Part shown: positions 1 through 64,000 of the stretch, piece by piece
Position numbering within the stretch: position 1 is the first letter of the stretch
Layout: each line of letters starts with the position of its first letter
NCBI GenBank assembly: GCA_905181865.1
Contig: CAJIZG010000004.1
Span: 248,001-312,000 of the forward strand
Source of the DNA: Urechidicola croceus
GTDB taxonomy: Bacteria > Bacteroidota > Bacteroidia > Flavobacteriales > Flavobacteriaceae
Direction: 5' to 3'
Length of the DNA: 64,000 nucleotides
Notes under the pieces: generated by a model
The model's input: the letters and a program-made list of their open reading frames with translations, nothing else
Told to the model about the DNA's origin: nothing
The model's database searches: none
Position numbers and translations under genes: made by a program

Positions 1-1
1 A

Positions 2-1003
2 ATTTCAAATTCAGAAGTAAAAGTTGATGAAACTGCTGGGAAGTTTGGACCGTTTAGCGGACAAGTTTTAATAGGTGATATGGGACAAAGTAAGATCATG
101 CGCGTAGTACTTGAAAAAGTAAAAGGAGAATACCAAGGAGTAGCGTTTGATTTTAGAGCAGGATTCCAATCTGGTGTAATGCGTATGGATTTTGACCAAT
201 CTGGAAATTTATTTATTGGAGAAACCAATAGAGGATGGGGTTCTGCAGGAACTACCAATTCAGGTTTGGAATATTTAACATGGACAGGTCGTGTGCCTTT
301 TGAAATGAAAACAGTGAAGGCGAAGCCAGACGGGTTTGAAATTGAATTTACAAAACCAGTTGATAAAGCAACGGCTGAAGATTTAGATTCATACACAGGT
401 TCTAGTTATATCTATAAATACCACGCCGCTTATGGAAGTCCTCAAACCAATGTAGAGCCTTTAAAGTTTAGAGGGGTTCAGGTGAGTGAAGACGGAATGA
501 GTGTTCGATTGGTAGTAGAGAATTTACGCAAGTTTTACGTTCATGAAATTGCTTTACATGGCGTAAAAGGAAAAGAATCTGGAAACGGAATTTTGCACCG
601 TTCTATGTACTATACATTGAATGCAATTCCTGATGGAGCAAAATTGACTGCAACTGAATTGTCTACAAAGAGATCGAGTGCTCATAAAAAACCAGTTTCT
701 AAAAAGAAAGCGTTGGTGAAAGCAAAAACTACTGCAAAGAAAGTATTGACGGATAAAGAAGTGCAACCGCTATTGGCTAGTAATACGTGTTTGGCATGTC
801 ATTCAAAAGATAAAAGGATTGTTGGTCCTGCTTTTAAATCTATAGCAAAACGTAATTATACAAATGAAGAGATTGTGGAGTTGATTTACAATCCGCAACC
901 AAAGAACTGGCCAGAATATGCAACGCCGATGGCGCCAATGCCGCATGTGCCAAAAGATCAAGCGTTAAAAATTGCTGCATGGATTAATTCTTTGAAAAAA
1001 TAA
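2..1003 (+). CDS. C-terminal part of a c-type cytochrome fused to a sugar-dehydrogenase-like domain (5' end outside window)
   Basis: The reading frame is open from the first bases of the window, so the start lies upstream. The visible first half carries blade-like text such as MDFDQSGNLFIGETNRGWG, typical of large PQQ/sorbosone-dehydrogenase-like beta-propeller proteins. A Lys/Ala-rich linker follows. The last ~75 residues are a class I cytochrome c domain with the haem-binding CLACH (CxxCH) and a downstream Met-rich PMAPMP segment that could supply the sixth ligand. The family is exported and oxidises sugars or related alcohols, passing electrons through the haem. The substrate cannot be read from this fragment. 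A hairpin terminator lies just behind it, so it is probably the last gene of its unit. Confidence 0.75.
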   Translation: MSNSEVKVDETAGKFGPFSGQVLIGDMGQSKIMRVVLEKVKGEYQGVAFDFRAGFQSGVMRMDFDQSGNLFIGETNRGWGSAGTTNSGLEYLTWTGRVPFEMKTVKAKPDGFEIEFTKPVDKATAEDLDSYTGSSYIYKYHAAYGSPQTNVEPLKFRGVQVSEDGMSVRLVVENLRKFYVHEIALHGVKGKESGNGILHRSMYYTLNAIPDGAKLTATELSTKRSSAHKKPVSKKKALVKAKTTAKKVLTDKEVQPLLASNTCLACHSKDKRIVGPAFKSIAKRNYTNEEIVELIYNPQPKNWPEYATPMAPMPHVPKDQALKIAAWINSLKK

Positions 1004-1028
1004 TAGAAGCAATCTTTATGATAGTTTA

Positions 1029-1064
1029 GAAAGCATACTTTTTTATTAAAGTGTGCTTTCTTTT
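1029..1064 (+). terminator. Rho-independent terminator
   Basis: Arms GAAAGCATACTTT (1029-1041) and AAAGTGTGCTTTC (1048-1060) form a 13-bp stem with one G-T pair, followed by TTTT. It closes the cytochrome gene. Confidence 0.75.
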
Positions 1065-1184
1065 GTTTACTTGTTTTGAAATTTAGACTGGATATTAGTC
1101 ATTTACAAATAAAAGTTAGGTTATTTAAGATACTTTTCGATTGAAGTTGTTAAATTTAGCACCTTAAACAAATTTTTAATAAAA

Positions 1185-2321
1185 ATGAAACTAGCTTTAA
1201 AAAATATATGCCTCACATTGATGGTACTATCTATTGTGGGATGCGTCCCTGGAAAAACTGAAAAAGAAAAAGATACTGCGAAAGAAGAATCATTGGAGTT
1301 GTTGGTAGGAACCTATACTAAAAAATCGAGTAAAGGGATTTACAAATTAGCCTTTAATCCGAAAGATGGTTCTCTAAAAAGTGAAGGTTTAGTTGCCGAA
1401 ACGGTGAGCCCTTCATATTTAAATATGAGTTCAGATAGACAATATGTATACGCTGTAGGAGAAGGAGAAACAGGTCAGGTTTCAGCGTTTAAATGGAATA
1501 CTGACAGATCTAAACTAGCATTGATAAATACAGAATCTGCGATTGGAAAAGGTTCTTGTTATGTGGCGTTAAATGATGCGAATAACTTAGTATCTGTGGC
1601 GAACTATGGATCGGGTGATATGGCAGTTTTTAAAAGAAATGCTGATGGAAGTATACAAAGTTCTCCACAATTTAGAAAGCACGAAGGTAGTGGAAGTTCT
1701 CTATCAAATCAGGCTGGACCGCATGCTCATTATTCAAAATTTTATAAAGATAAGTTTTTATACATCGTTGATTTAGGAATTGATGAGATTGCAAGTTATA
1801 TGGTTGCTGCTAACGGAGACATAGGAGAGAAGAAAATTGCCTTGAAAACAGATGTTTCTGACGGGCCTAGACATATGACCTTTCACCCTTCAAAGGATAT
1901 AGCATATGTGATTAACGAGATTTCAAATTCTGTAATTGTTTCAACTATCAATCAAGAAGATGGTTCTTTGAATAGCATTCAGAAAATCTCAACTTTACCA
2001 GAAGATTTTAAAGAAAAGAGCCATTGTGCGGATATTCATATCACATCGAGCGGAAAGTTTCTATACGCATCTAACAGAGGGCACAATTCGATTGCAATGT
2101 ATGCTGTTGCCAATGATGGAACATTAGTTTTAATTGGGAATGAATCTGTACGAGGAGATTGGCCTCGCAACTTCACCTTATCTCCAGATGATAATTATTT
2201 GTTAGTTGCCAATCAAAACAGTGATAATATAGTAGTGTTTCGTGTAGATCAAAAAACGGGTGAATTAAATTTTACAGGAAATGAAATTGCAGTTTCTATG
2301 CCTGTGTGTTTGAAATTTTAA
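1185..2321 (+). CDS. Lactonase family lipoprotein (6-phosphogluconolactonase-like beta-propeller)
   Basis: The 378-residue protein begins with a lipoprotein signal peptide: hydrophobic ICLTLMVLSIVGC with the lipobox Cys near residue 20. It is therefore probably anchored in an envelope membrane. The rest is a seven-bladed propeller of the Lactonase family (the YbhE/Pgl type), with repeated strand motifs such as PSYLNMSSDRQYVYAVGEGE, GPRHMTFHPSKDIAYVINE and PRNFTLSPDDNYLLVANQNSDNI. Family members hydrolyse sugar lactones. An exported lipoprotein form more likely acts on sugar acids formed in the periplasm than on cytosolic 6-phosphogluconolactone. It is followed closely by aldose 1-epimerase, which fits a role in handling oxidised or cyclic sugars. 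Confidence 0.8.
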   Translation: MKLALKNICLTLMVLSIVGCVPGKTEKEKDTAKEESLELLVGTYTKKSSKGIYKLAFNPKDGSLKSEGLVAETVSPSYLNMSSDRQYVYAVGEGETGQVSAFKWNTDRSKLALINTESAIGKGSCYVALNDANNLVSVANYGSGDMAVFKRNADGSIQSSPQFRKHEGSGSSLSNQAGPHAHYSKFYKDKFLYIVDLGIDEIASYMVAANGDIGEKKIALKTDVSDGPRHMTFHPSKDIAYVINEISNSVIVSTINQEDGSLNSIQKISTLPEDFKEKSHCADIHITSSGKFLYASNRGHNSIAMYAVANDGTLVLIGNESVRGDWPRNFTLSPDDNYLLVANQNSDNIVVFRVDQKTGELNFTGNEIAVSMPVCLKF

Positions 2322-2329
2322 GAAGAATT

Positions 2330-3376
2330 ATGCATATAAAGAGTGAGGTTTTCGGATTGGTAAATGACGTTGAAGTAGATTTATTTACCCTTTCAAATGA
2401 GAATCGAGTTACTGTAAAATTGACAAATTATGGGGGTGTTATAACGTCTGTTGAAACTCCGGATAGAGCAGGTAATGTAAAAAATATTACCCTAGGTTTT
2501 GATAGTTTAGAAGAATATTTAGCTCCAGATTATTTGAATTCATATCCGTATTTTGGAGCCTTAATTGGTCGTGTTGGGAACAGAGTATCAAACGGTGAAA
2601 TAACGGTTGAGGGAACAACTTATAACTTACCTAAAAATGCTGGAGTAGATCATTTACACGGAGGTAATATTGGTTTTGATAGAAAGATTTGGGAAGCCTC
2701 TACGTTTCAAAAAGAGAAAGTAGTGGGGGTGGAATTAAACTATCTTAGTAAAGATGGAGAAGAGGGATATCCAGGGAATTTATCAGTGAAGATAGTATAT
2801 TCACTTACCGATAAAAATGAATTTTTCGTAAAATATTATGCCGAAACAGATAAGGCAACACCTGTGAATATGACGCAGCATGCTTATTTTAATTTGGGAG
2901 ATGAAACAACGGTGTTGAATCATCAATTACAAGTTAATAGTTCTGAAATAACAGAAACAAGCGAAGCCCATATTCCAACAGGTAAAATGTTACAGGTAGT
3001 TGATACACCGTGGGACTTTAGAACTAAGAAAAAAATTGGACGTGATTTTCATTTGATAGAAAGAGGTTATGATAATAATTATTCTTTAAATAATTTAAAT
3101 GGTGCGTTCGTTAAAGCTGCGGAATTGAGTGAAGATACTTCTGGTAGAATACTGGAAGTTTTCACTACACAGGTAGGGATGCAAGTGTATACGGGTTACT
3201 ATAACCCGGAATTAGAGGTTGATGGGGAGACTAAATTTGGCCCATATTCTGGGATAGCATTAGAAACACAACATTATCCCGATGCGGTAAATCAAAAACA
3301 TTTTCCTATTACTATTGTACGGCCTGGAGAGCGTTTCGAGCAAAAGACGCTATTTAAATTTTCGGTTCAAAAATAA
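2330..3376 (+). CDS. galM: Aldose 1-epimerase
   Basis: A 348-residue galactose mutarotase-type enzyme that interconverts alpha and beta anomers of aldoses. Motifs of the family are visible: NYGGVITSVETPDR near the N-terminus, GALIGRVGNRVSNG, DHLHGGNIGFDRKIWEA with the His-Gly-Gly region, MTQHAYFNLG with the catalytic His, and the C-terminal GIALETQHYPDAVNQ with the catalytic Glu. I chose the ATG at 2330 (MHIKSEVFG) because the frame upstream of it offers only a GTG at 2306 inside the end of the lactonase gene. It has no signal peptide. It lies 8 bp behind the lactonase gene and is probably co-transcribed with it. Confidence 0.88.
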   Translation: MHIKSEVFGLVNDVEVDLFTLSNENRVTVKLTNYGGVITSVETPDRAGNVKNITLGFDSLEEYLAPDYLNSYPYFGALIGRVGNRVSNGEITVEGTTYNLPKNAGVDHLHGGNIGFDRKIWEASTFQKEKVVGVELNYLSKDGEEGYPGNLSVKIVYSLTDKNEFFVKYYAETDKATPVNMTQHAYFNLGDETTVLNHQLQVNSSEITETSEAHIPTGKMLQVVDTPWDFRTKKKIGRDFHLIERGYDNNYSLNNLNGAFVKAAELSEDTSGRILEVFTTQVGMQVYTGYYNPELEVDGETKFGPYSGIALETQHYPDAVNQKHFPITIVRPGERFEQKTLFKFSVQK

Positions 3377-3470
3377 GAAGGAACGCAATTATTTGTTAAT
3401 CAGCGTTTTAATTGTTAAAACATTATATTTAATGGTAGTTTTTTTATTCGTCATTTTTTTTTGTAAAGTG

Positions 3471-3500
3471 TTGGATATTTGGTTTTTATTTGTAAATTTG
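3471..3500 (+). promoter_or_regulatory. Predicted promoter of the aromatic amino-acid operon
   Basis: TTGG at 3471 and TAAATTTG (TAnnTTTG) at 3493-3500, spaced 18 bp, match the Bacteroidota sigma-ABfr promoter. Transcription would start about 10 bp upstream of the leader-peptide ATG at 3518. Confidence 0.55.
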
Positions 3501-3517
3501 CTGCTCAAATAAAAATA

Positions 3518-3580
3518 ATGAAATTACAATACACTTGGTTTTTTAATTATTTCTTTTTTTATTTCTTTAGCGAGAAATAG
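3518..3580 (+). CDS. Aromatic leader peptide of a transcription attenuator (pheL-like)
   Basis: A 20-codon ORF in the 5' leader of pheA. Its core is YTWFFNYFFFYFF: seven Phe, three Tyr and one Trp among 20 residues. This is the hallmark of leader peptides that sense charged aromatic tRNAs, as in the E. coli pheA leader. It starts about 10 bp behind the predicted transcription start and ends 36 bp before a terminator hairpin that lies immediately ahead of pheA. Bases 3571-3575 (CGAGA) and 3580-3584 (GAGAC), which overlap the last codons and stop, can pair with the 5' arm of that hairpin. Expression of the peptide itself is inferred. The composition and arrangement are read directly. Confidence 0.75.
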   Translation: MKLQYTWFFNYFFFYFFSEK

Positions 3581-3616
3581 AGACCGTGTGTTTGAATATA
3601 AAATTTAAAAATATGA

Positions 3617-3648
3617 AAGTCTCGAAATTAAACTCGAGACTTTTTTTT
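3617..3648 (+). terminator. Attenuator terminator upstream of pheA
   Basis: Arms AAGTCTCGA (3617-3625) and TCGAGACTT (3634-3642) form a perfect 9-bp stem followed by eight T. It lies 7 bp before the pheA start and behind the aromatic leader peptide, so it can only act as a conditional terminator for the downstream operon. GAGAC at 3580 or CGAGA at 3571 can pair with its 5' arm as an antiterminator. Confidence 0.78.
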
Positions 3649-3655
3649 GATTTAA

Positions 3656-4480
3656 ATGAAAATGAAAGTTGCCATACAAGGAATAAAAGGATCGTTCCAT
3701 CACATTGTTGCAGAGAACTATTTCTCTAAAGACATTGATTTGACAGAATGCATGACTTTTTCTGAAATGCCGAAATTGCTGCAGTCAGAGAAGGTAGATG
3801 CCTTGGTAATGGCTATTGAGAATTCTATTGCAGGTTCTATATTACCTAACTATGCTTTGATTGATAAATATCATTTAGAAATTATTGGAGAATATCATTT
3901 GTCGATTCATCAGAATTTAATGGCGCTAAAAGGTCAGAAAATTGAAGATATAAAAGAAGTGTATTCTCATCCGATGGCTATTTTACAATGTGCTGATTTT
4001 TTTGAAAACTATCCACATATCAAGTTGATTGAAGATAGAGATACAGCAGAAGTAGCAAAGAGAATTCACGATAAGCAATTGAACGGAGTTGGAGCTATTG
4101 CGAGTTCATTAGCGGCAGAGATTTATGATCTTGAAATTATCGCAGCAGAAATTCAGACTATAAAAAACAATGCAACGCGGTTTTTTATTTTAGATCAGAA
4201 AGAAGAAAATAAGAATGAGGAAGCAAATAAAGCTTCTATTCGTTTTACAACCTCTCATGAGGTTGGAAGTTTGGCAGAAGTATTAGCAGATTTTGGAAAG
4301 TACGATGTAAACTTATCGAAGATTCAATCGATGCCAGTAATTGATGAACCATGGAGATATGCTTTTTTTGCAGATTTAATTTTTAAGGATTATAAGGATT
4401 ATAAAGCGAGTTTAAAGAGTTTAGAGACGAAAGTAACAACGCTAAAAATATTAGGAGAATATACCAGAAGTAAAAGATAA
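3656..4480 (+). CDS. pheA: Prephenate dehydratase
   Basis: A 274-residue monofunctional prephenate dehydratase, which decarboxylates and dehydrates prephenate to phenylpyruvate in phenylalanine synthesis. The N-terminal ~185 residues form the two-lobed catalytic domain, with AIENSIAGSI and the NATRFFIL segment holding the conserved Thr-Arg-Phe. The C-terminal ~75 residues are an ACT domain (GSLAEVLADFGKYDVNLSKIQ), the usual site of Phe feedback inhibition. There is no chorismate mutase domain. In this operon that activity is on the DAHP synthase gene. ATG 3656 is followed by a second ATG at 3662, so the start is uncertain by two codons. Its stop overlaps the next start (TAATG). It is probably controlled by the upstream attenuator. 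Confidence 0.92.
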   Translation: MKMKVAIQGIKGSFHHIVAENYFSKDIDLTECMTFSEMPKLLQSEKVDALVMAIENSIAGSILPNYALIDKYHLEIIGEYHLSIHQNLMALKGQKIEDIKEVYSHPMAILQCADFFENYPHIKLIEDRDTAEVAKRIHDKQLNGVGAIASSLAAEIYDLEIIAAEIQTIKNNATRFFILDQKEENKNEEANKASIRFTTSHEVGSLAEVLADFGKYDVNLSKIQSMPVIDEPWRYAFFADLIFKDYKDYKASLKSLETKVTTLKILGEYTRSKR

Positions 4481-5622
4481 TGATACCGAAGGCAAAAAGA
4501 TTACAGAACGTCACAGAATACTATTTCTCAACAAAGTTGAGAGAGGTTGCTGGGCTTGTAAATGAAGGGAAACCAATCATTAATATTGCTATTGGAAATC
4601 CGGATTTAGCGCCATCTCAGCGAGTACTTGATGCTATTCAAGATTCTTTGTTACATGTGAAAGCACATGGGTATCAGAGTTATCAAGGTTTGCCTAAATT
4701 GAGAGAATCTATTCGAGATTTTTATAAGAAAAGTTATAGAGTTGTATTAGATGCAAATACAGATATTTTGCCTTTAATGGGATCAAAAGAAGGGATTATG
4801 CATATATCTATGGCTTTTTTAAATGAAGGCGATGCGGTATTAATTCCAAATCCTGGGTATCCTACATACACTTCTGTTTCGAATTTAGTAGGAGCGGAGC
4901 CTATATTTTACGACTTGACTCATGCGAATAATTGGGAACCAGATTTTGACACTTTAGAGCAACAAGATCTGTCTAGAGTTAAATTGATGTGGTTAAATTA
5001 CCCTCATATGCCAACAGGCGCTCCAGCAACTAAAGCATTGTATGAAAAGTTTGTGGCTTTTGCGAAGAAGCATCAAATTTTGTTGGTAAACGACAACCCC
5101 TATAGTTTTATATTAAATGACACTCCTTTAAGTATTTTAGAAATAGAAGGAGCAAAAGAAGTTGCTTTAGAATTAAATTCTTTGAGTAAAACATTCAATA
5201 TGGCAGGTTGGCGTGTAGGAATGTTATTGGGGAATCCTGAATTAATAAAAACAGTTTTACAAGTAAAAAGTAATATGGACTCTGGGATGTTCTTTGGAAT
5301 TCAACAAGGTGCCATTGCCGCTTTAAATTTGTCAAATGAATGGTACGTTCAAATTAATACTATTTATAAATTGCGTAGAAAAATAGTATGGAAGATTTTG
5401 GATAAATTGAATTGTACTTATGATAAAGAAAGTGTGGGGATGTTTGTTTGGGCTAAGTTACCGGCCAATATCTCTACAGAAGAATGTGTAGATGATTTGT
5501 TATATAATAAAGATATTTTTATTACACCAGGAACTATTTTCGGTTCGAATGGAGAAGGGTTTATTCGTTTCTCGTTATGTGTAAATGAGAATGAATTAAC
5601 AGAAGCATTGAACAGATTGTAG
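4480..5622 (+). CDS. PLP-dependent aminotransferase class I/II, probably aromatic
   Basis: A 380-residue fold-type I aminotransferase. The PLP-lysine is in SLSKTFNMAGWRVGML. NPGYPTYTS and the substrate-carboxylate Arg near the C-terminus (GFIRFSLC) are also present. The gene overlaps pheA by one base and ends one base before tyrA. I therefore infer that it transaminates phenylpyruvate and 4-hydroxyphenylpyruvate to Phe and Tyr, although the family also contains aspartate and diaminopimelate aminotransferases. The usual NYPxNPTG motif reads NYPHMPTGAPA here, a substitution seen next to the conserved Pro and Gly. It has no signal peptide and is cytosolic. Confidence 0.85.
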   Translation: MIPKAKRLQNVTEYYFSTKLREVAGLVNEGKPIINIAIGNPDLAPSQRVLDAIQDSLLHVKAHGYQSYQGLPKLRESIRDFYKKSYRVVLDANTDILPLMGSKEGIMHISMAFLNEGDAVLIPNPGYPTYTSVSNLVGAEPIFYDLTHANNWEPDFDTLEQQDLSRVKLMWLNYPHMPTGAPATKALYEKFVAFAKKHQILLVNDNPYSFILNDTPLSILEIEGAKEVALELNSLSKTFNMAGWRVGMLLGNPELIKTVLQVKSNMDSGMFFGIQQGAIAALNLSNEWYVQINTIYKLRRKIVWKILDKLNCTYDKESVGMFVWAKLPANISTEECVDDLLYNKDIFITPGTIFGSNGEGFIRFSLCVNENELTEALNRL

Positions 5623-5623
5623 G

Positions 5624-6481
5624 ATGGAAAAGGTTGCCGTAATAGGATTAGGACTCATAGGAGGATCATTAGCTTTAGATATTAAAGAGGCTTTTGGTTG
5701 CACTCTATTGGGTATTGATGGAAATACTACAAACGCTCACAGAGCCTTAGAATTAGGAATTGTTGATGAAATTATTCCATTGGAAAGTTTAACAAATGTT
5801 GATGTGGTAATTGTGGCAACACCCGTTGATACTGTTTCTTCGATTCTCATGCAAGTATTGGATATAGTTTCTGAAGACACCTTGGTATTTGATGTGGGAT
5901 CCGTTAAAGAAGAAATTTGTAAAGTCGTTGATAAGCATCCAAAGCGGACAAATTTTTTAGCGGCACATCCAATTGCGGGTACGGAGTTTTCAGGGCCAAA
6001 TGCGGCCATAAGAAATTTGTTTCGGAAGAAAATAAATATTTTGTGTGATGTTGATAAAACAAATCAAGTATTGGCTGAAAAGGCATTTTTGATTTTTGAA
6101 AAGTTAGGAATGGAGTTAAAGTATATGAATTCAGCAGCGCATGATAGACATATTGCCTATGTGTCGCATCTTTCGCATGTGAGTTCATTTATGTTGGGTA
6201 AAACGGTGTTAGAAATTGAAAAAGACGAACAAAATATTTTTGATATGGCAGGTAGTGGTTTTGAATCTACAGTACGTTTAGCAAAAAGTTCTCCAAGTAC
6301 ATGGACGCCTATTTTTTCAGAGAACAGGAAGAATGTTTTAAATTCATTAGATAAGTATATTAAAAACTTAATTGAATTTAAAGGATTGCTAGAAGAAGAA
6401 AATAAAGAAGAAATTTTTAAGGTGATGGAAAACACCAATCACCTAAGAGATATTTTAAACGGAATAAAAAAGAAACAATAA
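5624..6481 (+). CDS. tyrA: Prephenate dehydrogenase
   Basis: A 285-residue NAD(P)-dependent prephenate dehydrogenase, which makes 4-hydroxyphenylpyruvate for tyrosine. The N-terminal Rossmann motif is VIGLGLIGGSLALDI. HPIAGTEFSGP holds the catalytic His region, and the helical dimerisation domain carries HDRHIAYVSHLSH and FDMAGSGFESTVRLA. It has no chorismate mutase or ACT domain, unlike the enterobacterial fusion. It starts one base after the aminotransferase stop, so translational coupling is likely. Overlapping antisense frames in this stretch are shadows. Confidence 0.92.
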   Translation: MEKVAVIGLGLIGGSLALDIKEAFGCTLLGIDGNTTNAHRALELGIVDEIIPLESLTNVDVVIVATPVDTVSSILMQVLDIVSEDTLVFDVGSVKEEICKVVDKHPKRTNFLAAHPIAGTEFSGPNAAIRNLFRKKINILCDVDKTNQVLAEKAFLIFEKLGMELKYMNSAAHDRHIAYVSHLSHVSSFMLGKTVLEIEKDEQNIFDMAGSGFESTVRLAKSSPSTWTPIFSENRKNVLNSLDKYIKNLIEFKGLLEEENKEEIFKVMENTNHLRDILNGIKKKQ

Positions 6482-6572
6482 ATAATTAAATATAGAAAGA
6501 AAAATTTGAGAACAGTTAAATAATTGCTGTTAGCAGATACAATAAACAAGTAAAACAAGTAAAACAAGAAAA

Positions 6573-7655
6573 ATGGAAAACACAAAAGAAATGAGAACAT
6601 GGTTGGATGAATTGAACTTGGATCATCCACTAGTCATAGCAGGGCCATGTAGTGCTGAAACCGAGGAGCAAGTATTAAGAATTGCACACGAATTAAAAGA
6701 CACAGATGTGAATTATTTTCGTGCAGGAATTTGGAAACCAAGAACAAGACCAGGAAACTTTGAAGGAGTAGGGGCGCTTGGATTAAAGTGGTTGCAAAAA
6801 GTAAAGGCTGAAACAGGAATGAAAACGGCTACAGAAGTTGCGAATGCTGCTCACGTAAAGTTGGCTTTAGAGCACGATATCGATTTATTATGGATTGGTG
6901 CGCGTTCAACCGTGAGTCCTTTTATTATGCAAGAAATTGCAGATGCTTTGGAAGGTACTGATAAGATTGTGTTAGTTAAAAACCCAATTAACCCAGATTT
7001 ATCTTTATGGTTAGGTGGGATTGAAAGATTATATACTTCAGGAATCAAGAATTTAGGAGCGATACACAGAGGATTTTCAACCTATGAGAAGACAAAGTAT
7101 CGTAACATTCCAGAATGGCAATTAGCCATTGAATTTCAAGATAAATTTCCTGATTTACCATTGATCAATGATCCATCTCATATTACAGGAAAGCGAGATA
7201 TGATTTTAGATGTTTCTCAAACTGCTTTGGATTTAAACTTTGATGGTTTAATGATTGAAAGTCATTATGATCCAGATAATGCATGGAGTGATGCTGCACA
7301 GCAAGTAACTCCTGCTGCTTTGATTCAAATCATGAAAGATTTGAAAATTAGAAAAGAAAGTAGTGAAGAGGTTGAGTATAATACTAGTTTGAATACTTTA
7401 AGAGCTCAAATAGATGTTATTGATAACAATTTAATTGAGAAACTAGGAAAAAGAATGAAAATTTCTGATTCAATAGGGAGTTTGAAAAAAGACGGAAACA
7501 TTGCTGTTCTGCAATCTTCTCGTTGGAATGAAATTCTAGGAAAAATGATTTTAGAAGGTGAACAAAATGGGTTGAGTGAAGAGTTTATTTTAAGAATGTT
7601 TAAAGCAATTCATCAAGAATCAATCAATCATCAAGAAAAGGTATTGAAAAGTTAA
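6573..7655 (+). CDS. Bifunctional 3-deoxy-7-phosphoheptulonate synthase / chorismate mutase
   Basis: A 360-residue fusion. Residues 1-260 are a KDO8P-type (AroA-beta) DAHP synthase with IAGPCSAETEEQV, KPRTRPGNFEG and LINDPSHITGKRD, and catalyse the first step of the shikimate pathway. Residues ~275-355 are an AroQ-type chorismate mutase helix bundle (LNTLRAQIDVIDNNLIEKLGKRM), and supply prephenate for the pheA and tyrA products. Flavobacteria commonly use the mutase domain as an allosteric sensor of prephenate for the synthase. It is the last gene of the aromatic operon. Three near-identical 9-bp units (AAACAAGTA type) occupy 6544-6570, directly before the ATG. A strong terminator follows. 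Confidence 0.92.
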   Translation: MENTKEMRTWLDELNLDHPLVIAGPCSAETEEQVLRIAHELKDTDVNYFRAGIWKPRTRPGNFEGVGALGLKWLQKVKAETGMKTATEVANAAHVKLALEHDIDLLWIGARSTVSPFIMQEIADALEGTDKIVLVKNPINPDLSLWLGGIERLYTSGIKNLGAIHRGFSTYEKTKYRNIPEWQLAIEFQDKFPDLPLINDPSHITGKRDMILDVSQTALDLNFDGLMIESHYDPDNAWSDAAQQVTPAALIQIMKDLKIRKESSEEVEYNTSLNTLRAQIDVIDNNLIEKLGKRMKISDSIGSLKKDGNIAVLQSSRWNEILGKMILEGEQNGLSEEFILRMFKAIHQESINHQEKVLKS

Positions 7656-7674
7656 ATAGATTTTAATCTTAGAA

Positions 7675-7701
7675 AAAGACTCGCTTTGCGGGTCTTTTTT
7701 T
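7675..7701 (+). terminator. Rho-independent terminator of the aromatic operon
   Basis: Arms AAAGACTCGC (7675-7684) and GCGGGTCTTT (7688-7697) with a TTT loop and a T tail. Confidence 0.85.
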
Positions 7702-7780
7702 ATTGTTAAAGAAAGTTGCCATTCGTTTAATTGAAATTTGTTAATTTGTGGTGCACTAATTTTTTTTGGATATTCAATTT

Positions 7781-8725
7781 ATGACAGGACTTGTTACAAA
7801 ATCTACAGGTAGTTGGTACTGCGTAAGAACCGATAACGGAGATCGATATGAATGTAGAATTCGAGGTAAGTTTCGAATGGATAAAATTAAGAGTACTAAC
7901 CCCATTTCTGTTGGAGATCATGTTGATTTCGCGCTAGAAGAGTCTGAGGAAACCGGCGTAATTAATCATATTCATGATCGAAAAAATTACATTGTACGTA
8001 AGTCCGTGAACCTTTCCAAACAAACACATATTATTGCGGCAAATATTGATGTTGCTTTTATTGTTGTTACCATAGATAATCCACCAACATTTCCAGGCTT
8101 TATTGATCGATTTTTAGCGACTGCTGAGGCATATAATGTGCCGGCTGTATTGCTGTTTAATAAAGTTGATTCTTATGAAGACAAACAAATGGAGATGGTA
8201 GAAGAATTAATACAAATATATTCGGATATTGGATATATGTGTATAGAAATTTCAGCATTAGAAAAATTTAATATTGATTTAGTTCAAGAGTTAATGCAAG
8301 ATAAAGTGACTATGTTTTCTGGACATTCAGGTGTTGGAAAAAGCACCTTAATTAATGCTATTGAGCAGGGTTTAAATATAAAAACTGCAGAGATATCTTC
8401 ACAACATAGACAAGGGCAGCACACAACTACTTTTGCAGAAATGCATGAACTTTCTTTTGGAGGTTTTATTATTGATACGCCAGGTATCAAAGGGTTTGGA
8501 GTCGTTGACTTTGAACCACATGAAATAACAGATTATTTTCCAGAATTTTTCGCTTTAAAAAAGAATTGTAAGTTTAATAACTGCTTGCATCAAAACGAAC
8601 CAAAATGTGCTGTAAAAAAAGCATTAGAAAATGATAAAATTGCACCATCTCGTTATTATAGCTATCTTCAAATGTTAAATAAGGAGGACGAACATTATCG
8701 ATTAAATACGAGGGGTGGATTATGA
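7781..8725 (+). CDS. rsgA: Ribosome small-subunit-dependent GTPase A
   Basis: A 314-residue circularly permuted GTPase that helps late maturation of the 30S subunit. An N-terminal OB fold (SWYCVRTDNGDRYECRIRGKFR) is followed by the permuted G motifs: NKVD (G4) comes before GHSGVGKSTLIN (G1) and DTPGIKGFG (G3). A C-terminal zinc knuckle has CKFNNCLHQNEPKC. I chose ATG 7781 (MTGLVTKSTG). A TTG five codons upstream is in frame but gives an atypical N-terminus. It stands behind the aromatic-operon terminator and is probably transcribed with dtd, 88 bp downstream. Confidence 0.93.
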   Translation: MTGLVTKSTGSWYCVRTDNGDRYECRIRGKFRMDKIKSTNPISVGDHVDFALEESEETGVINHIHDRKNYIVRKSVNLSKQTHIIAANIDVAFIVVTIDNPPTFPGFIDRFLATAEAYNVPAVLLFNKVDSYEDKQMEMVEELIQIYSDIGYMCIEISALEKFNIDLVQELMQDKVTMFSGHSGVGKSTLINAIEQGLNIKTAEISSQHRQGQHTTTFAEMHELSFGGFIIDTPGIKGFGVVDFEPHEITDYFPEFFALKKNCKFNNCLHQNEPKCAVKKALENDKIAPSRYYSYLQMLNKEDEHYRLNTRGGL

Positions 8726-8813
8726 GTCGGGAGTTTTTTAAGTTTTTTATGGTTTCAGAAATGAGGAATAGCGAACATATATTTCTTTTAAAAGAAACAA
8801 TAGATACAAAAAC

Positions 8814-9266
8814 ATGAAAGTTGTAATTCAAAGAGTCTCTGAAGCTTCGGTGACTGTGAAAGGAAAAATAGTCAGTGATATTAAACAAGGATTGTTACTA
8901 CTTCTGGGTGTTGTGGAGGAAGATTCAAAAGAAGATATTGATTGGCTGTGTAAAAAAATTGTAAATCTTAGAATCTTTAATGACGAAAACGGTGTTATGA
9001 ATGACTCTGTTCTTCGCGTAAATGGAGAAGTGATTGTAGTAAGCCAATTTACACTACAAGCAAGCACTAAAAAAGGAAATAGGCCATCCTATATAAATGC
9101 GGCAAAACCTGAGGTAGCAATATCATTATATGAGCAATTTGTATTACAATTTGAGCGTGAATTGGGTACGCAAGTTGGTACCGGTATTTTTGGGGCTGAT
9201 ATGAAGGTATCATTGCTAAATGATGGTCCGGTTACAATTCTCATGGACTCAAAGAATAAGGTGTAG
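8814..9266 (+). CDS. dtd: D-aminoacyl-tRNA deacylase
   Basis: A 150-residue DTD family enzyme that hydrolyses D-amino acids (and glycine) from mischarged tRNAs. The two signature motifs are present: SQFTLQAS in the middle and the Gly-cisPro motif in DGPVTILMDS at the C-terminus. MKVVIQRVSEASVTV is the standard N-terminus. The length equals that of the bacterial family. It is cytosolic and probably co-expressed with rsgA. Confidence 0.94.
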   Translation: MKVVIQRVSEASVTVKGKIVSDIKQGLLLLLGVVEEDSKEDIDWLCKKIVNLRIFNDENGVMNDSVLRVNGEVIVVSQFTLQASTKKGNRPSYINAAKPEVAISLYEQFVLQFERELGTQVGTGIFGADMKVSLLNDGPVTILMDSKNKV

Positions 9267-9414
9267 TCGTTGAAATCTAAATTTTTTTATGCAAAGTTAA
9301 ATGATAAATTTATCTATGTCGAGTTTGAAGTTAAAGAAAATTCACTTTATATATTTCTAGGACTATATAATTTATAACAATACATTTGTAGTATAATAAT
9401 TAAATAAGCTAAAG

Positions 9415-10056
9415 ATGAAAAAACTAATTTTAACCGTAGCCATAGGTTTTATGGCAATTGCATGTAAAGTTGATAGTAAAAACAAAGTAGAAACTTCAGA
9501 AGCAAAAGAGGTAGTTGCTACCTCAAAGTCAGAATCATTAAAGGTCGATATTGCGGCATCTTCTTTAAATTGGAAGGGTTACAAGCCAACTGGCGAGCAT
9601 TTTGGAACTATTGGTATTTCAGCAGGAACTCTAAGTTTAACAGAAGGAAAACTCGTTGGAGGTGCATTTACAATTAATATGAAGTCGATTGTTGATAAAG
9701 ACATGGAAGCAGATAATGAGTACAATGCCAAATTGGTTAAACATTTAAGTTCTGCAGATTTCTTTGAAGTTGATAAATTTCCAACGGCTAGTTTTGACAT
9801 CACCAATGTATCAGACAATGGAGGTAAATTAAGTGTGAGCGGTAACCTAACGGTAAAAGAAATATCAAAAAATATTACTTTTCCAGCAACGTTATCAAAT
9901 AATGGAACAACTACAATTTTAAAGAGTGATTCGTTTAAGGTTGATAGAACTGAATTTGGAATTCAATTTAAATCCACAAAATTAGTAGATGTCATCAAAG
10001 AGAAATCTATAGATGATTTATTTGAAATATCGTTTGAAGTAAAAGCAGCAAAATAA
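9415..10056 (+). CDS. YceI family lipoprotein
   Basis: A 213-residue lipoprotein: signal peptide MKKLILTVAIGFMAIAC with the lipobox Cys at residue 17, a short acidic linker, then a YceI lipocalin-like barrel. Family landmarks include LNWKGYKPTGEHFGTIGI, GGAFTINMKSIVDKDME and FPTASFDITNVS. YceI proteins bind isoprenoid-type lipids in a hydrophobic channel. The physiological role in Flavobacteria is not established. A terminator follows, and a degenerate paralogue lies directly downstream, which points to an old tandem duplication. Confidence 0.88.
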   Translation: MKKLILTVAIGFMAIACKVDSKNKVETSEAKEVVATSKSESLKVDIAASSLNWKGYKPTGEHFGTIGISAGTLSLTEGKLVGGAFTINMKSIVDKDMEADNEYNAKLVKHLSSADFFEVDKFPTASFDITNVSDNGGKLSVSGNLTVKEISKNITFPATLSNNGTTTILKSDSFKVDRTEFGIQFKSTKLVDVIKEKSIDDLFEISFEVKAAK

Positions 10057-10078
10057 AATAACAAATTTTTATTTTATC

Positions 10079-10113
10079 AAGGTCTGTACTATTAATTGCA
10101 GATCTTTTTTTCT
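10079..10113 (+). terminator. Rho-independent terminator
   Basis: Arms AAGGTCTGTA (10079-10088) and TGCAGATCTT (10097-10106) pair with G-T wobbles, and a T run follows. It closes the YceI gene. Confidence 0.7.
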
Positions 10114-10177
10114 TTCTCCCAAATTAATAGGGAATTGATTATATGAATAGAATAATGTTGTAACTTGGAAAAATAAA

Positions 10178-10579
10178 CTGAAAAATCTGAGAAATATAAT
10201 AGTAGTACTGGCAATTTTTTTTACGGTAGTTTCTTGTAAAAAAGAAAGTAAGAATAAGGTAGAAGTTCTAAAAACTAAAGAGGTTCCTCAAGTGAATGAA
10301 AGGGAAACTATTTTAATAGATACCCAAAATTCAAAAGTGAGTTGGGAAGGGTTTAAGCCAAGTGGAGAACATAACGGTCTTATTAGTATCGCTCAAGGTA
10401 CAATTAGTTTAGAGAAAGGGAATCTGGTTGGAGGAAACTTCAAATTTGATGTGAATTCAATTACAGATTTAGACATGCCGGCGGATGATGAATACAATAA
10501 GAAATTTTTTGATAACTTAAAAGATAAATTTATTAATGATGAATTTGAGTTGTCTTTTGAATTAAACACTATTCAATAA
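10178..10579 (+). pseudogene. Degenerate YceI lipoprotein paralogue, internally deleted and without a normal start
   Basis: The frame encodes a lipoprotein signal (LKNLRNIIVVLAIFFTVVSC), then SKVSWEGFKPSGEHNGLISI and GGNFKFDVNSITDLDMPADDEYN, parallel to the intact YceI gene upstream. After EYN the chain jumps to LKDKFINDEFELSFEL, which corresponds to the last ~20 residues of the paralogue, so about 75 residues of the barrel are missing in frame. No ATG precedes the signal peptide. The frame is open from 10151, and CTG at 10178 stands where the start would be expected (a GTG at 10292 would give only 95 residues and no signal). A folded YceI barrel is not possible from this remainder. It is followed by its own terminator. 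Confidence 0.75.
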
Positions 10580-10607
10580 TTTGAGACTAGAAAGTATTGA
10601 TTATATG

Positions 10608-10641
10608 AAAGTCCGTAGCGAATCGTTATGGACTTTTTTTT
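10608..10641 (+). terminator. Rho-independent terminator
   Basis: Arms AAAGTCCGTAGCGA (10608-10621) and TCGTTATGGACTTT (10623-10636) form a 14-bp stem with two G-T pairs, then a T run. It closes the YceI remnant and overlaps the frame upstream of nhaC, which argues for the nhaC start at 10691 and not at 10628. Confidence 0.82.
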
Positions 10642-10690
10642 AATTCTTGAAAAAGATGTATTTTGGAAGTTTAAAATCGAAGATGTAACA

Positions 10691-12175
10691 ATGTCAAAAT
10701 CGAATAACCTCAAGAAGATTAAGATTCAAGATCAAAAGATCATACGAAATCGGGAATTGAACATTTTCGAAGCAATGATTCCAGTGATTGTGTTAGTTGG
10801 CATGCTAGGCTTTAATGTCTTTGTTTTTGGAGATGAGGCCTTAGAAGGAAGCAATCAATTTGTATTGCTTTTAGGAGGAGCAGTTGCTGCCATTGTTGGG
10901 TTTGCAAATAAAGTTCCCTATAAAGTGATGATTGAAGAAGTTGCTGAGAATATAAAATCTACGGCAAATGCTATTCTCATATTGTTAATGGTTGGAGCTT
11001 TGGCGGGAACATGGCTTATAAGTGGTATTATTCCTTCTATGATTTATTATGGCCTACAAATTTTAAACCCGACCATCTTTTTAGCAGCTTGCCTTATTAT
11101 TTGTGCTATTATTTCTATTGCAACCGGTAGTTCTTGGACAACAACCGCTACTATTGGGATTGCCCTTATTGGAATCGGAGAGGCTTTAGGTATTTCTTTG
11201 GGAATGACAGCTGGTGCTATATTGTCCGGAGCTTATTTTGGAGATAAAATGTCACCAATGTCTGATACAACAAACTTGGCACCGGTGATGGCAGGGGGAG
11301 AATTATTTTCTCATATTCGGTATATGGTGATTACCACAGTCCCTACCATTATAGTAACACTACTATTTTTTGTAATTATTGGATTTACGCTAGATTTAAC
11401 GGGGTCAGCAGATACAAGTGCGATGATGTTGGATATTAAAAAGGTATTTAATGTTAATTTATGGGTGTTCTTAGTTCCTATTGTGGTTATTTTTTTAATA
11501 ACGAAAAAGGCACCTCCATTAATCGCATTATTAGTGGGGACTTTACTAGGTGGATTATTCGCTTTAATTTTTCAGCCACATGTAGTTGCGCAAATTGCAG
11601 GAGTAGAAGAATTAACATTTAAAGCGGCCTATAAAGGAATTATGGATGCCATAACTATTGAAGTATCAGTTTCAACGGAGAATGATGCTTTAGTAGATTT
11701 GTTTACAGCAGGAGGAATGAGTAAAATGTTAGGAACCATTTGGCTGATTTTATGTGCCATGGTATTTGGAGGAATAATGGATGCAATAGGCGCTTTAGCT
11801 AGGATTAGTAGTTTTATGTTGAATTTATTTGATTCAGTATTTGGTTTATTTGCAAGTACCGTGTTTACGTGTATAGGTTTGAATTTTACGGCTTCAGATC
11901 AGTACTTGTCTATTGTAGTTCCAGGAAAGATGTATGCAAAAGCATTCAAAGATAAAGGATTAGCGCCAGAAAACTTAAGTAGAACTCTAGAGGATGCAGG
12001 AACAGTTACCTCTGTACTAATACCATGGAATACCTGTGGTGCCTATCAATCAAGTGTACTCGGCGTGCCTGTTGTTGATTACGCTTTTTTTGCCATGTTT
12101 AATTGGTTAAGCCCATTTATGACTTTATTATTTGCAGCATTTAATATTAAAATAAAACAATTAAGTAAAGTGTAG
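10691..12175 (+). CDS. nhaC: Na+/H+ antiporter NhaC family
   Basis: A 494-residue inner-membrane protein with about twelve hydrophobic segments. Family-typical stretches include ATGSSWTTTATIGIALIGIGEAL, GAILSGAYFGDKMSPMSDTTNLAP and the late VLIPWNTCGAYQSSVLGVP. NhaC proteins exchange external H+ for internal Na+, useful for a marine cell. The ATG at 10691 (MSKSNNLKK) is preferred because the frame upstream runs through a terminator stem. No partner genes are adjacent, and cspA follows after a 130-bp gap with its own promoter. Confidence 0.88.
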   Translation: MSKSNNLKKIKIQDQKIIRNRELNIFEAMIPVIVLVGMLGFNVFVFGDEALEGSNQFVLLLGGAVAAIVGFANKVPYKVMIEEVAENIKSTANAILILLMVGALAGTWLISGIIPSMIYYGLQILNPTIFLAACLIICAIISIATGSSWTTTATIGIALIGIGEALGISLGMTAGAILSGAYFGDKMSPMSDTTNLAPVMAGGELFSHIRYMVITTVPTIIVTLLFFVIIGFTLDLTGSADTSAMMLDIKKVFNVNLWVFLVPIVVIFLITKKAPPLIALLVGTLLGGLFALIFQPHVVAQIAGVEELTFKAAYKGIMDAITIEVSVSTENDALVDLFTAGGMSKMLGTIWLILCAMVFGGIMDAIGALARISSFMLNLFDSVFGLFASTVFTCIGLNFTASDQYLSIVVPGKMYAKAFKDKGLAPENLSRTLEDAGTVTSVLIPWNTCGAYQSSVLGVPVVDYAFFAMFNWLSPFMTLLFAAFNIKIKQLSKV

Positions 12176-12274
12176 TATAGCGAAGGAATCGAATTTTAGA
12201 CAGTTTTATTTTAACTACTTAATATAGAATGATTAATAATTAAAAAAAAGTTATAATAGTGAAAGATATATTAC

Positions 12275-12282
12275 TACATTTG
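12275..12282 (+). promoter_or_regulatory. Predicted -7 element of cspA
   Basis: TACATTTG (TAnnTTTG) lies 23 bp upstream of the cspA ATG. No clear -33 TTTG is seen at the expected distance, so this is a partial match. Confidence 0.4.
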
Positions 12283-12305
12283 CAACTTAATTAAAAATAT
12301 AAGTA

Positions 12306-12497
12306 ATGAGTAACGGAACAGTAAAATTTTTCAACGACACTAAAGGTTTTGGATTTATTACTCCAGATGATGGAGGAAAGGATGCATTTGTACATATCAG
12401 CGGTTTAGTTGATGAGATCAGCGAAGGAGACAAAGTAAGTTTTGATCTTAAAGAAGGCCCTAAAGGAACGAACGCGGTAAATGTTAAAGTACTATAA
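12306..12497 (+). CDS. cspA: Cold-shock domain protein
   Basis: A 63-residue single cold-shock domain. RNP1 is visible as KGFGFI and RNP2 as DAFVHI. It begins [17 protein letters not shown], the standard CspA start, and ends NVKVL. Proteins of this type bind single-stranded RNA/DNA and melt mRNA structures. The name does not imply cold induction here. The gene is monocistronic, between a predicted promoter and a strong hairpin terminator shared with the convergent oxidoreductase gene. Confidence 0.93.
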
Positions 12498-12521
12498 GTA
12501 TTTATACAATGTGAAAAAGTT

Positions 12522-12551
12522 AAAAGCCTATCAGAAATGATAGGCTTTTTT
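12522..12551. terminator. Bidirectional terminator between cspA and the FAD oxidoreductase
   Basis: Perfect 12-bp stem AAAAGCCTATCA (12522-12533) / TGATAGGCTTTT (12538-12549) with a GAAA tetraloop. T runs on both strands let it serve both convergent genes. Confidence 0.88.
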
Positions 12552-12557
12552 GTTGAT

Positions 12558-14117
12558 TTATTTTTTAAGGGAATAACTAATCTGCTCTGCACATTTTTCT
12601 CCATCAATTGCGGCAGAAATGATGCCGCCTGCATAACCAGCGCCTTCACCGCATGGATATAGGCCTTTTATTTGTGGGTGTTCTAATGTTTTAAAGTCTC
12701 TTGGAATTCTAACTGGAGACGAAGTTCTAGATTCAGGAGCGTGTACGACGGCTTCATTGGTTAAATAACCCGGCATCAATTTTCCGAATTGTTTAAAACC
12801 TTCTTGCAAAGTATTGTGAATAAATGAAGGAAGCATTGCTTCTAATTCTGTAGAAGTTGTCCCCGGCATATACGAAGTTTGCGGAATATTTTTAGATAAT
12901 ATTCCTCGAGTGAAATCAACTAAACGTTGGGCAGGAACTTTTTGAGATTCTCCACCCAATCGCCATGCTTGTTGTTCTATTTGCTTTTGGAATTCCATTC
13001 CTGCTAAAGGACCTTTCTCTTTGAATGGCATAAAGTCTTCTAATTTTAATTCAACAACAATTCCTGAATTTGATGTTGGTTGATCTCTTTTTGATGGAGA
13101 CCATCCATTTGTTACAACTTCACCTGGACTTGTAGCACACGGGGCAATTACGCCACCAGGACACATACAAAAAGAGTACACCCCTCTTTGTTTTACTTGT
13201 TTTACTATACTATAAGGAGCAGGAGGTAAGAAATCACCTCTGGTATCACAATGGTATTGAATTTGATCGATTAACTGCTGAGAATGCTCTACTCTTACTC
13301 CCAAAGCAAAAGGTTTAGCTTCAATAAGAATTCCTTTTTTGTAAAGAAGTTCAAAAATATCTCGAGCGGAATGACCAGTAGCAAGAATAATTTTTTGTGC
13401 TTTTATTTGATCTCCTTGTAGTGTAACAATACCGGTAACTTTATTATTGTGAAGTGTAATATCAGTGACACGTTTGTTAAACAAAACTTGACCACCATAT
13501 TGACGAATCGTTTCTCTAATGTTTTGTATAATCTTAGGAAGTTTGTTTGTCCCAATATGCGGATGCGCATCAATACCAATGTCTTTTGTAGCGCCATGTG
13601 AAATGAGTAAATTTAAAATTTTATTGACATCACCTCTTTTTTTCGATCGGGTATATAATTTTCCATCAGAATAAGTTCCGGCACCACCTTCTCCAAAACA
13701 ATAATTAGAATCCTCATCGACTGTATGAAATTTGGTAATAGCAGCTAGGTCACGGCGTCTCTCTTTTACGTCTTTTCCACGTTCTATAACAATAGGTTTT
13801 AATCCTTTTTCTATCAATTTAAGTGCAGCGAAAAGTCCTGCAGGTCCCGCCCCAATGACGATTACTCCTTCTGCATTGCTAACATCACTATAGTTTGGAA
13901 GGTTTATTGGTGATTCTTTGAAATCTTCGTTTAAAAAAACGTTTACCTTTAAATTGATCTTGATATTTTTTTGACGTGCATCAATGGATCGTTTAAGGAT
14001 AGATACATGTGTGATATCATGATTGTTTAATCCTATACTTTTGGCAATAAATAATTTTAGTTGATTTTGGTCTTGAGCGATTTTAGGAGCTACTTGAATT
14101 TGGAATTCTTGCTGCAT
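12558..14117 (-). CDS. FAD-dependent dehydrogenase/oxidoreductase (COG2509 type)
   Basis: A 519-residue flavoprotein. An N-terminal ~85-residue extension precedes the FAD-binding Rossmann motif VIVIGAGPAGLFAALKLIEKG, then ERGKDVKERRRD. The middle has YCFGEGGAGTYSDGKLYTRSKKRG and the end has YPCGEGAGYAGGIISAA, where the flavin ribityl is usually held. These motifs mark the uncharacterised FAD-dependent dehydrogenase family found widely in Bacteroidota and Firmicutes. The substrate is unknown. No signal peptide is seen. It lies 9 bp downstream of the putative porin gene, so the two are probably one unit. Confidence 0.82.
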   Translation of the reverse strand: MQQEFQIQVAPKIAQDQNQLKLFIAKSIGLNNHDITHVSILKRSIDARQKNIKINLKVNVFLNEDFKESPINLPNYSDVSNAEGVIVIGAGPAGLFAALKLIEKGLKPIVIERGKDVKERRRDLAAITKFHTVDEDSNYCFGEGGAGTYSDGKLYTRSKKRGDVNKILNLLISHGATKDIGIDAHPHIGTNKLPKIIQNIRETIRQYGGQVLFNKRVTDITLHNNKVTGIVTLQGDQIKAQKIILATGHSARDIFELLYKKGILIEAKPFALGVRVEHSQQLIDQIQYHCDTRGDFLPPAPYSIVKQVKQRGVYSFCMCPGGVIAPCATSPGEVVTNGWSPSKRDQPTSNSGIVVELKLEDFMPFKEKGPLAGMEFQKQIEQQAWRLGGESQKVPAQRLVDFTRGILSKNIPQTSYMPGTTSTELEAMLPSFIHNTLQEGFKQFGKLMPGYLTNEAVVHAPESRTSSPVRIPRDFKTLEHPQIKGLYPCGEGAGYAGGIISAAIDGEKCAEQISYSLKK

Positions 14118-14126
14118 ATGATATTT

Positions 14127-16109
14127 TTAAAGAAAGAAATTCCAAACAAGACCAAATCTAATGATAAAATCTCGATATGGATTTAAAGGTGCGCTGTAAT
14201 ATTCTCTACCAGTGAAACTAGCAGTTATATTTTCAAATTTAAGATAGATTCGGGTTCGTTGTACTTGGGCATCAGCAAAAATATCAACTATTGGATATCC
14301 ACCAAATTGTGCATTGGTTTGTAATATGAATTCTGACAATATCGGATTGTATGCATTCATATTATAACGCGTAAAATATTTAAAAGTGGCCCCTACTTGT
14401 AAGTATAGAGGCTTGTTTTTAAACAAGTAACTTGAATAGTATAAAGAATTTCTAGTAACAAATTCTGGTACGCTCAAAAAAGAGTTTCCTTTGAGTACGC
14501 TTTGGTACATGAGCGTATTATCTAAAGTAAGTTTCCATACCGTAATAGCCTTGTTTACTTTTACTTTCAAATAGTCAACTACTTCAGTTGCTTGTTGTGG
14601 TTTTGAATACTCATCAAAATAAGAGAAATTATCTATTTGTGTAATATTTGCAGAGGCATTAAACCATTTATCTGAAATTAAATCGAACGACGCATTTCTA
14701 ATTTGTTCGTTTTTAAAAGTAGTAGGTTGCCAATTATAATTTAGATATCCGCTTTGAAAATGTAAGAAATTAAAGTCTGGAGATTTTGAAATAGTAGAAA
14801 TTCCGGCTCGAACTATAAAGATACTGTCTTTGTTAAATATAGCCGCTGCTTTAAGTGTATTCCCTTCCAAATCGCCAGATAATATTGAACTAACATCTAC
14901 TTCTAGATTAAAATTTTTAATTCTTGCGTACCATTCGGCTCCGGCTGATAGGGCAGTTCCTTTCATGGATTGATCAATAACTTGATCGTCTAAATAAACA
15001 ATACCGTCGAAATAATGATTGTACTTATAATAATTTCCTTTCGCTCTTAATTTACCTAAAACTATGGGTGAATTAACCTCAACATACACTTGATTGTCCA
15101 TAGTCTTTAATCCGGTATGGTCATAAATGTCAGATTGAAAAGCATCACCAATAGTGTCTATTTGTGTCATGGAAAAGCGATAGTGTTTTGACTTGTATGC
15201 ATATTTGTGTCCTATAGTTAAATTTGAAAGATTGGTCTTTGTAGTGTCTTTTTCTTCTAACACTTTATAGTTGTGTTCCAAATAATACCGTTTTGATTCA
15301 AGTGTATTTTGAGCATCGGTTAAATTGACATCCAACCTTCCTCTGTCTATATATTCAGGGTCTCCAATTTGAAAATTTTCATTAGACAATTTAGTAAGAC
15401 CACCACTCTCTTCATTCATGAATTTGTGACTAGCCATATGCCCTCTTGCATAGTAGCGGTTATTTTCTGAGCGGTAATTAAAAGTAGTTCTAAAATTTCC
15501 ATTGCTCGCGAGGGTTCTTCTATATTTCCCCAATGATCGAAGTCCCTTATAAGCAACAGAAAAATTTAGTTGAGGTGAAACATTCATGGTAAGCAAAGCA
15601 TCTAAGACTTGACCCTGTTCGAGACCAGTTCTGTACATTATTTCTGTAGTGGGTGTAGGTACTCTGTAGTAGGTAATATCTTCAATTTCTTTATAATTTA
15701 GATATTTAGCACTCATTCCCATTTCAGGTAAATTGGAGGTTTTATTGAAGTCATACCCCAAATTATTGGCAGTTTGTCCTTGATTGTGAAACGGCATCAA
15801 TTCAAAATCGTCTTTACGCATGAAATTAAAGGTATAGTGCTTTTTAATTGTTAGGGTGGTATCAATATAGGTTGTATCATACTTGTGAGAAATAACTTTA
15901 TAATCTGTCCAATGTGTATCGCCTTCTATTTCTACAGTAATGGACCTACTATTTAATTTTTGTATAGAATCTTGATATGCTTCTGGGCTAAGATTACCAA
16001 AGTAATTTGAAGGTAAAGTCGCATTTTCATAGGAAGAACCATTATTCACTTGAGAAAATAATTTACTACCAGAAATAAAGAGCAATACAATTATAAATAT
16101 GTTTCTCAT
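14127..16109 (-). CDS. Putative porin (outer-membrane beta-barrel)
   Basis: A 660-residue protein with a Sec signal peptide (MRNIFIIVLLFISGSKLFSQ). It is rich in alternating aromatic/polar strands (LRAKGNYYKYNHYFDGIVYLDD, for example) and ends in a Phe/Leu-terminated strand (FIIRFGLVWNFFL), as expected for an outer-membrane barrel. It resembles the Bacteroidota putative-porin family (Porin_10). The cargo is unknown. It is divergent from rnhB. The 100-bp gap contains the interrupted inverted repeat ATGGGCAC/GTGTCCCAT near 16153. Confidence 0.72.
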   Translation of the reverse strand: MRNIFIIVLLFISGSKLFSQVNNGSSYENATLPSNYFGNLSPEAYQDSIQKLNSRSITVEIEGDTHWTDYKVISHKYDTTYIDTTLTIKKHYTFNFMRKDDFELMPFHNQGQTANNLGYDFNKTSNLPEMGMSAKYLNYKEIEDITYYRVPTPTTEIMYRTGLEQGQVLDALLTMNVSPQLNFSVAYKGLRSLGKYRRTLASNGNFRTTFNYRSENNRYYARGHMASHKFMNEESGGLTKLSNENFQIGDPEYIDRGRLDVNLTDAQNTLESKRYYLEHNYKVLEEKDTTKTNLSNLTIGHKYAYKSKHYRFSMTQIDTIGDAFQSDIYDHTGLKTMDNQVYVEVNSPIVLGKLRAKGNYYKYNHYFDGIVYLDDQVIDQSMKGTALSAGAEWYARIKNFNLEVDVSSILSGDLEGNTLKAAAIFNKDSIFIVRAGISTISKSPDFNFLHFQSGYLNYNWQPTTFKNEQIRNASFDLISDKWFNASANITQIDNFSYFDEYSKPQQATEVVDYLKVKVNKAITVWKLTLDNTLMYQSVLKGNSFLSVPEFVTRNSLYYSSYLFKNKPLYLQVGATFKYFTRYNMNAYNPILSEFILQTNAQFGGYPIVDIFADAQVQRTRIYLKFENITASFTGREYYSAPLNPYRDFIIRFGLVWNFFL

Positions 16110-16209
16110 AATTTTATTTAATCAGGCAAAGGTAAAGTTTTTAAACGAAAATAATGGGCACAAAGTGTCCCATAAAAAAACGTAAATTTAGCCTTTAAAA
16201 TCAGAGGAA

Positions 16210-16809
16210 ATGCTTGCGTTAAAATATCAAGAAAAATTGTTAGAAGTAGGTACAGACGAAGCCGGAAGAGGATGCTTATCTGGACCAGTATTCGCTGCAG
16301 CCGTTATTTTGCCAAATATTTTTTTTCACCCTTTATTGAATGATTCCAAGCAGTTGTCTGAAAAACAACGTCAAATATTGCGACCTTATATAGAGGAACA
16401 TGCAATAGCATATGCTGTTTCTTATGTGTTTCAAGAAAAAATTGACGAGATTAATATTTTACAAGCTTCTATTTTGGCGATGCATCAATCGATTGATCAA
16501 TTAGAGACTGTTCCAGAATTTATCATCGTTGATGGAAATAAATTCAATCCTTATAAGGATATTCTGCATAAAACTATTGTAAAAGGTGATGCCAAATTTA
16601 TGAGTATAGCAGCAGCATCTGTATTAGCAAAAACGTACAGAGATGAATATATGATAAAAATTAATGATAATTTTCCTGAGTATAACTGGAAGAAGAATAA
16701 AGGGTACCCAACGAAAGAGCATCGAAATGCAATCCGAGAATTTGGGATTACAAAGCATCATAGAAAATCATTTCGTTTGTTGCCAGAACAGTTGAAGTTA
16801 GATATATAA
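16210..16809 (+). CDS. rnhB: Ribonuclease HII
   Basis: A 199-residue enzyme that cuts RNA in RNA-DNA hybrids and starts removal of misincorporated ribonucleotides. The DEDD active site is recognisable: [14 protein letters not shown] (Asp, Glu), IIVDGNKF (Asp) and [12 protein letters not shown] (last Asp). Length and order match bacterial RNase HII, and it is cytosolic. ndpA follows 33 bp later in the same direction, so two nucleoid/DNA maintenance genes may share a transcript. Confidence 0.94.
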
Positions 16810-16842
16810 ATAACTACATTTGCTTCTCCAAAATTCTAAAAG

Positions 16843-17895
16843 ATGATTAAAAGAAGTAGAACAACCATTTCAAAATTTATTATTCATAAGGTAGGAAATA
16901 AGTTTAACAGTGCTACCAATGTGTTTTCTGAGTCAGCTCTAACGTTTGACCAAGAAAGTTATGATTTAATGCTCCCTTTTCTTTTAAAGCCATTTGGAAA
17001 TATTTCAGAAGGTTACCGTTTTAACCATCATGCCAATATTGATTTGAACGAAATTAATAATTATGCGGCAGAGGTATTTAAAGATGGAGATTCTTTTATT
17101 GAGGTGTCAAAAAACATTGTAAATCATTTATTTGAGCAATCAAATTCAGCACAAATAAAAACAGGTGATGTTATTATTGCTTTGTTCGAAGATGTTGAAT
17201 ATAATGAGATTATAACTAGTGCCTTGGGGATTTTTAAAATTGAAAATAAAATAGATTTTTTTCAAACATATTTAGAAGATAATAATTTTGATGTTTTTGT
17301 TCAGAAAGGCATTAGTACTAAGAAACTAGATAAAGGATGTTTGATTGTGAATTATTCTGATGATGAAGGAAAGGTTATTTTGAGTGTGGATAACAATAAT
17401 TACGATGCGCAATATTGGATTAAAAACTTCTTAAATATAAAGTTTGCAGATGACAGTAATCAGCATACACAAAATTATATAGAAATGTGTAAGGATTTTT
17501 CTGAAGAGGTTATTAAAGAGGATTTTGGCATACAAGAAAAGAGTAAGTTTTTGGCGCATACAGTAGACTTCTTTAAAGAAAATGAAAATATAAATATTCA
17601 TGATTTTAAAAAGGAGTTATTTGAAGAAGATGATTCTAAAAAAGAAATGTTTGAAGACTACAAAAAGCAGTACGAAACGTTGAATGATGTTTTAATTCGG
17701 AATGATTTTTCGGTGTCACCAATTGTTTTAAAGAAACAACGGTCTAAGATTAAAACAGAAATTAAGTTGGATACCAATATTCAAATTAAATTGGATGTTG
17801 ATGCTCCAGATGCCGCTTCGGAATATGTAGAAAAGGGATATGATGAGGAAAAGAAAATGCAGTTCTATAAAGTGTATTTTAACGAAGAAAGTTAG
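16843..17895 (+). CDS. Nucleoid-associated protein (NdpA/YejK family)
   Basis: A 350-residue member of the 37-kDa nucleoid-associated protein family. The N-terminal text ISKFIIHKVGNKFNSATNVFSES, the middle FLAHTVDFFKENENINIHDFKKELF, and a C-terminal part rich in Lys/Asp fit family members. These proteins co-purify with the nucleoid, but their biochemical role is unsettled. No enzyme motif or membrane segment is seen. It is probably co-transcribed with rnhB. Confidence 0.78.
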   Translation: MIKRSRTTISKFIIHKVGNKFNSATNVFSESALTFDQESYDLMLPFLLKPFGNISEGYRFNHHANIDLNEINNYAAEVFKDGDSFIEVSKNIVNHLFEQSNSAQIKTGDVIIALFEDVEYNEIITSALGIFKIENKIDFFQTYLEDNNFDVFVQKGISTKKLDKGCLIVNYSDDEGKVILSVDNNNYDAQYWIKNFLNIKFADDSNQHTQNYIEMCKDFSEEVIKEDFGIQEKSKFLAHTVDFFKENENINIHDFKKELFEEDDSKKEMFEDYKKQYETLNDVLIRNDFSVSPIVLKKQRSKIKTEIKLDTNIQIKLDVDAPDAASEYVEKGYDEEKKMQFYKVYFNEES

Positions 17896-17993
17896 ATTAT
17901 TAAATGAAAAAAGTTGTTTCGATGGAGTTGGTTGATGAGCGGAGTTCGAGTAAACGATGAAGCAATTGGTTGTTTTAGGGGTTTTAATCGTAG

Positions 17994-18692
17994 TTAGCTA
18001 TTTACAATTTCCGCATCAAACAATTTACAGAAGTGTTTTTTTATTTTTTCTTTAACCTTCTCTAACGGAATTTCTTCACCTAATTCTGCTTGCATAGAGG
18101 TGACTGCTTTTCCGCGAATCCCACATGGAATAATATGATCAAAATAGCCAAGGTTTACATTCACGTTTAACGCAAGTCCGTGCATCGTTACCCATCTTGA
18201 TGCTCTCACACCAAAAGCACAAATTTTTCGAGCAAACGGTGTTCCTGCATCCAGCCAAACGCCCGTTTCACCTTTACTTCGTTTACCAACCAACCCATAT
18301 TCAGCAATGGTAAGAATAATGACTTCTTCCAAAAATCGAAGATATTTATGAATATCTGTGAAGAAACTCTCTAAATCAAGAATAGGGTAGCCCACAATTT
18401 GTCCAGGGCCATGAAAAGTAATATCTCCACCACGATTGATTTTGTAAAAAGCAATGCTTTTTTCTTCTAATTGCTTTTTATTTAGCAATAAGTTATCAAA
18501 GTCACCACTTTTGCCAAGTGTATAAACGGGAAGGTGTTCTACAAATAAAAAGTGATTCTTGGTAGCATTTTTGGATCCGTTTTTACGGTTATCAAACTTT
18601 ACTTGGATTGTTTCTTCCAATAACTTCGTTTGATAGTTCCAACTTTCTTGGTAAGCGATTAGGCCTAAATCTTGAAAAATAATTTTACGCAT
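17994..18692 (-). CDS. lipB: Octanoyltransferase (lipoyl(octanoyl) transferase)
   Basis: A 232-residue LipB, which moves octanoyl from acyl carrier protein to lipoyl domains as the first step of lipoate assembly. Motifs are RGGDITFHGPGQIVGYPI, WVTMHGLALNVN and the catalytic Cys in DHIIPCGIRGKAVTSM, followed by the conserved Lys. The start codon overlaps the stop of the small YqaE-like gene (TAATG on the minus strand), so the two are translationally coupled. Confidence 0.93.
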   Translation of the reverse strand: MRKIIFQDLGLIAYQESWNYQTKLLEETIQVKFDNRKNGSKNATKNHFLFVEHLPVYTLGKSGDFDNLLLNKKQLEEKSIAFYKINRGGDITFHGPGQIVGYPILDLESFFTDIHKYLRFLEEVIILTIAEYGLVGKRSKGETGVWLDAGTPFARKICAFGVRASRWVTMHGLALNVNVNLGYFDHIIPCGIRGKAVTSMQAELGEEIPLEKVKEKIKKHFCKLFDAEIVNS

Positions 18693-18850
18693 TACTTATT
18701 TGGATTATTTAAAATAACCAAAGCAGCAATTCCTTTAGGAACCCATCCACAGCGTGTTAGTGAAAAAACAATAATGATAGATCCACAACTTTTGTCAAAA
18801 ACAGAGAGCGGTGGAAAAAAAACAGCACACAGTAAGCGTAAACAACTCAT
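18692..18850 (-). CDS. YqaE/Pmp3 family small membrane protein
   Basis: A 52-residue minus-strand gene. It begins MSCLRLLCAVFFPPLSVF, matching the Pmp3/YqaE signature (LCAxFxPPLxVF), and continues through SIIIVFSLTRCGWVPKGIAALVIL, where the family usually shows LLTLLGWIPGIIHA. That makes two hydrophobic segments, so the product is a tiny inner-membrane proteolipid. Family members are linked to salt and membrane stress in other organisms. Its stop overlaps the lipB start by one base. The GWIPG motif reads GWVPKG and the tail is polar (NNPNK), so this is a slightly divergent member. A longer plus-strand frame over the same DNA is a shadow. Confidence 0.75.
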   Translation of the reverse strand: MSCLRLLCAVFFPPLSVFDKSCGSIIIVFSLTRCGWVPKGIAALVILNNPNK

Positions 18851-19043
18851 TTTTAAAAATGTTTTATGTAAGGCTATTTAAAAAAACATGACTCTACTAG
18901 CTAAACGATTTAGTTATTTTATTGTTGCAAAGGTCTTAAAAAAAAAATAAAAACCCATCACCAATTTCTAAATTCGGCCGATAGTTATATTTGGCCTTGA
19001 AAATACCAATTGGATTAATACAACGTTATCAATTTAGAAACTT

Positions 19044-19051
19044 TATATTTG
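19044..19051 (+). promoter_or_regulatory. Predicted -7 element of gldA
   Basis: TATATTTG ends 5 bp before the gldA ATG at 19057. Transcription would therefore start at or very near the start codon, giving a leaderless or nearly leaderless mRNA. This also supports 19057 as the start. Confidence 0.5.
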
Positions 19052-19056
19052 CATTT

Positions 19057-19950
19057 ATGTCAATTTCGGTACAAAATATTAGTAAAACATACGGAACTCA
19101 AAAGGCTTTAAAGGAAATCAATTTTACGATTGAAAAAGGAGAGATTGTTGGATTTTTAGGGCCTAATGGTGCAGGAAAATCTACTACAATGAAAATTATT
19201 AATGGGTATATAAAACCAGATGGTGGAGAAGTGTTGGTGAACGATGTTTCTGTATTAGACAATTCTAATACAACAAAGAAAATGATTGGGTATCTACCTG
19301 AACACAATCCTTTGTATTTGGAAATGTATGTTAAAGAGTATTTGAATTTTTGTGCGGAAGTTCATAGCGTTGATAAGAATAAAGTTGCTGAGATCATTGG
19401 TAAAGTTAGCCTGACGTCAGAATTACATAAAAAAATAAAGGAACTATCGAAAGGGTTTCAGCAGCGCGTAGGATTGGCTTCTGCCATGTTACATAATCCA
19501 GAGGTTCTTATTTTAGATGAGCCTACGTCAGGGTTAGATCCTAATCAATTGATTGAAATCAGAAATTTAATTAAGGAAGTAGCATTAGATAAAACTATTT
19601 TGTTTTCTACACATATTATGCAAGAGGTTGAAGCCATTTGTGACCGTGTAATTTTAATTAATAATGGGAGTATTGTAGCAGATACGTCTTTAGTAGAATT
19701 GAAAAAAAACACGAATCAAGTTATTGAAGTGGAGTTTGATTTGCGAATTGAAGAGCAGTTTGTGCGGCGATTGCCAAATTTAAAGTCTGCTATAAATACG
19801 TTTGATTTTACTTGGAAATTAACTTTTGATACTAAGGTAGATATGAGACCAGAGGTTTTTGATTTTGCTCAAAATCAAGGATTGAAAATACTTCAATTAA
19901 ATACTGTTAATAAAAATCTCGAAAGTTTATTTAGAGAATTGACTACTTAA
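19057..19950 (+). CDS. gldA: Gliding-motility ABC transporter ATP-binding protein GldA
   Basis: A 297-residue ABC ATPase: Walker A GPNGAGKST, Q-loop region IGYLPEHNPLYLEMYVKEYL, signature LSKGFQQRVGLA, Walker B VLILDEPTSGLDP, switch His in STHIMQEVEAICDR. The YLPEHNPLYL(E/D)MYVKEYL stretch is characteristic of GldA. GldA works with the GldF and GldG membrane proteins (not in this window) and is required for gliding in Flavobacterium johnsoniae. The ATG at 19057 gives MSISVQNISKTYG, the normal family N-terminus. An upstream in-frame extension overlaps the promoter. Confidence 0.88.
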   Translation: MSISVQNISKTYGTQKALKEINFTIEKGEIVGFLGPNGAGKSTTMKIINGYIKPDGGEVLVNDVSVLDNSNTTKKMIGYLPEHNPLYLEMYVKEYLNFCAEVHSVDKNKVAEIIGKVSLTSELHKKIKELSKGFQQRVGLASAMLHNPEVLILDEPTSGLDPNQLIEIRNLIKEVALDKTILFSTHIMQEVEAICDRVILINNGSIVADTSLVELKKNTNQVIEVEFDLRIEEQFVRRLPNLKSAINTFDFTWKLTFDTKVDMRPEVFDFAQNQGLKILQLNTVNKNLESLFRELTT

Positions 19951-20190
19951 AAATGAGTGTGAGCCCTAGAATACTCAGTTATAGTATGAATAGATAAGAA
20001 AGAATAAAAAGCAGATGTAGTCCACTCCCAAGAGTTTTAATTTTTTTGGAATTTTAGTATATTGCCGTAAACATATTCTATCAGAAAATAGTATTCAGAA
20101 GTCGGGTTTTTTTCTTTTTGAGAGAAAAGAGAAAGATATAACAATGAGAAAATAAGTAAATATTATTTTCTCATGTGCGCGAAAATAAAA

Positions 20191-23100
20191 CTAATTCAAT
20201 GTAAAACTCAATTCTTCTTTTTCGAGCGTAGCAAGAAGCTCATTGGTGATATTTATTTTTCTCGAACGGCTTGGCATGTTTAATTGAACTTTTTCCTTTA
20301 TATCGAAAATTGTAAATTCAAGAGGTTTAGAGCCTTTGTAACTCTCTAAAATATTTGTAATTGTATTTAATTTTTTGGAATTAACTTCTTCTAACACAAT
20401 TTTGATAGTAAGTCTTTTAGACATCTTCTCCATGATGTCATGGAGTAATAATATTTCTGTAAACTGAAGGCGGATATCTTCGTTGTAATAGTTTTTTCTT
20501 CCTGATATTCTAAAAAATAAGAACGAATTGGGAACTAAAAAATGTTTGAATTTTAAATAGTCTTCTCCAAATAATCTAAACTCATGAGAGGTTTTAAAAT
20601 CCTCAATAAAAAACGAAGCCCAACCTTTGCCTGTCTTTGAAATTCTATGTTCTACGGTGGTTATAATTCCTCCGATGGCTAAATCTTTATTGAGCAACTT
20701 TTTAGTATCTTCAAAGTCAGCCAGACTAGCATTACAAAAGCATTTTAATTCTGTTTTGAAGTCATCTAGTGGGTGTCCTGAAATATAAATTCCAACCACT
20801 TCTTTCTCTCTTGAAAGTTTTTCCATCATCCCCCATTCTTCACAACTCGGAATTAGAGGTTCGTCAAATTGTACCTCAGAAGTACCTCCGAACAGAGATA
20901 CTTGTGATGAATTTTTATTTTCCTGATATTTAGAGCCATACTTTATAGTTCTTTCTAAAAAGGTTTGTCCTTTTTCATCCATTGCAAAATATTGGGCTCT
21001 ATGCGACTGAAAACTATCAAATCCTCCAGCAAAAACCATTCCTTCAAAAGTTCTTTTATTAGCCGCTCTTAGATCAATTCTTTTGGCTAAATCAAAAATA
21101 GATTTAAAATGGCCATTCTCTTTACGTTCATTTATTATAGAAGCCACAGCGCCCTCTCCAACTCCTTTAATTGCTCCCATTCCAAAACGAACAGCCCCTT
21201 CATTGTTAACTGAAAATTTATAATACGACTCATTTACGTCGGGTCCCAATACTGGAATATTTGCCCGTTTACATTCTTCCATAAAGAAAGAGACTTGCTT
21301 AATATCGCTCATATTATTTGAAAGAACTGCAGCCATATATTCAGCAGGGTAATGGGCCTTTAAATAAGCCGTTTGATAAGCAATATAAGCATAACACGTA
21401 GAGTGAGATTTATTAAATGCATAAGCAGCAAAGGCTTCCCAGTCTTTCCAAACTTTTTCGAGAACTTCCTCTGGATGGCCATTATTCTTTCCGCCATCCA
21501 TAAATTTAGGCTTTAACTTCTCTAGTAAAGCAAATATTTTTTTACCCATTGCCTTTCTCAACATGTCGGCTTCACCTTTTGTAAATCCGGCTAGCTTTTG
21601 AGAAAGTAGCATCACTTGCTCCTGATATACTGTAATACCATAAGTTTCCTTAAGGTATTCTTCCATATCTGGTAAATCGTAAATAATTTCTTCGTGACCG
21701 TGTTTACGATTAATAAAGAGTGGAATGTATTCCATTGGTCCCGGTCTATACAGCGCATTCATGGCAATTAAATCCGCAAAAACAGTAGGCTTTAAATCCT
21801 TCATGTGTTTTTGCATTCCGGGTGATTCATATTGAAAAATCCCTATAGTTTCACCTTTTTGGAAAAGCTCATAGGTTTTTTTATCATCCAAAGGAAAGTC
21901 ATCAGGAATCAATTCAATATTGTGTTTGGCTTTTACAATTTTTACCGTGTCTTTTATTAAAGACAAAGTTTTCAGTCCTAAGAAATCCATTTTTAGTAAT
22001 CCCGCACTTTCAACAACATTGTTGTCAAATTGGGTTACATACATGTCGGAATCTTTAGCCGTAGAAACCGGTACTAAATTGGTGATATCTTCTGGAGTTA
22101 TAATTACACCACAGGCATGTGTACCTGTATTTCTAACCGACCCTTCAAGTGCTAACGCCTGATGAATAGTTTTGGCAGCAAGATCTGTCCCTTCTGCAAT
22201 TGTTAGTAATTCTCCAATTTTATCTTTGTCTTCAGATCGTAATTCTGCAATTTTAGATTTACTCTTTTTATCCTCACCAAAAATATAATTCAGTTTTGTA
22301 TTCGGAATTAATTTTGCAATTCTGTCTGCTTCAAACAAGGGTAAGTCAAGTACACGTGCCGTATCTCGAATCGAGGATTTAGCCGCCATGGTGCCATAAG
22401 TAATAATTTGAGCAACGTTACTTGCCCCATATTTATTAATCACAAAGTCAATAACTCGTTGTCTACCTTCATCATCAAAATCAATATCAATATCGGGTAA
22501 TGATACACGATCTGGATTTAAAAAACGCTCAAAAAGCAAATCGTACTTTATTGGGTCAATATTGGTAATCCACAGACAATAGGCTACTACAGATCCTGCA
22601 GCAGAACCACGACCAGGGCCAACGGATACTCCCATGAGTCTTGCTTCAAGAATTAAATCCCATACAATTAAAAAGTAACCAGGATATCCGGTCATTTCGA
22701 TAATAGATAGCTCAAAATCTAATCGTTCAATGGTTGACTCATCCAAGACAGCTCCATAACGCTTTTTTGCACCTTCATAGGTTAAATGTCTTAGATAGGC
22801 GTTTTCTCCCCGAACTCCACCATCTACCGCATCTTCTTCTTGAATAAATTGTTCTGGAATATCGAATTTGGGTAATAATACGCCACGTGCCAAAGGATAA
22901 GGCTCTACTTTATCAATAACTTCTTGAATATTTAATATGGCTTCTGGTAGATCTTTGAAAAGAGCGACCATTTCTTTAGTGCTTTTAAAATAATACTCTT
23001 GATTATCTAATCCATATCTAAAGCCGCGTCCGCGCCCTTTTGGAGTGTCAAACTTTTCTCCATCTTTTACACATAGTAAAATGTCATGCGGTGTAGAATC

Positions 23101-24549
23101 ATCTTGACTTATATAAAATATGTCGTTTGTAGCGACTAATTTTACGTCGTGTTTTTTAGAGAAATTGACAAGTACGGAATTGACATGCTTTTCGTTTTCC
23201 TGACCATGATTTGTTATTTCTAAATAGAAGTCACTTCCAAATATTGATTTCCACCAAAGCAAGGCCTCTTCTGCTTGGTTCTCTCCAATATTTAGAATTT
23301 TACTAGAAATTTCACCATACACGTTTCCACTTAAAACAATGATATCTTCTTTGTATGCTTCAATAACAGCCTTGTCAATTCTAGGTACATAATAGAATCC
23401 CTTTGTGTGAGAAATAGACGACATTTTCGCCAGATTGTGATATCCTTTTTTATTCTTTGCAAGCAGTACAATTTGATAGCCATTATCTTTATGACTGCGA
23501 TCCAAGTGATCTTCACAAACATTAAACTGACTGCCTACAATTGGTGTGATTTCATGTTTTGGGGTTTGACCTTCTTTCAGGTTTTCATTGAATTCTTTTA
23601 CCTCTTTATTATGGGCTAAAATTTCTTTTACAAAATAAAAGGCACCCATCATATTCCCAGCATCAGTCAAAGCAACAGCGGTCATATTATTTTTAATGGT
23701 CGCTTTTATAAGATCTGATACACTAGCAGTAGATTGTAATATCGAATATTGTGAGTGATTGTGTAAATGAGCAAACGCTATGGTATCTATTTCAATATCT
23801 TTTGTAACGGTATCTCTATCAATAGAAATTTTTTGCTCCTGAGATTTCTCCTTAAGTTTGGCACTTGCTTTTTTAAGATTGACGTGTTTTAATCCAATTA
23901 AATTGATTTCTTTTGGATTTTCAGCATCAAACTTCTCAAAAAAGACATCTTTTACATCTAGTTCTTCTTTGGTATAAACGCGCTTTCTAACAAGTTCTAA
24001 AAAACATCGTGTTGTTGCTTCAACATCGGCGGTGGCATTGTGTGCTTCACCAAATGCTTTGCGAAATAAATGTTGATGTAACTCTGTAAGTGTTGGTAGT
24101 TTAAATTTTCCTCCACGACCTCCTGGAATTTGACAAAGTGCTGCTGTTTTCTCGGTACAGGTATCCAATAAAGGTAGTTTGTTAAGGTTAGTTTCAATTC
24201 CCAGTCTGTGAAATTCACAACCCATAATGTTTAAATCGAAGCCCACGTTTTGCCCGACTACAAACTTTGTTTTTGAAAGAGCAATATTGAATTTTTCTAA
24301 AAGCTCTGATAAAGAGATCCCGTTTTCATCTGCTAATTGAGTAGATATACCATGAATTTGTTCGGCATCATAGGGAATGTTAAATCCGTCTGTTCGAATT
24401 AAAAAATCTTGACTTTCAATCAATTCACCGAGTTCATCATGCAATTGCCAAGCGATTTGAATACAGCGTGGCCAGTTATCAGTATCCGTAATTGGAGACT
24501 TCCATTTTTTAGGTAAACCAGTGGTTTCTGTATCAAAAATTAGGTACAT
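20191..24549 (-). CDS. dnaE: DNA polymerase III alpha subunit with fused N-terminal 3'-5' exonuclease domain
   Basis: A 1452-residue replicative polymerase. Residues 1-~190 are a DnaQ-like exonuclease (LIFDTETTGLP, then GQNVGFDLN and HNATADVEATTRCF, giving the DEDDh set). Next comes a PHP domain (FAHLHNHSQYSILQSTASV), then the C-family polymerase core with SVGPGRGSAAGSVVAYCL and the catalytic Asp cluster PDIDIDFDDEGRQRV. An HhH region and an OB fold follow (GIITTVEHRISKTGKGW). This exonuclease-polymerase fusion is normal for Bacteroidota and puts proofreading in cis. A 240-bp gap without recognisable features separates its 3' end from gldA. Confidence 0.95.
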   Translation of the reverse strand: MYLIFDTETTGLPKKWKSPITDTDNWPRCIQIAWQLHDELGELIESQDFLIRTDGFNIPYDAEQIHGISTQLADENGISLSELLEKFNIALSKTKFVVGQNVGFDLNIMGCEFHRLGIETNLNKLPLLDTCTEKTAALCQIPGGRGGKFKLPTLTELHQHLFRKAFGEAHNATADVEATTRCFLELVRKRVYTKEELDVKDVFFEKFDAENPKEINLIGLKHVNLKKASAKLKEKSQEQKISIDRDTVTKDIEIDTIAFAHLHNHSQYSILQSTASVSDLIKATIKNNMTAVALTDAGNMMGAFYFVKEILAHNKEVKEFNENLKEGQTPKHEITPIVGSQFNVCEDHLDRSHKDNGYQIVLLAKNKKGYHNLAKMSSISHTKGFYYVPRIDKAVIEAYKEDIIVLSGNVYGEISSKILNIGENQAEEALLWWKSIFGSDFYLEITNHGQENEKHVNSVLVNFSKKHDVKLVATNDIFYISQDDSTPHDILLCVKDGEKFDTPKGRGRGFRYGLDNQEYYFKSTKEMVALFKDLPEAILNIQEVIDKVEPYPLARGVLLPKFDIPEQFIQEEDAVDGGVRGENAYLRHLTYEGAKKRYGAVLDESTIERLDFELSIIEMTGYPGYFLIVWDLILEARLMGVSVGPGRGSAAGSVVAYCLWITNIDPIKYDLLFERFLNPDRVSLPDIDIDFDDEGRQRVIDFVINKYGASNVAQIITYGTMAAKSSIRDTARVLDLPLFEADRIAKLIPNTKLNYIFGEDKKSKSKIAELRSEDKDKIGELLTIAEGTDLAAKTIHQALALEGSVRNTGTHACGVIITPEDITNLVPVSTAKDSDMYVTQFDNNVVESAGLLKMDFLGLKTLSLIKDTVKIVKAKHNIELIPDDFPLDDKKTYELFQKGETIGIFQYESPGMQKHMKDLKPTVFADLIAMNALYRPGPMEYIPLFINRKHGHEEIIYDLPDMEEYLKETYGITVYQEQVMLLSQKLAGFTKGEADMLRKAMGKKIFALLEKLKPKFMDGGKNNGHPEEVLEKVWKDWEAFAAYAFNKSHSTCYAYIAYQTAYLKAHYPAEYMAAVLSNNMSDIKQVSFFMEECKRANIPVLGPDVNESYYKFSVNNEGAVRFGMGAIKGVGEGAVASIINERKENGHFKSIFDLAKRIDLRAANKRTFEGMVFAGGFDSFQSHRAQYFAMDEKGQTFLERTIKYGSKYQENKNSSQVSLFGGTSEVQFDEPLIPSCEEWGMMEKLSREKEVVGIYISGHPLDDFKTELKCFCNASLADFEDTKKLLNKDLAIGGIITTVEHRISKTGKGWASFFIEDFKTSHEFRLFGEDYLKFKHFLVPNSFLFFRISGRKNYYNEDIRLQFTEILLLHDIMEKMSKRLTIKIVLEEVNSKKLNTITNILESYKGSKPLEFTIFDIKEKVQLNMPSRSRKINITNELLATLEKEELSFTLN

Positions 24550-24727
24550 TAAATAAGGGAATTTGAGAATTTAAAATTAGCTTTTTTTGGCTTCTTTTTT
24601 GGCTGAAAAAATAGATTAGTTATTAACATTTCTTGAAGTAAAAAAAGGGTTGATAATCAAAAAGTTATAGATCAAATAAAATTATTTTTTTAAACTAATT
24701 ATGATCATTTTCGGAAATTAAATTTTG

Positions 24728-24735
24728 TATATTTG
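24728..24735 (+). promoter_or_regulatory. Predicted -7 element of the rpsP operon
   Basis: TATATTTG lies 48 bp upstream of the rpsP ATG. A TTTTC at 24708 is at roughly the right place for a weak -33 box. Confidence 0.45.
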
Positions 24736-24782
24736 CATCCTTAATTAATAAAAAAGGTCGCGTACCTTAAAATTTTAAATTT

Positions 24783-25367
24783 ATGTCAGTAAAAATTAGA
24801 TTACAAAGACACGGTAAGAAAGGAAAGCCATTTTATTGGATCGTTGCAGCAGATGCTCGTGCAAAAAGAGATGGTAAGTATTTGGAAAAATTAGGAACTT
24901 ATAATCCTAATACAAATCCTGCAACAATTGACTTGGACATTGATGGTTCAGTAAAATGGTTGCAAAATGGTGCACAACCTACAGATACGGCTAGAGCGTT
25001 GTTGTCTTATAAAGGTGTATTGTTAAAACATCATTTAGCGGGTGGAGTGCGTAAAGGAGCATTTTCTCAAGAAGAAGCTGAAACGAAATTTCAAGTATGG
25101 TTAGATGAAAAAGCTGGTTTAGTTGATGCTAAAGTTGATGGTCTTGCGAAAGCAGATGCAGATATTAAAGCAAAAGCTTTAGACGCAGAAAAAGAGGTTA
25201 ACGAAGCAAGAAAGGCTGCTGTATTAGAATCAGAGGCTGCATTGAAAGCAGAGGCAGAGGCTTCATTGAAAGCAGAGGCGGAAGCTGCTGCTGTCGCAGC
25301 AGCGGTAATTGAAGAGGCTCCTGCAGAAGAAGCGGCTGAAGAAGCAACGGAAGAAGCAGTTGAGTAA
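24783..25367 (+). CDS. rpsP: 30S ribosomal protein S16 with extended acidic C-terminal tail
   Basis: A 194-residue S16. The first ~80 residues are the ribosomal core ([47 protein letters not shown]). The remaining ~110 residues are Bacteroidota-type extension, and the last 60 are almost only Ala, Glu, Lys and Val ([20 protein letters not shown]), with a near-duplicate unit in the DNA at about 25236-25290. The tail is predicted to be helical or disordered, and its function is unknown. The gene heads a plus-strand cluster with rimM 16 bp behind, matching the known pairing of S16 with its 16S processing factor. Confidence 0.94.
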
Positions 25368-25383
25368 TTAATTTCTAGCGATT

Positions 25384-25908
25384 ATGCACAAGGACGATTG
25401 TTTTTATCTTGGTAAAATCGTGAGAAAACACAGTTTTAAAGGGTCAGTTGTAATCAAACTTGATACGGACGAACCTGAATTGTATGAAAATTTGGAATCA
25501 GTATTTGTGCTACATGGCGCAAATCTGATTCCTTTTTTTATTGAGCAAAGTCTACTTCAAAAAGGAAATCAACTCCGTACTAAATTCGAAGGTGTGGATA
25601 CCGAGGCTGACGCTGATTCAATTATGAAATCGGGTGTTTATTTACCGTTAACGATGCTTCCAACATTAACTGGAAATCAGTTTTATTATCATGAAGTGAT
25701 TGGTTTTCAATTGGAAGATGTGCATCATGGTGTTGTTGGTGAGATTGTAGGAATCAATGATAAAACGGCTCAACCTCTTTTTGAAGTTGATAAGGGTGGA
25801 AAGGAAATTTTTATTCCAATGATTGATCATTTTATCAAAAAAATTGACCGAGAAAACAGCAAAGTTATTGTTGAAACCCCAGAAGGGTTGATTGATATTT
25901 ATCTATAA
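25384..25908 (+). CDS. rimM: 16S rRNA processing protein RimM
   Basis: A 174-residue two-domain protein. The N-terminal barrel begins DDCFYLGKIVRKHSFKGSVVIKLDTDEPE, the usual RimM opening. The C-terminal PRC-barrel includes YYHEVIGFQLEDVHHGVVGEIVGI and FIPMIDHFIKKIDRENSKVIVETPEGL. RimM binds S19 and assists 30S head maturation. It lies between rpsP and trmN6. A short hairpin with a TTCG tetraloop (CCCTT/AAGGG at 25920-25933) sits before the next gene. Confidence 0.93.
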   Translation: MHKDDCFYLGKIVRKHSFKGSVVIKLDTDEPELYENLESVFVLHGANLIPFFIEQSLLQKGNQLRTKFEGVDTEADADSIMKSGVYLPLTMLPTLTGNQFYYHEVIGFQLEDVHHGVVGEIVGINDKTAQPLFEVDKGGKEIFIPMIDHFIKKIDRENSKVIVETPEGLIDIYL

Positions 25909-25945
25909 GCCATCCTAGACCCTTTTCGAAGGGACGGACTCCTTT

Positions 25946-26662
25946 ATGAAACCATTTAACTTCAAACGATTTACTGTTCATCAAGATAAATGTGCCATGA
26001 AAATTGGTACAGATGGTGTTTTGTTGGCGGCATGGGCTAATCCAAAAAACGCTTTTTCTATTTTAGATATAGGTTCTGGTAGTGGATTGATATCATTACA
26101 GATGGCACAAAAATCTAACGCGGAAGTTATTGATGCTATAGAAATAGATGATGATGCCTTTGAGCAAACGGTGGAGAATTTTGAAAGATCAGATTGGGGT
26201 GATCGTTTGTTTTGTTACCACGCTTCATTGCAAGAATTTACAGAAGAGATGGAGGATGAAGTATATGACTTTATCATTTCAAATCCGCCTTTTTATAATT
26301 CAACTTTTAAAAGTGAAGAAATTTCAGAAAAACGAGCCTTGGCAAGGCATACAAAAAGTTTATCTTTCGATGTTTTATTGAGTTCGACTTCAAAGTTATT
26401 ATCAGAAATAGGGGAGTGTGCTTTTATTATTCCTTATGGATACGAAGAGGAATTTTTTTCTATTGGAAAGCAAGTTGGATTATTTCCAAACAGAATAACC
26501 CGTGTAAAGGGAACTCGAGAAGCACCTATTAAAAGAAGTCTATTACAACTCTCATTTAGAAAGACGACCCCAGAAATTTCTGAATTGGTTATTGAAATTG
26601 ATCGTCATGTGTATACTCCAGAGTATATAGATCTAGTGAAATATTTTTATGTAAAAATGTAA
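25946..26662 (+). CDS. trmN6: tRNA1(Val) (adenine(37)-N6)-methyltransferase
   Basis: A 238-residue class I SAM methyltransferase of the TrmN6/YfiC type. The SAM motif is ILDIGSGSGLISLQMAQ, followed by AIEIDDDAFEQ and the adenine-N6 catalytic motif NPPFYNS. The N-terminus FTVHQDKCAMKIGTDGVLLAAW is characteristic of this family. It methylates A37 of tRNA-Val. It follows rimM by 37 bp in the same direction, so a translation-related cluster (rpsP-rimM-trmN6) is likely. Confidence 0.88.
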   Translation: MKPFNFKRFTVHQDKCAMKIGTDGVLLAAWANPKNAFSILDIGSGSGLISLQMAQKSNAEVIDAIEIDDDAFEQTVENFERSDWGDRLFCYHASLQEFTEEMEDEVYDFIISNPPFYNSTFKSEEISEKRALARHTKSLSFDVLLSSTSKLLSEIGECAFIIPYGYEEEFFSIGKQVGLFPNRITRVKGTREAPIKRSLLQLSFRKTTPEISELVIEIDRHVYTPEYIDLVKYFYVKM

Positions 26663-26705
26663 GATTGTGAAACAAGTTCAGAATGGTGACATTGAAAGCT
26701 AGCAG

Positions 26706-27398
26706 TTACAAATGCAGTCCGCATTCTGTTTTAGGATGGTTATTCCAACGGCCGTCTCTTCCTTCTCCAGGAACCGTGCAATGTTTGCAGCCGACAGAGC
26801 TATATCCTTTTGAAACTAGGGGGTGGAAAGGGAGCATATGCTCTCTAATATAAGTTTCACGCTCTTCTTTGGTCACTTCTAATAAAGGGTAGAATTTTAA
26901 GATACCATTTCTTTTTTCAAAAATATTAAGGGAATTTCTGTGATCACTTTGCCATTCCATCAAGCCAGATACCCATAGGCTAAAACGTTGCTTGATTAGA
27001 CTTAATGGACGTACTTTGTTAATATCACAGCAGAATTCAGGTGATTTTTTCCAAGTTTCATTTTTTGTAGTAAAATCGTTATCAATTTTATTTCCATAAA
27101 TAGATTCTACCTTTAAACCATAGAGTTTTGTTAATTGCTTTTTGTATTCTAAAGTTTCATCAAAATGATAGGTAGTATCTATAAAATATATAACCTGATC
27201 CTTATTTACCTGTGAAAATTCGTGTAGTAAAAAGGCAGAACTCGTAGCAAAAGAACTTGTAAGCATTACTTCATTTACATCAAAATCGTTGTACATTTCG
27301 GTAATTCTATCTCTGACGCTCAATGTGTTATACTTTTTATTGAGTTTGTATATTTCTGTGTCAGTGAAACTTCTCTTCTCTATTATTACTGAGTTCAT
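26706..27398 (-). CDS. cysH: Phosphoadenylyl-/adenylyl-sulfate reductase
   Basis: A 230-residue assimilatory reductase of the PAPS reductase family, which reduces (P)APS to sulfite. FCCDINKVRPL and GCKHCTVPGEGRDGRW together give the CC...CxxC pattern that binds a [4Fe-4S] cluster, so APS is the likelier substrate. The C-terminal ECGLHL holds the catalytic Cys. A canonical promoter is found just upstream. The gene is close to a sulfatase-rich locus that would release sulfate, but no direct link is shown and other cys genes are absent here. Confidence 0.9.
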   Translation of the reverse strand: MNSVIIEKRSFTDTEIYKLNKKYNTLSVRDRITEMYNDFDVNEVMLTSSFATSSAFLLHEFSQVNKDQVIYFIDTTYHFDETLEYKKQLTKLYGLKVESIYGNKIDNDFTTKNETWKKSPEFCCDINKVRPLSLIKQRFSLWVSGLMEWQSDHRNSLNIFEKRNGILKFYPLLEVTKEERETYIREHMLPFHPLVSKGYSSVGCKHCTVPGEGRDGRWNNHPKTECGLHL

Positions 27399-27422
27399 TC
27401 GTTATAAAATTTAATACCCCAC

Positions 27423-27454
27423 CAAATATATAGACTTTGTATGTTATCAACAAA
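27423..27454 (-). promoter_or_regulatory. Predicted promoter of cysH
   Basis: On the minus strand TTTG (27454-27451), a 20-bp spacer and TATATTTG (27430-27423) match the Bacteroidota consensus well. The start would be about 18 bp before the cysH ATG. Confidence 0.6.
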
Positions 27455-27567
27455 CTTTTTCCTAATTATATAAAATATTTGAAGTGATTTTAACTATTAT
27501 CGGTTGTGTTATTCAATAAACGATTCACAGATAAAAATAAAAATATAGGCCAAAAAAACTCGAAGCA

Positions 27568-27729
27568 CTATTCTTTAATTGAATCTATTATGGCTTTTGC
27601 TTTTAATACATCAGGTGCATCTAGTTGTAATCGATACCCTTCAATATAAGCAGTCGCATGAGTTAGGGGAAGAAATTTATCAATTAAAAAATTTCGAATC
27701 CCTTCACTTTCTAATTTTCCTAGTGCCAT
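27568..27729 (-). CDS. Small DUF2007-like (putative signal-transducing) protein, possibly N-terminally truncated
   Basis: A 53-residue minus-strand frame: KLESEGIRNFLIDKFLP followed by EGYRLQLDAPDVLKAKAIIDSI. The LESEGI and (L/V)QV-x-x-D-x-x-KA pattern is that of the DUF2007 family (a small ferredoxin-like fold). Members usually carry about ten more residues ahead of this point, and the frame closes with a TGA seven codons upstream of the ATG at 27729. The gene may therefore be shortened or decayed. It stands at the left border of the sugar locus, next to a truncated isomerase fragment. A plus-strand frame over the same DNA is a shadow. A 24-codon hydrophobic frame at 27824-27898 (minus) may be another remnant. 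Confidence 0.5.
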   Translation of the reverse strand: MALGKLESEGIRNFLIDKFLPLTHATAYIEGYRLQLDAPDVLKAKAIIDSIKE

Positions 27730-28016
27730 CACTTTTAGAGTTTTTAAAACTCATAAAAACCTTGTAAAACCTATGTTTTACCAGGTTTCTTGTTTTAGGA
27801 ATACTATGTCAATTGCTATAATTTCATATATTGTGGTAGCTAATCAGTAAGCTTACGAAAAAAGTGAATATCATTGCTGCAATTGAAATAGTTCTCATGA
27901 TTTATTATTATATAGTTCGGTCATAGAACGAGTTACTCGTCTTAAAATCAATATTTTATTCTTTTAATGACACACTAATTAGATTTCTAATTTTTATATT
28001 CAACCCTTTTTAACAA

Positions 28017-28358
28017 TCAACAAATTTTCACCACATCAATATTTAGTATCTGGCCAAGTTTTTCTATCTTATCTGAAATGTGACCAACACCTATGGCACA
28101 ATGATGTGAAGGCCCTTGTTTCGACCATTCATTCATAAAGCGTTTCGCGCCAATCGAAAATTTGTAACGACTGTTGGTATTTCCAATTTGTAAAATTGGG
28201 TCTTCTACCGGTTCGCCTTCAGCAACTAATAGGAATATTCCGTCTTTGCCTTCTACTAAAGATAACAAGGTTACCGGGTCATGTTTCACAGTCATTTGAA
28301 TAGAGAGTCCTTTGCCTGATTTTCCGTGATAGACAGGTAAGGGTGCAAAATTTACTTC
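28017..28358 (-). pseudogene. 3'-end remnant of an L-arabinose/L-fucose isomerase-like gene
   Basis: The frame from about 28358 down to the stop at 28017 encodes LPVYHGKSGKGLSIQMTV, then VTLLSLVEGKDGIFLLVAEGE and SRYKFSIGAKRFMNEWSK, ending LGQILNIDVVKIC. It is nearly identical to the C-terminus of the full-length gene at 47698-49122, at both protein and DNA level. Homology stops abruptly near 28358 and a TAA follows at 28362. The first ~360 residues, with most of the catalytic domain, are missing. This is a deletion remnant at the far end of the rhamnose operon, and it suggests the isomerase gene once stood here too. Confidence 0.85.
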
Positions 28359-28491
28359 CTCTTATTTGTTTTAAAAACTCCGAACGAATAAGACACGGTC
28401 TCATTTCATCAAAAATTCTCAACTTTCGTTTTCATCTTCCTTGTTGAATAAATTTGAGCGTTGTAATATGAGTTTTTAGTTCGTTAAATAA

Positions 28492-29907
28492 TTAAGTACT
28501 GGATTTCTGAGTATACTTACTAAACACTAAAAACAAACCACCACAGAACAACCAAGCCGGGAAAGTTACAAATGATAAGAACACATCGAACTGTATTGAT
28601 ATAAAATAGAACAATCCAAAACTAATCAACCATGCGTAGAACACGGACTTGTTAAAAGTAATTCCGGCTACTTCGGCGTAATTCTTAGTAATACCAACCT
28701 TTTTTGCAAAGAAGTGTTCAAACACGATGATGGCTCCAAATGGTGCTAAGATAAATCCGTATAAGGCTACAAAACCTAATAATTTCATAGCAAATGCTGG
28801 GAATAGTCCTGCTATCGTTGCAACAGTGCCCGCTATAATGGTTACCCAAAAAGTAGATGTTTTTGGCATAATAGCCTGAAAAGCTAATCCTGCTCTATAG
28901 ATCGTTGGATTCGCAGTAGTCCATCCTGCCAAAACAACAGCAATAATTCCGAACATACCAATGGCATTATGTGCTAAAGGTCCGGGAGCAACAGGAGGTG
29001 CTTCGCCGTTTGATATAAAGCTTAGTGCTTCGGGAGATTTTAAATAAACAGCGTATAAAAGAGCGGCTGCAATCCACGCCATATAATGACCTACATACAT
29101 ACCTGCTGCGGCTGTCCACCCAGAACTCTCTTTTTTAGCAAATCTAAATACAGATAAGTCAGACATCCCGATGTGCATGGCAGCATTGGCAAACCAAGAC
29201 CAAATTACAACATGCCAAAAGGTGTATTTTATCTGTCCCGGAAAAGGTTCTGAACCTTCACCCCAAATGTTCCAAAAATCTGAAAGACTAGCTACTCCTA
29301 ATTGATTCAACGCAACAATTCCACACGCCAAAAATGCCAAAACAATTAATGGAGACATCCAGTTGGCTGCTTTTGAAACGGTGTCATATCCTTTAGAGGC
29401 AATCAATGAAATTACCGCTCCGATAAGAATTACGATGATAACCCATGTAACTCCATTAGGCATGGTATCTGTTAATTTAGGCATGGGCATATCAAACGGA
29501 ATCCCCACGGCCGTTGCAGATACGGTAATCATTGAACCCGCTAAAAAGCAGAACAATATTCCGTTGGCTAAATTATAGCCTATAACCAATTTTTTACCAC
29601 AAATTTTCTCTAATTGGTAGTATAAAGTTAATCTGTTTTTAACAGCAATTTTGGCCGTCAAATAACGCCAACTCAACACCGCAAGTAAATTTCCTAACAA
29701 CAATCCAATAATTAAATCAAATGCACTAACACCCGCAGTTAGAAACAACGGACCAATCATAAATTCGGTTCCGGCTGCATGTTCACCAGCGTACATCCCT
29801 AGAAAACTTTTCCAACTTTTTAATTTAGATTGAGGTACTGGAGTTCTTTCAAATTCTCCGCCTGCTTCTTCAGAAATGACTGCTTGTTCAATGTTTTCTT
29901 GACTCAT
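28492..29907 (-). CDS. NCS1-family (purine-cytosine permease-like) transporter
   Basis: A 471-residue inner-membrane protein with about twelve transmembrane segments. The stretch KSFLGMYAGEHAAGTEFMIGPLFL, then GLLLGNLLAVLSWRYL and IASKGYDTVSKAANWMSPL, resembles the NCS1/CodB-type permeases for nucleobases and hydantoins. It is the last gene of the rhamnose operon, 21 bp behind the lactate-dehydrogenase-like gene. A nucleobase makes little sense in that setting. I infer that it may carry L-lactate, L-lactaldehyde, propanediol or another pathway compound, but the sequence does not identify the substrate. Confidence 0.72.
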   Translation of the reverse strand: MSQENIEQAVISEEAGGEFERTPVPQSKLKSWKSFLGMYAGEHAAGTEFMIGPLFLTAGVSAFDLIIGLLLGNLLAVLSWRYLTAKIAVKNRLTLYYQLEKICGKKLVIGYNLANGILFCFLAGSMITVSATAVGIPFDMPMPKLTDTMPNGVTWVIIVILIGAVISLIASKGYDTVSKAANWMSPLIVLAFLACGIVALNQLGVASLSDFWNIWGEGSEPFPGQIKYTFWHVVIWSWFANAAMHIGMSDLSVFRFAKKESSGWTAAAGMYVGHYMAWIAAALLYAVYLKSPEALSFISNGEAPPVAPGPLAHNAIGMFGIIAVVLAGWTTANPTIYRAGLAFQAIMPKTSTFWVTIIAGTVATIAGLFPAFAMKLLGFVALYGFILAPFGAIIVFEHFFAKKVGITKNYAEVAGITFNKSVFYAWLISFGLFYFISIQFDVFLSFVTFPAWLFCGGLFLVFSKYTQKSST

Positions 29908-29928
29908 GGTTAGTAGTTTTTAGTTTGA

Positions 29929-31077
29929 TTATTTTATTAAATGGTTAGGGAAATCTGCTACATTCTCGCAGTTTAACTGTTCCATTACTTGTTGTAATTC
30001 TGTTTTTAGTAAAGAGATGGTATGGTTTCCGCCGCTTGTACCTAAGGCTGAAACGCCGTACATAAAAGAGCGTCCCATAAAGGTAAATTTGGCTCCTGTC
30101 GCCATAGCTCTTGCTACATCTGGTCCTGAACGAATTCCGCTGTCCATCATCACTTCTATTTGATCGCCATACTTTGCAGCAATGGTCTCCAATGGTTTAA
30201 TGGTAGATTCTCCTGCGTCTAATTGGCGTCCTCCATGATTGGATACTATAATACCATCCAATCCTAATCGAATGGCTTCTTTTGCATCGTACTCTGAAGC
30301 AACACCCTTTAATACTAATTTACCTTTCCACATATCGCGAATTGGGTTTATCTTTTCTTCGTTTAAGCGACCACTAAAGGTTTGATCCATAAACTTGCCC
30401 AGTTGTTTTAGATCCAAGCCTTTTGGCATGTATGGTTTTAGGGTTTCAAAACTTGGCTGTCCATATTTTAGCGTTTGTAATGCCCAATGAGGTTTTCCCA
30501 TTACCTGTAAAATATTTTTTACAGACATTTTTGGAGGCATGGCCAAACCATTTCTAATATCACGAGGTCTAAATCCAAAGGTGGGTACGTCGCATAAAAT
30601 AACTAATACTGGACATTCTGCTGCTTCGGCTCTTTTAATAAGATCATCCCGTAAGCGATCTTTTGCTGGATGATATAATTGGAACCAGGCTTTTCCTTCT
30701 GTAATTTCACTGATGCGTTCAATACTACTTGTTGTTACCGTACTCAACACAAAAGGAATATTGTGCTCAAAGGCTGCTTTGGCTAAAATTTCTGGTGCAT
30801 TGGGCCACACAAGCCCTTGCAATCCCACTGGAGCAATTCCAAAGGGTGCATCGTATTCAACACCAAACAAGGTGGTTTTTTGTGAGGATCCAGCATGATC
30901 TCTCAAATAATTTGGCTTCAACTGCACCGCTCTCAATTCTGAGGTATTTCGATGTAAATTCACATCTTCATTACAGCCACCATCCAAATATTCGAAAGCG
31001 AACTTTGGGATTTTCTTTTGAGCTTTGGCTCTTAAATTGTCAATCGATGGATATTTCGTATTAATTTTTAAAGTCAT
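29929..31077 (-). CDS. lldD: FMN-dependent alpha-hydroxy-acid dehydrogenase (L-lactate dehydrogenase-like)
   Basis: A 382-residue TIM-barrel flavoenzyme. IVSNHGGRQLDAGEST contains the catalytic His and substrate-binding Arg. KLVLKGVAS holds the flavin-binding Lys, and MMDSGIRSGPDVARAMATGAKFTFMGRSF is the phosphate-binding end. The family oxidises L-2-hydroxyacids. In this operon L-lactaldehyde from the aldolase would be oxidised to L-lactate by the fused SDR domain, and this enzyme would then make pyruvate. That gives a complete route from L-rhamnose to central metabolism. The lactate assignment rests on context. Confidence 0.82.
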   Translation of the reverse strand: MTLKINTKYPSIDNLRAKAQKKIPKFAFEYLDGGCNEDVNLHRNTSELRAVQLKPNYLRDHAGSSQKTTLFGVEYDAPFGIAPVGLQGLVWPNAPEILAKAAFEHNIPFVLSTVTTSSIERISEITEGKAWFQLYHPAKDRLRDDLIKRAEAAECPVLVILCDVPTFGFRPRDIRNGLAMPPKMSVKNILQVMGKPHWALQTLKYGQPSFETLKPYMPKGLDLKQLGKFMDQTFSGRLNEEKINPIRDMWKGKLVLKGVASEYDAKEAIRLGLDGIIVSNHGGRQLDAGESTIKPLETIAAKYGDQIEVMMDSGIRSGPDVARAMATGAKFTFMGRSFMYGVSALGTSGGNHTISLLKTELQQVMEQLNCENVADFPNHLIK

Positions 31078-31085
31078 TTATTATA

Positions 31086-32462
31086 TTACTTTGCTATAAA
31101 AGGAACATGCTTTTTTAAGGCATAATTCTTTTTTAAAAATTTAGAATTCAATGTACTGTCGTCAATTACAATGGCTGCGCCTAAAGACGAACCTAGCGAA
31201 GAACTTGCTGATCGTAATTTCATACCTCTTAAATAATGAGATAAGAGTTTTATAAATAATTCATTGTCACTAAAACCTCCATCAACATATAATCTTTTAA
31301 TAGAAGAATTTTCACTCATTGCCGATTGAATACTTTGTACTTGTAATTTCACCAATTCGATCATTAATTGATGATAAGCTTCTTCGTAAGTTGCGTGAAA
31401 AAGGGTTGTTTTTTTCGGCATATGACGGTCCGGTAGACCCTGCCAACAAAAATAATATTCGAAATTTTCGGAGAGGTTATGAAAAGTTTTACTGTTAAAT
31501 TTCACGGTTTTATGTTGCTCATACGGAACGCCATAATGTTCACTCAATTTTATAACTTGATATTTATATTCATTTCCCAACAGCAGCCTTGAGGCTTTCA
31601 CAGGATTTCCATCTATCCTCATATTAAAGAGGCATTCTTCTTTTATATCTTGTGATGTTAGCAATCCATGGGTAAAAGGATTAATTGAAATACTCCATGT
31701 ACCTGTAGAAACCAATAAGAAAGGTTTTTTAATACTTCGTACATAAGGCAAAAGAGCCGATGAACTATCATGAATGCCCACCCCAATTTTAAGAGGAGAA
31801 CCGTTATAATCTATATTAAAAGTCCTATTGGCTGTAACTATTGGAGGTAATTTTTCGTCAATACTCTCCTGATATACCCATTTGTGATAATCTTTTTTCT
31901 CATAGTCCCAAAGCATGGTATGACAGCCTATACTGGTATATTCACCTACTGGAATATCCGTAAAAATGAAACTTAGATATTGAGGTAAGTGTAACGAATA
32001 TTTTATTTTTTTAAAGATAGATGGCTTAGCATACTTGAGCCAATAGATTTGCAAACCTGTATTAAGCATCCCTAAATTAAGAGAGCCAGTTATTCTTGTA
32101 AGTTCTTTCTCTGGGCCATATTTATCAAAAAAAGACTTGGACAATTCCTTATCCAATGGTTTTAGATAATTATAAAGAGGTGTAACGACTTTCCCATTTT
32201 CATCAACATGTACTAAGGTAGCACCATAACATGAAAAATTGAGAGACTCAATAAGGTACTTTGGGTCATTCATCATTCTTTTGAAAACCGCTTTTGCCCA
32301 ACTTTCTATTGCTTGAAGATCATCTGAAGGATAGCCATCTTCGTCGGTAATTTCATCAAATTGAATATACTCTCTGTAAACTTCCTTGAGGTCATCATCG
32401 AATAAGAAGAACTTCTTATTGGTCCTACCGATATCAAATACTGCTGTTACTTTTTGACGCAT
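31086..32462 (-). CDS. FGGY-family carbohydrate kinase, probable L-rhamnulokinase
   Basis: A 458-residue sugar kinase with the FGGY/ASKHA layout: phosphate-1 motif VFDIGRTNKKFFLFDDD, GVGIHDSSSALLPYV in the middle and LVSTGTWSISINPF, then LYVDGGFSDNELFIKLLSHYL and SSLGSSLGAAIVIDD near the end. It lies 10 bp downstream of the L-rhamnose isomerase gene and upstream of lldD, so phosphorylation of L-rhamnulose at O1 is the expected step. It is not a close match to enterobacterial RhaB and could be called a fuculokinase-like enzyme. The operon position decides for rhamnulose. Confidence 0.78.
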   Translation of the reverse strand: MRQKVTAVFDIGRTNKKFFLFDDDLKEVYREYIQFDEITDEDGYPSDDLQAIESWAKAVFKRMMNDPKYLIESLNFSCYGATLVHVDENGKVVTPLYNYLKPLDKELSKSFFDKYGPEKELTRITGSLNLGMLNTGLQIYWLKYAKPSIFKKIKYSLHLPQYLSFIFTDIPVGEYTSIGCHTMLWDYEKKDYHKWVYQESIDEKLPPIVTANRTFNIDYNGSPLKIGVGIHDSSSALLPYVRSIKKPFLLVSTGTWSISINPFTHGLLTSQDIKEECLFNMRIDGNPVKASRLLLGNEYKYQVIKLSEHYGVPYEQHKTVKFNSKTFHNLSENFEYYFCWQGLPDRHMPKKTTLFHATYEEAYHQLMIELVKLQVQSIQSAMSENSSIKRLYVDGGFSDNELFIKLLSHYLRGMKLRSASSSLGSSLGAAIVIDDSTLNSKFLKKNYALKKHVPFIAK

Positions 32463-32472
32463 TCTTTGAGTA

Positions 32473-33750
32473 TTAAAGTCCGGTTGCTATGGTATATTTC
32501 CCTCTTTCGCCAATTAAATGATTTCGAAGATCCAATGCGCGATAAGCCTTGATCGGACTAATAGCACCTCCAGCATTTAAACGTGCTTTTTCAAGTAATG
32601 GACGTATATCGGTTCTATACGCTTCTTGCAAAATTTCTTGACATTTCACCACATCATTGTCTTGTTGTGCCGCTTTTAATGCATCCTGATCTACCAATAA
32701 CGCTTTGGCATAAGATTCTTGAATAGCTTCCAACGATTGAATCAAATCTTCTAGAGGATCTTTGATATTATGACTAGCATCAATCATCCAAGCTAAATCT
32801 GGATTTTGTGGATTGTTTTCCATTCCATATACCAATTCATTAAATATTAAGAAGAGGGCATAAGGCTTGATACTTCCAGCCGTTAAATCGTCATCGCCAT
32901 ATTTACTATCGTTAAAATGGAATCCACCTAATTTACCTTTTAACATCAAAATCGATACAATTTGCTCAATATTGCTGTTTGGTAAGTGATGTCCTAAATC
33001 TACTAAGGTAAATGCTTTTTCACCACATTCGTTTGCTAGCATCAAAGAAGCCCCCCAATCTTGAATAACCGTACTGTAAAAGTTTGGTTCGTAAGGTTTG
33101 TATTCGATCAACATTTTCCAATCCTCAGGCAATCCCTTATAAATGTCTTTTAAACTGTCTTGTGTGTTTTGAAAAGCGGTTTGGAAATTATTTTGACCTG
33201 GAAAACTAGATCCATCTGCCAACCATACGGTTAATGCTTTAGACCCTAATTGGTTTCCAATATTGATGACATCTAAGTTGTGTGCAATGGACTGTTCTCT
33301 AACCGCCTGACTTGTATTACTCAAAGATCCGTATTTATAACTTTCTTTGGCATTTTTTTGATCTTGAAAGGTATTCGAATTAACTGCATCAAATGAAATA
33401 TCTACCGATGAAGCCAATTCTTTAATAGCCATATAATCTTCAGGTACATCCCAAGGGATGTGCAAAGAAACGGCCCCTGCTGTTTGCGTTAGGGAATGAA
33501 TCAATCCAACATCTTCAATCTTTTGTTCTAGACTAGATGGTTCTCCATAAAAAGAAAAACGTCCAAAACGCGTTCCTCCTGCTCCTAGAGCCCAACTTGG
33601 AATTGCCACTTGAAATTCCCCCAATTTAGAAACAATAGTCTCAACATTATGACCTCTGTTCGTAAGTTGATTCGCTAAAAAGTCAAAATTTTCTTTATGT
33701 GTAGTACTTGAATTATTAAAATCAAGTAATTGTTCTTTTTGTATTTTCAT
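32473..33750 (-). CDS. rhaI: L-rhamnose isomerase (RhaI type)
   Basis: A 425-residue xylose-isomerase-like TIM barrel. Metal and substrate residues are recognisable in MLIEYKPYEPNFYS (Glu), LVDLGHHLPN (Asp) and GGFHFNDSKYGDDDLTAGS (His/Asp), as in the Pseudomonas stutzeri RhaI class. This is not the E. coli RhaA class. It converts L-rhamnose to L-rhamnulose. It lies between the aldolase/SDR gene and the kinase in one operon, with small gaps on both sides. The upstream 93 bp hold no copy of the 13-bp operator, so it depends on the promoter ahead of the aldolase gene. Confidence 0.88.
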   Translation of the reverse strand: MKIQKEQLLDFNNSSTTHKENFDFLANQLTNRGHNVETIVSKLGEFQVAIPSWALGAGGTRFGRFSFYGEPSSLEQKIEDVGLIHSLTQTAGAVSLHIPWDVPEDYMAIKELASSVDISFDAVNSNTFQDQKNAKESYKYGSLSNTSQAVREQSIAHNLDVINIGNQLGSKALTVWLADGSSFPGQNNFQTAFQNTQDSLKDIYKGLPEDWKMLIEYKPYEPNFYSTVIQDWGASLMLANECGEKAFTLVDLGHHLPNSNIEQIVSILMLKGKLGGFHFNDSKYGDDDLTAGSIKPYALFLIFNELVYGMENNPQNPDLAWMIDASHNIKDPLEDLIQSLEAIQESYAKALLVDQDALKAAQQDNDVVKCQEILQEAYRTDIRPLLEKARLNAGGAISPIKAYRALDLRNHLIGERGKYTIATGL

Positions 33751-33843
33751 ATGTATATTACTTTTCTATTTAAAAGAAACTCCATAAATCTACTCAAAAT
33801 TTATGAAGTCTCTGAACTCAACTTAACTAAACTAACTCAAATA

Positions 33844-35949
33844 TTATCTTACAAATGCATTGGCCATACCACCATCAACATTGATGATGTTTCCTGTTGA
33901 CTTGTCGAGCACTCCTACAAAAGAAAATACGCCGTTTGCAATATCATCAGGTGTTATAATAGCATGTAATAAATTTCTTTTTGCATAAAATGCAGGCAGT
34001 TCTTCCACGGTAATTCCGTTGGCTTTTGCTCTACCTTCTGCCCAAGCACCTTCCCAAATTTTACTTCCAACGATAACACCGTCTGGGTTCACCGTATTGA
34101 CTCTAATTTTATCCTTCCCCAATTCTGCTGCTAACAAACGTGACATGTGTTGTTGGGCTGCTTTTGCAGTTCCATAGGCTACGTTATTAGGACCTGCTAC
34201 CAAACCATTTTTACTAGCGATAGAAATAATATCTCCTCCCAATCCTTGTTGGCGCATAATAGCAGTGGCCTGTTTTGCCAAGTTAAACTGTCCTTTTACC
34301 AAAATATCTTGTAAAATATTCCAATCTCTATCTGTAGTATCTTCCAAAGGTTTTGAAATTGCCAATCCTGCACTGTGTACCACAATGTCCACACCACCAA
34401 ACTCCATACATGCTTTTTTATAAGCCTCTGCAATGGAACCTGTATTGGTTACATCACAAACCGCATAGGTAGAAATATCTCTTTTATAAGAAGCGTTGGC
34501 TGCAATCAATCTATCTTCAGCAATATCTGTCAATACTACATTGGCACCTTCTGCTGCTAATTTATCGGCAATTGCTTTTCCTATTCCACCACCAGCACCA
34601 GTCACCAAAGCAACTTTTCTTGACAATGGTTGTTCTTTTGGCATACGAGATAATTTGGCTTCTTCTAACAACCAATATTCAATATCAAAGGCTTCTTGTC
34701 TTGGTAAAGAGGTATAGGAAGTAATTGCTTCCGCACCACGCATTACGTTGATCGCATTGATATAAAATTCGCTAGCAACTCGTGTTGTTTGCTTATTTTT
34801 TGCAAAGCTAAACATTCCAACTCCTGGATAAATAATAATCACCGGATTGGCATCACGTACTGCTGGACTATTGTCTTTTTTACACGTATTATAATAGTCT
34901 ACATATTCGGCTCTATAAGTTTCAAAAGCAGGTTCTAATTTTTTTAAGATGACATCGCTATCAGACAAATCGTCATTCTTGTCTAAAGTCAATACCAAAG
35001 GTTGAATCTTGGTTCTCAAGAAATGATCTGGACAAGAAGTTCCCATAGGAGCCAAACGTTCTAAATCATAACTATTGATGTATTCCATCACCACAGGATC
35101 ATCTGTGAAATGGCCAATCATTCTATTTTCTGAAGAACACAATCCTCTTAATAAAGGCATTAATTGTGCAGCCTTGTCCAAGCGGGCTGCTTTTGGCAAA
35201 CTTTTGCTTTTTTGGCCTCCAAAAACGATTCCTTTTTCTTTTATTTTTTCTTCGATAAAATTAGAAGCCATTTCAATAACCTCTAAACTATTCATATAAC
35301 ACTCGTAGGAAGTATCTCCCCAAGTAAATAAACCGTGAGAACCTAAAACGATTCCGCGGATTCCTGGATTGTCTTCCAAACATTTTTCCAATTGCAATCC
35401 TAAATCAAATCCTGGACGTTGCCAAGGTACCCATCCCATGGTATCTCCCCAAATTTCTTTGGTTACTTGCTCACTATTTTCTGCGGCCGCAACTGCAATT
35501 AATGCATCAGGATGTAAATGATCTATATGTGCAAATGGCAATAATCCATGTAAAGGTGTATCAATGGATGGTGCTTTACTATCTAAATCATAAATACAAT
35601 GATTGAATAAGCTAACCATACGATCTTCATCTTCCAAACCTCCATATACATTTTTTAAATCACGAAGTCTACCGGTATACAATCCTGCAATACCTGCTCT
35701 GTTCAAAGTACCAATATCTCCACCTGAACCTTTCACCCACATTACTTCAACTTCTTCATTTGTCAAAGGATCTTTTTCAAAAGTTTTACAACTTGTATTT
35801 CCTCCTCCGTAGTTTGTGATTCTTAAATCAGCACCAAGAATATTAGATCTGTATAAAAATAATCCGATTTGATCATCTCCGTATGAAGCTGCTTTTTCGT
35901 CATCCCACAAATAATCTACATGGTTGAATTTGGCTCTCGTATTTTTCAT
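33844..35949 (-). CDS. Bifunctional rhamnulose-1-phosphate aldolase / L-lactaldehyde dehydrogenase (RhaEW type)
   Basis: A 701-residue fusion. Roughly residues 20-420 are a class II aldolase/adducin domain, with zinc ligands in LPFAHIDHLHPDALIAV and VLGSHGLFTWG. Residues ~440-701 are a short-chain dehydrogenase: NAD motif LVTGAGGGIGKAIADKLAAEG, catalytic Ser in IISIASKNG and YGTAK as the YxxxK motif. This is the RhaEW architecture known from Bacillus, which cleaves L-rhamnulose-1-phosphate to DHAP plus L-lactaldehyde and oxidises the latter to L-lactate. It is the first gene of the minus-strand operon. Three tandem 10-bp operator-like repeats begin 59 bp upstream and a TAAATTTG -7 box lies between. 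Confidence 0.9.
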   Translation of the reverse strand: MKNTRAKFNHVDYLWDDEKAASYGDDQIGLFLYRSNILGADLRITNYGGGNTSCKTFEKDPLTNEEVEVMWVKGSGGDIGTLNRAGIAGLYTGRLRDLKNVYGGLEDEDRMVSLFNHCIYDLDSKAPSIDTPLHGLLPFAHIDHLHPDALIAVAAAENSEQVTKEIWGDTMGWVPWQRPGFDLGLQLEKCLEDNPGIRGIVLGSHGLFTWGDTSYECYMNSLEVIEMASNFIEEKIKEKGIVFGGQKSKSLPKAARLDKAAQLMPLLRGLCSSENRMIGHFTDDPVVMEYINSYDLERLAPMGTSCPDHFLRTKIQPLVLTLDKNDDLSDSDVILKKLEPAFETYRAEYVDYYNTCKKDNSPAVRDANPVIIIYPGVGMFSFAKNKQTTRVASEFYINAINVMRGAEAITSYTSLPRQEAFDIEYWLLEEAKLSRMPKEQPLSRKVALVTGAGGGIGKAIADKLAAEGANVVLTDIAEDRLIAANASYKRDISTYAVCDVTNTGSIAEAYKKACMEFGGVDIVVHSAGLAISKPLEDTTDRDWNILQDILVKGQFNLAKQATAIMRQQGLGGDIISIASKNGLVAGPNNVAYGTAKAAQQHMSRLLAAELGKDKIRVNTVNPDGVIVGSKIWEGAWAEGRAKANGITVEELPAFYAKRNLLHAIITPDDIANGVFSFVGVLDKSTGNIINVDGGMANAFVR

Positions 35950-35979
35950 AAAAAATTATGTTATATTTCAATTATAGGA

Positions 35980-35987
35980 CAAATTTA
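35980..35987 (-). promoter_or_regulatory. Predicted -7 element of the rhamnose operon
   Basis: TAAATTTG on the minus strand, 31 bp ahead of the aldolase/SDR start. The 13-bp operator-like element ends 20 bp upstream of it, where a -33 box would lie. Confidence 0.5.
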
Positions 35988-36007
35988 AATCATCTTTAAA
36001 GTATTTC

Positions 36008-36040
36008 TATCCTGTACTGTCATGTACCGTCCTGTACTGT
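36008..36040 (-). promoter_or_regulatory. Predicted operator: three tandem 10-bp repeats upstream of the rhamnose operon
   Basis: Read on the plus strand, CCTGTACTGT (36011), CATGTACCGT (36021) and CCTGTACTGT (36031) follow each other without gaps. The first is the end of the 13-mer TATCCTGTACTGT (36008-36020), whose reverse complement ACAGTACAGGATA recurs upstream of five other units of the locus. The site lies 59 bp ahead of the aldolase/SDR start. Inferred ligand: the GntR-type regulator encoded at 37356. Confidence 0.75.
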
Positions 36041-36152
36041 CCTACTTTTATAATTTTTTTTTACTACTAATAAATAGTTTTAAGTTTATTAATTCGTCTA
36101 AACATATAGGTACTCCGCGTCGACGGATTCTGAGGGCAAGGTCTAATACGTA

Positions 36153-36165
36153 ACAGTACAGGATA
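36153..36165 (+). promoter_or_regulatory. Predicted operator upstream of fbp and the GntR regulator gene
   Basis: ACAGTACAGGATA, a perfect copy of the 13-bp element in the direction of the gene, ending 81 bp before the fbp start. It implies co-regulation of FBPase and the regulator with the sugar genes. Confidence 0.72.
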
Positions 36166-36245
36166 CTTTCCATATAAAGTAACATTAGTTTTGAAGTCTA
36201 TTTGTGTTCAAGTTTGAACTAAATTAATTTTTCACAAAAAAAAAT

Positions 36246-37253
36246 ATGGATAAAAATCAACTTACATTAGGTGAATTTATTATTGAGAATCAAAAAGATT
36301 TTAAATACTCTTCTGGAGAACTTTCTAAATTAATAAACTCCATTCGTTTAGCGGCTAAAATTGTAAACCATCAGGTTAATAAAGCGGGTTTGGTGGATAT
36401 ATTAGGAGACATCGGTGAGACCAATATTCAAGGAGAAGATCAGCAAAAATTGGATCTGTATGCCAATGACGTTTTTAAATCTGCTCTTATTAACAGAGAA
36501 ATTGTTTGTGGTATTGCAAGTGAAGAAGAGGAAGATTTTATTACAATTGAGGGAAGGCAAAACACCCATGAGAACAAATATGTTGTATTAATAGATCCAT
36601 TAGACGGATCTTCAAATATTGATGTGAATGTATCTGTTGGAACAATTTTTTCTATTTATAGAAGAATTACGCCATCTGGCAAACCTGTTCAAAAAGAAGA
36701 TTTTTTACAACAGGGAAAAGAACAGGTGGCGGCTGGATATATTATTTATGGGACATCAACGATGTTTGTTTATACCACAGGACACGGAGTAAATGGTTTT
36801 ACTTTAAATCCGGCACTTGGAACTTTTTATTTATCGCATCCAGCGATGAGATTTCCCAAAAAAGGAACTATTCTGTCTATTAATGAAGGTAATTACACTC
36901 GTTTTCCACAAGGAGTAAAAGAATATATAAAGTTCTGTCAGGCTGAAGAAGAAGACCGTCCCTACACATTTCGATATATTGGGTCTTTGGTATCTGATTT
37001 TCATAGAAATATGATTAAAGGGGGGATCTACCTATATCCATCGAGTTCTAAAGCGCCTCATGGAAAATTGCGCTTATTGTATGAAAGTAACCCTATGGCA
37101 TTTATAGCAGAACAAGCTGGCGGGAGTGCAACCGATGGATATAACAGAATCATGGAAATTGAACCTAAGAAATTACATGAACGAGTTTCATTTTTTTGTG
37201 GGAATACTGAGATGGTAGAAAAAGCGGAGGAATTTATGAGAGGTTTTCAATAA
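36246..37253 (+). CDS. fbp: Fructose-1,6-bisphosphatase class I
   Basis: A 335-residue class I FBPase, which hydrolyses fructose-1,6-bisphosphate in gluconeogenesis. The metal-binding motif is [20 protein letters not shown], preceded by the Glu pair in [12 protein letters not shown]. The late motif [20 protein letters not shown] is also typical. It is divergent from the rhamnose operon with the shared 296-bp control region between them, and 102 bp upstream of the GntR regulator gene. A plausible reason is that rhamnose cleavage yields DHAP, and growth on it needs gluconeogenic flux. This is the only clear fbp in the window. Confidence 0.92.
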
Positions 37254-37355
37254 GATTAAGAGGTATTTAAAATAATTATATACTGTAGTATGTGTATTTT
37301 TACAGGGTTAGTTTTTTAGATTTACGAGTACACTTAAAATTAAAAGAAGATCAGC

Positions 37356-38402
37356 ATGGACATTTTTAAATACATAGATATTGATGAAAACTCAAGAAAG
37401 CCAAAATATATTCAAATCGTAGATTCCGTTACGCATAATATATCTCAAGGGAATTTTTCGATAGATGATAAAATGCCATCTATCAATATGTTAAGTGAGG
37501 AGTTTTATTTATCGAGAGATACGGTTGAAAAAGCGTATAAGATATTAAAAGAACGAAAAATCATCAATGCTGTAAGAGGGAAAGGATTTTATATTGCTCG
37601 GACCAATTTAAATTCAAAAATCAATATTTTATTTCTCATCAATAAATTGAGTTCGTACAAATTGCAAATATACAATGCATTTAACCGTAGTATTGGAGCT
37701 AATTCACATACCGATCTTCAAGTTTATCATTGTGATGAGACTTTATTTTTGAATTTATTAGAAAAAAATAAAGGAGCATATGATTATTATATTGTCATGT
37801 CGCATTTTAAAAGTGACGCTTTTAAACATATTAGCGCTCCGGATAAAGTTGTTGCAGCCATCAATAAAATTCCAAAGGAAAAATTGGTCATGTTAGACAA
37901 TCTTAATGATAAAATCGGTGGAAAAATAGTTAAGATCTATCAAGATTATGAAAATGACATTTATGAATCTTTAATTGAAGGTCATAAAAAAATAGTTAAA
38001 TACGAGAAATTGGTATTAGTGTATCCCGATAAATCTGTGTACCCTTATCCCAAAAGAATTGTGCATGGTTTTCGTAAATTTTGTATTGAAAAGTCCTTAG
38101 ATTTTGAAATTATTGATGAAATTTATGAAGATATGATTCTTAGAAAGGGAGATTTATTTATTACGATCGTTGAGGATGACTTAGTGAATTTAATCAACCA
38201 AATACGAGACAATGAATTTGAAGTAGGAAATGATATTGGAGTTCTTTCGTATAATGACACACGGTTAAAAGATCTTTTGGGGATATCTGTGATTTCTACC
38301 GATTTTAATATTATGGGAGCAACTGCGGCTCATATGATTTTAAATAAGGAAAAGGGGAGCGTAAAGAATCCATTTAATTTTATTGATCGGGCGTCTATGT
38401 AA
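37356..38402 (+). CDS. GntR-family transcriptional regulator with LacI-like effector domain, probable regulator of the rhamnose/sulfatase locus
   Basis: A 348-residue regulator. Residues 1-~75 are a GntR winged helix (PKYIQIVDSVTHNISQGNF, MPSINMLSEEFYLSRDTVEKAY, then GKGFYIA). Residues ~85-348 resemble a periplasmic-binding-protein-like sugar-sensing domain (INILFLINKLSSYKLQIYNAF, DIGVLSYNDTRLKDLLGISVISTDF). This GntR-LacI hybrid is common for sugar loci in Bacteroidota. It lies behind fbp, whose promoter carries the 13-bp element, so autoregulation is likely. The effector is probably L-rhamnose or a pathway intermediate, by context only. Confidence 0.83.
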   Translation: MDIFKYIDIDENSRKPKYIQIVDSVTHNISQGNFSIDDKMPSINMLSEEFYLSRDTVEKAYKILKERKIINAVRGKGFYIARTNLNSKINILFLINKLSSYKLQIYNAFNRSIGANSHTDLQVYHCDETLFLNLLEKNKGAYDYYIVMSHFKSDAFKHISAPDKVVAAINKIPKEKLVMLDNLNDKIGGKIVKIYQDYENDIYESLIEGHKKIVKYEKLVLVYPDKSVYPYPKRIVHGFRKFCIEKSLDFEIIDEIYEDMILRKGDLFITIVEDDLVNLINQIRDNEFEVGNDIGVLSYNDTRLKDLLGISVISTDFNIMGATAAHMILNKEKGSVKNPFNFIDRASM

Positions 38403-38424
38403 TCCTACCCCCTTTTTCTTGTAT

Positions 38425-39211
38425 CTATATATCCAGTTTTTCCATTCGAGTGGTCAAACTCCCAACCTTATCAATTTCGATTTTTAATGTTGTATCCCGA
38501 TCGATGTTCACCAATTCAACTGGGGATCCCGGAATGACCAAACTGTCTTTTTTTAGAGTTTTCTCCTTGTTTTGTGAGAAATGTCACCAACCATCGCAAA
38601 GAGTGAATAGGGCCACCCATGATCTCTGAACTTGGGGCAGATGTGACCAGATTTCCATCTTTGTACACTGAAAACACTTCATCTTTAAAAAGCAGTTTTC
38701 TGGGGTCAACTTTTTGCTCCCCTACAATGAGCCCAGCGTGAATCCCACCAGAACAAATTAATTCTTGTATTGTTGGTGGTTCAACCCAAAATTTGAAATT
38801 ATGAAGCTCAATACCAGGGCTAACATATGCTATTGAATTGATGAGTTCTTCATCGGATAGCTCTATTCCTTTCAAGTCCTTTCCAATTTTGAAGACCATT
38901 TCTGGTTCTATGGCGCAATTAACATACTTGCTATAGTCAATAATAGTCTTGCTATCTAGTATATGTGGTTGAAAAAGTCTCCCGTTTATGGGTTCATTGA
39001 TACCGAATTGTTCTCTTATAGCAGTACTCGTGCAACCGACTTTGTAACCCACCACACGTTCTCCTTTTTCTATTCTTTTCTTTGTTACCTCATCTTGAAC
39101 CTCATAAGCTTCAGCAACCCTAAGTCTACGTATGGCAGCATTGTTTCCAATCCATTCCTTTTTGTAAAAAGAATGACAGAAAGCAGCAGCTATTGAATCG
39201 AGTGATTTCAT
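38425..39211 (-). pseudogene. 2-keto-4-pentenoate hydratase/MhpD-like gene with a C-terminal frameshift
   Basis: The intact frame (39211 to 38516, 231 residues) has the MhpD/FAH-like landmarks VVGYKVGCTSTAIREQFG, NCAIEPEMVFKIG and VSPGIELHNFKF. It then runs out of register after FLTKQGEN and stops at 38516. One base shifted, the next frame continues with LKKDSLVIPGSPVELVNI and ends at 38425, matching the usual C-terminus of the family (x-G-D-LV-x-x-G). The break is at the AAAA run (plus-strand TTTT at 38559-38562): deletion of one A restores the reading frame. It is the last gene behind two sulfatase genes. The product would act on 2-keto acids or FAH-like substrates. A sequencing error is possible. 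Confidence 0.75.
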
Positions 39212-39214
39212 ATC

Positions 39215-40669
39215 TTACTTCCTGTCAGGATGCTTTCCCCATTCGTATCTTTTTGTTGCGTCAAATGCTGGATTGGGTACAGGTCGTTTAGCGTTGGTGT
39301 CTACTTGCCATTTTTTTAAAGCCGATTTCATTTCCGCTAACTTTTCTGAATAGCTATACTTAAGATCAGTCATTTCATTCACATCATATTTTAGATTGTA
39401 TAAGTCAAATTCACCTGACACCAAATTTTCAATGATTTTCCAGTCTCCTTTTCGAAGGGATGACATGGGTTGTTCATGATGATACACAGGATAATGCGTA
39501 AATACTTCGCGTTCCAGATCAAACTTATTTCCGGTCAATGCAGGAAGCATGGAATATCCATCAAAAACCTGATTCTTGGGGTGCTTCCCTTCTGCTAATT
39601 CTACTAATGTCGGATAAAAATCGACACTAGAAACTAGGGCTTTCGAACTCGCGTTTTCTTTGACCTTATTCGTCCACTTCACAATCAACGGTACACGAAC
39701 ACCTCCCTCATATAAAGTTCCTTTTCCTGCTCTTAATGGCGCATTAGAAGTGGCAATATATTGTAATGGGTGTCCGTCGGGGTACACGTTTTTACTGCGA
39801 CCTCCTAACAATGGAATATTGTCAAAACGATTGTCCACCCCACCATTGTCTGAATAAAAAATAACAATCGTGTTTTCTGTTAACCCTTCATCTTCTAAAG
39901 TTTGCATAATAGTACCAACACTTCTATCAATATGTTCTATCATGGCAGCGTACACTGCATTACCAGGATAATCAGGGTCTTTTTCTTTGTTTTTGTATTT
40001 GTCAATCAAATCCCTATCGGCATCTAATTGTACATGGACATCGTAATGAGAAACAAATAAAAAGAACGGCTGTTCTTTATTCTCTTTTATAAAGTCAACG
40101 CCCATATCGGTAAGTACTTCACTCAATCGTTTGTTTTCTGGCGCTTTAAATTCGGGTAAAAATTTTGGATTGTAAAAACCTCCACCGGCATACATATGTG
40201 CGGTATCATAGCCACGAGCATTGGGTAAAAGATTCGATTCATTACCTAAGTGCCACTTGCCAAAATATCCTGTTTTATATCCAACAGATTGCATAGCATC
40301 ACCAATAGTAGTAATATCTTCTGGTAAGTGTTGAACTTGATGAACTGGTACAGTTACTTCCTCAAAGGGACGCCAATGTCCAGGAATAAAATCGAATATT
40401 CCAACGCGTGCCGGATATTGCCCAGACTGAATACTGGCTCTTGTAGCTGAGCATACGGGTGCTGCGTAGGCGTTGCTAAATAGCATACCCTCACTTGCCA
40501 ATTTATCTATATTTGGGGACTCATTAAACTTGTTTCCATAAACGGCCAAGTCTCTTCCTCCCAAATCATCGGCCATTATCATGATGATGTTTGGACGGTC
40601 TTGTGCGGCACTTGAAAGTGACATGAGCACTGTAAATATTGCAACTGTTAAACGTTTAATTTGTCTCAT
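39215..40669 (-). CDS. Sulfatase (FGly type), exported
   Basis: A 484-residue arylsulfatase-superfamily enzyme with a signal peptide (residues 1-~22, ending SSAAQ). Metal and active-site motifs are present: IIMIMADDLGG, then the formylglycine site C73-S-A-T-R in APVCSATRASIQSGQ. GKWHLG, VIFYSDNGG and LRAGKGTLYEGGVRVPLIVKW also fit. The site follows the C-x-(P/A)-x-R rule, so maturation to formylglycine by an anaerobic-type or FGE-type enzyme encoded elsewhere is expected. It starts 52 bp behind the sulfatase gene at 40722 and ends 3 bp before the hydratase gene, one operon. The likely substrate is sulfated rhamnose or its oligomers. Confidence 0.88.
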   Translation of the reverse strand: MRQIKRLTVAIFTVLMSLSSAAQDRPNIIMIMADDLGGRDLAVYGNKFNESPNIDKLASEGMLFSNAYAAPVCSATRASIQSGQYPARVGIFDFIPGHWRPFEEVTVPVHQVQHLPEDITTIGDAMQSVGYKTGYFGKWHLGNESNLLPNARGYDTAHMYAGGGFYNPKFLPEFKAPENKRLSEVLTDMGVDFIKENKEQPFFLFVSHYDVHVQLDADRDLIDKYKNKEKDPDYPGNAVYAAMIEHIDRSVGTIMQTLEDEGLTENTIVIFYSDNGGVDNRFDNIPLLGGRSKNVYPDGHPLQYIATSNAPLRAGKGTLYEGGVRVPLIVKWTNKVKENASSKALVSSVDFYPTLVELAEGKHPKNQVFDGYSMLPALTGNKFDLEREVFTHYPVYHHEQPMSSLRKGDWKIIENLVSGEFDLYNLKYDVNEMTDLKYSYSEKLAEMKSALKKWQVDTNAKRPVPNPAFDATKRYEWGKHPDRK

Positions 40670-40721
40670 TTTATTTTTTTTTATTCGTTATTGTATCTTA
40701 GATTAGGTTTTTGTATTAATC

Positions 40722-42320
40722 CTATTTTCCCCTTCTTTTGGCATTTACGTTTAATAATTGATTTTGTGTCGAAATTCCGATTAATTCAGGTTGATACTTA
40801 GCAGGGTTAAAGTTAGGGTTCAGTAAAGGAACAATTGAATTTGTTTCCTCAATATGTATTTCAATCAATGCATCCATTTCTTTTACTCTTTTCGGATGTT
40901 TGGACGCAAGGTTATTGGTTTCTCCAATATCCTTGACTAGGTTATACAAGAGGTAATCGTGCTCTTGATTTTCTCCTTGATGAAATAACCTGATAAGTTT
41001 CCAATCCCCATCATGTACAGACATGGCTGGTGGTAACCAATCTGGCACTCCCCTTGGAGGAGCAGGAAAATAACTAAACATCGGCTGATTTCTTTGCCAA
41101 TTGCTATCGTGAAACACTGGAGAAAAATCTACACCATCTACAAGGTGATCTTTCGGAATGGACGCGCCTAATAAATTGAGTAATGTAGGATAAAAATCGG
41201 TAGATTGTATTCTGGCATCTGTTCGAGAACCCGGACTGGTAAGCCCCGGCCAAACGATAACACAAGGCACTCGAATTCCTCCTTCAAACATGGTTGCTTT
41301 TCCTCCTTTCAGCGGTGTATTGTGAGTAACCCTAGCATGAAATTCTTCTCCTGAAGTCGTGTGTTCACGAAGCCTGATATGTTTGGTGCCTCCATTATCT
41401 GAAAAGAATATAATAACAGTATTATCAGTTATTCCCAACCTGTCGACCTCATCGAGTAAGGTGCCAACAGCATCATCTAATGAGTGTACCATTGCTGCAT
41501 AAGATGGAGAGCGTTGCAACTGTGTGGTGTCTATTTTTCGCCTATACTTGTCTATAAGATCCTCTTTTGCGCCCCAAGGTCCATGAACAGAAAACATCCA
41601 ATAATTCATATAAAAGGGCTGGTCGCCATTCATGGCGTTCATCCATGCAACAGCCTCTTTGCTCATGCGATCTTCAATATGTTCATCGGCCGAATTGGGT
41701 TTAAAATTTTTATATGACCATGGTGCTAGATATCCACCGCCTGGCCCAGGTCCGTTGGTATGTGGAATATCTACATCAAAACCATGTTCCAATGGAGAGT
41801 AGGGTTCAGTACCCAAATGCCATTTACCAAAATGACCAGTGGCATAGCCCTTGTTTTTTAATAATTTTCCAAGAGTGGGAAGATCCGTATTCAAGCGTGT
41901 TGCAGACGCAACTTCTGAGGCCTTATCACCTCCAGTAGTTTTTTGAAAGGATACCTTAGGTTTCAAATGCACTGTAGGTAAATGACCAACCGCACTCAGT
42001 ACACCATTTCTTGCAGAGGATTGTCCGGATAATATGGTGGCTCTGGTTGGAGAGCATAAGGGACTTGCGGCATAGGCATTGGTAAAAGTTAATCCACGTT
42101 CAGCCAATCGTTCTATGTTTTTAGTTTTATAAAGACTCGTAGTACCATATAATTCCGTATCACTCCACCCTAAATCATCAGCCATAATAAAAATGACATT
42201 CATTCCTTTTGTGGAAGGAGACTTTTGAGCATTCGATATTCCGTATGAAAAAAGGATGAAAGAAATTCCTAAAATGTAGTTTGCTATTATTCTTAATTTT
42301 TTATTTTCATTTTTCTTCAT
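40722..42320 (-). CDS. Sulfatase (FGly type), exported
   Basis: A 532-residue sulfatase. The N-terminal hydrophobic segment (IIANYILGISFILFSYGIS) is a signal peptide. Motifs: VIFIMADDLGWSD, FGly site C89-S-P-T-R in SPLCSPTRATILSGQ, GKWHLGTEPYSP, IIFFSDNGG and KGGKATMFEGGIRVP. It is distinct in sequence from the other three sulfatases of the locus, so different sulfate positions or substrates are likely. It is probably the first gene of the sulfatase-sulfatase-hydratase unit. No full copy of the 13-bp operator precedes it, only GTACTGTACT at 42471, behind the Fic gene. Confidence 0.88.
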   Translation of the reverse strand: MKKNENKKLRIIANYILGISFILFSYGISNAQKSPSTKGMNVIFIMADDLGWSDTELYGTTSLYKTKNIERLAERGLTFTNAYAASPLCSPTRATILSGQSSARNGVLSAVGHLPTVHLKPKVSFQKTTGGDKASEVASATRLNTDLPTLGKLLKNKGYATGHFGKWHLGTEPYSPLEHGFDVDIPHTNGPGPGGGYLAPWSYKNFKPNSADEHIEDRMSKEAVAWMNAMNGDQPFYMNYWMFSVHGPWGAKEDLIDKYRRKIDTTQLQRSPSYAAMVHSLDDAVGTLLDEVDRLGITDNTVIIFFSDNGGTKHIRLREHTTSGEEFHARVTHNTPLKGGKATMFEGGIRVPCVIVWPGLTSPGSRTDARIQSTDFYPTLLNLLGASIPKDHLVDGVDFSPVFHDSNWQRNQPMFSYFPAPPRGVPDWLPPAMSVHDGDWKLIRLFHQGENQEHDYLLYNLVKDIGETNNLASKHPKRVKEMDALIEIHIEETNSIVPLLNPNFNPAKYQPELIGISTQNQLLNVNAKRRGK

Positions 42321-42361
42321 GATTGTTTTCTCTTTTTTATGTTAAAATTCTTATTTATCTT

Positions 42362-42460
42362 TCAATTTGCTATTTCTGCAATATCTGCCCCATTTTTGTA
42401 CGCTTCTATCAAATTCACAAAAGGAACATCACGTGCTTCTTGTGAAATAGCAATACTCAT
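42362..42460 (-). pseudogene. Short gene remnant of unknown family
   Basis: An intact 32-codon frame ending VPFVNLIEAYKNGADIAEIAN reads like the C-terminus of an enzyme, but I do not recognise the family. It lies between a Fic gene and a sulfatase gene. The partial operator-like GTACTGTACT (42471-42480) lies just ahead of it. It is probably left over from a larger gene lost when the Fic module was inserted. Confidence 0.3.
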
Positions 42461-42481
42461 GAAATTAAAAGTACTGTACTA

Positions 42482-43957
42482 TTATTTAATTCTAAGAACT
42501 CCCTGATTACTTTCCGCAAAGGCATTACTCTGCTGTAAAACAGATTCCATGGCACTCATGTCGTTACCTAAAAGAGTATGACTAAAAGTCTGTGCTCTAC
42601 TGAGCATGCGTATATAAACATCTGCGTCTTGATGTCGGCTTAGTCTTCTTAAACCACCTAAATAATCCTCTCGATAAACTGTAGGGATTATTATTTTTGA
42701 TTGTGCAGCGCTGCTCAATTCGGCATTCATCATCACTCGAGCCAGTCTACCGTTGCCATCTAAAAATGGATGTACTTCACTGATGACAAACATCATATAC
42801 ACTGCTTTCGCAAAAGGATGTGTTAGCGCCTGATAATAATCAAAACTTTTATGAAGTGTACCAATAACCAATTCCATGTCAACAAATGATGTATTCCCAG
42901 CACGATTGTTTTTGTCTTTGAATTTCCCTGGTTTCTTATCTTCTCGAGCACTTAATAAAATCTGATGTCTGTATTTTAATATGTTAATAAACGCTTCTTT
43001 TGAACTTGGAACAATTTTCATTTCTCTAGGGTTAGATACTAATTGATAGGTTCCCAAAACGTCATGCGAATCTTCATTTCTAGCTATTAATGGTTGTTGC
43101 GTTGCAATGACCTGTTTTGCTTCTTCAATTTCAAAGACAGTACCCTCAATATAATTTGAGAAATAACTTTCATAAAAAGCAAAATTACGATAGGCTCCAG
43201 TAGTGCTATTTTGCTCCTCTAAATTCTTGAATTCTTGTTGTTGTAATTCTCTAAACAAGTATTCAAATAACGCTATTCGCACAGAGTCATAAGGAGCGCC
43301 ATAGGCTCTTGCAGTTGCAATAGGAGACTTTAATATGTCAGATGGTTTGGTAGTTAGCAATGCACTAATTATTTTGTTGAGTTTTTTAAATTCTTTTTGC
43401 ATTCCAATTTCTTCTGAAATGACCCTTGCTCTATCTCTTACTTTATTCAATTCGTCTTCTCCATTAACACGTATAATCTGTTCTAATTTTTCTTCTAGTT
43501 GAGGAAATGGAAGTGCTTTAGAATCTGGACCAGGTCTTTTTGAGATTTGTAAATTTTCGAGCAATGCACGCTCTCTTTGAGAAACCATCAAATCTCCTGA
43601 AAACGAGTTATCCCCTTCAATAGGAGACCAACCTTCTATAAAACGAATCGTTACGCCGGGAAGCTTTACTTTTTTTGTGTATTTGTAGGTTACAAATAAT
43701 TGCCCTGTAGCAGTAGGTTTAAACTCAAATGCCGAGCGATGACTTAGGATAGCTCCTTGATATTTATTTCCGAGAATGGAAAAAATATTTCGCTGAATAA
43801 TATCTTCAGGAGTATCTTCAAAATTAGAGGTGTAAATTTTCGATGCAATTTTCCGAATGGTACCCTCTTTTTCTAACTTAGATATCTGCCTAGAACTAGT
43901 TGGATCACTAGATCCGTAAATGATTTCTTGGAGATGTATTTGACTATTTTTTTCCAT
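42482..43957 (-). CDS. Fic-domain protein with N-terminal AbiEi-like winged helix
   Basis: A 491-residue protein. Residues 1-~150 resemble the AbiEi-type antitoxin/regulator wHTH (SRQISKLEKEGTIRKIASKIYT, then YQGAILSHRSAFEF). The C-terminal ~300 residues hold a Fic core with HPFLDGNGRLARVMMN, the complete HPFx(D/E)GNGR AMP-transfer motif. An upstream FYESYFSNYIEGTVFEIEEAK segment includes a (S/T)xxxE(G/N)-like stretch that may be the built-in inhibitory helix. Fic enzymes transfer AMP or related groups to target proteins. The fusion suggests a self-regulating toxin-like or stress module. The start codon itself lies within the first of several repeats (43950-44134) that may be its operator. 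Confidence 0.82.
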   Translation of the reverse strand: MEKNSQIHLQEIIYGSSDPTSSRQISKLEKEGTIRKIASKIYTSNFEDTPEDIIQRNIFSILGNKYQGAILSHRSAFEFKPTATGQLFVTYKYTKKVKLPGVTIRFIEGWSPIEGDNSFSGDLMVSQRERALLENLQISKRPGPDSKALPFPQLEEKLEQIIRVNGEDELNKVRDRARVISEEIGMQKEFKKLNKIISALLTTKPSDILKSPIATARAYGAPYDSVRIALFEYLFRELQQQEFKNLEEQNSTTGAYRNFAFYESYFSNYIEGTVFEIEEAKQVIATQQPLIARNEDSHDVLGTYQLVSNPREMKIVPSSKEAFINILKYRHQILLSAREDKKPGKFKDKNNRAGNTSFVDMELVIGTLHKSFDYYQALTHPFAKAVYMMFVISEVHPFLDGNGRLARVMMNAELSSAAQSKIIIPTVYREDYLGGLRRLSRHQDADVYIRMLSRAQTFSHTLLGNDMSAMESVLQQSNAFAESNQGVLRIK

Positions 43958-44134
43958 TATAACTTCCTAATACAACAAATTTGATGAATATTTTCCAATA
44001 TAGGACTTTTTACAACAAATATTTTCCATTATAAGGCGATTTAATTTTTGCCAATCTGAAAGTTTACAGGTACTTAGTTTACAAATTTTTTCTAATATAC
44101 CTTCGTTTTTGATAAATTTCTTCCAGTATAAATT
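43950..44134. repeat. Array of five degenerate repeats upstream of the first Fic gene
   Basis: This is most of a 336-bp gene-free interval. The core TTTTCCAnTATA recurs, with its first C at 43954 (TTCCATTATA), 43995 (TTCCAATATA), 44026 (TTCCATTATA), 44092 (TTCTAATATA) and 44123 (TTCCAGTATA). The spacings are 41, 31, 66 and 31 bp, mostly close to whole helical turns. Two copies are also preceded by TACAACAAAT (43971 and 44011). The first copy covers the Fic start codon. I infer an operator array for autoregulation, perhaps by the AbiEi-like domain. The rest of the interval to 44293 shows nothing I recognise. Confidence 0.6.
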
Positions 44135-44293
44135 ATGTTTATCACATTTCCTTGTATTTCATGAAAAGGTATATTTCATGAAAAGGGTTTTATTAAAAAT
44201 AGTTTATTTCAATAAGATTCCAACCACCTTTAAAAGTATCTATGATACTTGATTTCTGTATAATGTACTGAATTATTGCTGGTTGAAATGCCA

Positions 44294-45958
44294 TTACATT
44301 TCTGAAAACAAATTCATAAAAGGTGTTTCCCTAGATTCTTTATTTGGATTATAATTAGGATTAATAGATGGCCAATAGCGTTTTTCTATATTTTGTTTTA
44401 ACCAATCTTTTAACTTTTTAAATAGTTTATTGGTCAATTCTGGGTTGGTGCTGGATAAATTTGTTTTTTCAAAAGGATCGGTTTCAATATTATAAAGGTA
44501 TAACCTTCCATACCAATCAAAAATAAGTTTATAATCTCCATCACGTATTGCAGAATGTGGCGTTAAAGCTAAAGGCTCATAGGGACTGTTATAAATTACA
44601 TTGAAAGGGTAATGCCAATAATGCGCTGTTTTTGTATAGGTGTTTTTTGAATTTTGAGTGTCAGAAAGCAAAGAGAAAACACTCTGACCATCAAGTTTAT
44701 TGGTTTTTACAACAGCTTTTGAATTGTATCCTGCGGCCTCTAAAATAGTTGGAAAAATATCAGTACAATCTACAGGAACATCAACCCATTTTCCAGTTTC
44801 AATTTTGCCTTTCCATTTAAAGATAAGAGGTACTCTAATACCTCCTTCAGTTAAACAGGCTTTTCCTCCTAAAAAAGGACTATTGTCTGTACCATCACCC
44901 TTTGGTGTTATTTTGGAATCTATCCCACCATTATCAGACATAAAAACGACGAGTGTATTTTCTTCTAATCCTGTTTCTCTCAATTTGTTTAAAATAGCTC
45001 CAACCGAACGATCCATACTTTTTATCATGGATGCATATACGGGGTCTTTGTGTCCATTCCATCCTTTATTTTCCTTGTTTTGAAAATAGGAGACTTCATC
45101 TTCTTTTCCCTGATAAGGAGCATGTACGGCAAAATGTGAAAAATATAAAAAGAAGGGTTTTTTATTTTCTTTTGCTTGTTCATCAATAAAATAAAGCGCT
45201 TGTTTTGTTAAATCATCAGTTAGGTAATCTTCCCCGGTTTCTTTCCCTGTATCACCCATTTCCCATGCTTCTTGCGGCATATTTGGAAATATTTTTTTAG
45301 ATGTAATGTTCCAGTTTTTTTTCCAATTATAGTAGGGAGAACCACCAGCATCATACCAGGCTAATGTTTCAAACCCATGGTCTTTGGGTTGATGGCCTTG
45401 CGCACCAAAACCACCAATATGCCATTTGCCTATAAAAGCGGAATGATACTCTTTTAATGCTTCAGCAATTGATAACTCATCATTACCATTATCATATGTT
45501 GTTCCTGTTGCTATGGCAGAATTAGAAATACCATTAATCAGGGCTTGTTCAATTTTAATAGCGTCTTTATGTTCTAAAACATCATGTGCTAGATAACCTT
45601 CAGGTATGGGTAAATTTTGATTGTAATAGGTTTTTCTTATTGGCATAGCTGTGGTGAAACCTAGTCTTCCGGCATATTTCCCTGTAAGTAAACTGGCTCG
45701 GGTAGGGGAGCATAGTTGATTTGCGTAGGCTTGCGAAAAGGAAACGCCTTCACTCATTAGTTTATTTAGATTCGGGGTTTCGTAAAACATTTTATCAGGC
45801 GCTTCTCCTGTCAAGTGTTGAGCATATCCTTGTACATCCATATAACCAAAATCATCGGCTAAAATAAAAATGATATTCGGTTTGACTTCTTTAGGGAGCG
45901 CCGTTTTGCATCCTATTAAAAGTAGGGCACAAAAAGTAATACTGACCAATTTCTTCAT
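44294..45958 (-). CDS. Sulfatase lipoprotein (FGly type)
   Basis: A 554-residue sulfatase with a lipoprotein signal (MKKLVSITFCALLLIGC, lipobox Cys17), so it is probably membrane-anchored in the envelope. Motifs: IIFILADDFGYMD, FGly site C83-S-P-T-R in NQLCSPTRASLLTG, GKWHIGGFG, VVFMSDNGG and GKACLTEGGIRVPLIFKW. A perfect copy of the 13-bp operator lies 46 bp upstream, which makes this gene a separately regulated unit. A 3' fragment of an isomerase gene sits just beyond the operator. Confidence 0.88.
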   Translation of the reverse strand: MKKLVSITFCALLLIGCKTALPKEVKPNIIFILADDFGYMDVQGYAQHLTGEAPDKMFYETPNLNKLMSEGVSFSQAYANQLCSPTRASLLTGKYAGRLGFTTAMPIRKTYYNQNLPIPEGYLAHDVLEHKDAIKIEQALINGISNSAIATGTTYDNGNDELSIAEALKEYHSAFIGKWHIGGFGAQGHQPKDHGFETLAWYDAGGSPYYNWKKNWNITSKKIFPNMPQEAWEMGDTGKETGEDYLTDDLTKQALYFIDEQAKENKKPFFLYFSHFAVHAPYQGKEDEVSYFQNKENKGWNGHKDPVYASMIKSMDRSVGAILNKLRETGLEENTLVVFMSDNGGIDSKITPKGDGTDNSPFLGGKACLTEGGIRVPLIFKWKGKIETGKWVDVPVDCTDIFPTILEAAGYNSKAVVKTNKLDGQSVFSLLSDTQNSKNTYTKTAHYWHYPFNVIYNSPYEPLALTPHSAIRDGDYKLIFDWYGRLYLYNIETDPFEKTNLSSTNPELTNKLFKKLKDWLKQNIEKRYWPSINPNYNPNKESRETPFMNLFSEM

Positions 45959-46003
45959 TTTGGTAAATTTTTACTCAAAAAAAAGGAATAAAAAGAAAAT
46001 GAG

Positions 46004-46016
46004 TATCCTGTACTGT
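46004..46016 (-). promoter_or_regulatory. Predicted operator upstream of the sulfatase gene at 44294
   Basis: TATCCTGTACTGT on the plus strand (ACAGTACAGGATA in the direction of the gene), 46 bp ahead of the start codon. Perfect copy of the locus-wide element. Confidence 0.72.
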
Positions 46017-46103
46017 CTGAATTTTTATTTGAATAAAAAGTGTGGTTTGTTTATAAAAAGTACACCTTATAATAGAGTGATCAAACTCATCTTTACTTTC
46101 TGT

Positions 46104-46170
46104 CTAGCAAATCTTCACCACATCCATATTTAACAACTGCCCCAACTTTTCAATTTTGTTGGTAATATAT
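46104..46170 (-). pseudogene. Tiny 3'-end remnant of the isomerase gene
   Basis: The minus strand encodes ITNKIEKLGQLLNMDVVKIC and a stop, matching the last residues (IADKIEKLGQILNIDVVKIC) of the full gene at 47698-49122. The DNA similarity continues a little past the stop codon into the spot where the next gene starts. It is the third copy of this gene end in the locus and lies between two sulfatase genes. Confidence 0.75.
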
Positions 46171-46190
46171 TCAAATTTATAGGCGGCCTT

Positions 46191-47684
46191 TTATAGATTT
46201 GGGAACCACTCCTGATCAAATGATTTTCTGAGTTTTGATAAAACTTCCGAATAAGATTGTTCATTCGTGAAATGTGTTTTTTCATAGGGGTCTGTATTCA
46301 AATCCATCAAACGTTCCTCGGTTCCCACAGCATCATACCTCACGTATTTGAAACCATCTTCACTCACTACCATTCGACCAATTTCACTTTCAACCCCAAG
46401 TGTTTTACGAGATGTTATTTTATTCCCTTCAAACAAGGGCTTTAGACTTATACCTCGTGGATCTGATTGCCCTTTAATGCCGGCATAATCACAAACAGTA
46501 GGCAATAAGTCAAGGCCATTTGAAACAAGGTTTTTAGTGTTCACCTGTCCGGCAGGTATTTTTCCCTTCCACATAGCCATAAATGGTATGTTGGCTGATT
46601 CTTCATATAATACAGTTTTGTGTTCCATTTTATGAGACGCATCATTATCACCATGATCACTTGAGAAAATTACCAGCGTATTTTCCTCTTGCCCGCTCTT
46701 TTTTAAGGCATCCAATATAACTTGTATCTGTCCATCAACCTTTTCGGTAAGACGCGCATAAGCCCAACGATGAATGCGCCATTGCTCTATTGTATATTTA
46801 TTACGTGCACTTATTCGAAATGAGCGCTCTTCCAACATGGCGCTTATGGCTTTGGGCTCGTCTTTTTGAGGTTCAAAGTTCGCTGGTAGCGGTGGACAAT
46901 GTTTTGCAAAAAACTCATCTTTGCCAACTCCTGAAGGCAATTCTAATGCCTTATCTAAGGTAGCAACCTCTGTTTTACCATGTCTTAGAATAGCTTTATC
47001 TCCTTCCGATTCAGCAAAATCTCGAATCGCCATATAGCAAATATCATGAGGGTTAATAAGCGACACCGTCATAAAATAGGGTTTGGTATGTGTTTGCTTA
47101 ATATACTTTGCAGCTTCTTCAGCAAGGCCGTCTCTTTCATTATTGGTAATATCAACAAACCCCAACGCTTTGGGAGTTAGTGAGGGAGGTAAATGTTCTT
47201 TTCCGCCAAAGGCGAGATCATAGCCTGCATCTTTTAGGTAGGCAGCAATTGTGGTGGTTTGTATATCTTCATTCACTTCAGGTATTTTCATTGAACCGGA
47301 ATTATTTCTCACCTGTTTCCCGTTTTTATCTTTAAAATACCCTGGGAATCTACCGGTCATCAAACTTACACGGGCAGGCGAGCATACCGGATTTGTAGTA
47401 TAGGCCCTCGTGAATCGTATGCCATTATTTGCGATATAGTCCATTGCTGGAGTTTTGACATATTTATTGCCGGCGCAACTCATCATGGTCTCACTTAGCT
47501 GATCGGTATAAATATAAATTATGTTTGGCTTATCGATATTCTCTTTTTCGGCTACTTGCTTTGTAGTATTTATACAAGAGCATAAAACGGCAAAAGGAAT
47601 AATAAATAATATTCGTGGTTTGATAAAATTCAGTTTTTTAATGACTCTTTTTACTTTCATTCTTCTGATAACTATCCGTTTCAT
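46191..47684 (-). CDS. Sulfatase lipoprotein (FGly type)
   Basis: A 497-residue sulfatase. The hydrophobic ILFIIPFAVLCSC with a following Asn/Thr linker suggests a lipoprotein signal. The ATG at 47684 gives a long basic lead, and the ATG at 47660 (MKVKRVIKK) would give a more ordinary signal peptide. Motifs: IIYIYTDQLSE, FGly site C101-S-P-A-R in NPVCSPARVSLMTGR, VIFSSDHGD and EESANIPFMAMW. The DHGD form and choline-sulfatase-like layout (TDQ in place of ADD) set it apart from the other three. It starts 13 bp after the isomerase-like gene and is in the operon driven from ahead of rhaT. Confidence 0.85.
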   Translation of the reverse strand: MKRIVIRRMKVKRVIKKLNFIKPRILFIIPFAVLCSCINTTKQVAEKENIDKPNIIYIYTDQLSETMMSCAGNKYVKTPAMDYIANNGIRFTRAYTTNPVCSPARVSLMTGRFPGYFKDKNGKQVRNNSGSMKIPEVNEDIQTTTIAAYLKDAGYDLAFGGKEHLPPSLTPKALGFVDITNNERDGLAEEAAKYIKQTHTKPYFMTVSLINPHDICYMAIRDFAESEGDKAILRHGKTEVATLDKALELPSGVGKDEFFAKHCPPLPANFEPQKDEPKAISAMLEERSFRISARNKYTIEQWRIHRWAYARLTEKVDGQIQVILDALKKSGQEENTLVIFSSDHGDNDASHKMEHKTVLYEESANIPFMAMWKGKIPAGQVNTKNLVSNGLDLLPTVCDYAGIKGQSDPRGISLKPLFEGNKITSRKTLGVESEIGRMVVSEDGFKYVRYDAVGTEERLMDLNTDPYEKTHFTNEQSYSEVLSKLRKSFDQEWFPNL

Positions 47685-47697
47685 CTGTTATTTCTGT

Positions 47698-49122
47698 TTA
47701 GCAAATCTTCACCACATCAATATTTAATATTTGACCCAACTTTTCAATTTTATCAGCAATATGGCCAACTCCAATGGCACAGTGATGTGACGGTCCTTGT
47801 TTCGACCATTCATTCATAAAACGTTTCGCTCCAATCGAAAATTTATAACGACTGTTGGTGTTTCCTATTTGCAACATTGGGCCTTCTACCGATTCGCCCT
47901 CAGCGACTAACAGGAATATTCCGTCTTTGCCTTCTACTACAGACAACAAAGTCACCGGACCATGTTTCACGGTCATTTGAATAGAGAGTCCTTTGCCTGG
48001 TTTTCCATGATAAACAGGTAGTGGTACAAGATTTACACGACCTTCTGCAATGGCGTAATGTGCTGGGCCGTCATGTCCAAGGTATACAGCGTCATCCTTA
48101 AAGTCTATCAAATAGAATTCAGAGAAGGAACCACCAACTCCAAACGCTGACATAATTTTCATAGCCTGTGCATTTTTCACTTCACATTCTCCTGATATAG
48201 GAATATTTTTTCCGGTAAGTAATGTATTACCGGCAATGACAGATGTAACTATATTTTCGTACTCATTGCCAGATTCACCTTCGTAATAATAGGCCATGGA
48301 ACCAAGATCGCGAGCATCGATAAGTTTGTCGAGGGCTACCGAAGTTTGAGCGGCACGTTTAATTTCTGAGGTTTCACATTCTTCTGATACATCGAATGCG
48401 GTATTGAATTCTTCTATTTTCTTTTGTACGTCTTCTTCGCTTGCTTCATCTCGGTACTTTTTCAATTCGCACATTTCGAGTAATTCGATGTGCGTGCCAA
48501 ATACAGCCGATTGCAGTGTAAGGTCTGAGTACACATCAAGCATCCCATTGTAATAATGCCCCAAAATACCCAAACGGTTATTTCTCATTGTAGCTGCTAC
48601 TGAGGCTGCCTCTGTCCACGCTTTTATATCATTCCAGGCTTCATTGTCCTGTAAATGGCCTGTTACAAAATCATACTGAACCCCAGATCTATTCAAAACC
48701 GAAGCAATTTCTGGAACGGAACATGCCTGACAGTTTTCTAGCCATGCACCAGTCATTTGACCACGATCTCCTAAATTGTTAAATGCTTCGTAATCCAATT
48801 GTGCAACAGGTTGAAGATTTAGTATCACAACAGGGATTTTCAATTTTTGTGCTACAGGTAGCACAGTAGAGGAGAGGGCGTAGGTGGAAACATACAGAAA
48901 CACAATCTCCACATCCTGAGATTTCAGGAAATCTGCTGCTTCTCGAGCCTTTACCGGATTGTCTACCATGCCCGCGTCTGCCACTTCTACACCAAAACCA
49001 GTAATTTTATTTTTAATCTGTTCTTGATAGCCTGTCAGTTTATCAAGTAATCCGTCAAATTGGGGCCAGTATGTATCTAGTCCGATTCCAAACAAACCGA
49101 CTGTTATATTATTTTTTTTCAT
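47698..49122 (-). CDS. L-arabinose/L-fucose isomerase-like protein
   Basis: A 474-residue protein of the L-fucose/L-arabinose isomerase superfamily: N-terminal sugar-binding Rossmann-like part (ITVGLFGIGLDTYWPQFDGL), central NIPISGECEVKNAQAMKIMSAF, then SFSEFYLIDFKDDAVYLGHDGPAHYAIAEG with the Glu/His metal-site region and C-terminal HHCAIGVGHIADK. It would interconvert an aldose and ketose. The substrate is open, since the same locus has a dedicated L-rhamnose isomerase. L-fucose, L-arabinose or another deoxy sugar released with rhamnose are candidates. It lies 73 bp behind rhaT in the same operon. Two truncated copies of its 3' end occur at 28017 and 46104. Confidence 0.78.
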   Translation of the reverse strand: MKKNNITVGLFGIGLDTYWPQFDGLLDKLTGYQEQIKNKITGFGVEVADAGMVDNPVKAREAADFLKSQDVEIVFLYVSTYALSSTVLPVAQKLKIPVVILNLQPVAQLDYEAFNNLGDRGQMTGAWLENCQACSVPEIASVLNRSGVQYDFVTGHLQDNEAWNDIKAWTEAASVAATMRNNRLGILGHYYNGMLDVYSDLTLQSAVFGTHIELLEMCELKKYRDEASEEDVQKKIEEFNTAFDVSEECETSEIKRAAQTSVALDKLIDARDLGSMAYYYEGESGNEYENIVTSVIAGNTLLTGKNIPISGECEVKNAQAMKIMSAFGVGGSFSEFYLIDFKDDAVYLGHDGPAHYAIAEGRVNLVPLPVYHGKPGKGLSIQMTVKHGPVTLLSVVEGKDGIFLLVAEGESVEGPMLQIGNTNSRYKFSIGAKRFMNEWSKQGPSHHCAIGVGHIADKIEKLGQILNIDVVKIC

Positions 49123-49195
49123 ATTTCTTCTATTTATTTATGAATATTATAAAGGATGCTTTTTCAAAACACCAGTATATGTAACCTCTGATTAC

Positions 49196-50248
49196 TTACA
49201 TCGAGTTACCAATTCCTACCAACACAACAGAGAGTAGAATAACCACAATACCAATCGTAATAGTCCATTTAGTCTTTAGCGCTACACCATTCCATTCCTT
49301 GCGGTAAATTCCCCACATATTGGCCGTTAAAATGATTGTTGACATATGCAGTATCCACGAACTCGCACCGTTACCCAATTTGCTTTCTCCCATGCCGTAG
49401 AAAAAGAATTGTAAAAACCAGATGCCTCCTGCAAAAGCAGAAAACAGAATATTCTTTGCAATAGGGGTCGACTTATTTGTAAAATCTGTATAGGATTTAT
49501 TTTTTATACTCAAAATTATAGTCCATACTAAATTGGTTGTTAATCCTCCCCATAGAATGACAACAAACGTGACGTTGTTTTGATATAATGGGTTATAACC
49601 AGCTGCTACTGCGGCATCTGCTAAAGGCTTTCCTGCCTCTATTCCAAAATTAAAAAAAGAACTCAGAATTCCTGAGAGTACGGCAATAGCAAGGCCTTTA
49701 TATAAACTGAATTCAGCAATCGTTTTTTTCTTTTCCTCGTCAGAAAGTTCGTTCTCCTTCATCATGCCTGCTTTACCAGAAATAGCAATGCCAATCAAAC
49801 AAACCAGTACCCCTAAAAGCACCAATTTCCCACCAGACGTTGCCATCATATCTGTAAATGAAATTTTCCCCTCTGTTGGATTCAGGTTATAATAAACAGA
49901 CGGAACGAGTGCACCAAAAGCTGCGCAAAAACCAAGTACTACGGAATTCCCTAAAGACATTCCGAGATATCGTATACCTAATCCATAAGACAATCCTCCA
50001 ACGCCCCAAAGCAATCCCATGACAAATGTGAAGTATAAAATTTGACCAGAACTTGCGGCAATAATTTCGGCAAATCCGGGAATGGTAATCCAGGCCGCCA
50101 ATGGTGGGATAATGAGCCAAGAAACGGTGCCGCCTACCATCCAATAACTCTCCCATGCCCATTTTTTCACTTTGTTGTAAGGCATGTAAAAACTACCCGC
50201 TGCTACACCTCCCAGTGAGTGGAATAGAACTCCTAATATTGCTTGCAT
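49196..50248 (-). CDS. rhaT: L-rhamnose/proton symporter RhaT
   Basis: A 350-residue inner-membrane carrier with about ten hydrophobic segments, close to the length of E. coli RhaT. Family text: GVLFHSLGGVAAGSFYMPYNKVKKWAWESYW at the start (residues 5-35), GVGGLSYGLGIRYLGMSLGNS, and GGIWFLQFFFYGMGESKLG near the end. It imports L-rhamnose with H+. An operator copy (12 of 13 bases) lies 64 bp upstream. It is followed by the isomerase-like and a sulfatase gene, so uptake, isomerisation and desulfation are expressed together. Confidence 0.92.
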   Translation of the reverse strand: MQAILGVLFHSLGGVAAGSFYMPYNKVKKWAWESYWMVGGTVSWLIIPPLAAWITIPGFAEIIAASSGQILYFTFVMGLLWGVGGLSYGLGIRYLGMSLGNSVVLGFCAAFGALVPSVYYNLNPTEGKISFTDMMATSGGKLVLLGVLVCLIGIAISGKAGMMKENELSDEEKKKTIAEFSLYKGLAIAVLSGILSSFFNFGIEAGKPLADAAVAAGYNPLYQNNVTFVVILWGGLTTNLVWTIILSIKNKSYTDFTNKSTPIAKNILFSAFAGGIWFLQFFFYGMGESKLGNGASSWILHMSTIILTANMWGIYRKEWNGVALKTKWTITIGIVVILLSVVLVGIGNSM

Positions 50249-50311
50249 ATAATTTTGTTAATTAATATTATCATGAATGATCACAAATAAAATAAAAATG
50301 TAAAGAAAAAG

Positions 50312-50323
50312 TATCCTGTACTG
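50312..50323 (-). promoter_or_regulatory. Predicted operator upstream of rhaT
   Basis: TATCCTGTACTG on the plus strand (the final T of the 13-mer is C here), 64 bp ahead of the rhaT start. Confidence 0.68.
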
Positions 50324-50330
50324 CTTTAGA

Positions 50331-50645
50331 TTAATCCAGATAAAACACTTCTTCTAAGGCTACTGTAACAGGAGAATTGTCTTTATTCACTTCCATGATA
50401 TCCGACATAAACTTCCACCATTTTTTTACAATTTCTGTTTGTCCTAAATCTTGAGAACTTCCATCTCCGGTTACTTTCTGAAAAGCGAATAAGATATTCG
50501 TTTCTTCATCCAAATAAATAGCATATTCGCTCACCCCTGAATCTTTGAGTAATCGTTTCAATTCAGGCCAAATTTCATCGTGTCGTTTCTTATAGGCTAC
50601 TTTTTGCCCCTCATTGAGTTGCATTTTAAAAGCGATTCGTTGCAT
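50331..50645 (-). CDS. rhaM: L-rhamnose mutarotase
   Basis: A 104-residue RhaM/RhaU protein that interconverts alpha- and beta-L-rhamnose. The N-terminus MQRIAFKMQLNEGQ, YKKRHDEIWPEL with Tyr18 and His22 (the positions of the catalytic residues in the E. coli protein) and ETNILFAFQKV are family-specific. Length is normal. It is a single-gene unit with its own perfect operator copy 59 bp upstream, 82 bp from rhaT. This gene and RhaT are the strongest evidence that the locus handles rhamnose. Confidence 0.93.
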   Translation of the reverse strand: MQRIAFKMQLNEGQKVAYKKRHDEIWPELKRLLKDSGVSEYAIYLDEETNILFAFQKVTGDGSSQDLGQTEIVKKWWKFMSDIMEVNKDNSPVTVALEEVFYLD

Positions 50646-50703
50646 TTACTGTGGTTTAAATATCTTATAATGAATGCAAGAAACTAAAAATATAATAAAG
50701 GTG

Positions 50704-50716
50704 TATCCTGTACTGT
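50704..50716 (-). promoter_or_regulatory. Predicted operator upstream of rhaM
   Basis: TATCCTGTACTGT on the plus strand, 59 bp ahead of the rhaM start, a perfect copy of the element. The 190 bp between this and the Fic repeat array hold nothing I recognise. Confidence 0.72.
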
Positions 50717-50906
50717 CTTGCTCATCCCGTAGACCTCTAAAAAAGTTTTGAGTGGTCGTAAAAAATTGAAATTAGGAGGTTGTTGGTTGTTACAATTAAA
50801 AACGGAATTGAAAATGAATTCCCTTTTATCCAAAAACAGGAGACTTTTTTAAACGAAAAAAGTTTGTTTTTTGCAGATTGTTTGTACCAATAAATGCAAA
50901 GCACTT

Positions 50907-51071
50907 AAATTAAAATTACCTTTTAAATCTCTATTAAAACTAATAATACCCTTAAGAAACTGTTTTTACCCAAAAAAACCGATGATGAACAAAACCTATA
51001 TTGGTTAAACCTTTTTTACCCTTGTTAAATAAAAATAAACTGCATTTACCTTTGTGAAACTAAATTTACTC
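50907..51071. repeat. Array of six helically phased repeats upstream of the second Fic gene
   Basis: Part of a 442-bp interval without genes. A unit of about 15 bp, AAAC, six variable bases, then TTACC or similar, starts at 50907 (weaker), 50937, 50957, 51007, 51037 and 51057. The ACC (ACT in the last) ends fall at 50920, 50950, 50970, 51020, 51050 and 51070, so every spacing is an exact multiple of 10 bp (30, 20, 50, 30, 20). All copies would face the same side of the helix. The last ends 17 bp before the Fic ATG at 51088. I infer an operator array or a binding platform for a cooperative regulator. Confidence 0.65.
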
Positions 51072-51087
51072 CAGTAAATAGAAAAAA

Positions 51088-52575
51088 ATGAAAAAAGTAG
51101 GATTTACATGGCTACAGGAAAAATTAGATATCAAAGGCTTTCTATTAACGCATCAGTCTTACATCGGAACAACTGATAAAACAGAGTTAAGTTTAACAGG
51201 TTCTGTTATACGCACATTCAAATCAAAATATGATGTGAGTATTGATAGCCCAATGTCGCATTTGGAATTTGCACTAAAATATGATGACTTGAACCTTGCA
51301 TTCATCAGGGAAGTTTTTATCGCTACAAAACATCAAACAATAGTAGACTATATCAAAGCAAAACCAAATCGAAAATACCCAAGAATAATTGGATTTTTAT
51401 ATGAATTTACCGGAGGTAAATCAATAGATATTGATGTCACGACCACCAATTACGAGGATATTTTAGATGCGTCTCGATATGTCACTGGAAATATTAAAAA
51501 AATATCCAAATGGAAAGTAAACGATAATTTTCTGGGGTCAAAAGGCTTCTGCCCAGTAATCAGAAGAACTACCGAACTTAGCGAATTACTTGAATGGAAT
51601 ATTAAAGATGCAATTGAAAATCTAAAACACGAATATTCTCAAGAAATTTTTAATAGAGCTAGTTATTATCTTTATAAAAAAGAGTCAAAATCCTCCAGTG
51701 AAATAGAAAAAGAAGAACCATCGCGAGACAGAATGGAAAGGTTCATAACATTATTAGAGGAAGCAGGGCAAAAAACTTTTGAAGAAACACTATCTGAAGA
51801 AGAATTAGTTCGGTTACAAAACGCAATTGTTGACCCAAGATATGCTGATCGGAGTTTTCGAGACTTTCAAAACTATCTAGGTCAAACAATGAGAGATTAT
51901 ACACAGAAAATACATTATGTCTGTCCACCACCACAATTTGTAAGATCTCTTATGCAAGGAATCGTTGACCTGTACAAAAAGAACTCATCAACAGCAACGA
52001 TTATAAAAGCCACAATGATATCATTTGGTTATGTATTTACCCATCCATTTGAAGACGGTAATGGAAGAATTCATCGCTTTCTAATTCATGATATTCTGGT
52101 ACGTGACGGAATTGTACTAAACAGTACAATACTTCCTGTTTCTTCTCAAATACTTGCCCATATGGATGAATATGATGCTACGTTAGAGTTACTTTCTAAA
52201 TTGATTGAGCAAAGGGTAAAGTATGATATTAATGATGCTGGAGAAATGACGGTTAACAACGCATCCGAAATAGAAGCATTGTATCGATTTCCGGACTTAA
52301 CCAATCATACTGTATTTTTGGCAAGGGCTATACAATCTACGGTTACAAAAGATATTCCAGAAGAACTTCTTTTTCTTCAGTGTTATGATGAATTGAAGGG
52401 TGATATTCAGAATATAGTAGATATGCCAGACAATAAAGTTGATCGCATGATTTTATTTCTTCACCAGAATAAAGGGATACTTGCAAATCGTAAACGAAAA
52501 CATTACAAAGAACTGAGTGATAATGAAATCGAACAAATGGAGCAGGCCTATTCTCACGTATTTGAAGGGAAATAG
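51088..52575 (+). CDS. Fic-domain protein
   Basis: A 495-residue Fic protein. The N-terminal ~140 residues (FTWLQEKLDIKGFLLTHQSYIG onward) are a helical domain of unknown role. The Fic core is near residues 240-400 and has the full motif THPFEDGNGRIHRFL (HPFxxGNGR). The C-terminal ~100 residues may include a winged-helix-like part (NKVDRMILFLHQNKGILANRKR). With the catalytic motif intact, AMP-transfer to a protein target is expected. It is transcribed opposite to the sugar genes that surround it and is preceded by its own phased repeat array. The repeat sequence differs from that of the first Fic gene, so each module probably carries its own control. Confidence 0.85.
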   Translation: MKKVGFTWLQEKLDIKGFLLTHQSYIGTTDKTELSLTGSVIRTFKSKYDVSIDSPMSHLEFALKYDDLNLAFIREVFIATKHQTIVDYIKAKPNRKYPRIIGFLYEFTGGKSIDIDVTTTNYEDILDASRYVTGNIKKISKWKVNDNFLGSKGFCPVIRRTTELSELLEWNIKDAIENLKHEYSQEIFNRASYYLYKKESKSSSEIEKEEPSRDRMERFITLLEEAGQKTFEETLSEEELVRLQNAIVDPRYADRSFRDFQNYLGQTMRDYTQKIHYVCPPPQFVRSLMQGIVDLYKKNSSTATIIKATMISFGYVFTHPFEDGNGRIHRFLIHDILVRDGIVLNSTILPVSSQILAHMDEYDATLELLSKLIEQRVKYDINDAGEMTVNNASEIEALYRFPDLTNHTVFLARAIQSTVTKDIPEELLFLQCYDELKGDIQNIVDMPDNKVDRMILFLHQNKGILANRKRKHYKELSDNEIEQMEQAYSHVFEGK

Positions 52576-52694
52576 AACAATATACAACTAGTAATTAATG
52601 TAATTGTTTTCTCTTACTGACATTTATCTTATCTATCAAAATCAAAAGAAACACTTAGCAACGACGCAGCCTTTACTTCACTACGATTTTAAAA

Positions 52695-53603
52695 TTACCA
52701 TGTAACAAACCCACTTTTACCCATCCAATCAAACAATGGCTGCATCCATTCATCGGTTGGTAAACTCAATACAAAGCCATGATTTCCTTTTGGGTACAGG
52801 TGCATTTCTGCAGGAACTTTATTTCCAATTAAATTTTGGTAAAAGCGGATACTGTTCTCAACAGTAACCACATTGTCGTCTCCGGCATGTGTTATCCAAG
52901 TAGGTGGGGTATTGGGGCTAACATGCAATTCATTTGAAAACAACATAACTTGTTCTGTAGAGGGGTTCTTACCAAGTAAATTTTGTCGTGATCCGAGATG
53001 GGTTATTTCGTCTTTCATACTGATTACGGGATACACCAACATCATGAAATTTGGTTTTAAACTTATATTTTCAACATTTGGAATATATGATTTGTTAAAA
53101 TGGGTTCCGGCGGTTGAAGCCAAATGGCCTCCTGCTGAGAACCCCATAATCCCGATTTTTTCAGCATCCAAATTCCATTCTGAAGCATGCTGACGCACTG
53201 TTTTAATTGCTTGTTGGGCATCTTGTAAGGGTCCTATTGTTTTATCAATCATGATGGAATCGCTTGGCAATCGATATTTTAGGATGAAAGCTGCAATTCC
53301 TTTGCGCACAAAGGATTCAGCAATTTGGGTGCCCTCGTGTAGATAACTTTCTCCTGAATAGCCACCGCCTGGACAAATGATTACTGCTGCTCCTGTGGCT
53401 ATTTCTTTTTTTGGGTGAAATAGTGTCAATGTTGGATTTGAAACTTTTCTATACCACGTAATATGTCCATTTTTGGCAGTGACAATTTCTTTCATGGGAA
53501 AAGGTTTGCTGTTAGGGATGGAAGTAGGGTAGAGGTCTACTATTTGTTGTGCTTCCAAATGAATGGAAACTATTAGTAATAGCATTAAAGCAATTTGTTT
53601 CAT
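52695..53603 (-). CDS. Exported alpha/beta hydrolase (acetyl-esterase/lipase-like)
   Basis: A 302-residue protein starting at ATG 53603, which places the signal peptide MKQIALMLLLIVSIHLEAQ at the N-terminus. A longer frame to 53657 adds a polar lead and is less likely. Esterase motifs: AAVIICPGGGYSGESY (oxyanion HGGG-like), IMGFSAGGHLAS (nucleophile GxSxG), ITHAGDDNVVTVENS (Asp) and GNHGFVLS (His). Such enzymes in polysaccharide loci remove acetyl or other acyl groups from sugars. It lies in the sugar locus, downstream of the GH99-like gene in the same direction, 176 bp apart. No 13-bp element precedes it directly. Confidence 0.8.
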   Translation of the reverse strand: MKQIALMLLLIVSIHLEAQQIVDLYPTSIPNSKPFPMKEIVTAKNGHITWYRKVSNPTLTLFHPKKEIATGAAVIICPGGGYSGESYLHEGTQIAESFVRKGIAAFILKYRLPSDSIMIDKTIGPLQDAQQAIKTVRQHASEWNLDAEKIGIMGFSAGGHLASTAGTHFNKSYIPNVENISLKPNFMMLVYPVISMKDEITHLGSRQNLLGKNPSTEQVMLFSNELHVSPNTPPTWITHAGDDNVVTVENSIRFYQNLIGNKVPAEMHLYPKGNHGFVLSLPTDEWMQPLFDWMGKSGFVTW

Positions 53604-53779
53604 AGATGTCGAATTAATTTCAATTGTTATTCCTTTTTTTATTTCCAAAAATAGCAACTATTTAAGTACTTCGGAATGCTCATCCCATAAATGTATTCGT
53701 TGTTTTGCTGTTGTATGTTCTTGTTTTACAAAATTGGTAAACCTTGTTTACATGTACAATTTGGTCTTGTAAAATCTTT

Positions 53780-54997
53780 CTATTCTATTATAAAAACTTC
53801 TTTAACTGCCTCTAAATAACTCATACCATTCACTTCGTCTGGCTCCAAATAACTTCCTTCGGTCCATTCGTTCCAGCAATTGATATTTAAAATTCTCGGT
53901 CCATCTGGATCTGCTAACAATTTATCTTTTGTTAGTTGCAAGGCTGCTTTAAAATTAGCAGGTGTATTGTTGCCAATGGTATTCATAAAAGGATAACCTA
54001 CTGGCTCCCATTCAGATTCTATAGCGCAGCGAGGTGTTGAATTCCAGCCCATAGTTACATTAGGGATATAAGGAACACCATGTTCTTCCTTCGCTGTATC
54101 CCAATACTTCACATATTCATCACGCACGTAGTTGTAATCTGTTTGTGTTTCGGGTAAAGCTACATGGTGAATCCATACATAAGAAGTGCTAGAATCAAAG
54201 CCTAGTTTATCTATAAGTTCGTTCGTGTTTTCTGGTGGTGTTTCAACAGGTAAAATAGGGCGACCCCAAACCACAATATTCCAATGTACACCTTTTAGTC
54301 CTGCAGCAATGGCTTTTTCGCGCATTTTATCCATGGCTGCTTTGGTGGCTTCAATGCTACCAAACCCTTCCACAAATTTTTGTACATCATAGACAGAGAA
54401 ATAGGCTTTTCCATCTATTTTCCAATAGTTGGATTTTGTAAAATATTGTTCTACGAGCAGATTAGAAATGTCTTCATAACGTTCTGGAGATACCTTTCCG
54501 GGATATAACAATCTTTGTTCTTCACCTTTGACGTATGGATGGATATCTACCCAATCGTGGTTTGCCCACATGAGACCAAAATTCATTTTCTCGGAGTTTT
54601 CCGCCTCTAAAAAACCTTCATCTAAACATCGATTTAAAAAAGGACCGTCTTCATACATATACCAATCAAAAATAAAGGTGTCGACTCCATGGTTTGCAGC
54701 GGCATCAATTTTTTGCGCCATCACTTTTGGGTCTTTCTCATCGTTATAACCCCAGGCTGGAACATTTGGTTGGTGATCTCCTGGAAAACGTGGTGTTGCA
54801 TTTTTTACTAATTCCCATTCTGCCCAGCCTTCACCTTTAAACTCCGTGTTTCGGGCATCGTCTGTATGGTAATTTGGAAAATAATAAGCCGCTACCGTTA
54901 TTTTATCCTCTGTAAGTGTGTTTTCTTTTTTCTTTCTAGATTCACAAGATACTAGGAAAATAATTCCTGCCAAAATTAAAATTGATTGACTATTCAT
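53780..54997 (-). CDS. GH99-like / WbsX-type lipoprotein glycoside hydrolase
   Basis: A 405-residue lipoprotein (MNSQSILILAGIIFLVSC, lipobox Cys18). The text VAAYYFPNYHTDDARN, GWAEWELVKNATPRFPGDHQP, VDTFIFDWYMYEDGPFLNRCL and NINCWNEWTEGSYLEPD is characteristic of the GH99-like domain first named in WbsX proteins. Members include endo-acting glycosidases, and uncharacterised ones are frequent in Bacteroidota polysaccharide loci. The glycosidic bond it cuts cannot be stated. It is the only recognisable glycosidase in the locus. A perfect operator copy lies 53 bp upstream, so it belongs to the predicted rhamnose regulon. Confidence 0.78.
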   Translation of the reverse strand: MNSQSILILAGIIFLVSCESRKKKENTLTEDKITVAAYYFPNYHTDDARNTEFKGEGWAEWELVKNATPRFPGDHQPNVPAWGYNDEKDPKVMAQKIDAAANHGVDTFIFDWYMYEDGPFLNRCLDEGFLEAENSEKMNFGLMWANHDWVDIHPYVKGEEQRLLYPGKVSPERYEDISNLLVEQYFTKSNYWKIDGKAYFSVYDVQKFVEGFGSIEATKAAMDKMREKAIAAGLKGVHWNIVVWGRPILPVETPPENTNELIDKLGFDSSTSYVWIHHVALPETQTDYNYVRDEYVKYWDTAKEEHGVPYIPNVTMGWNSTPRCAIESEWEPVGYPFMNTIGNNTPANFKAALQLTKDKLLADPDGPRILNINCWNEWTEGSYLEPDEVNGMSYLEAVKEVFIIE

Positions 54998-55049
54998 AAA
55001 TTTAATTTGTTTTTGTTACCACGATATTATTTATTTTTTAGACAATACG

Positions 55050-55062
55050 TATCCTGTACTGT
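55050..55062 (-). promoter_or_regulatory. Predicted operator upstream of the GH99-like gene
   Basis: TATCCTGTACTGT on the plus strand, followed by CATGTAAAAA, a partial second 10-bp unit as seen in front of the rhamnose operon. It is 53 bp ahead of the start. Confidence 0.72.
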
Positions 55063-55082
55063 CATGTAAAAAAATGATTAAT

Positions 55083-55130
55083 CCCTTTTAATTATGCAAT
55101 GGGCTGGTCGTTTAATTGCAATTGAAAGGG
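55083..55130. repeat. Imperfect inverted repeat at the right border of the sugar locus
   Basis: CCCTTTTAATTATGCAAT (55083-55100) and ATTGCAATTGAAAGGG (55115-55130) pair with a few mismatches around a short loop. It has no clear T tail. Function unknown, possibly a relic of a mobile-element end. The rest of the gap to 55285 holds nothing recognised. Confidence 0.3.
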
Positions 55131-55285
55131 AGGTGTCTATAGATTATTGGGGCGGTATGTTAGATTTGGGTGCGATTTGAACCTCGTGAATAAATTGAGC
55201 GTTCATAATTATGGTGAGTTTGTGAGATTCTTTCGCCATAGTATTGTTTTTAGTTCTATTTTTGATTTAAATATACCAATATATA

Positions 55286-55666
55286 ATGAGAAATAAAAAT
55301 TTATCTATTACTGCATTGCTAGGATTAAGTGCTATTATTTTAGGTGCTTTTGGAGCGCATGCCTTAAAAGCGAAAATAGGGGAAGATGCCTTGGTAACTT
55401 TTGAGACCGGAGTTCATTATCAGATGTTTCATGTGATTCTATTATTAATCGTTAATATGTATACAGGATTCAACAATCAAATAAAAAATAGTATTAGTAT
55501 GTTTTTGTTTTTAGGAATTTTATTTTTCTGTGGCTCTTTGTATGTAATTTCAGCGGCCGAAGTTGACCCTAGTCACATTTGGTTTATTACGCCAATTGGA
55601 GGTTTGTTTTTTATAATTGGATGGGGGAGACTTTTTATTGCCTTTTTGAAAACGAAAAAAGCGTAG
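55286..55666 (+). CDS. DUF423 family membrane protein
   Basis: A 126-residue small inner-membrane protein with four hydrophobic segments. The family signature GLSAIILGAFGAHALKAKI is at the N-terminus, with TFETGVHYQMFHVILLL following and FITPIGGLFFIIGWGRLF at the end. The E. coli relative is YgdD. Function is unknown. It is convergent with the next gene, with only 6 bp between stops. Confidence 0.88.
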   Translation: MRNKNLSITALLGLSAIILGAFGAHALKAKIGEDALVTFETGVHYQMFHVILLLIVNMYTGFNNQIKNSISMFLFLGILFFCGSLYVISAAEVDPSHIWFITPIGGLFFIIGWGRLFIAFLKTKKA

Positions 55667-55672
55667 TATGTT

Positions 55673-56074
55673 TTATATAAGTCTTATCTTATATTTATAT
55701 TCTACAAATTTGAAGTAGTTAAAGAGTTTATAGTTTACATCTAACCCATAATCTAAATGGCTCATGTAATCTATGGTGTTTTCATAAAATCCTCCATATC
55801 TTAAGGGGTTTCTCGCTCTTCGATTCCATTCAGAAACATAGAAAATATTTTTATTTTCTAAGTATTGTTGAGAATAAAATCGTGCAGGTCTGGCAATGGA
55901 ATTTAGATAGACATTGAAACCTATATCAAGAATAATAATTTTATATTCTAAACTGTCATTTTCTATAACTATGGCCTCTTCTTTAGATGTTTCTCGCACA
56001 GCAATGGTTTTGTTAGAACTCCCGCAACTATACATCAGAATTAATATAAATCCAATATAAAAGAAATACTTCAT
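55673..56074 (-). CDS. Small lipoprotein (DUF6146-like)
   Basis: A 133-residue protein with a lipoprotein signal (MKYFFYIGFILILMYSC, lipobox Cys17). The conserved part includes RPARFYSQQYLENKNIFYVSEWNRRARNP and YMSHLDYGLDVNYKLFNYFKFVEYKY. It resembles a family of flavobacterial lipoproteins of unknown function. I do not see any catalytic motif. Confidence 0.7.
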   Translation of the reverse strand: MKYFFYIGFILILMYSCGSSNKTIAVRETSKEEAIVIENDSLEYKIIILDIGFNVYLNSIARPARFYSQQYLENKNIFYVSEWNRRARNPLRYGGFYENTIDYMSHLDYGLDVNYKLFNYFKFVEYKYKIRLI

Positions 56075-56160
56075 AATGTAATACTTTTAGTTTTTATTAA
56101 GTAGTCGTGAAAACACTATGTTCATTTCATCTAAGAGTATTTTTTTTTATAATATTTTGT

Positions 56161-56168
56161 TACATTTG
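56161..56168 (+). promoter_or_regulatory. Predicted -7 element of tag
   Basis: TACATTTG ends 16 bp before the ATG at 56185. Its position inside a longer upstream frame supports 56185 as the true start. Confidence 0.45.
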
Positions 56169-56184
56169 CTTATATACTTTTGGA

Positions 56185-56742
56185 ATGGATACTATACGAT
56201 GTGGCTGGGTTGGGAATGACTCTTTATATATACTATATCACGATACAGAATGGGGAGTTCCAGTTTATGATGACGCTAAAATTTTTGAGTTTCTACTATT
56301 GGAAACCTTCCAGGCAGGGTTAAGTTGGATTACAGTTTTGAAGAAACGTGAAAATTTCAGAAGGGCTTTGGATAATTTCGACTATAGAAAAATTGCTTCT
56401 TATGGTCAGGATAAATTCGACACTTTGATTAAAGATGCAGGAATAATTCGGAATAAATTAAAAATACGTGCAACGATTTCGAATGCGATTGCTTTTATGG
56501 AAGTCCAAAAAGAATTCGGTTCTTTTTCAGAATATATTTGGGGTTTTGTTGATGGAAAACCAATTAAAAATGTCGGTTCGAATGTAAGTAAGGTTAATAC
56601 AAGATTATCTGATACGATTTCAAAAGATTTGAAAAAACGAGGATTTAAATTTGTAGGAACTACGGTGGTGTATGCGCATATGCAAGCAACAGGAATGGTG
56701 AATGATCATACTACAGATTGTTTTCGCTATAGTGAGGTTTAG
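56185..56742 (+). CDS. tag: DNA-3-methyladenine glycosylase I
   Basis: A 185-residue base-excision repair enzyme that removes 3-methyladenine. Zinc ligands are recognisable: Cys in IRCGWVGND, His in LYHDTEWG, and the C-terminal His/Cys in NDHTTDCFRY. LETFQAGLSWITVLKKRENFRRAL is the typical recognition region. The start at 56185 (MDTIRCGW) is the normal family N-terminus. The frame extends further upstream, but that part is hydrophobic and contains the likely promoter. Confidence 0.92.
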   Translation: MDTIRCGWVGNDSLYILYHDTEWGVPVYDDAKIFEFLLLETFQAGLSWITVLKKRENFRRALDNFDYRKIASYGQDKFDTLIKDAGIIRNKLKIRATISNAIAFMEVQKEFGSFSEYIWGFVDGKPIKNVGSNVSKVNTRLSDTISKDLKKRGFKFVGTTVVYAHMQATGMVNDHTTDCFRYSEV

Positions 56743-56785
56743 TAATTGGTTGTTCGTTCTTTATTGATGGGAATTTCTTATATTT

Positions 56786-56890
56786 CTATCAACTATCAAC
56801 TATCAACTATCAACTATCAACTATCAACTATCAACTATCAACTATCAACTATCAACTATCAACTATCAACTATCAACTATCAACTATCAA
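56786..56890. repeat. Heptanucleotide tandem repeat, 15 copies
   Basis: CTATCAA repeated 15 times without a mismatch over exactly 105 bp, between the end of tag and the 3' end of the small membrane-protein gene at 56896. The unit is not a multiple of three and lies outside coding sequence. It is likely length-variable by slippage. Confidence 0.95.
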
Positions 56891-56895
56891 CTAAA

Positions 56896-57081
56896 CTAAT
56901 GCATTGAAAAAGTAATCCAAGTAAAAATGGCAATTACGGCAAAGACAGTAAGGATCACAAGAGATACGTTTTTATAATGTACTTTATGGAGGTTAAGGTC
57001 TTTTCGGTATAAATATATCATCACAATTGTAAAAGCGACTAAAAAAAAAAGGGCGAAAATTAACTGTCCAGAAGAAAACAT
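56896..57081 (-). CDS. Small two-helix membrane protein
   Basis: A 61-residue protein with two transmembrane segments (LIFALFFLVAFTIVMIYLY and VSLVILTVFAVIAIFTWITF) separated by a basic loop (RKDLNLHKVHYKN). It resembles small conserved proteins of Flavobacteriia without known function. Its stop lies 6 bp from the heptanucleotide repeat. It is divergent from the MazG-like gene, with 46 bp between. Confidence 0.65.
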   Translation of the reverse strand: MFSSGQLIFALFFLVAFTIVMIYLYRKDLNLHKVHYKNVSLVILTVFAVIAIFTWITFSMH

Positions 57082-57127
57082 AATCTTGTATATTTATAAG
57101 CACAAAAATACATAAAATTTAAAGACG

Positions 57128-57514
57128 ATGAAGTATAAAATAGGAGCGGTTCAAGAATTTCACGCGGCATTTAAATTAGGAATTAAACATAATCCAACGG
57201 CAGACTTAGGAGAAGCAAAAAATAAGTTGCGTTATGATTTAATGGCCGAAGAAAATGACGAATATTTTGAAGCTGCACAAAACAATGATTTGGTAGAAGT
57301 GGCGGATGCACTTGGGGATATGCTCTACATTTTATGTGGAACGATTATAGAGCATGGAATGCAATATAAAATTGAAGAAGTCTTTAATGAAATTCAGCGA
57401 AGTAATATGAGCAAGTTAGGGGCTGATGGGAATCCTATTTATAGAGAAGATGGAAAGGTGTTAAAAGGCCCTTCTTATTTTAAACCAAATATTAAAGAGA
57501 TTTTGGATAGGTAA
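57128..57514 (+). CDS. MazG-like nucleoside triphosphate pyrophosphohydrolase
   Basis: A 128-residue all-alpha NTP-PPase/PRA-PH-like protein. The metal-binding pattern is seen in LMAEENDEYFEAAQ (ExxE-type) and EVADALGDMLYILCG (E/D-xx-D). It would hydrolyse a nucleotide to the monophosphate and PPi, but the nucleotide is not known. It is a single gene closed by a strong bidirectional hairpin. Confidence 0.8.
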   Translation: MKYKIGAVQEFHAAFKLGIKHNPTADLGEAKNKLRYDLMAEENDEYFEAAQNNDLVEVADALGDMLYILCGTIIEHGMQYKIEEVFNEIQRSNMSKLGADGNPIYREDGKVLKGPSYFKPNIKEILDR

Positions 57515-57572
57515 GAGGTGATTATTTAGAATAGTATGCATTATACTAGAAATTTTCACTTTCAAATAATAA

Positions 57573-57600
57573 AAATCCCGCCTTTCAGCGGGATTTATTT
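57573..57600. terminator. Bidirectional terminator between the MazG-like gene and ilvE
   Basis: Stem AAATCCCGC (57573-57581) / GCGGGATTT (57588-57596), with A and T runs on its two sides. Confidence 0.8.
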
Positions 57601-57681
57601 TTAACGTTTAATTGGAATCCTGAGGGAAAGAGAAAGATCTTTAAACAAGAGATTCTTCATTTTATTCAGAATGATATTCGA

Positions 57682-58761
57682 TTATTCTCTAACTAAATAT
57701 CTCCAACCAAATTTATCTTCGGCTTTGTTATTTTGAATATCTGTAATGCGTTTTCTTAACAACATAGCATAACTTTTTTCCAATTTTGGAAGGTCATAAT
57801 CTTTTCCTTTAGAGCCAAAACCAGCAATTGGGTTAATTACAGCAGCAGTTCCTGCACCAAACATTTCTAACAATGTACCATTTTGAGCAGCTTCCTCGAT
57901 TTCAGTTACAGATACATTTCGAACTTCTATATTGATGCCTTCGTCTTCGGCAATTTGAATGATACTTTTTCTAGTGATACCATCTAAAATACGATCAGAA
58001 GTTGGAGCTGTTAATAAGGTATCTCCTACTCTAAAGAACACATTCATAACACCTGCCTCTTCTAAATATTCATGCGTGCTTGCATCCGTCCAAACTACTT
58101 GTTGGTAACCTTGTTTTTGCGCTAAGGCAGTCGGGTAAAACTGACCAGCATAATTACCAGCAGCTTTTGCAAAACCAACACCACCATTAGCAGATCGACT
58201 AAATTTATCTGCAAACAACACTTTTACATCGCTTCCACCTCCTTTAAAGTATGATTGTACAGGAGCCAAAAGAAACATGAACTTATATTCTGTCGCTGGT
58301 GAAGCAGCCATTCCTGGTTCAGACGCAAAAACAAATGGTCTAATGTAAATGGAGTTTCCTTCTCCTTTTTTAATCCATTCACGATCAATCTTTAGCAATG
58401 TTTCAAGACCTTCATAAAACAATTCTTTTGGAAATTCTGGTATTTGAAGTCTTGCAGCAGAAATATTTATTCTTTTCTGATTTTCATCCGGACGAAACAT
58501 CCAAATAGTGTCATCATCTGCTTTATAGGCTTTCATTCCTTCAAAGACCGCCTGTCCATAATGAAAGACCTTAGCAGTTGGATCCAGAGAAATCGGCCCA
58601 TAAGGCTTAATTGTAGGAGTCTGCCATTCGCCATCTCTGAAATCACATTCAAACATGTGGTCTGTAAAAACACTCCCAAACGCTAAATTATCGAAGTCAA
58701 CCTGATTTATTTTTGACTTCGCAATTTTTTCTAAGATAATGTTCTGTGTGTTTGTATTCAT
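57682..58761 (-). CDS. ilvE: Branched-chain amino-acid aminotransferase
   Basis: A 359-residue class IV PLP enzyme that makes Leu, Ile and Val from their keto acids. The PLP-lysine is in GGVGFAKAAGNYAGQF. Other landmarks are VFHYGQAVFEGMKAYK, IYIRPFVFASEPG and LEMFGAGTAAVINPI. The length corresponds to the longer (mitochondrial-like) bacterial subgroup. It is monocistronic, with no aromatic-type leader or other attenuator visible upstream. Confidence 0.93.
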   Translation of the reverse strand: MNTNTQNIILEKIAKSKINQVDFDNLAFGSVFTDHMFECDFRDGEWQTPTIKPYGPISLDPTAKVFHYGQAVFEGMKAYKADDDTIWMFRPDENQKRINISAARLQIPEFPKELFYEGLETLLKIDREWIKKGEGNSIYIRPFVFASEPGMAASPATEYKFMFLLAPVQSYFKGGGSDVKVLFADKFSRSANGGVGFAKAAGNYAGQFYPTALAQKQGYQQVVWTDASTHEYLEEAGVMNVFFRVGDTLLTAPTSDRILDGITRKSIIQIAEDEGINIEVRNVSVTEIEEAAQNGTLLEMFGAGTAAVINPIAGFGSKGKDYDLPKLEKSYAMLLRKRITDIQNNKAEDKFGWRYLVRE

Positions 58762-58882
58762 TTTATTAAAAACTTTTATAATGTGTAAAGATATAACATT
58801 AGCATAGTTAATAATTAATCTTTTTAAGTTTTTAATTCAACCTATTCTTTGCGTAGTTTTGTGAAACTTAAGTGTATTTTTA

Positions 58883-59551
58883 TTGAAAAGAGAAATTATA
58901 GAAACAGCAGATGGTTCTTCCACAATTCACATTCCAGAATGGAATGAACAGTACCATTCAAAACATGGGGCAATTCAAGAGGCATATCATGTTTTTATCA
59001 AATATGGCTTATCAAACTATAAGGACAAAAAGTTGAGTGTTCTAGAAATAGGGTTGGGGACAGGGCTCAATTGTTTTATCACGTATTTAGAAGGAATAAA
59101 AAATCAATTAGAGATTGATTACGTTGGAGTAGAGGCTTATCCCGTCTCTTTAGATGAAGTTGTGAAATTAAATTATGTATCTGAATTAAAAGCCGAAAAC
59201 CATAAGGGAATATTTGATAGAATTCATAGTGAATTATGGGGGAAAAGAATTGAACTAGATTCAATGTTTAGTTTGACAAAACGACGGCATCTATTTAATG
59301 AAATTGATGATATTGAGTCATTTGATCTTATTTATTTTGATGCTTTTGGGGCTAGGGTTCAACCAGAATTATGGACGGTTGAGCTATTTAGTAAAATGTT
59401 TCGGGCCTTAAAAATGAATGGTATTTTGGTAACCTATTCAGCAAAGGGAAGTGTAAGAAGAGCAATGCTCGAAGTGGGTTTTGAAGTGGAAAAATTACCT
59501 GGTCCTCCAGGAAAACGTGAAATGCTCCGAGCCTTAAAGCCTAAAGAGTAG
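58883..59551 (+). CDS. mnmD: tRNA (5-methylaminomethyl-2-thiouridine)(34)-methyltransferase MnmD
   Basis: A 222-residue SAM methyltransferase that corresponds to the N-terminal half of E. coli MnmC. The C-terminal FAD oxidase half is absent. Motifs: STIHIPEWNEQYHSKHGAIQEA, SAM site VLEIGLGTGLNCF, and DLIYFDAFGARVQPELW. It completes mnm5s2U at the wobble position. The frame starts with TTG at 58883. No ATG lies between there and the conserved region, so TTG is the likely initiation codon. Confidence 0.9.
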   Translation: MKREIIETADGSSTIHIPEWNEQYHSKHGAIQEAYHVFIKYGLSNYKDKKLSVLEIGLGTGLNCFITYLEGIKNQLEIDYVGVEAYPVSLDEVVKLNYVSELKAENHKGIFDRIHSELWGKRIELDSMFSLTKRRHLFNEIDDIESFDLIYFDAFGARVQPELWTVELFSKMFRALKMNGILVTYSAKGSVRRAMLEVGFEVEKLPGPPGKREMLRALKPKE

Positions 59552-59655
59552 CGTTTTTTTTAGAGGGGCGTGAAGTTAAAGACATAATGGGGTATCAGAA
59601 TTGTTAAACTATAAAAAAAGAATATACTTAGTATAGGTACTAAAGAATTAAAAAT

Positions 59656-59784
59656 ATGAATAGATTTAAAAGAAGAAAAAAACCTAGCAAAAGAAAGTTA
59701 ATTATACTACTTCTCGTCTTATTAGGTATTCTTTACTTTTGGATGAATGCAGAACGACTATTAGGGGACTTTATGAGTTACTAA
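59656..59784 (+). CDS. Small basic single-pass membrane protein
   Basis: A 42-residue frame. A very basic N-terminus (RFKRRKKPSKRK) is followed by one transmembrane helix (LIILLLVLLGILYFWM) and an acidic tail. The charge pattern predicts the N-terminus inside. I do not recognise a family. The ATG has a short A-rich leader, and the frame ends inside a perfect palindrome where it overlaps the stop of the convergent BI-1 gene by 4 bp. Confidence 0.5.
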   Translation: MNRFKRRKKPSKRKLIILLLVLLGILYFWMNAERLLGDFMSY

Positions 59785-59791
59785 CTCATAA
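59771..59791. repeat. Perfect 21-bp palindrome spanning two convergent stop codons
   Basis: TTATGAGTTA, a central C, then TAACTCATAA. It holds the last codons (Met-Ser) and stop of both the small membrane protein (+) and the BI-1 family gene (-). Confidence 0.7.
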
Positions 59792-60524
59792 CAATATTCT
59801 TCATTAATCGCATAGCTTCAACATACACCCAAACTAGGGTAACAAGTAGTCCCCACGTGGCCACCCATTCCATGTATTTAGGAACATGGTTTTTCTTTCT
59901 TTCTATAAAATCAAAATCTAAAAGTAAGGCGAATGCCGCTATAGCCGCAGCTATTATATTAAATGCTACTGACAAGTATGATGTGGTGTCTAAAATGGTA
60001 AAGGGAGTTACTATATTAAATAACCGTAATATCCAACTAATTGCATAGATGGTCATAATTAATGCTATGGCAACAAAAAGTACACTTCTGAACCGTTCAG
60101 TCACTTTTACAATTCTCGATTTATATAAAAAGAGCATGAATAAAAAAGTGCTAATGCTAACTCCAATGGCTTGTATTGGCATTCCCTTAAACTTACTTTC
60201 TGCATAAATAGATATTCCACCAAGAAAGAAGCCTTGAGATAGTGCATAAAGAGGCACTAAAACAGGAGCTAACCTATGAATAAATGCTGTAAGTAGACTA
60301 AAAATAAATGTAGCGATCAATCCGCTATACATTAATATGCTAATGTTGTATCCAAGATAGTGAACCTTCCATGTTAAATAGGCTGTGAATGCTAAGAGAA
60401 AAATACAAAAGAAAGACTTTACTATTATTCCGTTAACTGTCATTTTATTCGCGGAAGAAGCGTAGCCTTTCCAGACCTCTTTGCTGAAGGCAGGATTCGC
60501 TGTTTTGTAGTTATAAAGAGCCAT
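59781..60524 (-). CDS. Bax inhibitor-1/YccA family membrane protein
   Basis: A 247-residue protein with seven hydrophobic segments and the family end pattern (DFDFIERKKNHVPKYMEWVATWGLLVTLVW), where two acidic residues near the last helices form the conserved Asp pair in this family. Residues 1-35 are a soluble lead. Members act as ion (Ca2+) leak channels in other bacteria, and no function is assigned here. Its terminal codons overlap those of a small convergent gene. Confidence 0.85.
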   Translation of the reverse strand: MALYNYKTANPAFSKEVWKGYASSANKMTVNGIIVKSFFCIFLLAFTAYLTWKVHYLGYNISILMYSGLIATFIFSLLTAFIHRLAPVLVPLYALSQGFFLGGISIYAESKFKGMPIQAIGVSISTFLFMLFLYKSRIVKVTERFRSVLFVAIALIMTIYAISWILRLFNIVTPFTILDTTSYLSVAFNIIAAAIAAFALLLDFDFIERKKNHVPKYMEWVATWGLLVTLVWVYVEAMRLMKNIVMS

Positions 60525-60722
60525 AACTGTGGTTTTTTTGGTTGAAGAGTTTCAAAAATAGGTATAATAGTATTGATAAACAATAAATTAGAAGTAAATC
60601 AAGCGTTTGTTTTACAATAAAACTATTTATTTATGAAAAGTGACCATTTTTTTTTAGAATACGGGTTATTTTTCATTTTTTAGACTAAAGACATACTAGT
60701 AATCTGTATAACAGATGTATAG

Positions 60723-61850
60723 TTACTTTAAAAACGTTCTGTCCTTCCACATATACTTTTGCTTAAATAATGCCATACATCCCACAACTATATTAAAAAA
60801 AGGATGGATAATGGAAACTATGGGATAGTATACAAGTAGTGATGGTTTTCTTTTGAATTTTAACGTAAGCGCTACAAGGATAAAGTCAATGGTTATTTTA
60901 ACCGAGATTATAGCGATCATGAACTTAGAAAGGGGGTGAAAAACACCACTAACTATTATACTGCAAAAGAGAATATTCATAAGTAAAATGACTATTCCAA
61001 CGAATTGAGCAAATCTGTTTTGATAAGATCCAGACTTTGAAGCCCATCGAATTCTTTGGGATAAAAGTTCTTTTAAACTATTCATTGCAGTCGTTTGTAC
61101 CAATACATCAAAACTTTTTAGATAGCTGACTTGTTGCGGATATTTTGCTGCGATTTTTTCTAATAAAAAAATATCATCACCACTTGCAACTGTGTTATTT
61201 CCGGAATAGCCATCAACGATGTTAAATACGTTTTTTGAATAGCACAAATTGGCACCGTTGCATAAAAAAGGTCTTCGAATACCAAAACCACCAATGGCAC
61301 TTCCAATTAAGGCGCTAAAATCTAATAATTGAAACTTGTTAAGGAATGATCGTTTTGTCTTAAAAGTTACAGGTCCAGAAATAAAAATGACGTTGTTTCT
61401 TTGAATGAATTCATCGTAAGCACGTAGCCAAAGATTAGGAACCACACAGTCTGCATCTGTTGTTAGAATCCAATTATATTTAGAGTACTCAATACCCATT
61501 TTAATTGCATCTTTTTTTGGGGAGTTAGATAGCCTAATATTGTCTAAGACACGAAGGGATAACTGTTTGTTTTTAACTATGAAAGTGTCTATGATCGAAT
61601 TGTAATTGTCATTTGAAGCATCATTAATTAATAAAATCTCAAATAATTCTTTCGGATAGTTTAGCAAGGCAATGCTTCTTAAAAGAGTAGGTAAGTTTTC
61701 GACTTCATTTCGAAATGGTATGAGTATCGAAAATGAGTTATTTACGGGTAAATTTTTCAGTTGAAACTTCGTTGTTTTTAAAAACCCAACAATAAAAGCA
61801 CTAACTAGTATGGCGTAAACAACTATAATTAAAATGATAATCAGGTTCAT
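60723..61850 (-). CDS. Membrane-bound glycosyltransferase family 2
   Basis: A 375-residue GT2. It has an N-terminal transmembrane helix (residues 1-~23), a GT-A domain with FSILIPFRNEVENLPTLLRSI, TTDADCVVP (DxD-like metal site) and QRIRWASKSG (QxxRW), and three or so transmembrane segments in the last 100 residues. This arrangement transfers sugar from a nucleotide donor and may export the polymer or act on a lipid acceptor. Acceptor and donor are unknown. It is divergent from ruvC, with 67 bp between. Confidence 0.82.
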   Translation of the reverse strand: MNLIIILIIVVYAILVSAFIVGFLKTTKFQLKNLPVNNSFSILIPFRNEVENLPTLLRSIALLNYPKELFEILLINDASNDNYNSIIDTFIVKNKQLSLRVLDNIRLSNSPKKDAIKMGIEYSKYNWILTTDADCVVPNLWLRAYDEFIQRNNVIFISGPVTFKTKRSFLNKFQLLDFSALIGSAIGGFGIRRPFLCNGANLCYSKNVFNIVDGYSGNNTVASGDDIFLLEKIAAKYPQQVSYLKSFDVLVQTTAMNSLKELLSQRIRWASKSGSYQNRFAQFVGIVILLMNILFCSIIVSGVFHPLSKFMIAIISVKITIDFILVALTLKFKRKPSLLVYYPIVSIIHPFFNIVVGCMALFKQKYMWKDRTFLK

Positions 61851-61917
61851 TTTAACAAGAATTTTTTCATTGGTTGCTGTTTGAGTTTATTGTATTTTTA
61901 CACAAAGTAACGAAATA

Positions 61918-62469
61918 TTGTCCACTGAAAGAATCATATTAGGAATAGATCCTGGAACGACCATTATGGGGTTCGGGCTTATCAAAATTGTTAACCAGAA
62001 AATGGAGTTTATGTTGATGAATGAACTCATGTTAAAAAAATACGATGATCATTACATCAAATTAAAATTAATTTTTGAACGAACAGTAGAATTAATAGAC
62101 ACCTATCATCCAGATGAAATTGCTATTGAGGCACCATTTTTTGGAAAAAATGTGCAGTCTATGTTAAAATTAGGTAGGGCTCAAGGCGTCGCAATGGCGG
62201 CAGGTCTTTCGAGAGAAGTTTCTATTACGGAATATTCGCCAAAGAAAATAAAAATGGCAATTACCGGAAATGGAAATGCCAGTAAAGAGCAAGTCGCCGC
62301 AATGTTACAAAACAACTTAAAATTAAAATCATTGCCTAAAAATTTAGATGCTACAGATGGCTTGGCCGCCGCAGTTTGTCATTTTTATAATAGTGGAAAA
62401 GTAATTGGCGATAAAAATTATTCAGGCTGGGGTGCTTTTGTAAAGCAAAATAAAGATAGAGTTAAGTAA
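61918..62469 (+). CDS. ruvC: Crossover junction endodeoxyribonuclease RuvC
   Basis: A 183-residue Holliday-junction resolvase. Catalytic acids are in [14 protein letters not shown] (Asp), [15 protein letters not shown] (Glu) and [14 protein letters not shown] (two Asp). It starts with TTG at 61918, and no better ATG exists ahead of the GIDPGT motif. It is followed after 2 bp by hemW, so the two are co-transcribed. Confidence 0.93.
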
Positions 62470-62471
62470 TC

Positions 62472-63593
62472 ATGGCAGGTATTTATATTCATATTCCCTT
62501 TTGTAAACAAGCATGTCACTATTGTGATTTCCATTTTTCTACATCGCTAAAGAATAAGGATTCGATGCTCCATACAATCTCAAAAGAACTATTTTTAAGA
62601 AAAGAAGAAGTAAACTCAGAAATTGAAACAATTTATTTTGGAGGAGGAACTCCTAGTGTATTGGAGAATTCGGAAATTAATGGGCTACTAGAGCAGATTT
62701 ATAAGAACTATACAGTGATTGAGAATCCTGAGATAACGTTAGAAGCGAATCCTGATGACCTTTCAGAAAAAAGAATTATAGAACTTAGCAAAACCGATAT
62801 TAACAGATTAAGTATTGGAATTCAGTCGTTTTTTGATGAAGATTTAAAAATGATGAATCGTTCCCATACGGCATCCGAATCAGTTAATTGCTTGTCTGTG
62901 GCGGCGCTCCACTTTGAGAATATTACGATTGATTTGATATATGGAGTTCCGAATATGACGGGAGATAGATGGAGAGAAAATTTACAAAAAGCATTTGAGT
63001 TAAAAATTCCTCATATTTCGAGTTATGCTTTAACGGTGGAACCAAAAACACCTTTAGATGCGTTTATTAAAAACGGGAAATATCCACCTCTAAATGAAGA
63101 ACTAGCTGCGCAACATTTTGATATACTCATTGATGAAACCGCTAAACAAAGATTTGTGCATTATGAAATTTCCAATTTTGGAAAAGGAGAATTTTTCTCT
63201 AAGCATAATACGTCTTATTGGCAGGGAAAGCAGTATTTGGGAGTTGGACCTTCGGCTCATTCTTTTAATAGTAATGAGCGCTCTTGGAATATATCTAACA
63301 ATACAAAGTATATAAAGGAAATAGAAAAAAATCAGTTGCCATCAGAAAAGGAAATATTAGCTGTGAGCGATGTTTTTAATGAAACTATTATGACAGGTTT
63401 GCGAACTATTTGGGGAGTAGATTTAGAAAAAATTCAAACTAAATTTGGCGAAGAATATAAAAGTCATTTATTAGTTACAACGTTGGTTTTTATTAATCAA
63501 GGTCTTTTAAGTATTGAAAGAGGGGTTTTAAAAACCACCAACAAAGGAAAGTTTTTGGTGGATGGAATTGCTTCTGATTTGTTTGTAGTTTAG
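62472..63593 (+). CDS. hemW: Radical SAM haem chaperone HemW
   Basis: A 373-residue radical SAM protein of the HemW (formerly HemN-like) type. The [4Fe-4S] motif is CKQACHYCDFHFS (CxxxCxxC). TIYFGGGTPSVLE and RLSIGIQSFFDEDLKMMNRSH follow as in HemW, and the shorter N-terminus and HxHC-less layout separate it from true HemN. It inserts haem into target proteins such as respiratory enzymes. It lies 2 bp behind ruvC. Confidence 0.88.
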   Translation: MAGIYIHIPFCKQACHYCDFHFSTSLKNKDSMLHTISKELFLRKEEVNSEIETIYFGGGTPSVLENSEINGLLEQIYKNYTVIENPEITLEANPDDLSEKRIIELSKTDINRLSIGIQSFFDEDLKMMNRSHTASESVNCLSVAALHFENITIDLIYGVPNMTGDRWRENLQKAFELKIPHISSYALTVEPKTPLDAFIKNGKYPPLNEELAAQHFDILIDETAKQRFVHYEISNFGKGEFFSKHNTSYWQGKQYLGVGPSAHSFNSNERSWNISNNTKYIKEIEKNQLPSEKEILAVSDVFNETIMTGLRTIWGVDLEKIQTKFGEEYKSHLLVTTLVFINQGLLSIERGVLKTTNKGKFLVDGIASDLFVV

Positions 63594-63639
63594 TTTCTCG
63601 ATAGAATTTTAATTAACTTTATAAATAATCTAAATAATA

Positions 63640-63647
63640 TATTTTTG
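63640..63647 (+). promoter_or_regulatory. Predicted -7 element ahead of the FG-GAP gene
   Basis: TATTTTTG ends 4 bp before the ATG at 63652, a near-leaderless arrangement like that of gldA. A -33 box is not clear. Confidence 0.35.
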
Positions 63648-63651
63648 TGTT

Positions 63652-64000
63652 ATGTCAAATTTTAAACAGTTTGAAAAGTACGTATTGTTATTTCTTATCA
63701 TGAATTTTAATGATGCTTTTTCGCAAGAATCATGGTCAAAAATATTACCAAACATAGGTACGCTATCTTCCCCAAGAGTTACAGATTTGAATAATGACGG
63801 TGTTGGAGATATTATTTTAGGTGCTGGGAGATATGAATTTATGGCGTGTGATTCTGCAGTAGTTGCTTTAAATGGTAAAAACGGTGATTTGTTGTGGAAA
63901 GTAAAAGCTAAGGATCAAATGTTTGGTTCTGCAACTCTTAAAGATGTAAATAATGATGGAGTAAAGGATATATTCATAGGTGGAAGATCGGCTCAGCTGA
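63652..64000 (+). CDS. Exported FG-GAP/VCBS repeat protein (3' end outside window)
   Basis: The frame begins at ATG 63652 and is open to the window edge (116 codons visible). Residues 1-~25 form a signal peptide (YVLLFLIMNFNDAFSQ). Then come FG-GAP-type repeats with Ca-binding-like loops: VTDLNNDGVGDIILGAG and LKDVNNDGVKDIFIGG, separated by a PQQ-like strand (VVALNGKNGDLLWKVK). Such propellers occur in secreted or cell-surface proteins of Flavobacteria. No terminal sorting domain can be seen. Confidence 0.75.
   Translation, partial: MSNFKQFEKYVLLFLIMNFNDAFSQESWSKILPNIGTLSSPRVTDLNNDGVGDIILGAGRYEFMACDSAVVALNGKNGDLLWKVKAKDQMFGSATLKDVNNDGVKDIFIGGRSAQL

Follow-up and report, generated by a model that had tools for sequence, protein, structure and literature searches.

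AraR of Bacillus subtilis joins a GntR winged helix to a LacI/GalR-type sensor and is a repressor that uses a palindromic operator. GntR regulators of the MocR/GabR type combine the winged helix with an aminotransferase-type sensor, use direct-repeat sites and activate. RhaEW has been described in the literature on RhaR regulons (PMC3870299, PMC3878776), and the terms 'GntR' and 'Flavobacteri' are absent from the main text of PMC3870299. In Flavobacterium psychrophilum the promoter box at -12 to -5, termed the -7 box, has been assigned to sigma-A, the primary sigma factor (PMC9723704).

Here we describe an element found repeatedly in a 64-kb stretch of Urechidicola croceus DNA (the window, meaning the whole stretch analysed). 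Its probable role is that of operator in a regulon for rhamnose and rhamnose glycans, widespread in Flavobacteriaceae and reaching Lewinella relatives, in which the GntR-LacI protein encoded at 37356, or its orthologue in other genomes, would read the element and activate the genes. We computed its sites, their spacing and targets, their co-occurrence with the regulator and the joint change of regulator and operator.

The element, ACAGTACAGGATA, is present in the window as five exact copies and one copy with a single mismatch. These six sites, all of them reported in an earlier note and recovered where it had placed them, compare with 0.05 expected at up to one mismatch, and none of 100 dinucleotide shuffles reached six. 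Each points towards its own gene, 46–81 bp from the start codon, as had also been claimed. The first lies upstream of the rhaEW operon on the minus strand, which encodes RhaEW of the rhamnulose-1-phosphate aldolase / lactaldehyde dehydrogenase type (33844..35949; NF006191 and TIGR02632 above cut-off), a RhaI-type L-rhamnose isomerase (32473..33750; TIGR02629 at 511 bits, below the cut-off of 647), an FGGY kinase, probably RhaB (31086..32462; PF00370, with TIGR02627 weak), and an FMN-dependent dehydrogenase, putatively of the lactate dehydrogenase type (29929..31077; PF01070). A membrane transporter that is very weakly NCS1-like (28492..29907, minus strand; 42 bits, cut-off 353) has homologues (50–86% identity) that carry the element in relatives. 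An exact copy at 36153..36165 (plus strand) stands upstream of fbp, for fructose-1,6-bisphosphatase (36246..37253, plus strand; PF00316, PF18913), and possibly serves the regulator gene behind it as well. The remaining sites and genes are on the minus strand: an exact copy at 46004..46016 upstream of a sulfatase (44294..45958; PF00884); a copy differing in its first base at 50312..50324, upstream of a unit of rhaT (49196..50248; rhamnose-proton symporter type, PF06379), an isomerase of the arabinose/fucose isomerase type (47698..49122; PF11762) and a second sulfatase (46191..47684; PF00884); an exact copy at 50704..50716 upstream of rhaM, for L-rhamnose mutarotase (50331..50645; PF05336, TIGR02625); and an exact copy at 55050..55062 upstream of a gene for a WbsX-family, GH99-like protein (53780..54997; PF14307). 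These targets support the proposal of a common element for rhamnose catabolism, sulfatases and a glycosidase-like gene.

The earlier description of a 13-bp element holds for a regulon element and fails for a stand-alone 13-mer, since the element forms the final part of an array of tandem pentamers, CRGKA-YAGTR-CAGGA-T(A/G), whose promoter position is fixed. Upstream of the rhaEW operon the array runs to six tandem pentamers, CAGTA CAGGA CGGTA CATGA CAGTA CAGGA TA (36008..36040, minus strand; matrix score 26.6), which take in the site at 36008-36020. The matrix correlates with itself at 0.68 after a 5-bp shift and 0.84 after a 10-bp shift, its best inverted-repeat correlation being 0.56; a partial palindrome is present, so that a direct repeat describes the operator better without being its sole description.

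A -7 box follows the element at a fixed distance. In the window it begins 20 bp past the element for the rhaEW operon (TAAATTTG, 35980..35987, minus strand, 6/6 positions) and for fbp (TAGTTTTG, 36186..36193, plus strand, 6/6), with TTTTTTTG at 45976-45983 for the sulfatase and TTTATTTG at 50284-50291 for rhaT (both 5/6). Weaker boxes stand at +20 for the WbsX gene (TAATATCG, 4/6) and for rhaM (TTTCTTGC, 3/6) and its paralogue (also 3/6); TTTCTTGC is similar to the TAnnTTGY box of PMC9723704. Among relatives' sites outside the matrix training set, the sigma-A -7 box TAnnTTTG begins exactly 20 bp past the element end in 74/103, the next most frequent offset having 7; these are distinct sites in 64 loci, left from 119 (82 at +20) once 9 that repeated training sites and 7 duplicates had been removed, some contigs having been present both as named and as unnamed loci. 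In another count, the box scored 5/6 or better at precisely +20 for 55/64 relatives' sites and 4/8 of the genome's own, with at most 3 at any other offset. From a set of 117 motif matches 45 were omitted, having an open frame of at least 110 aa across the site or no downstream gene found. Relatives' rhaT promoters have 4/6 at +20 in 19 of 20 cases and 5/6 in none. These modest rhaT boxes, like those of the genome's own rhaM, its paralogue and the WbsX gene, count against the proposed reading. The spacer between element and box has no sequence conservation.

With the box at -12 to -5, the 20-bp spacing puts the 17-bp element at about -49 to -33. At the 74 sites it thus keeps a constant distance from the core promoter, which it abuts, and is centred near -41, as the site of a class II activator is; it would stand in for the -33 box. 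Activation, which this place suggests, had not been part of the earlier note. A -33 element would also keep a constant distance from the -7 box, and the window copies lie in sense orientation near the start codon. On these grounds the element might instead belong to an alternative sigma-factor promoter or act as a signal in the RNA of the 5' leader; we hold this to be extremely improbable. The downstream box belongs to the primary sigma factor, assigned as sigma-A in F. psychrophilum (PMC9723704), which rejects an alternative sigma box; given where that box lies, the element falls upstream of the transcript, which rejects an RNA signal; and restriction to genomes with one regulator, set out below, would be unexpected for a sigma element. 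Repression is another, unlikely alternative: the regulator would sit over the -33 region, block RNA polymerase and depart when rhamnose or an intermediate binds, the operator being unchanged. AraR-type GntR-LacI proteins do carry a repressor name in the PDB; however, a repressor needs neither exactly 20 bp nor a single orientation, and a promoter with an operator in place of its -33 box looks weak unaided.

The proposed reader is encoded at 37356..38402 (plus strand). Its product has a GntR winged helix (PF00392, 47.1 bits, cut-off 27), and residues 14-81 match PDB 4egy (E 1.4e-6). PF13377, at 21.7 bits, falls below its cut-off of 26.5; the best Foldseek matches of the structure model (pLDDT 88.8) are LacI-family regulators (E 5.6e-12, TMq 0.55), which points to a LacI-type sugar-binding sensor. 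The DNA-binding models that match are GntR and HTH_41, with none of the AraC, DeoR or LacI type. An AraC-type RhaR was considered as reader and rejected, the regulator belonging to another family.

The 3.42-Mb genome holds six exact copies of the element and six with one mismatch (a reversed control pattern has 2 matches). The earlier statement that it occurs nowhere outside the locus is right for the window and wrong for the genome, where the sixth exact copy, at C3:426375, stands upstream of a second rhaM. One-mismatch copies are the window's rhaT site, C3:425980 upstream of a second rhaT in the same rhaM-rhaT locus (L009), and four others, three within ORFs and one overlapping an opposite-strand ORF. 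The composite of operator and -7 box, CAGNACAGGAYR-N19..21-TNNNTTTG, has four matches genome-wide, all in the window's locus, and none for the control. A further candidate site is at C3:1053875. With this candidate and the second rhaM-rhaT pair, the idea that the six window units are the whole regulon was dropped.

Across genomes, scans with the bare element are uninformative (22 matches against 14.4 expected at 3 mismatches; for the 12-mer at 1 mismatch, matches in all 18 genomes searched, many of them background among the matches listed), so a three-pentamer pattern and a matrix are needed. The 172 element targets include 49 rhaEW, 21 rhaT, 20 sulfatases, 17 SusC and 6 rhaM genes: a shared site that, across many genomes, precedes several rhamnose genes, as in a rhamnose regulon. 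Targets also include fbp, an ulvan lyase, GH78- and GH106-type rhamnosidases and PcRGLX-type proteins. The earlier theme of sulfated rhamnose survives in the sulfatases, one large class, and is too narrow for relatives, where the targets concern rhamnose and rhamnose-containing glycans generally.

The strict motif, CRGKAYAGTRCAGGA, occurs in 65/81 genomes with the regulator and 10/316 without (397 genomes: 65/16/10/306, kinship ignored). Within rhaEW-positive genomes the figures are 65/80 and 0/14, and in 18 of 18 informative genera the motif follows the regulator; the genes are inherited as a cluster, and the rhaEW condition and genus contrasts meet the kinship problem only in part. Sixteen regulator-positive genomes, the window's own among them, have no match to the strict pattern. 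Under relaxed criteria, the stretch read in 15 of these 16 yields a site whose box at +20 scores 4/6 or better, and that of the other (G306) yields none. The top-scoring site of G100 has a 3/6 box and a weaker one 5/6; the matrix score in G189 reaches just 11.9. This distribution bears on a further alternative, in which the element is read by another regulator of these clusters, either of the AraC type or a hybrid two-component sensor, and the GntR-LacI protein merely co-travels. In its favour, RhaR of Bacteroides, an activator of the AraC type, uses direct-repeat sites (PMC3870299, PMC3878776), and an AraC-type gene, its family recognised by eye, lies near the second rhaM-rhaT locus (L009 10169-11038). 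Motif and GntR-LacI gene nevertheless go together even among rhaEW-positive genomes, and motif sequence differs between GntR-LacI clades with different recognition helices, leaving this alternative highly unlikely.

Clade C regulators, in which recognition-helix residue E58 is changed to V, go with CAGAA in place of CAGGA at the same spacing in 6/7 genomes. Because the -7 box was among the criteria by which sites were chosen here, the comparison informs on the operator base and not on spacing; on the tree the joint change is probably one evolutionary event. Co-occurrence, the rhaEW-conditioned test and this joint change make the regulator at 37356, the earlier note's candidate, the best one. 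In sister clade D, CAGAA arrays lie directly downstream of the -7 box at the regulator's own gene, a repressor-like place that favours repression. No pentamer array was found at clade E loci (L017-L022, L025, L027, L039). Among 127 rhaEW upstream regions 33 have no site that passes the thresholds. Flavobacterium loci make up 19 of the 33, and 17 of them carry the element at rhaT instead. A wider reading, which we offer tentatively, is that the Bacteroidota GntR-LacI family reads head-to-tail 5-bp units, not a palindrome; that residue 58 may set one base (E58 with CAGGA, V58 or F58 with CAGAA); and that array place may set the sign, activating at -49 to -33 in rhamnose clades and repressing at about +1 to +15 in the xylose-type clade D. 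If true, this would be a new operator architecture with a simple recognition code.

For the rhamnose regulon we infer direct binding, activation and an effector as follows. The LacI-type domain would bind L-rhamnose or an early intermediate, and the ligand-bound regulator would contact RNA polymerase in class II activation, as the fixed, one-way placement of the element suggests. Uptake (SusC, RhaT, RhaM), the catabolic operon (RhaI, RhaB, RhaEW and the FMN-dependent dehydrogenase), sulfatases and glycosidases that would free rhamnose, and FBPase, which would serve gluconeogenesis from triose phosphate, would be switched on together, perhaps along with the regulator itself via the fbp unit. 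Flavobacteriaceae take an active part in the breakdown of algae, and in many of their genera the use of rhamnose and rhamnose glycans, ulvan included, would then come under one control point. From sequence alone, the composite of pentamers, 20-bp spacing and -7 box would give regulon membership, even for distant genes, and could flag unknown enzymes; the system would also be a clean test case for a GntR-LacI chimera as class II activator on a direct-repeat operator.

Among known systems, AraR of B. subtilis is alike in fusing a similar DNA-binding domain (PDB 4egy) to a LacI-type sensor and in governing a sugar regulon; it differs in being a repressor with a palindromic operator, whereas here 5-bp units are repeated head to tail at the -33 position. 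The MocR/GabR type resembles the proposed system in its GntR winged helix, direct-repeat sites and activation, and differs in its aminotransferase-type sensor and its pathways, the regulator here having a LacI-type sensor. RhaR regulons of Bacteroidales and other lineages have like pathway roles and include AraC-type activators with direct-repeat sites; their regulators, however, are of the AraC, DeoR or LacI type, not GntR-LacI, and their repeat periods are 10-11 and 21 bp against 5 here (PMC3870299, PMC3878776). FucR and ManR of Bacteroides thetaiotaomicron are also GntR-family sugar regulators in Bacteroidota; as described, they are set apart from the regulator at 37356 in their sugars, fucose and mannose, and each has a motif of its own (PMC3878776).

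The earlier note had placed six copies of a 13-bp element in the window (at 36008, 36153, 46004, 50312, 50704 and 55050), each oriented to its gene and 46–81 bp from the start codon, and all of this was borne out. At up to one mismatch the window holds these six against 0.05 expected, and none of 100 shuffles reaches six. The note also held that the element occurs nowhere outside the locus, which is wrong genome-wide. The 3.42-Mb genome has six exact copies, five of them inside the window; the sixth (C3:426375, L009 8376-8388) lies upstream of a second rhaM, and the neighbouring second rhaT is preceded by a one-mismatch copy. This exception supports the note's interpretation as a rhamnose regulon. 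The two rhaM-rhaT pairs resemble each other, so their elements cannot be counted as independent. Four one-mismatch copies remain in the genome, three within ORFs and one overlapping an ORF predicted on the opposite strand.

At 36008-36040 the element forms the end of six pentamers arranged head-to-tail. Relatives carry the same pentamer structure (e.g. CAGTACAGTACAGGATA, CAGGACAGTGCAGGATA, CAGTACAGCACAGGATA). The consensus CRGKA-YAGTR-CAGGA-T(A/G) derives from 72 sites judged non-coding (eight own and 64 from relatives, with 45 of 117 matches left out). Single sites in the window score 12.9 to 26.6; their match is good in the final two units and poor in the first. Self-correlation of the matrix is 0.68 at a 5-bp shift and 0.84 at a 10-bp shift, and its best inverted-repeat value is 0.56; a partial palindrome is present, but the site set is better described by a direct repeat. 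The second rhaM-rhaT pair (L009 6767-8388) has its own elements, and its rhaT copy, between the two genes, reads CAGTA CAATA CAGGA TA, with three full pentamers.

The flavobacterial -7 box, TAnnTTTG (at least 5/6 matched), begins exactly 20 bp past the 12-mer at 55 of 64 sites from relatives and four of eight own sites. Any other offset has at most three in either group, and the shuffle maximum at one offset was seven (500 shuffles); the 20-bp spacer itself is scarcely conserved. A scan of the 79 named loci gives 119 sites, spread over 73 loci, with a score of 18 or more, and none with the reversed matrix; 82 of the 119 have the box at this +20 offset. After removal of overlap with the training contigs (nine sites identical to training sites and seven duplicates), 103 sites remain in 64 loci, 74 with the box at +20 and seven at the next offset. 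The composite of operator and box has four matches in the own genome, all at this locus, and none in the control. Among 153 targets scoring at least 16, 140 reach at least 4/6 at +20 and 112 at least 5/6. Counting against this placement, 19 of 20 rhaT promoters at that score reach 4/6 and none of 20 reaches 5/6, and the box is weaker at the own rhaM and its paralogue (3/6) and at WbsX (4/6). None is present at +20 of the L009 rhaT copy. At +20 of the two rhaM promoters (window 50676-50683 and the L009 paralogue) stand TTTCTTGC and TTTATTGC, nearer the TAnnTTGY (SM5) box of PMC9723704 than TAnnTTTG. The -7 box of F. psychrophilum is at -12 to -5 (PMC9723704), so the operator spans about -49 to -33.

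The candidate reader of the element, the product of window gene 37356-38402 (+), combines a GntR winged helix (PF00392) with a LacI-type sugar-binding domain (PF13377 under its cut-off); its AlphaFold2 model has a mean pLDDT of 88.8, and the best Foldseek matches are LacI-family structures. Across the family 397 genomes were compared: an orthologue (E <= 1e-75) is present in 81 and the strict three-pentamer motif in 75. Both occur in 65, the regulator alone in 16, the motif alone in 10 and neither in 306 (Fisher p 4e-48, uncorrected for phylogeny). Within 2 kb of the regulator gene lie 34 of the 134 strict hits in regulator-positive genomes. Because clusters are inherited together, the test was conditioned on the target gene rhaEW; of 94 rhaEW genomes, the strict motif occurs in 65 of the 80 that have the regulator and in none of the 14 that lack it (p 4e-9). 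Of 25 genera containing both states, 18 follow the regulator, none shows the opposite and seven are uninformative. Strict hits in the ten motif-only genomes have box scores of 0–3 at +20, one genome (G285) having a weaker, shifted register with a 5/6 box. Fifteen of the 16 regulator-only genomes have a relaxed site whose box reaches 4/6 or better; in the other, G306, no relaxed site with a box was found. Partial regulator copies also occur in the own genome, at C4:499558-500142 (84% identity over residues 154-348) and C3:551878-552060 (82% over 61 residues).

The operator varies with the regulator. A diverged regulator (clade C, 40–42% identity) is present in seven of the 14 rhaEW genomes lacking a close orthologue. 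Six of these seven have CAGAA instead of CAGGA arrays, and in each at least one array has a box of 5/6 or better at +20; in the seventh, G282, no CAGAA array was found. Most regulators of clades A and B have SRDTVEKAY as their recognition helix, and those of clade C have SRDT(V/I)V(R/K)AY. When the critical base was allowed to vary, a site was found in 94 of 127 rhaEW upstream regions. The base is G in 76/76 sites from loci that encode an A/B regulator (E58; one Q58), in 14/14 sites where the stretch holds no regulator, and A in 4/4 clade C loci passing thresholds. The tree suggests one change, so this is counted as a single event.

A class II activator occupies just this position, about -49 to -33, replacing the -33 box. 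Beyond the observed sites, spacing, targets, co-occurrence and joint change, we propose that the GntR-LacI regulator would bind the element directly and activate from -49 to -33 as such activators do, with L-rhamnose, L-rhamnulose or its phosphate as putative effector. The main rival, that the same protein represses instead, draws on the sister clade D (F58; helix SRDTVFKAY). Its members have CAGAA arrays at their own start in six loci (L091, L028, L029, L035, L036, L037), and in four of these a -7 box matching at 5/6 or better stops 5 bp short of the array, an arrangement that would place the array at roughly +1 to +15 and fit autorepression. The own-genome clade D gene (L091 8644-9662, C4:400644-401662) precedes genes for a xylulokinase-like kinase (xylB-type), a xylose isomerase (xylA-type; TIGR02630 above cut-off) and a sodium:solute symporter, and so probably encodes a xylose regulator. 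From the arrays and xylose-type neighbours of clade D, array reading seems to predate the rhamnose role.

For the rhamnose regulon, 172 distinct targets from the window, L009, L072-L091 and the 79 named loci were clustered by single linkage, cluster names being taken from one representative or window member. The clusters are rhaEW (49), rhaT (21), sulfatases (20, one fused to a GH78-type rhamnosidase), SusC (17), rhaM (6), transporters homologous to window gene 28492 (6), GDSL-type (5), fbp (4) and the regulator itself (4); small clusters and single targets include GH106, GH2, GH43, GH5, GH39, PcRGLX-type, oligogalacturonate-lyase-like and ulvan-lyase (PF24208) type genes. The products of RhaEW are lactate and dihydroxyacetone phosphate (PMC3870299), so gluconeogenesis would be needed on rhamnose and fbp in the regulon would make sense. 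Of the regulator's four own-gene sites, two score at least 16 and one has the box, lending weak support to autoregulation. One genome, G015, has eleven intergenic sites across about 110 kb, all on one strand.

A pentamer array in the own genome (L328 10860-10913, C3:1053860-1053913) scores 24.0 and has a 5/6 box at +20. About 200 bp downstream of it begins an operon that may also belong to the regulon, with genes for planctomycete-type cytochrome (PSCyt1/PSCyt2/PSD1), DUF1501, phosphomannose-isomerase-like, cytochrome c and 3-keto-disaccharide hydrolase proteins. The isomerase of the window's rhaT unit (47698-49122), whose weak best likeness is to sulfoquinovose isomerase (67.7 bits against a cut-off of 700), is additional to the RhaI-type isomerase at 32473. 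Two Fic-domain proteins (PF02661) are encoded within the rhamnose locus (42482-43957 and 51088-52575).

Judged from sequence comparison, the regulon is real and family-wide, with an unusual operator. In searches of open-licence papers in PubMed Central, no title or abstract listed dealt with this element or with a flavobacterial GntR-type rhamnose regulator. PMC3870299 describes rhamnose regulators of AraC, DeoR and LacI type, ‘GntR’ being absent from its main text, and PMC12858550 uses the E. coli RhaS system. In B. thetaiotaomicron RhaR is of the AraC type and FucR and ManR are of the GntR type (PMC3878776).
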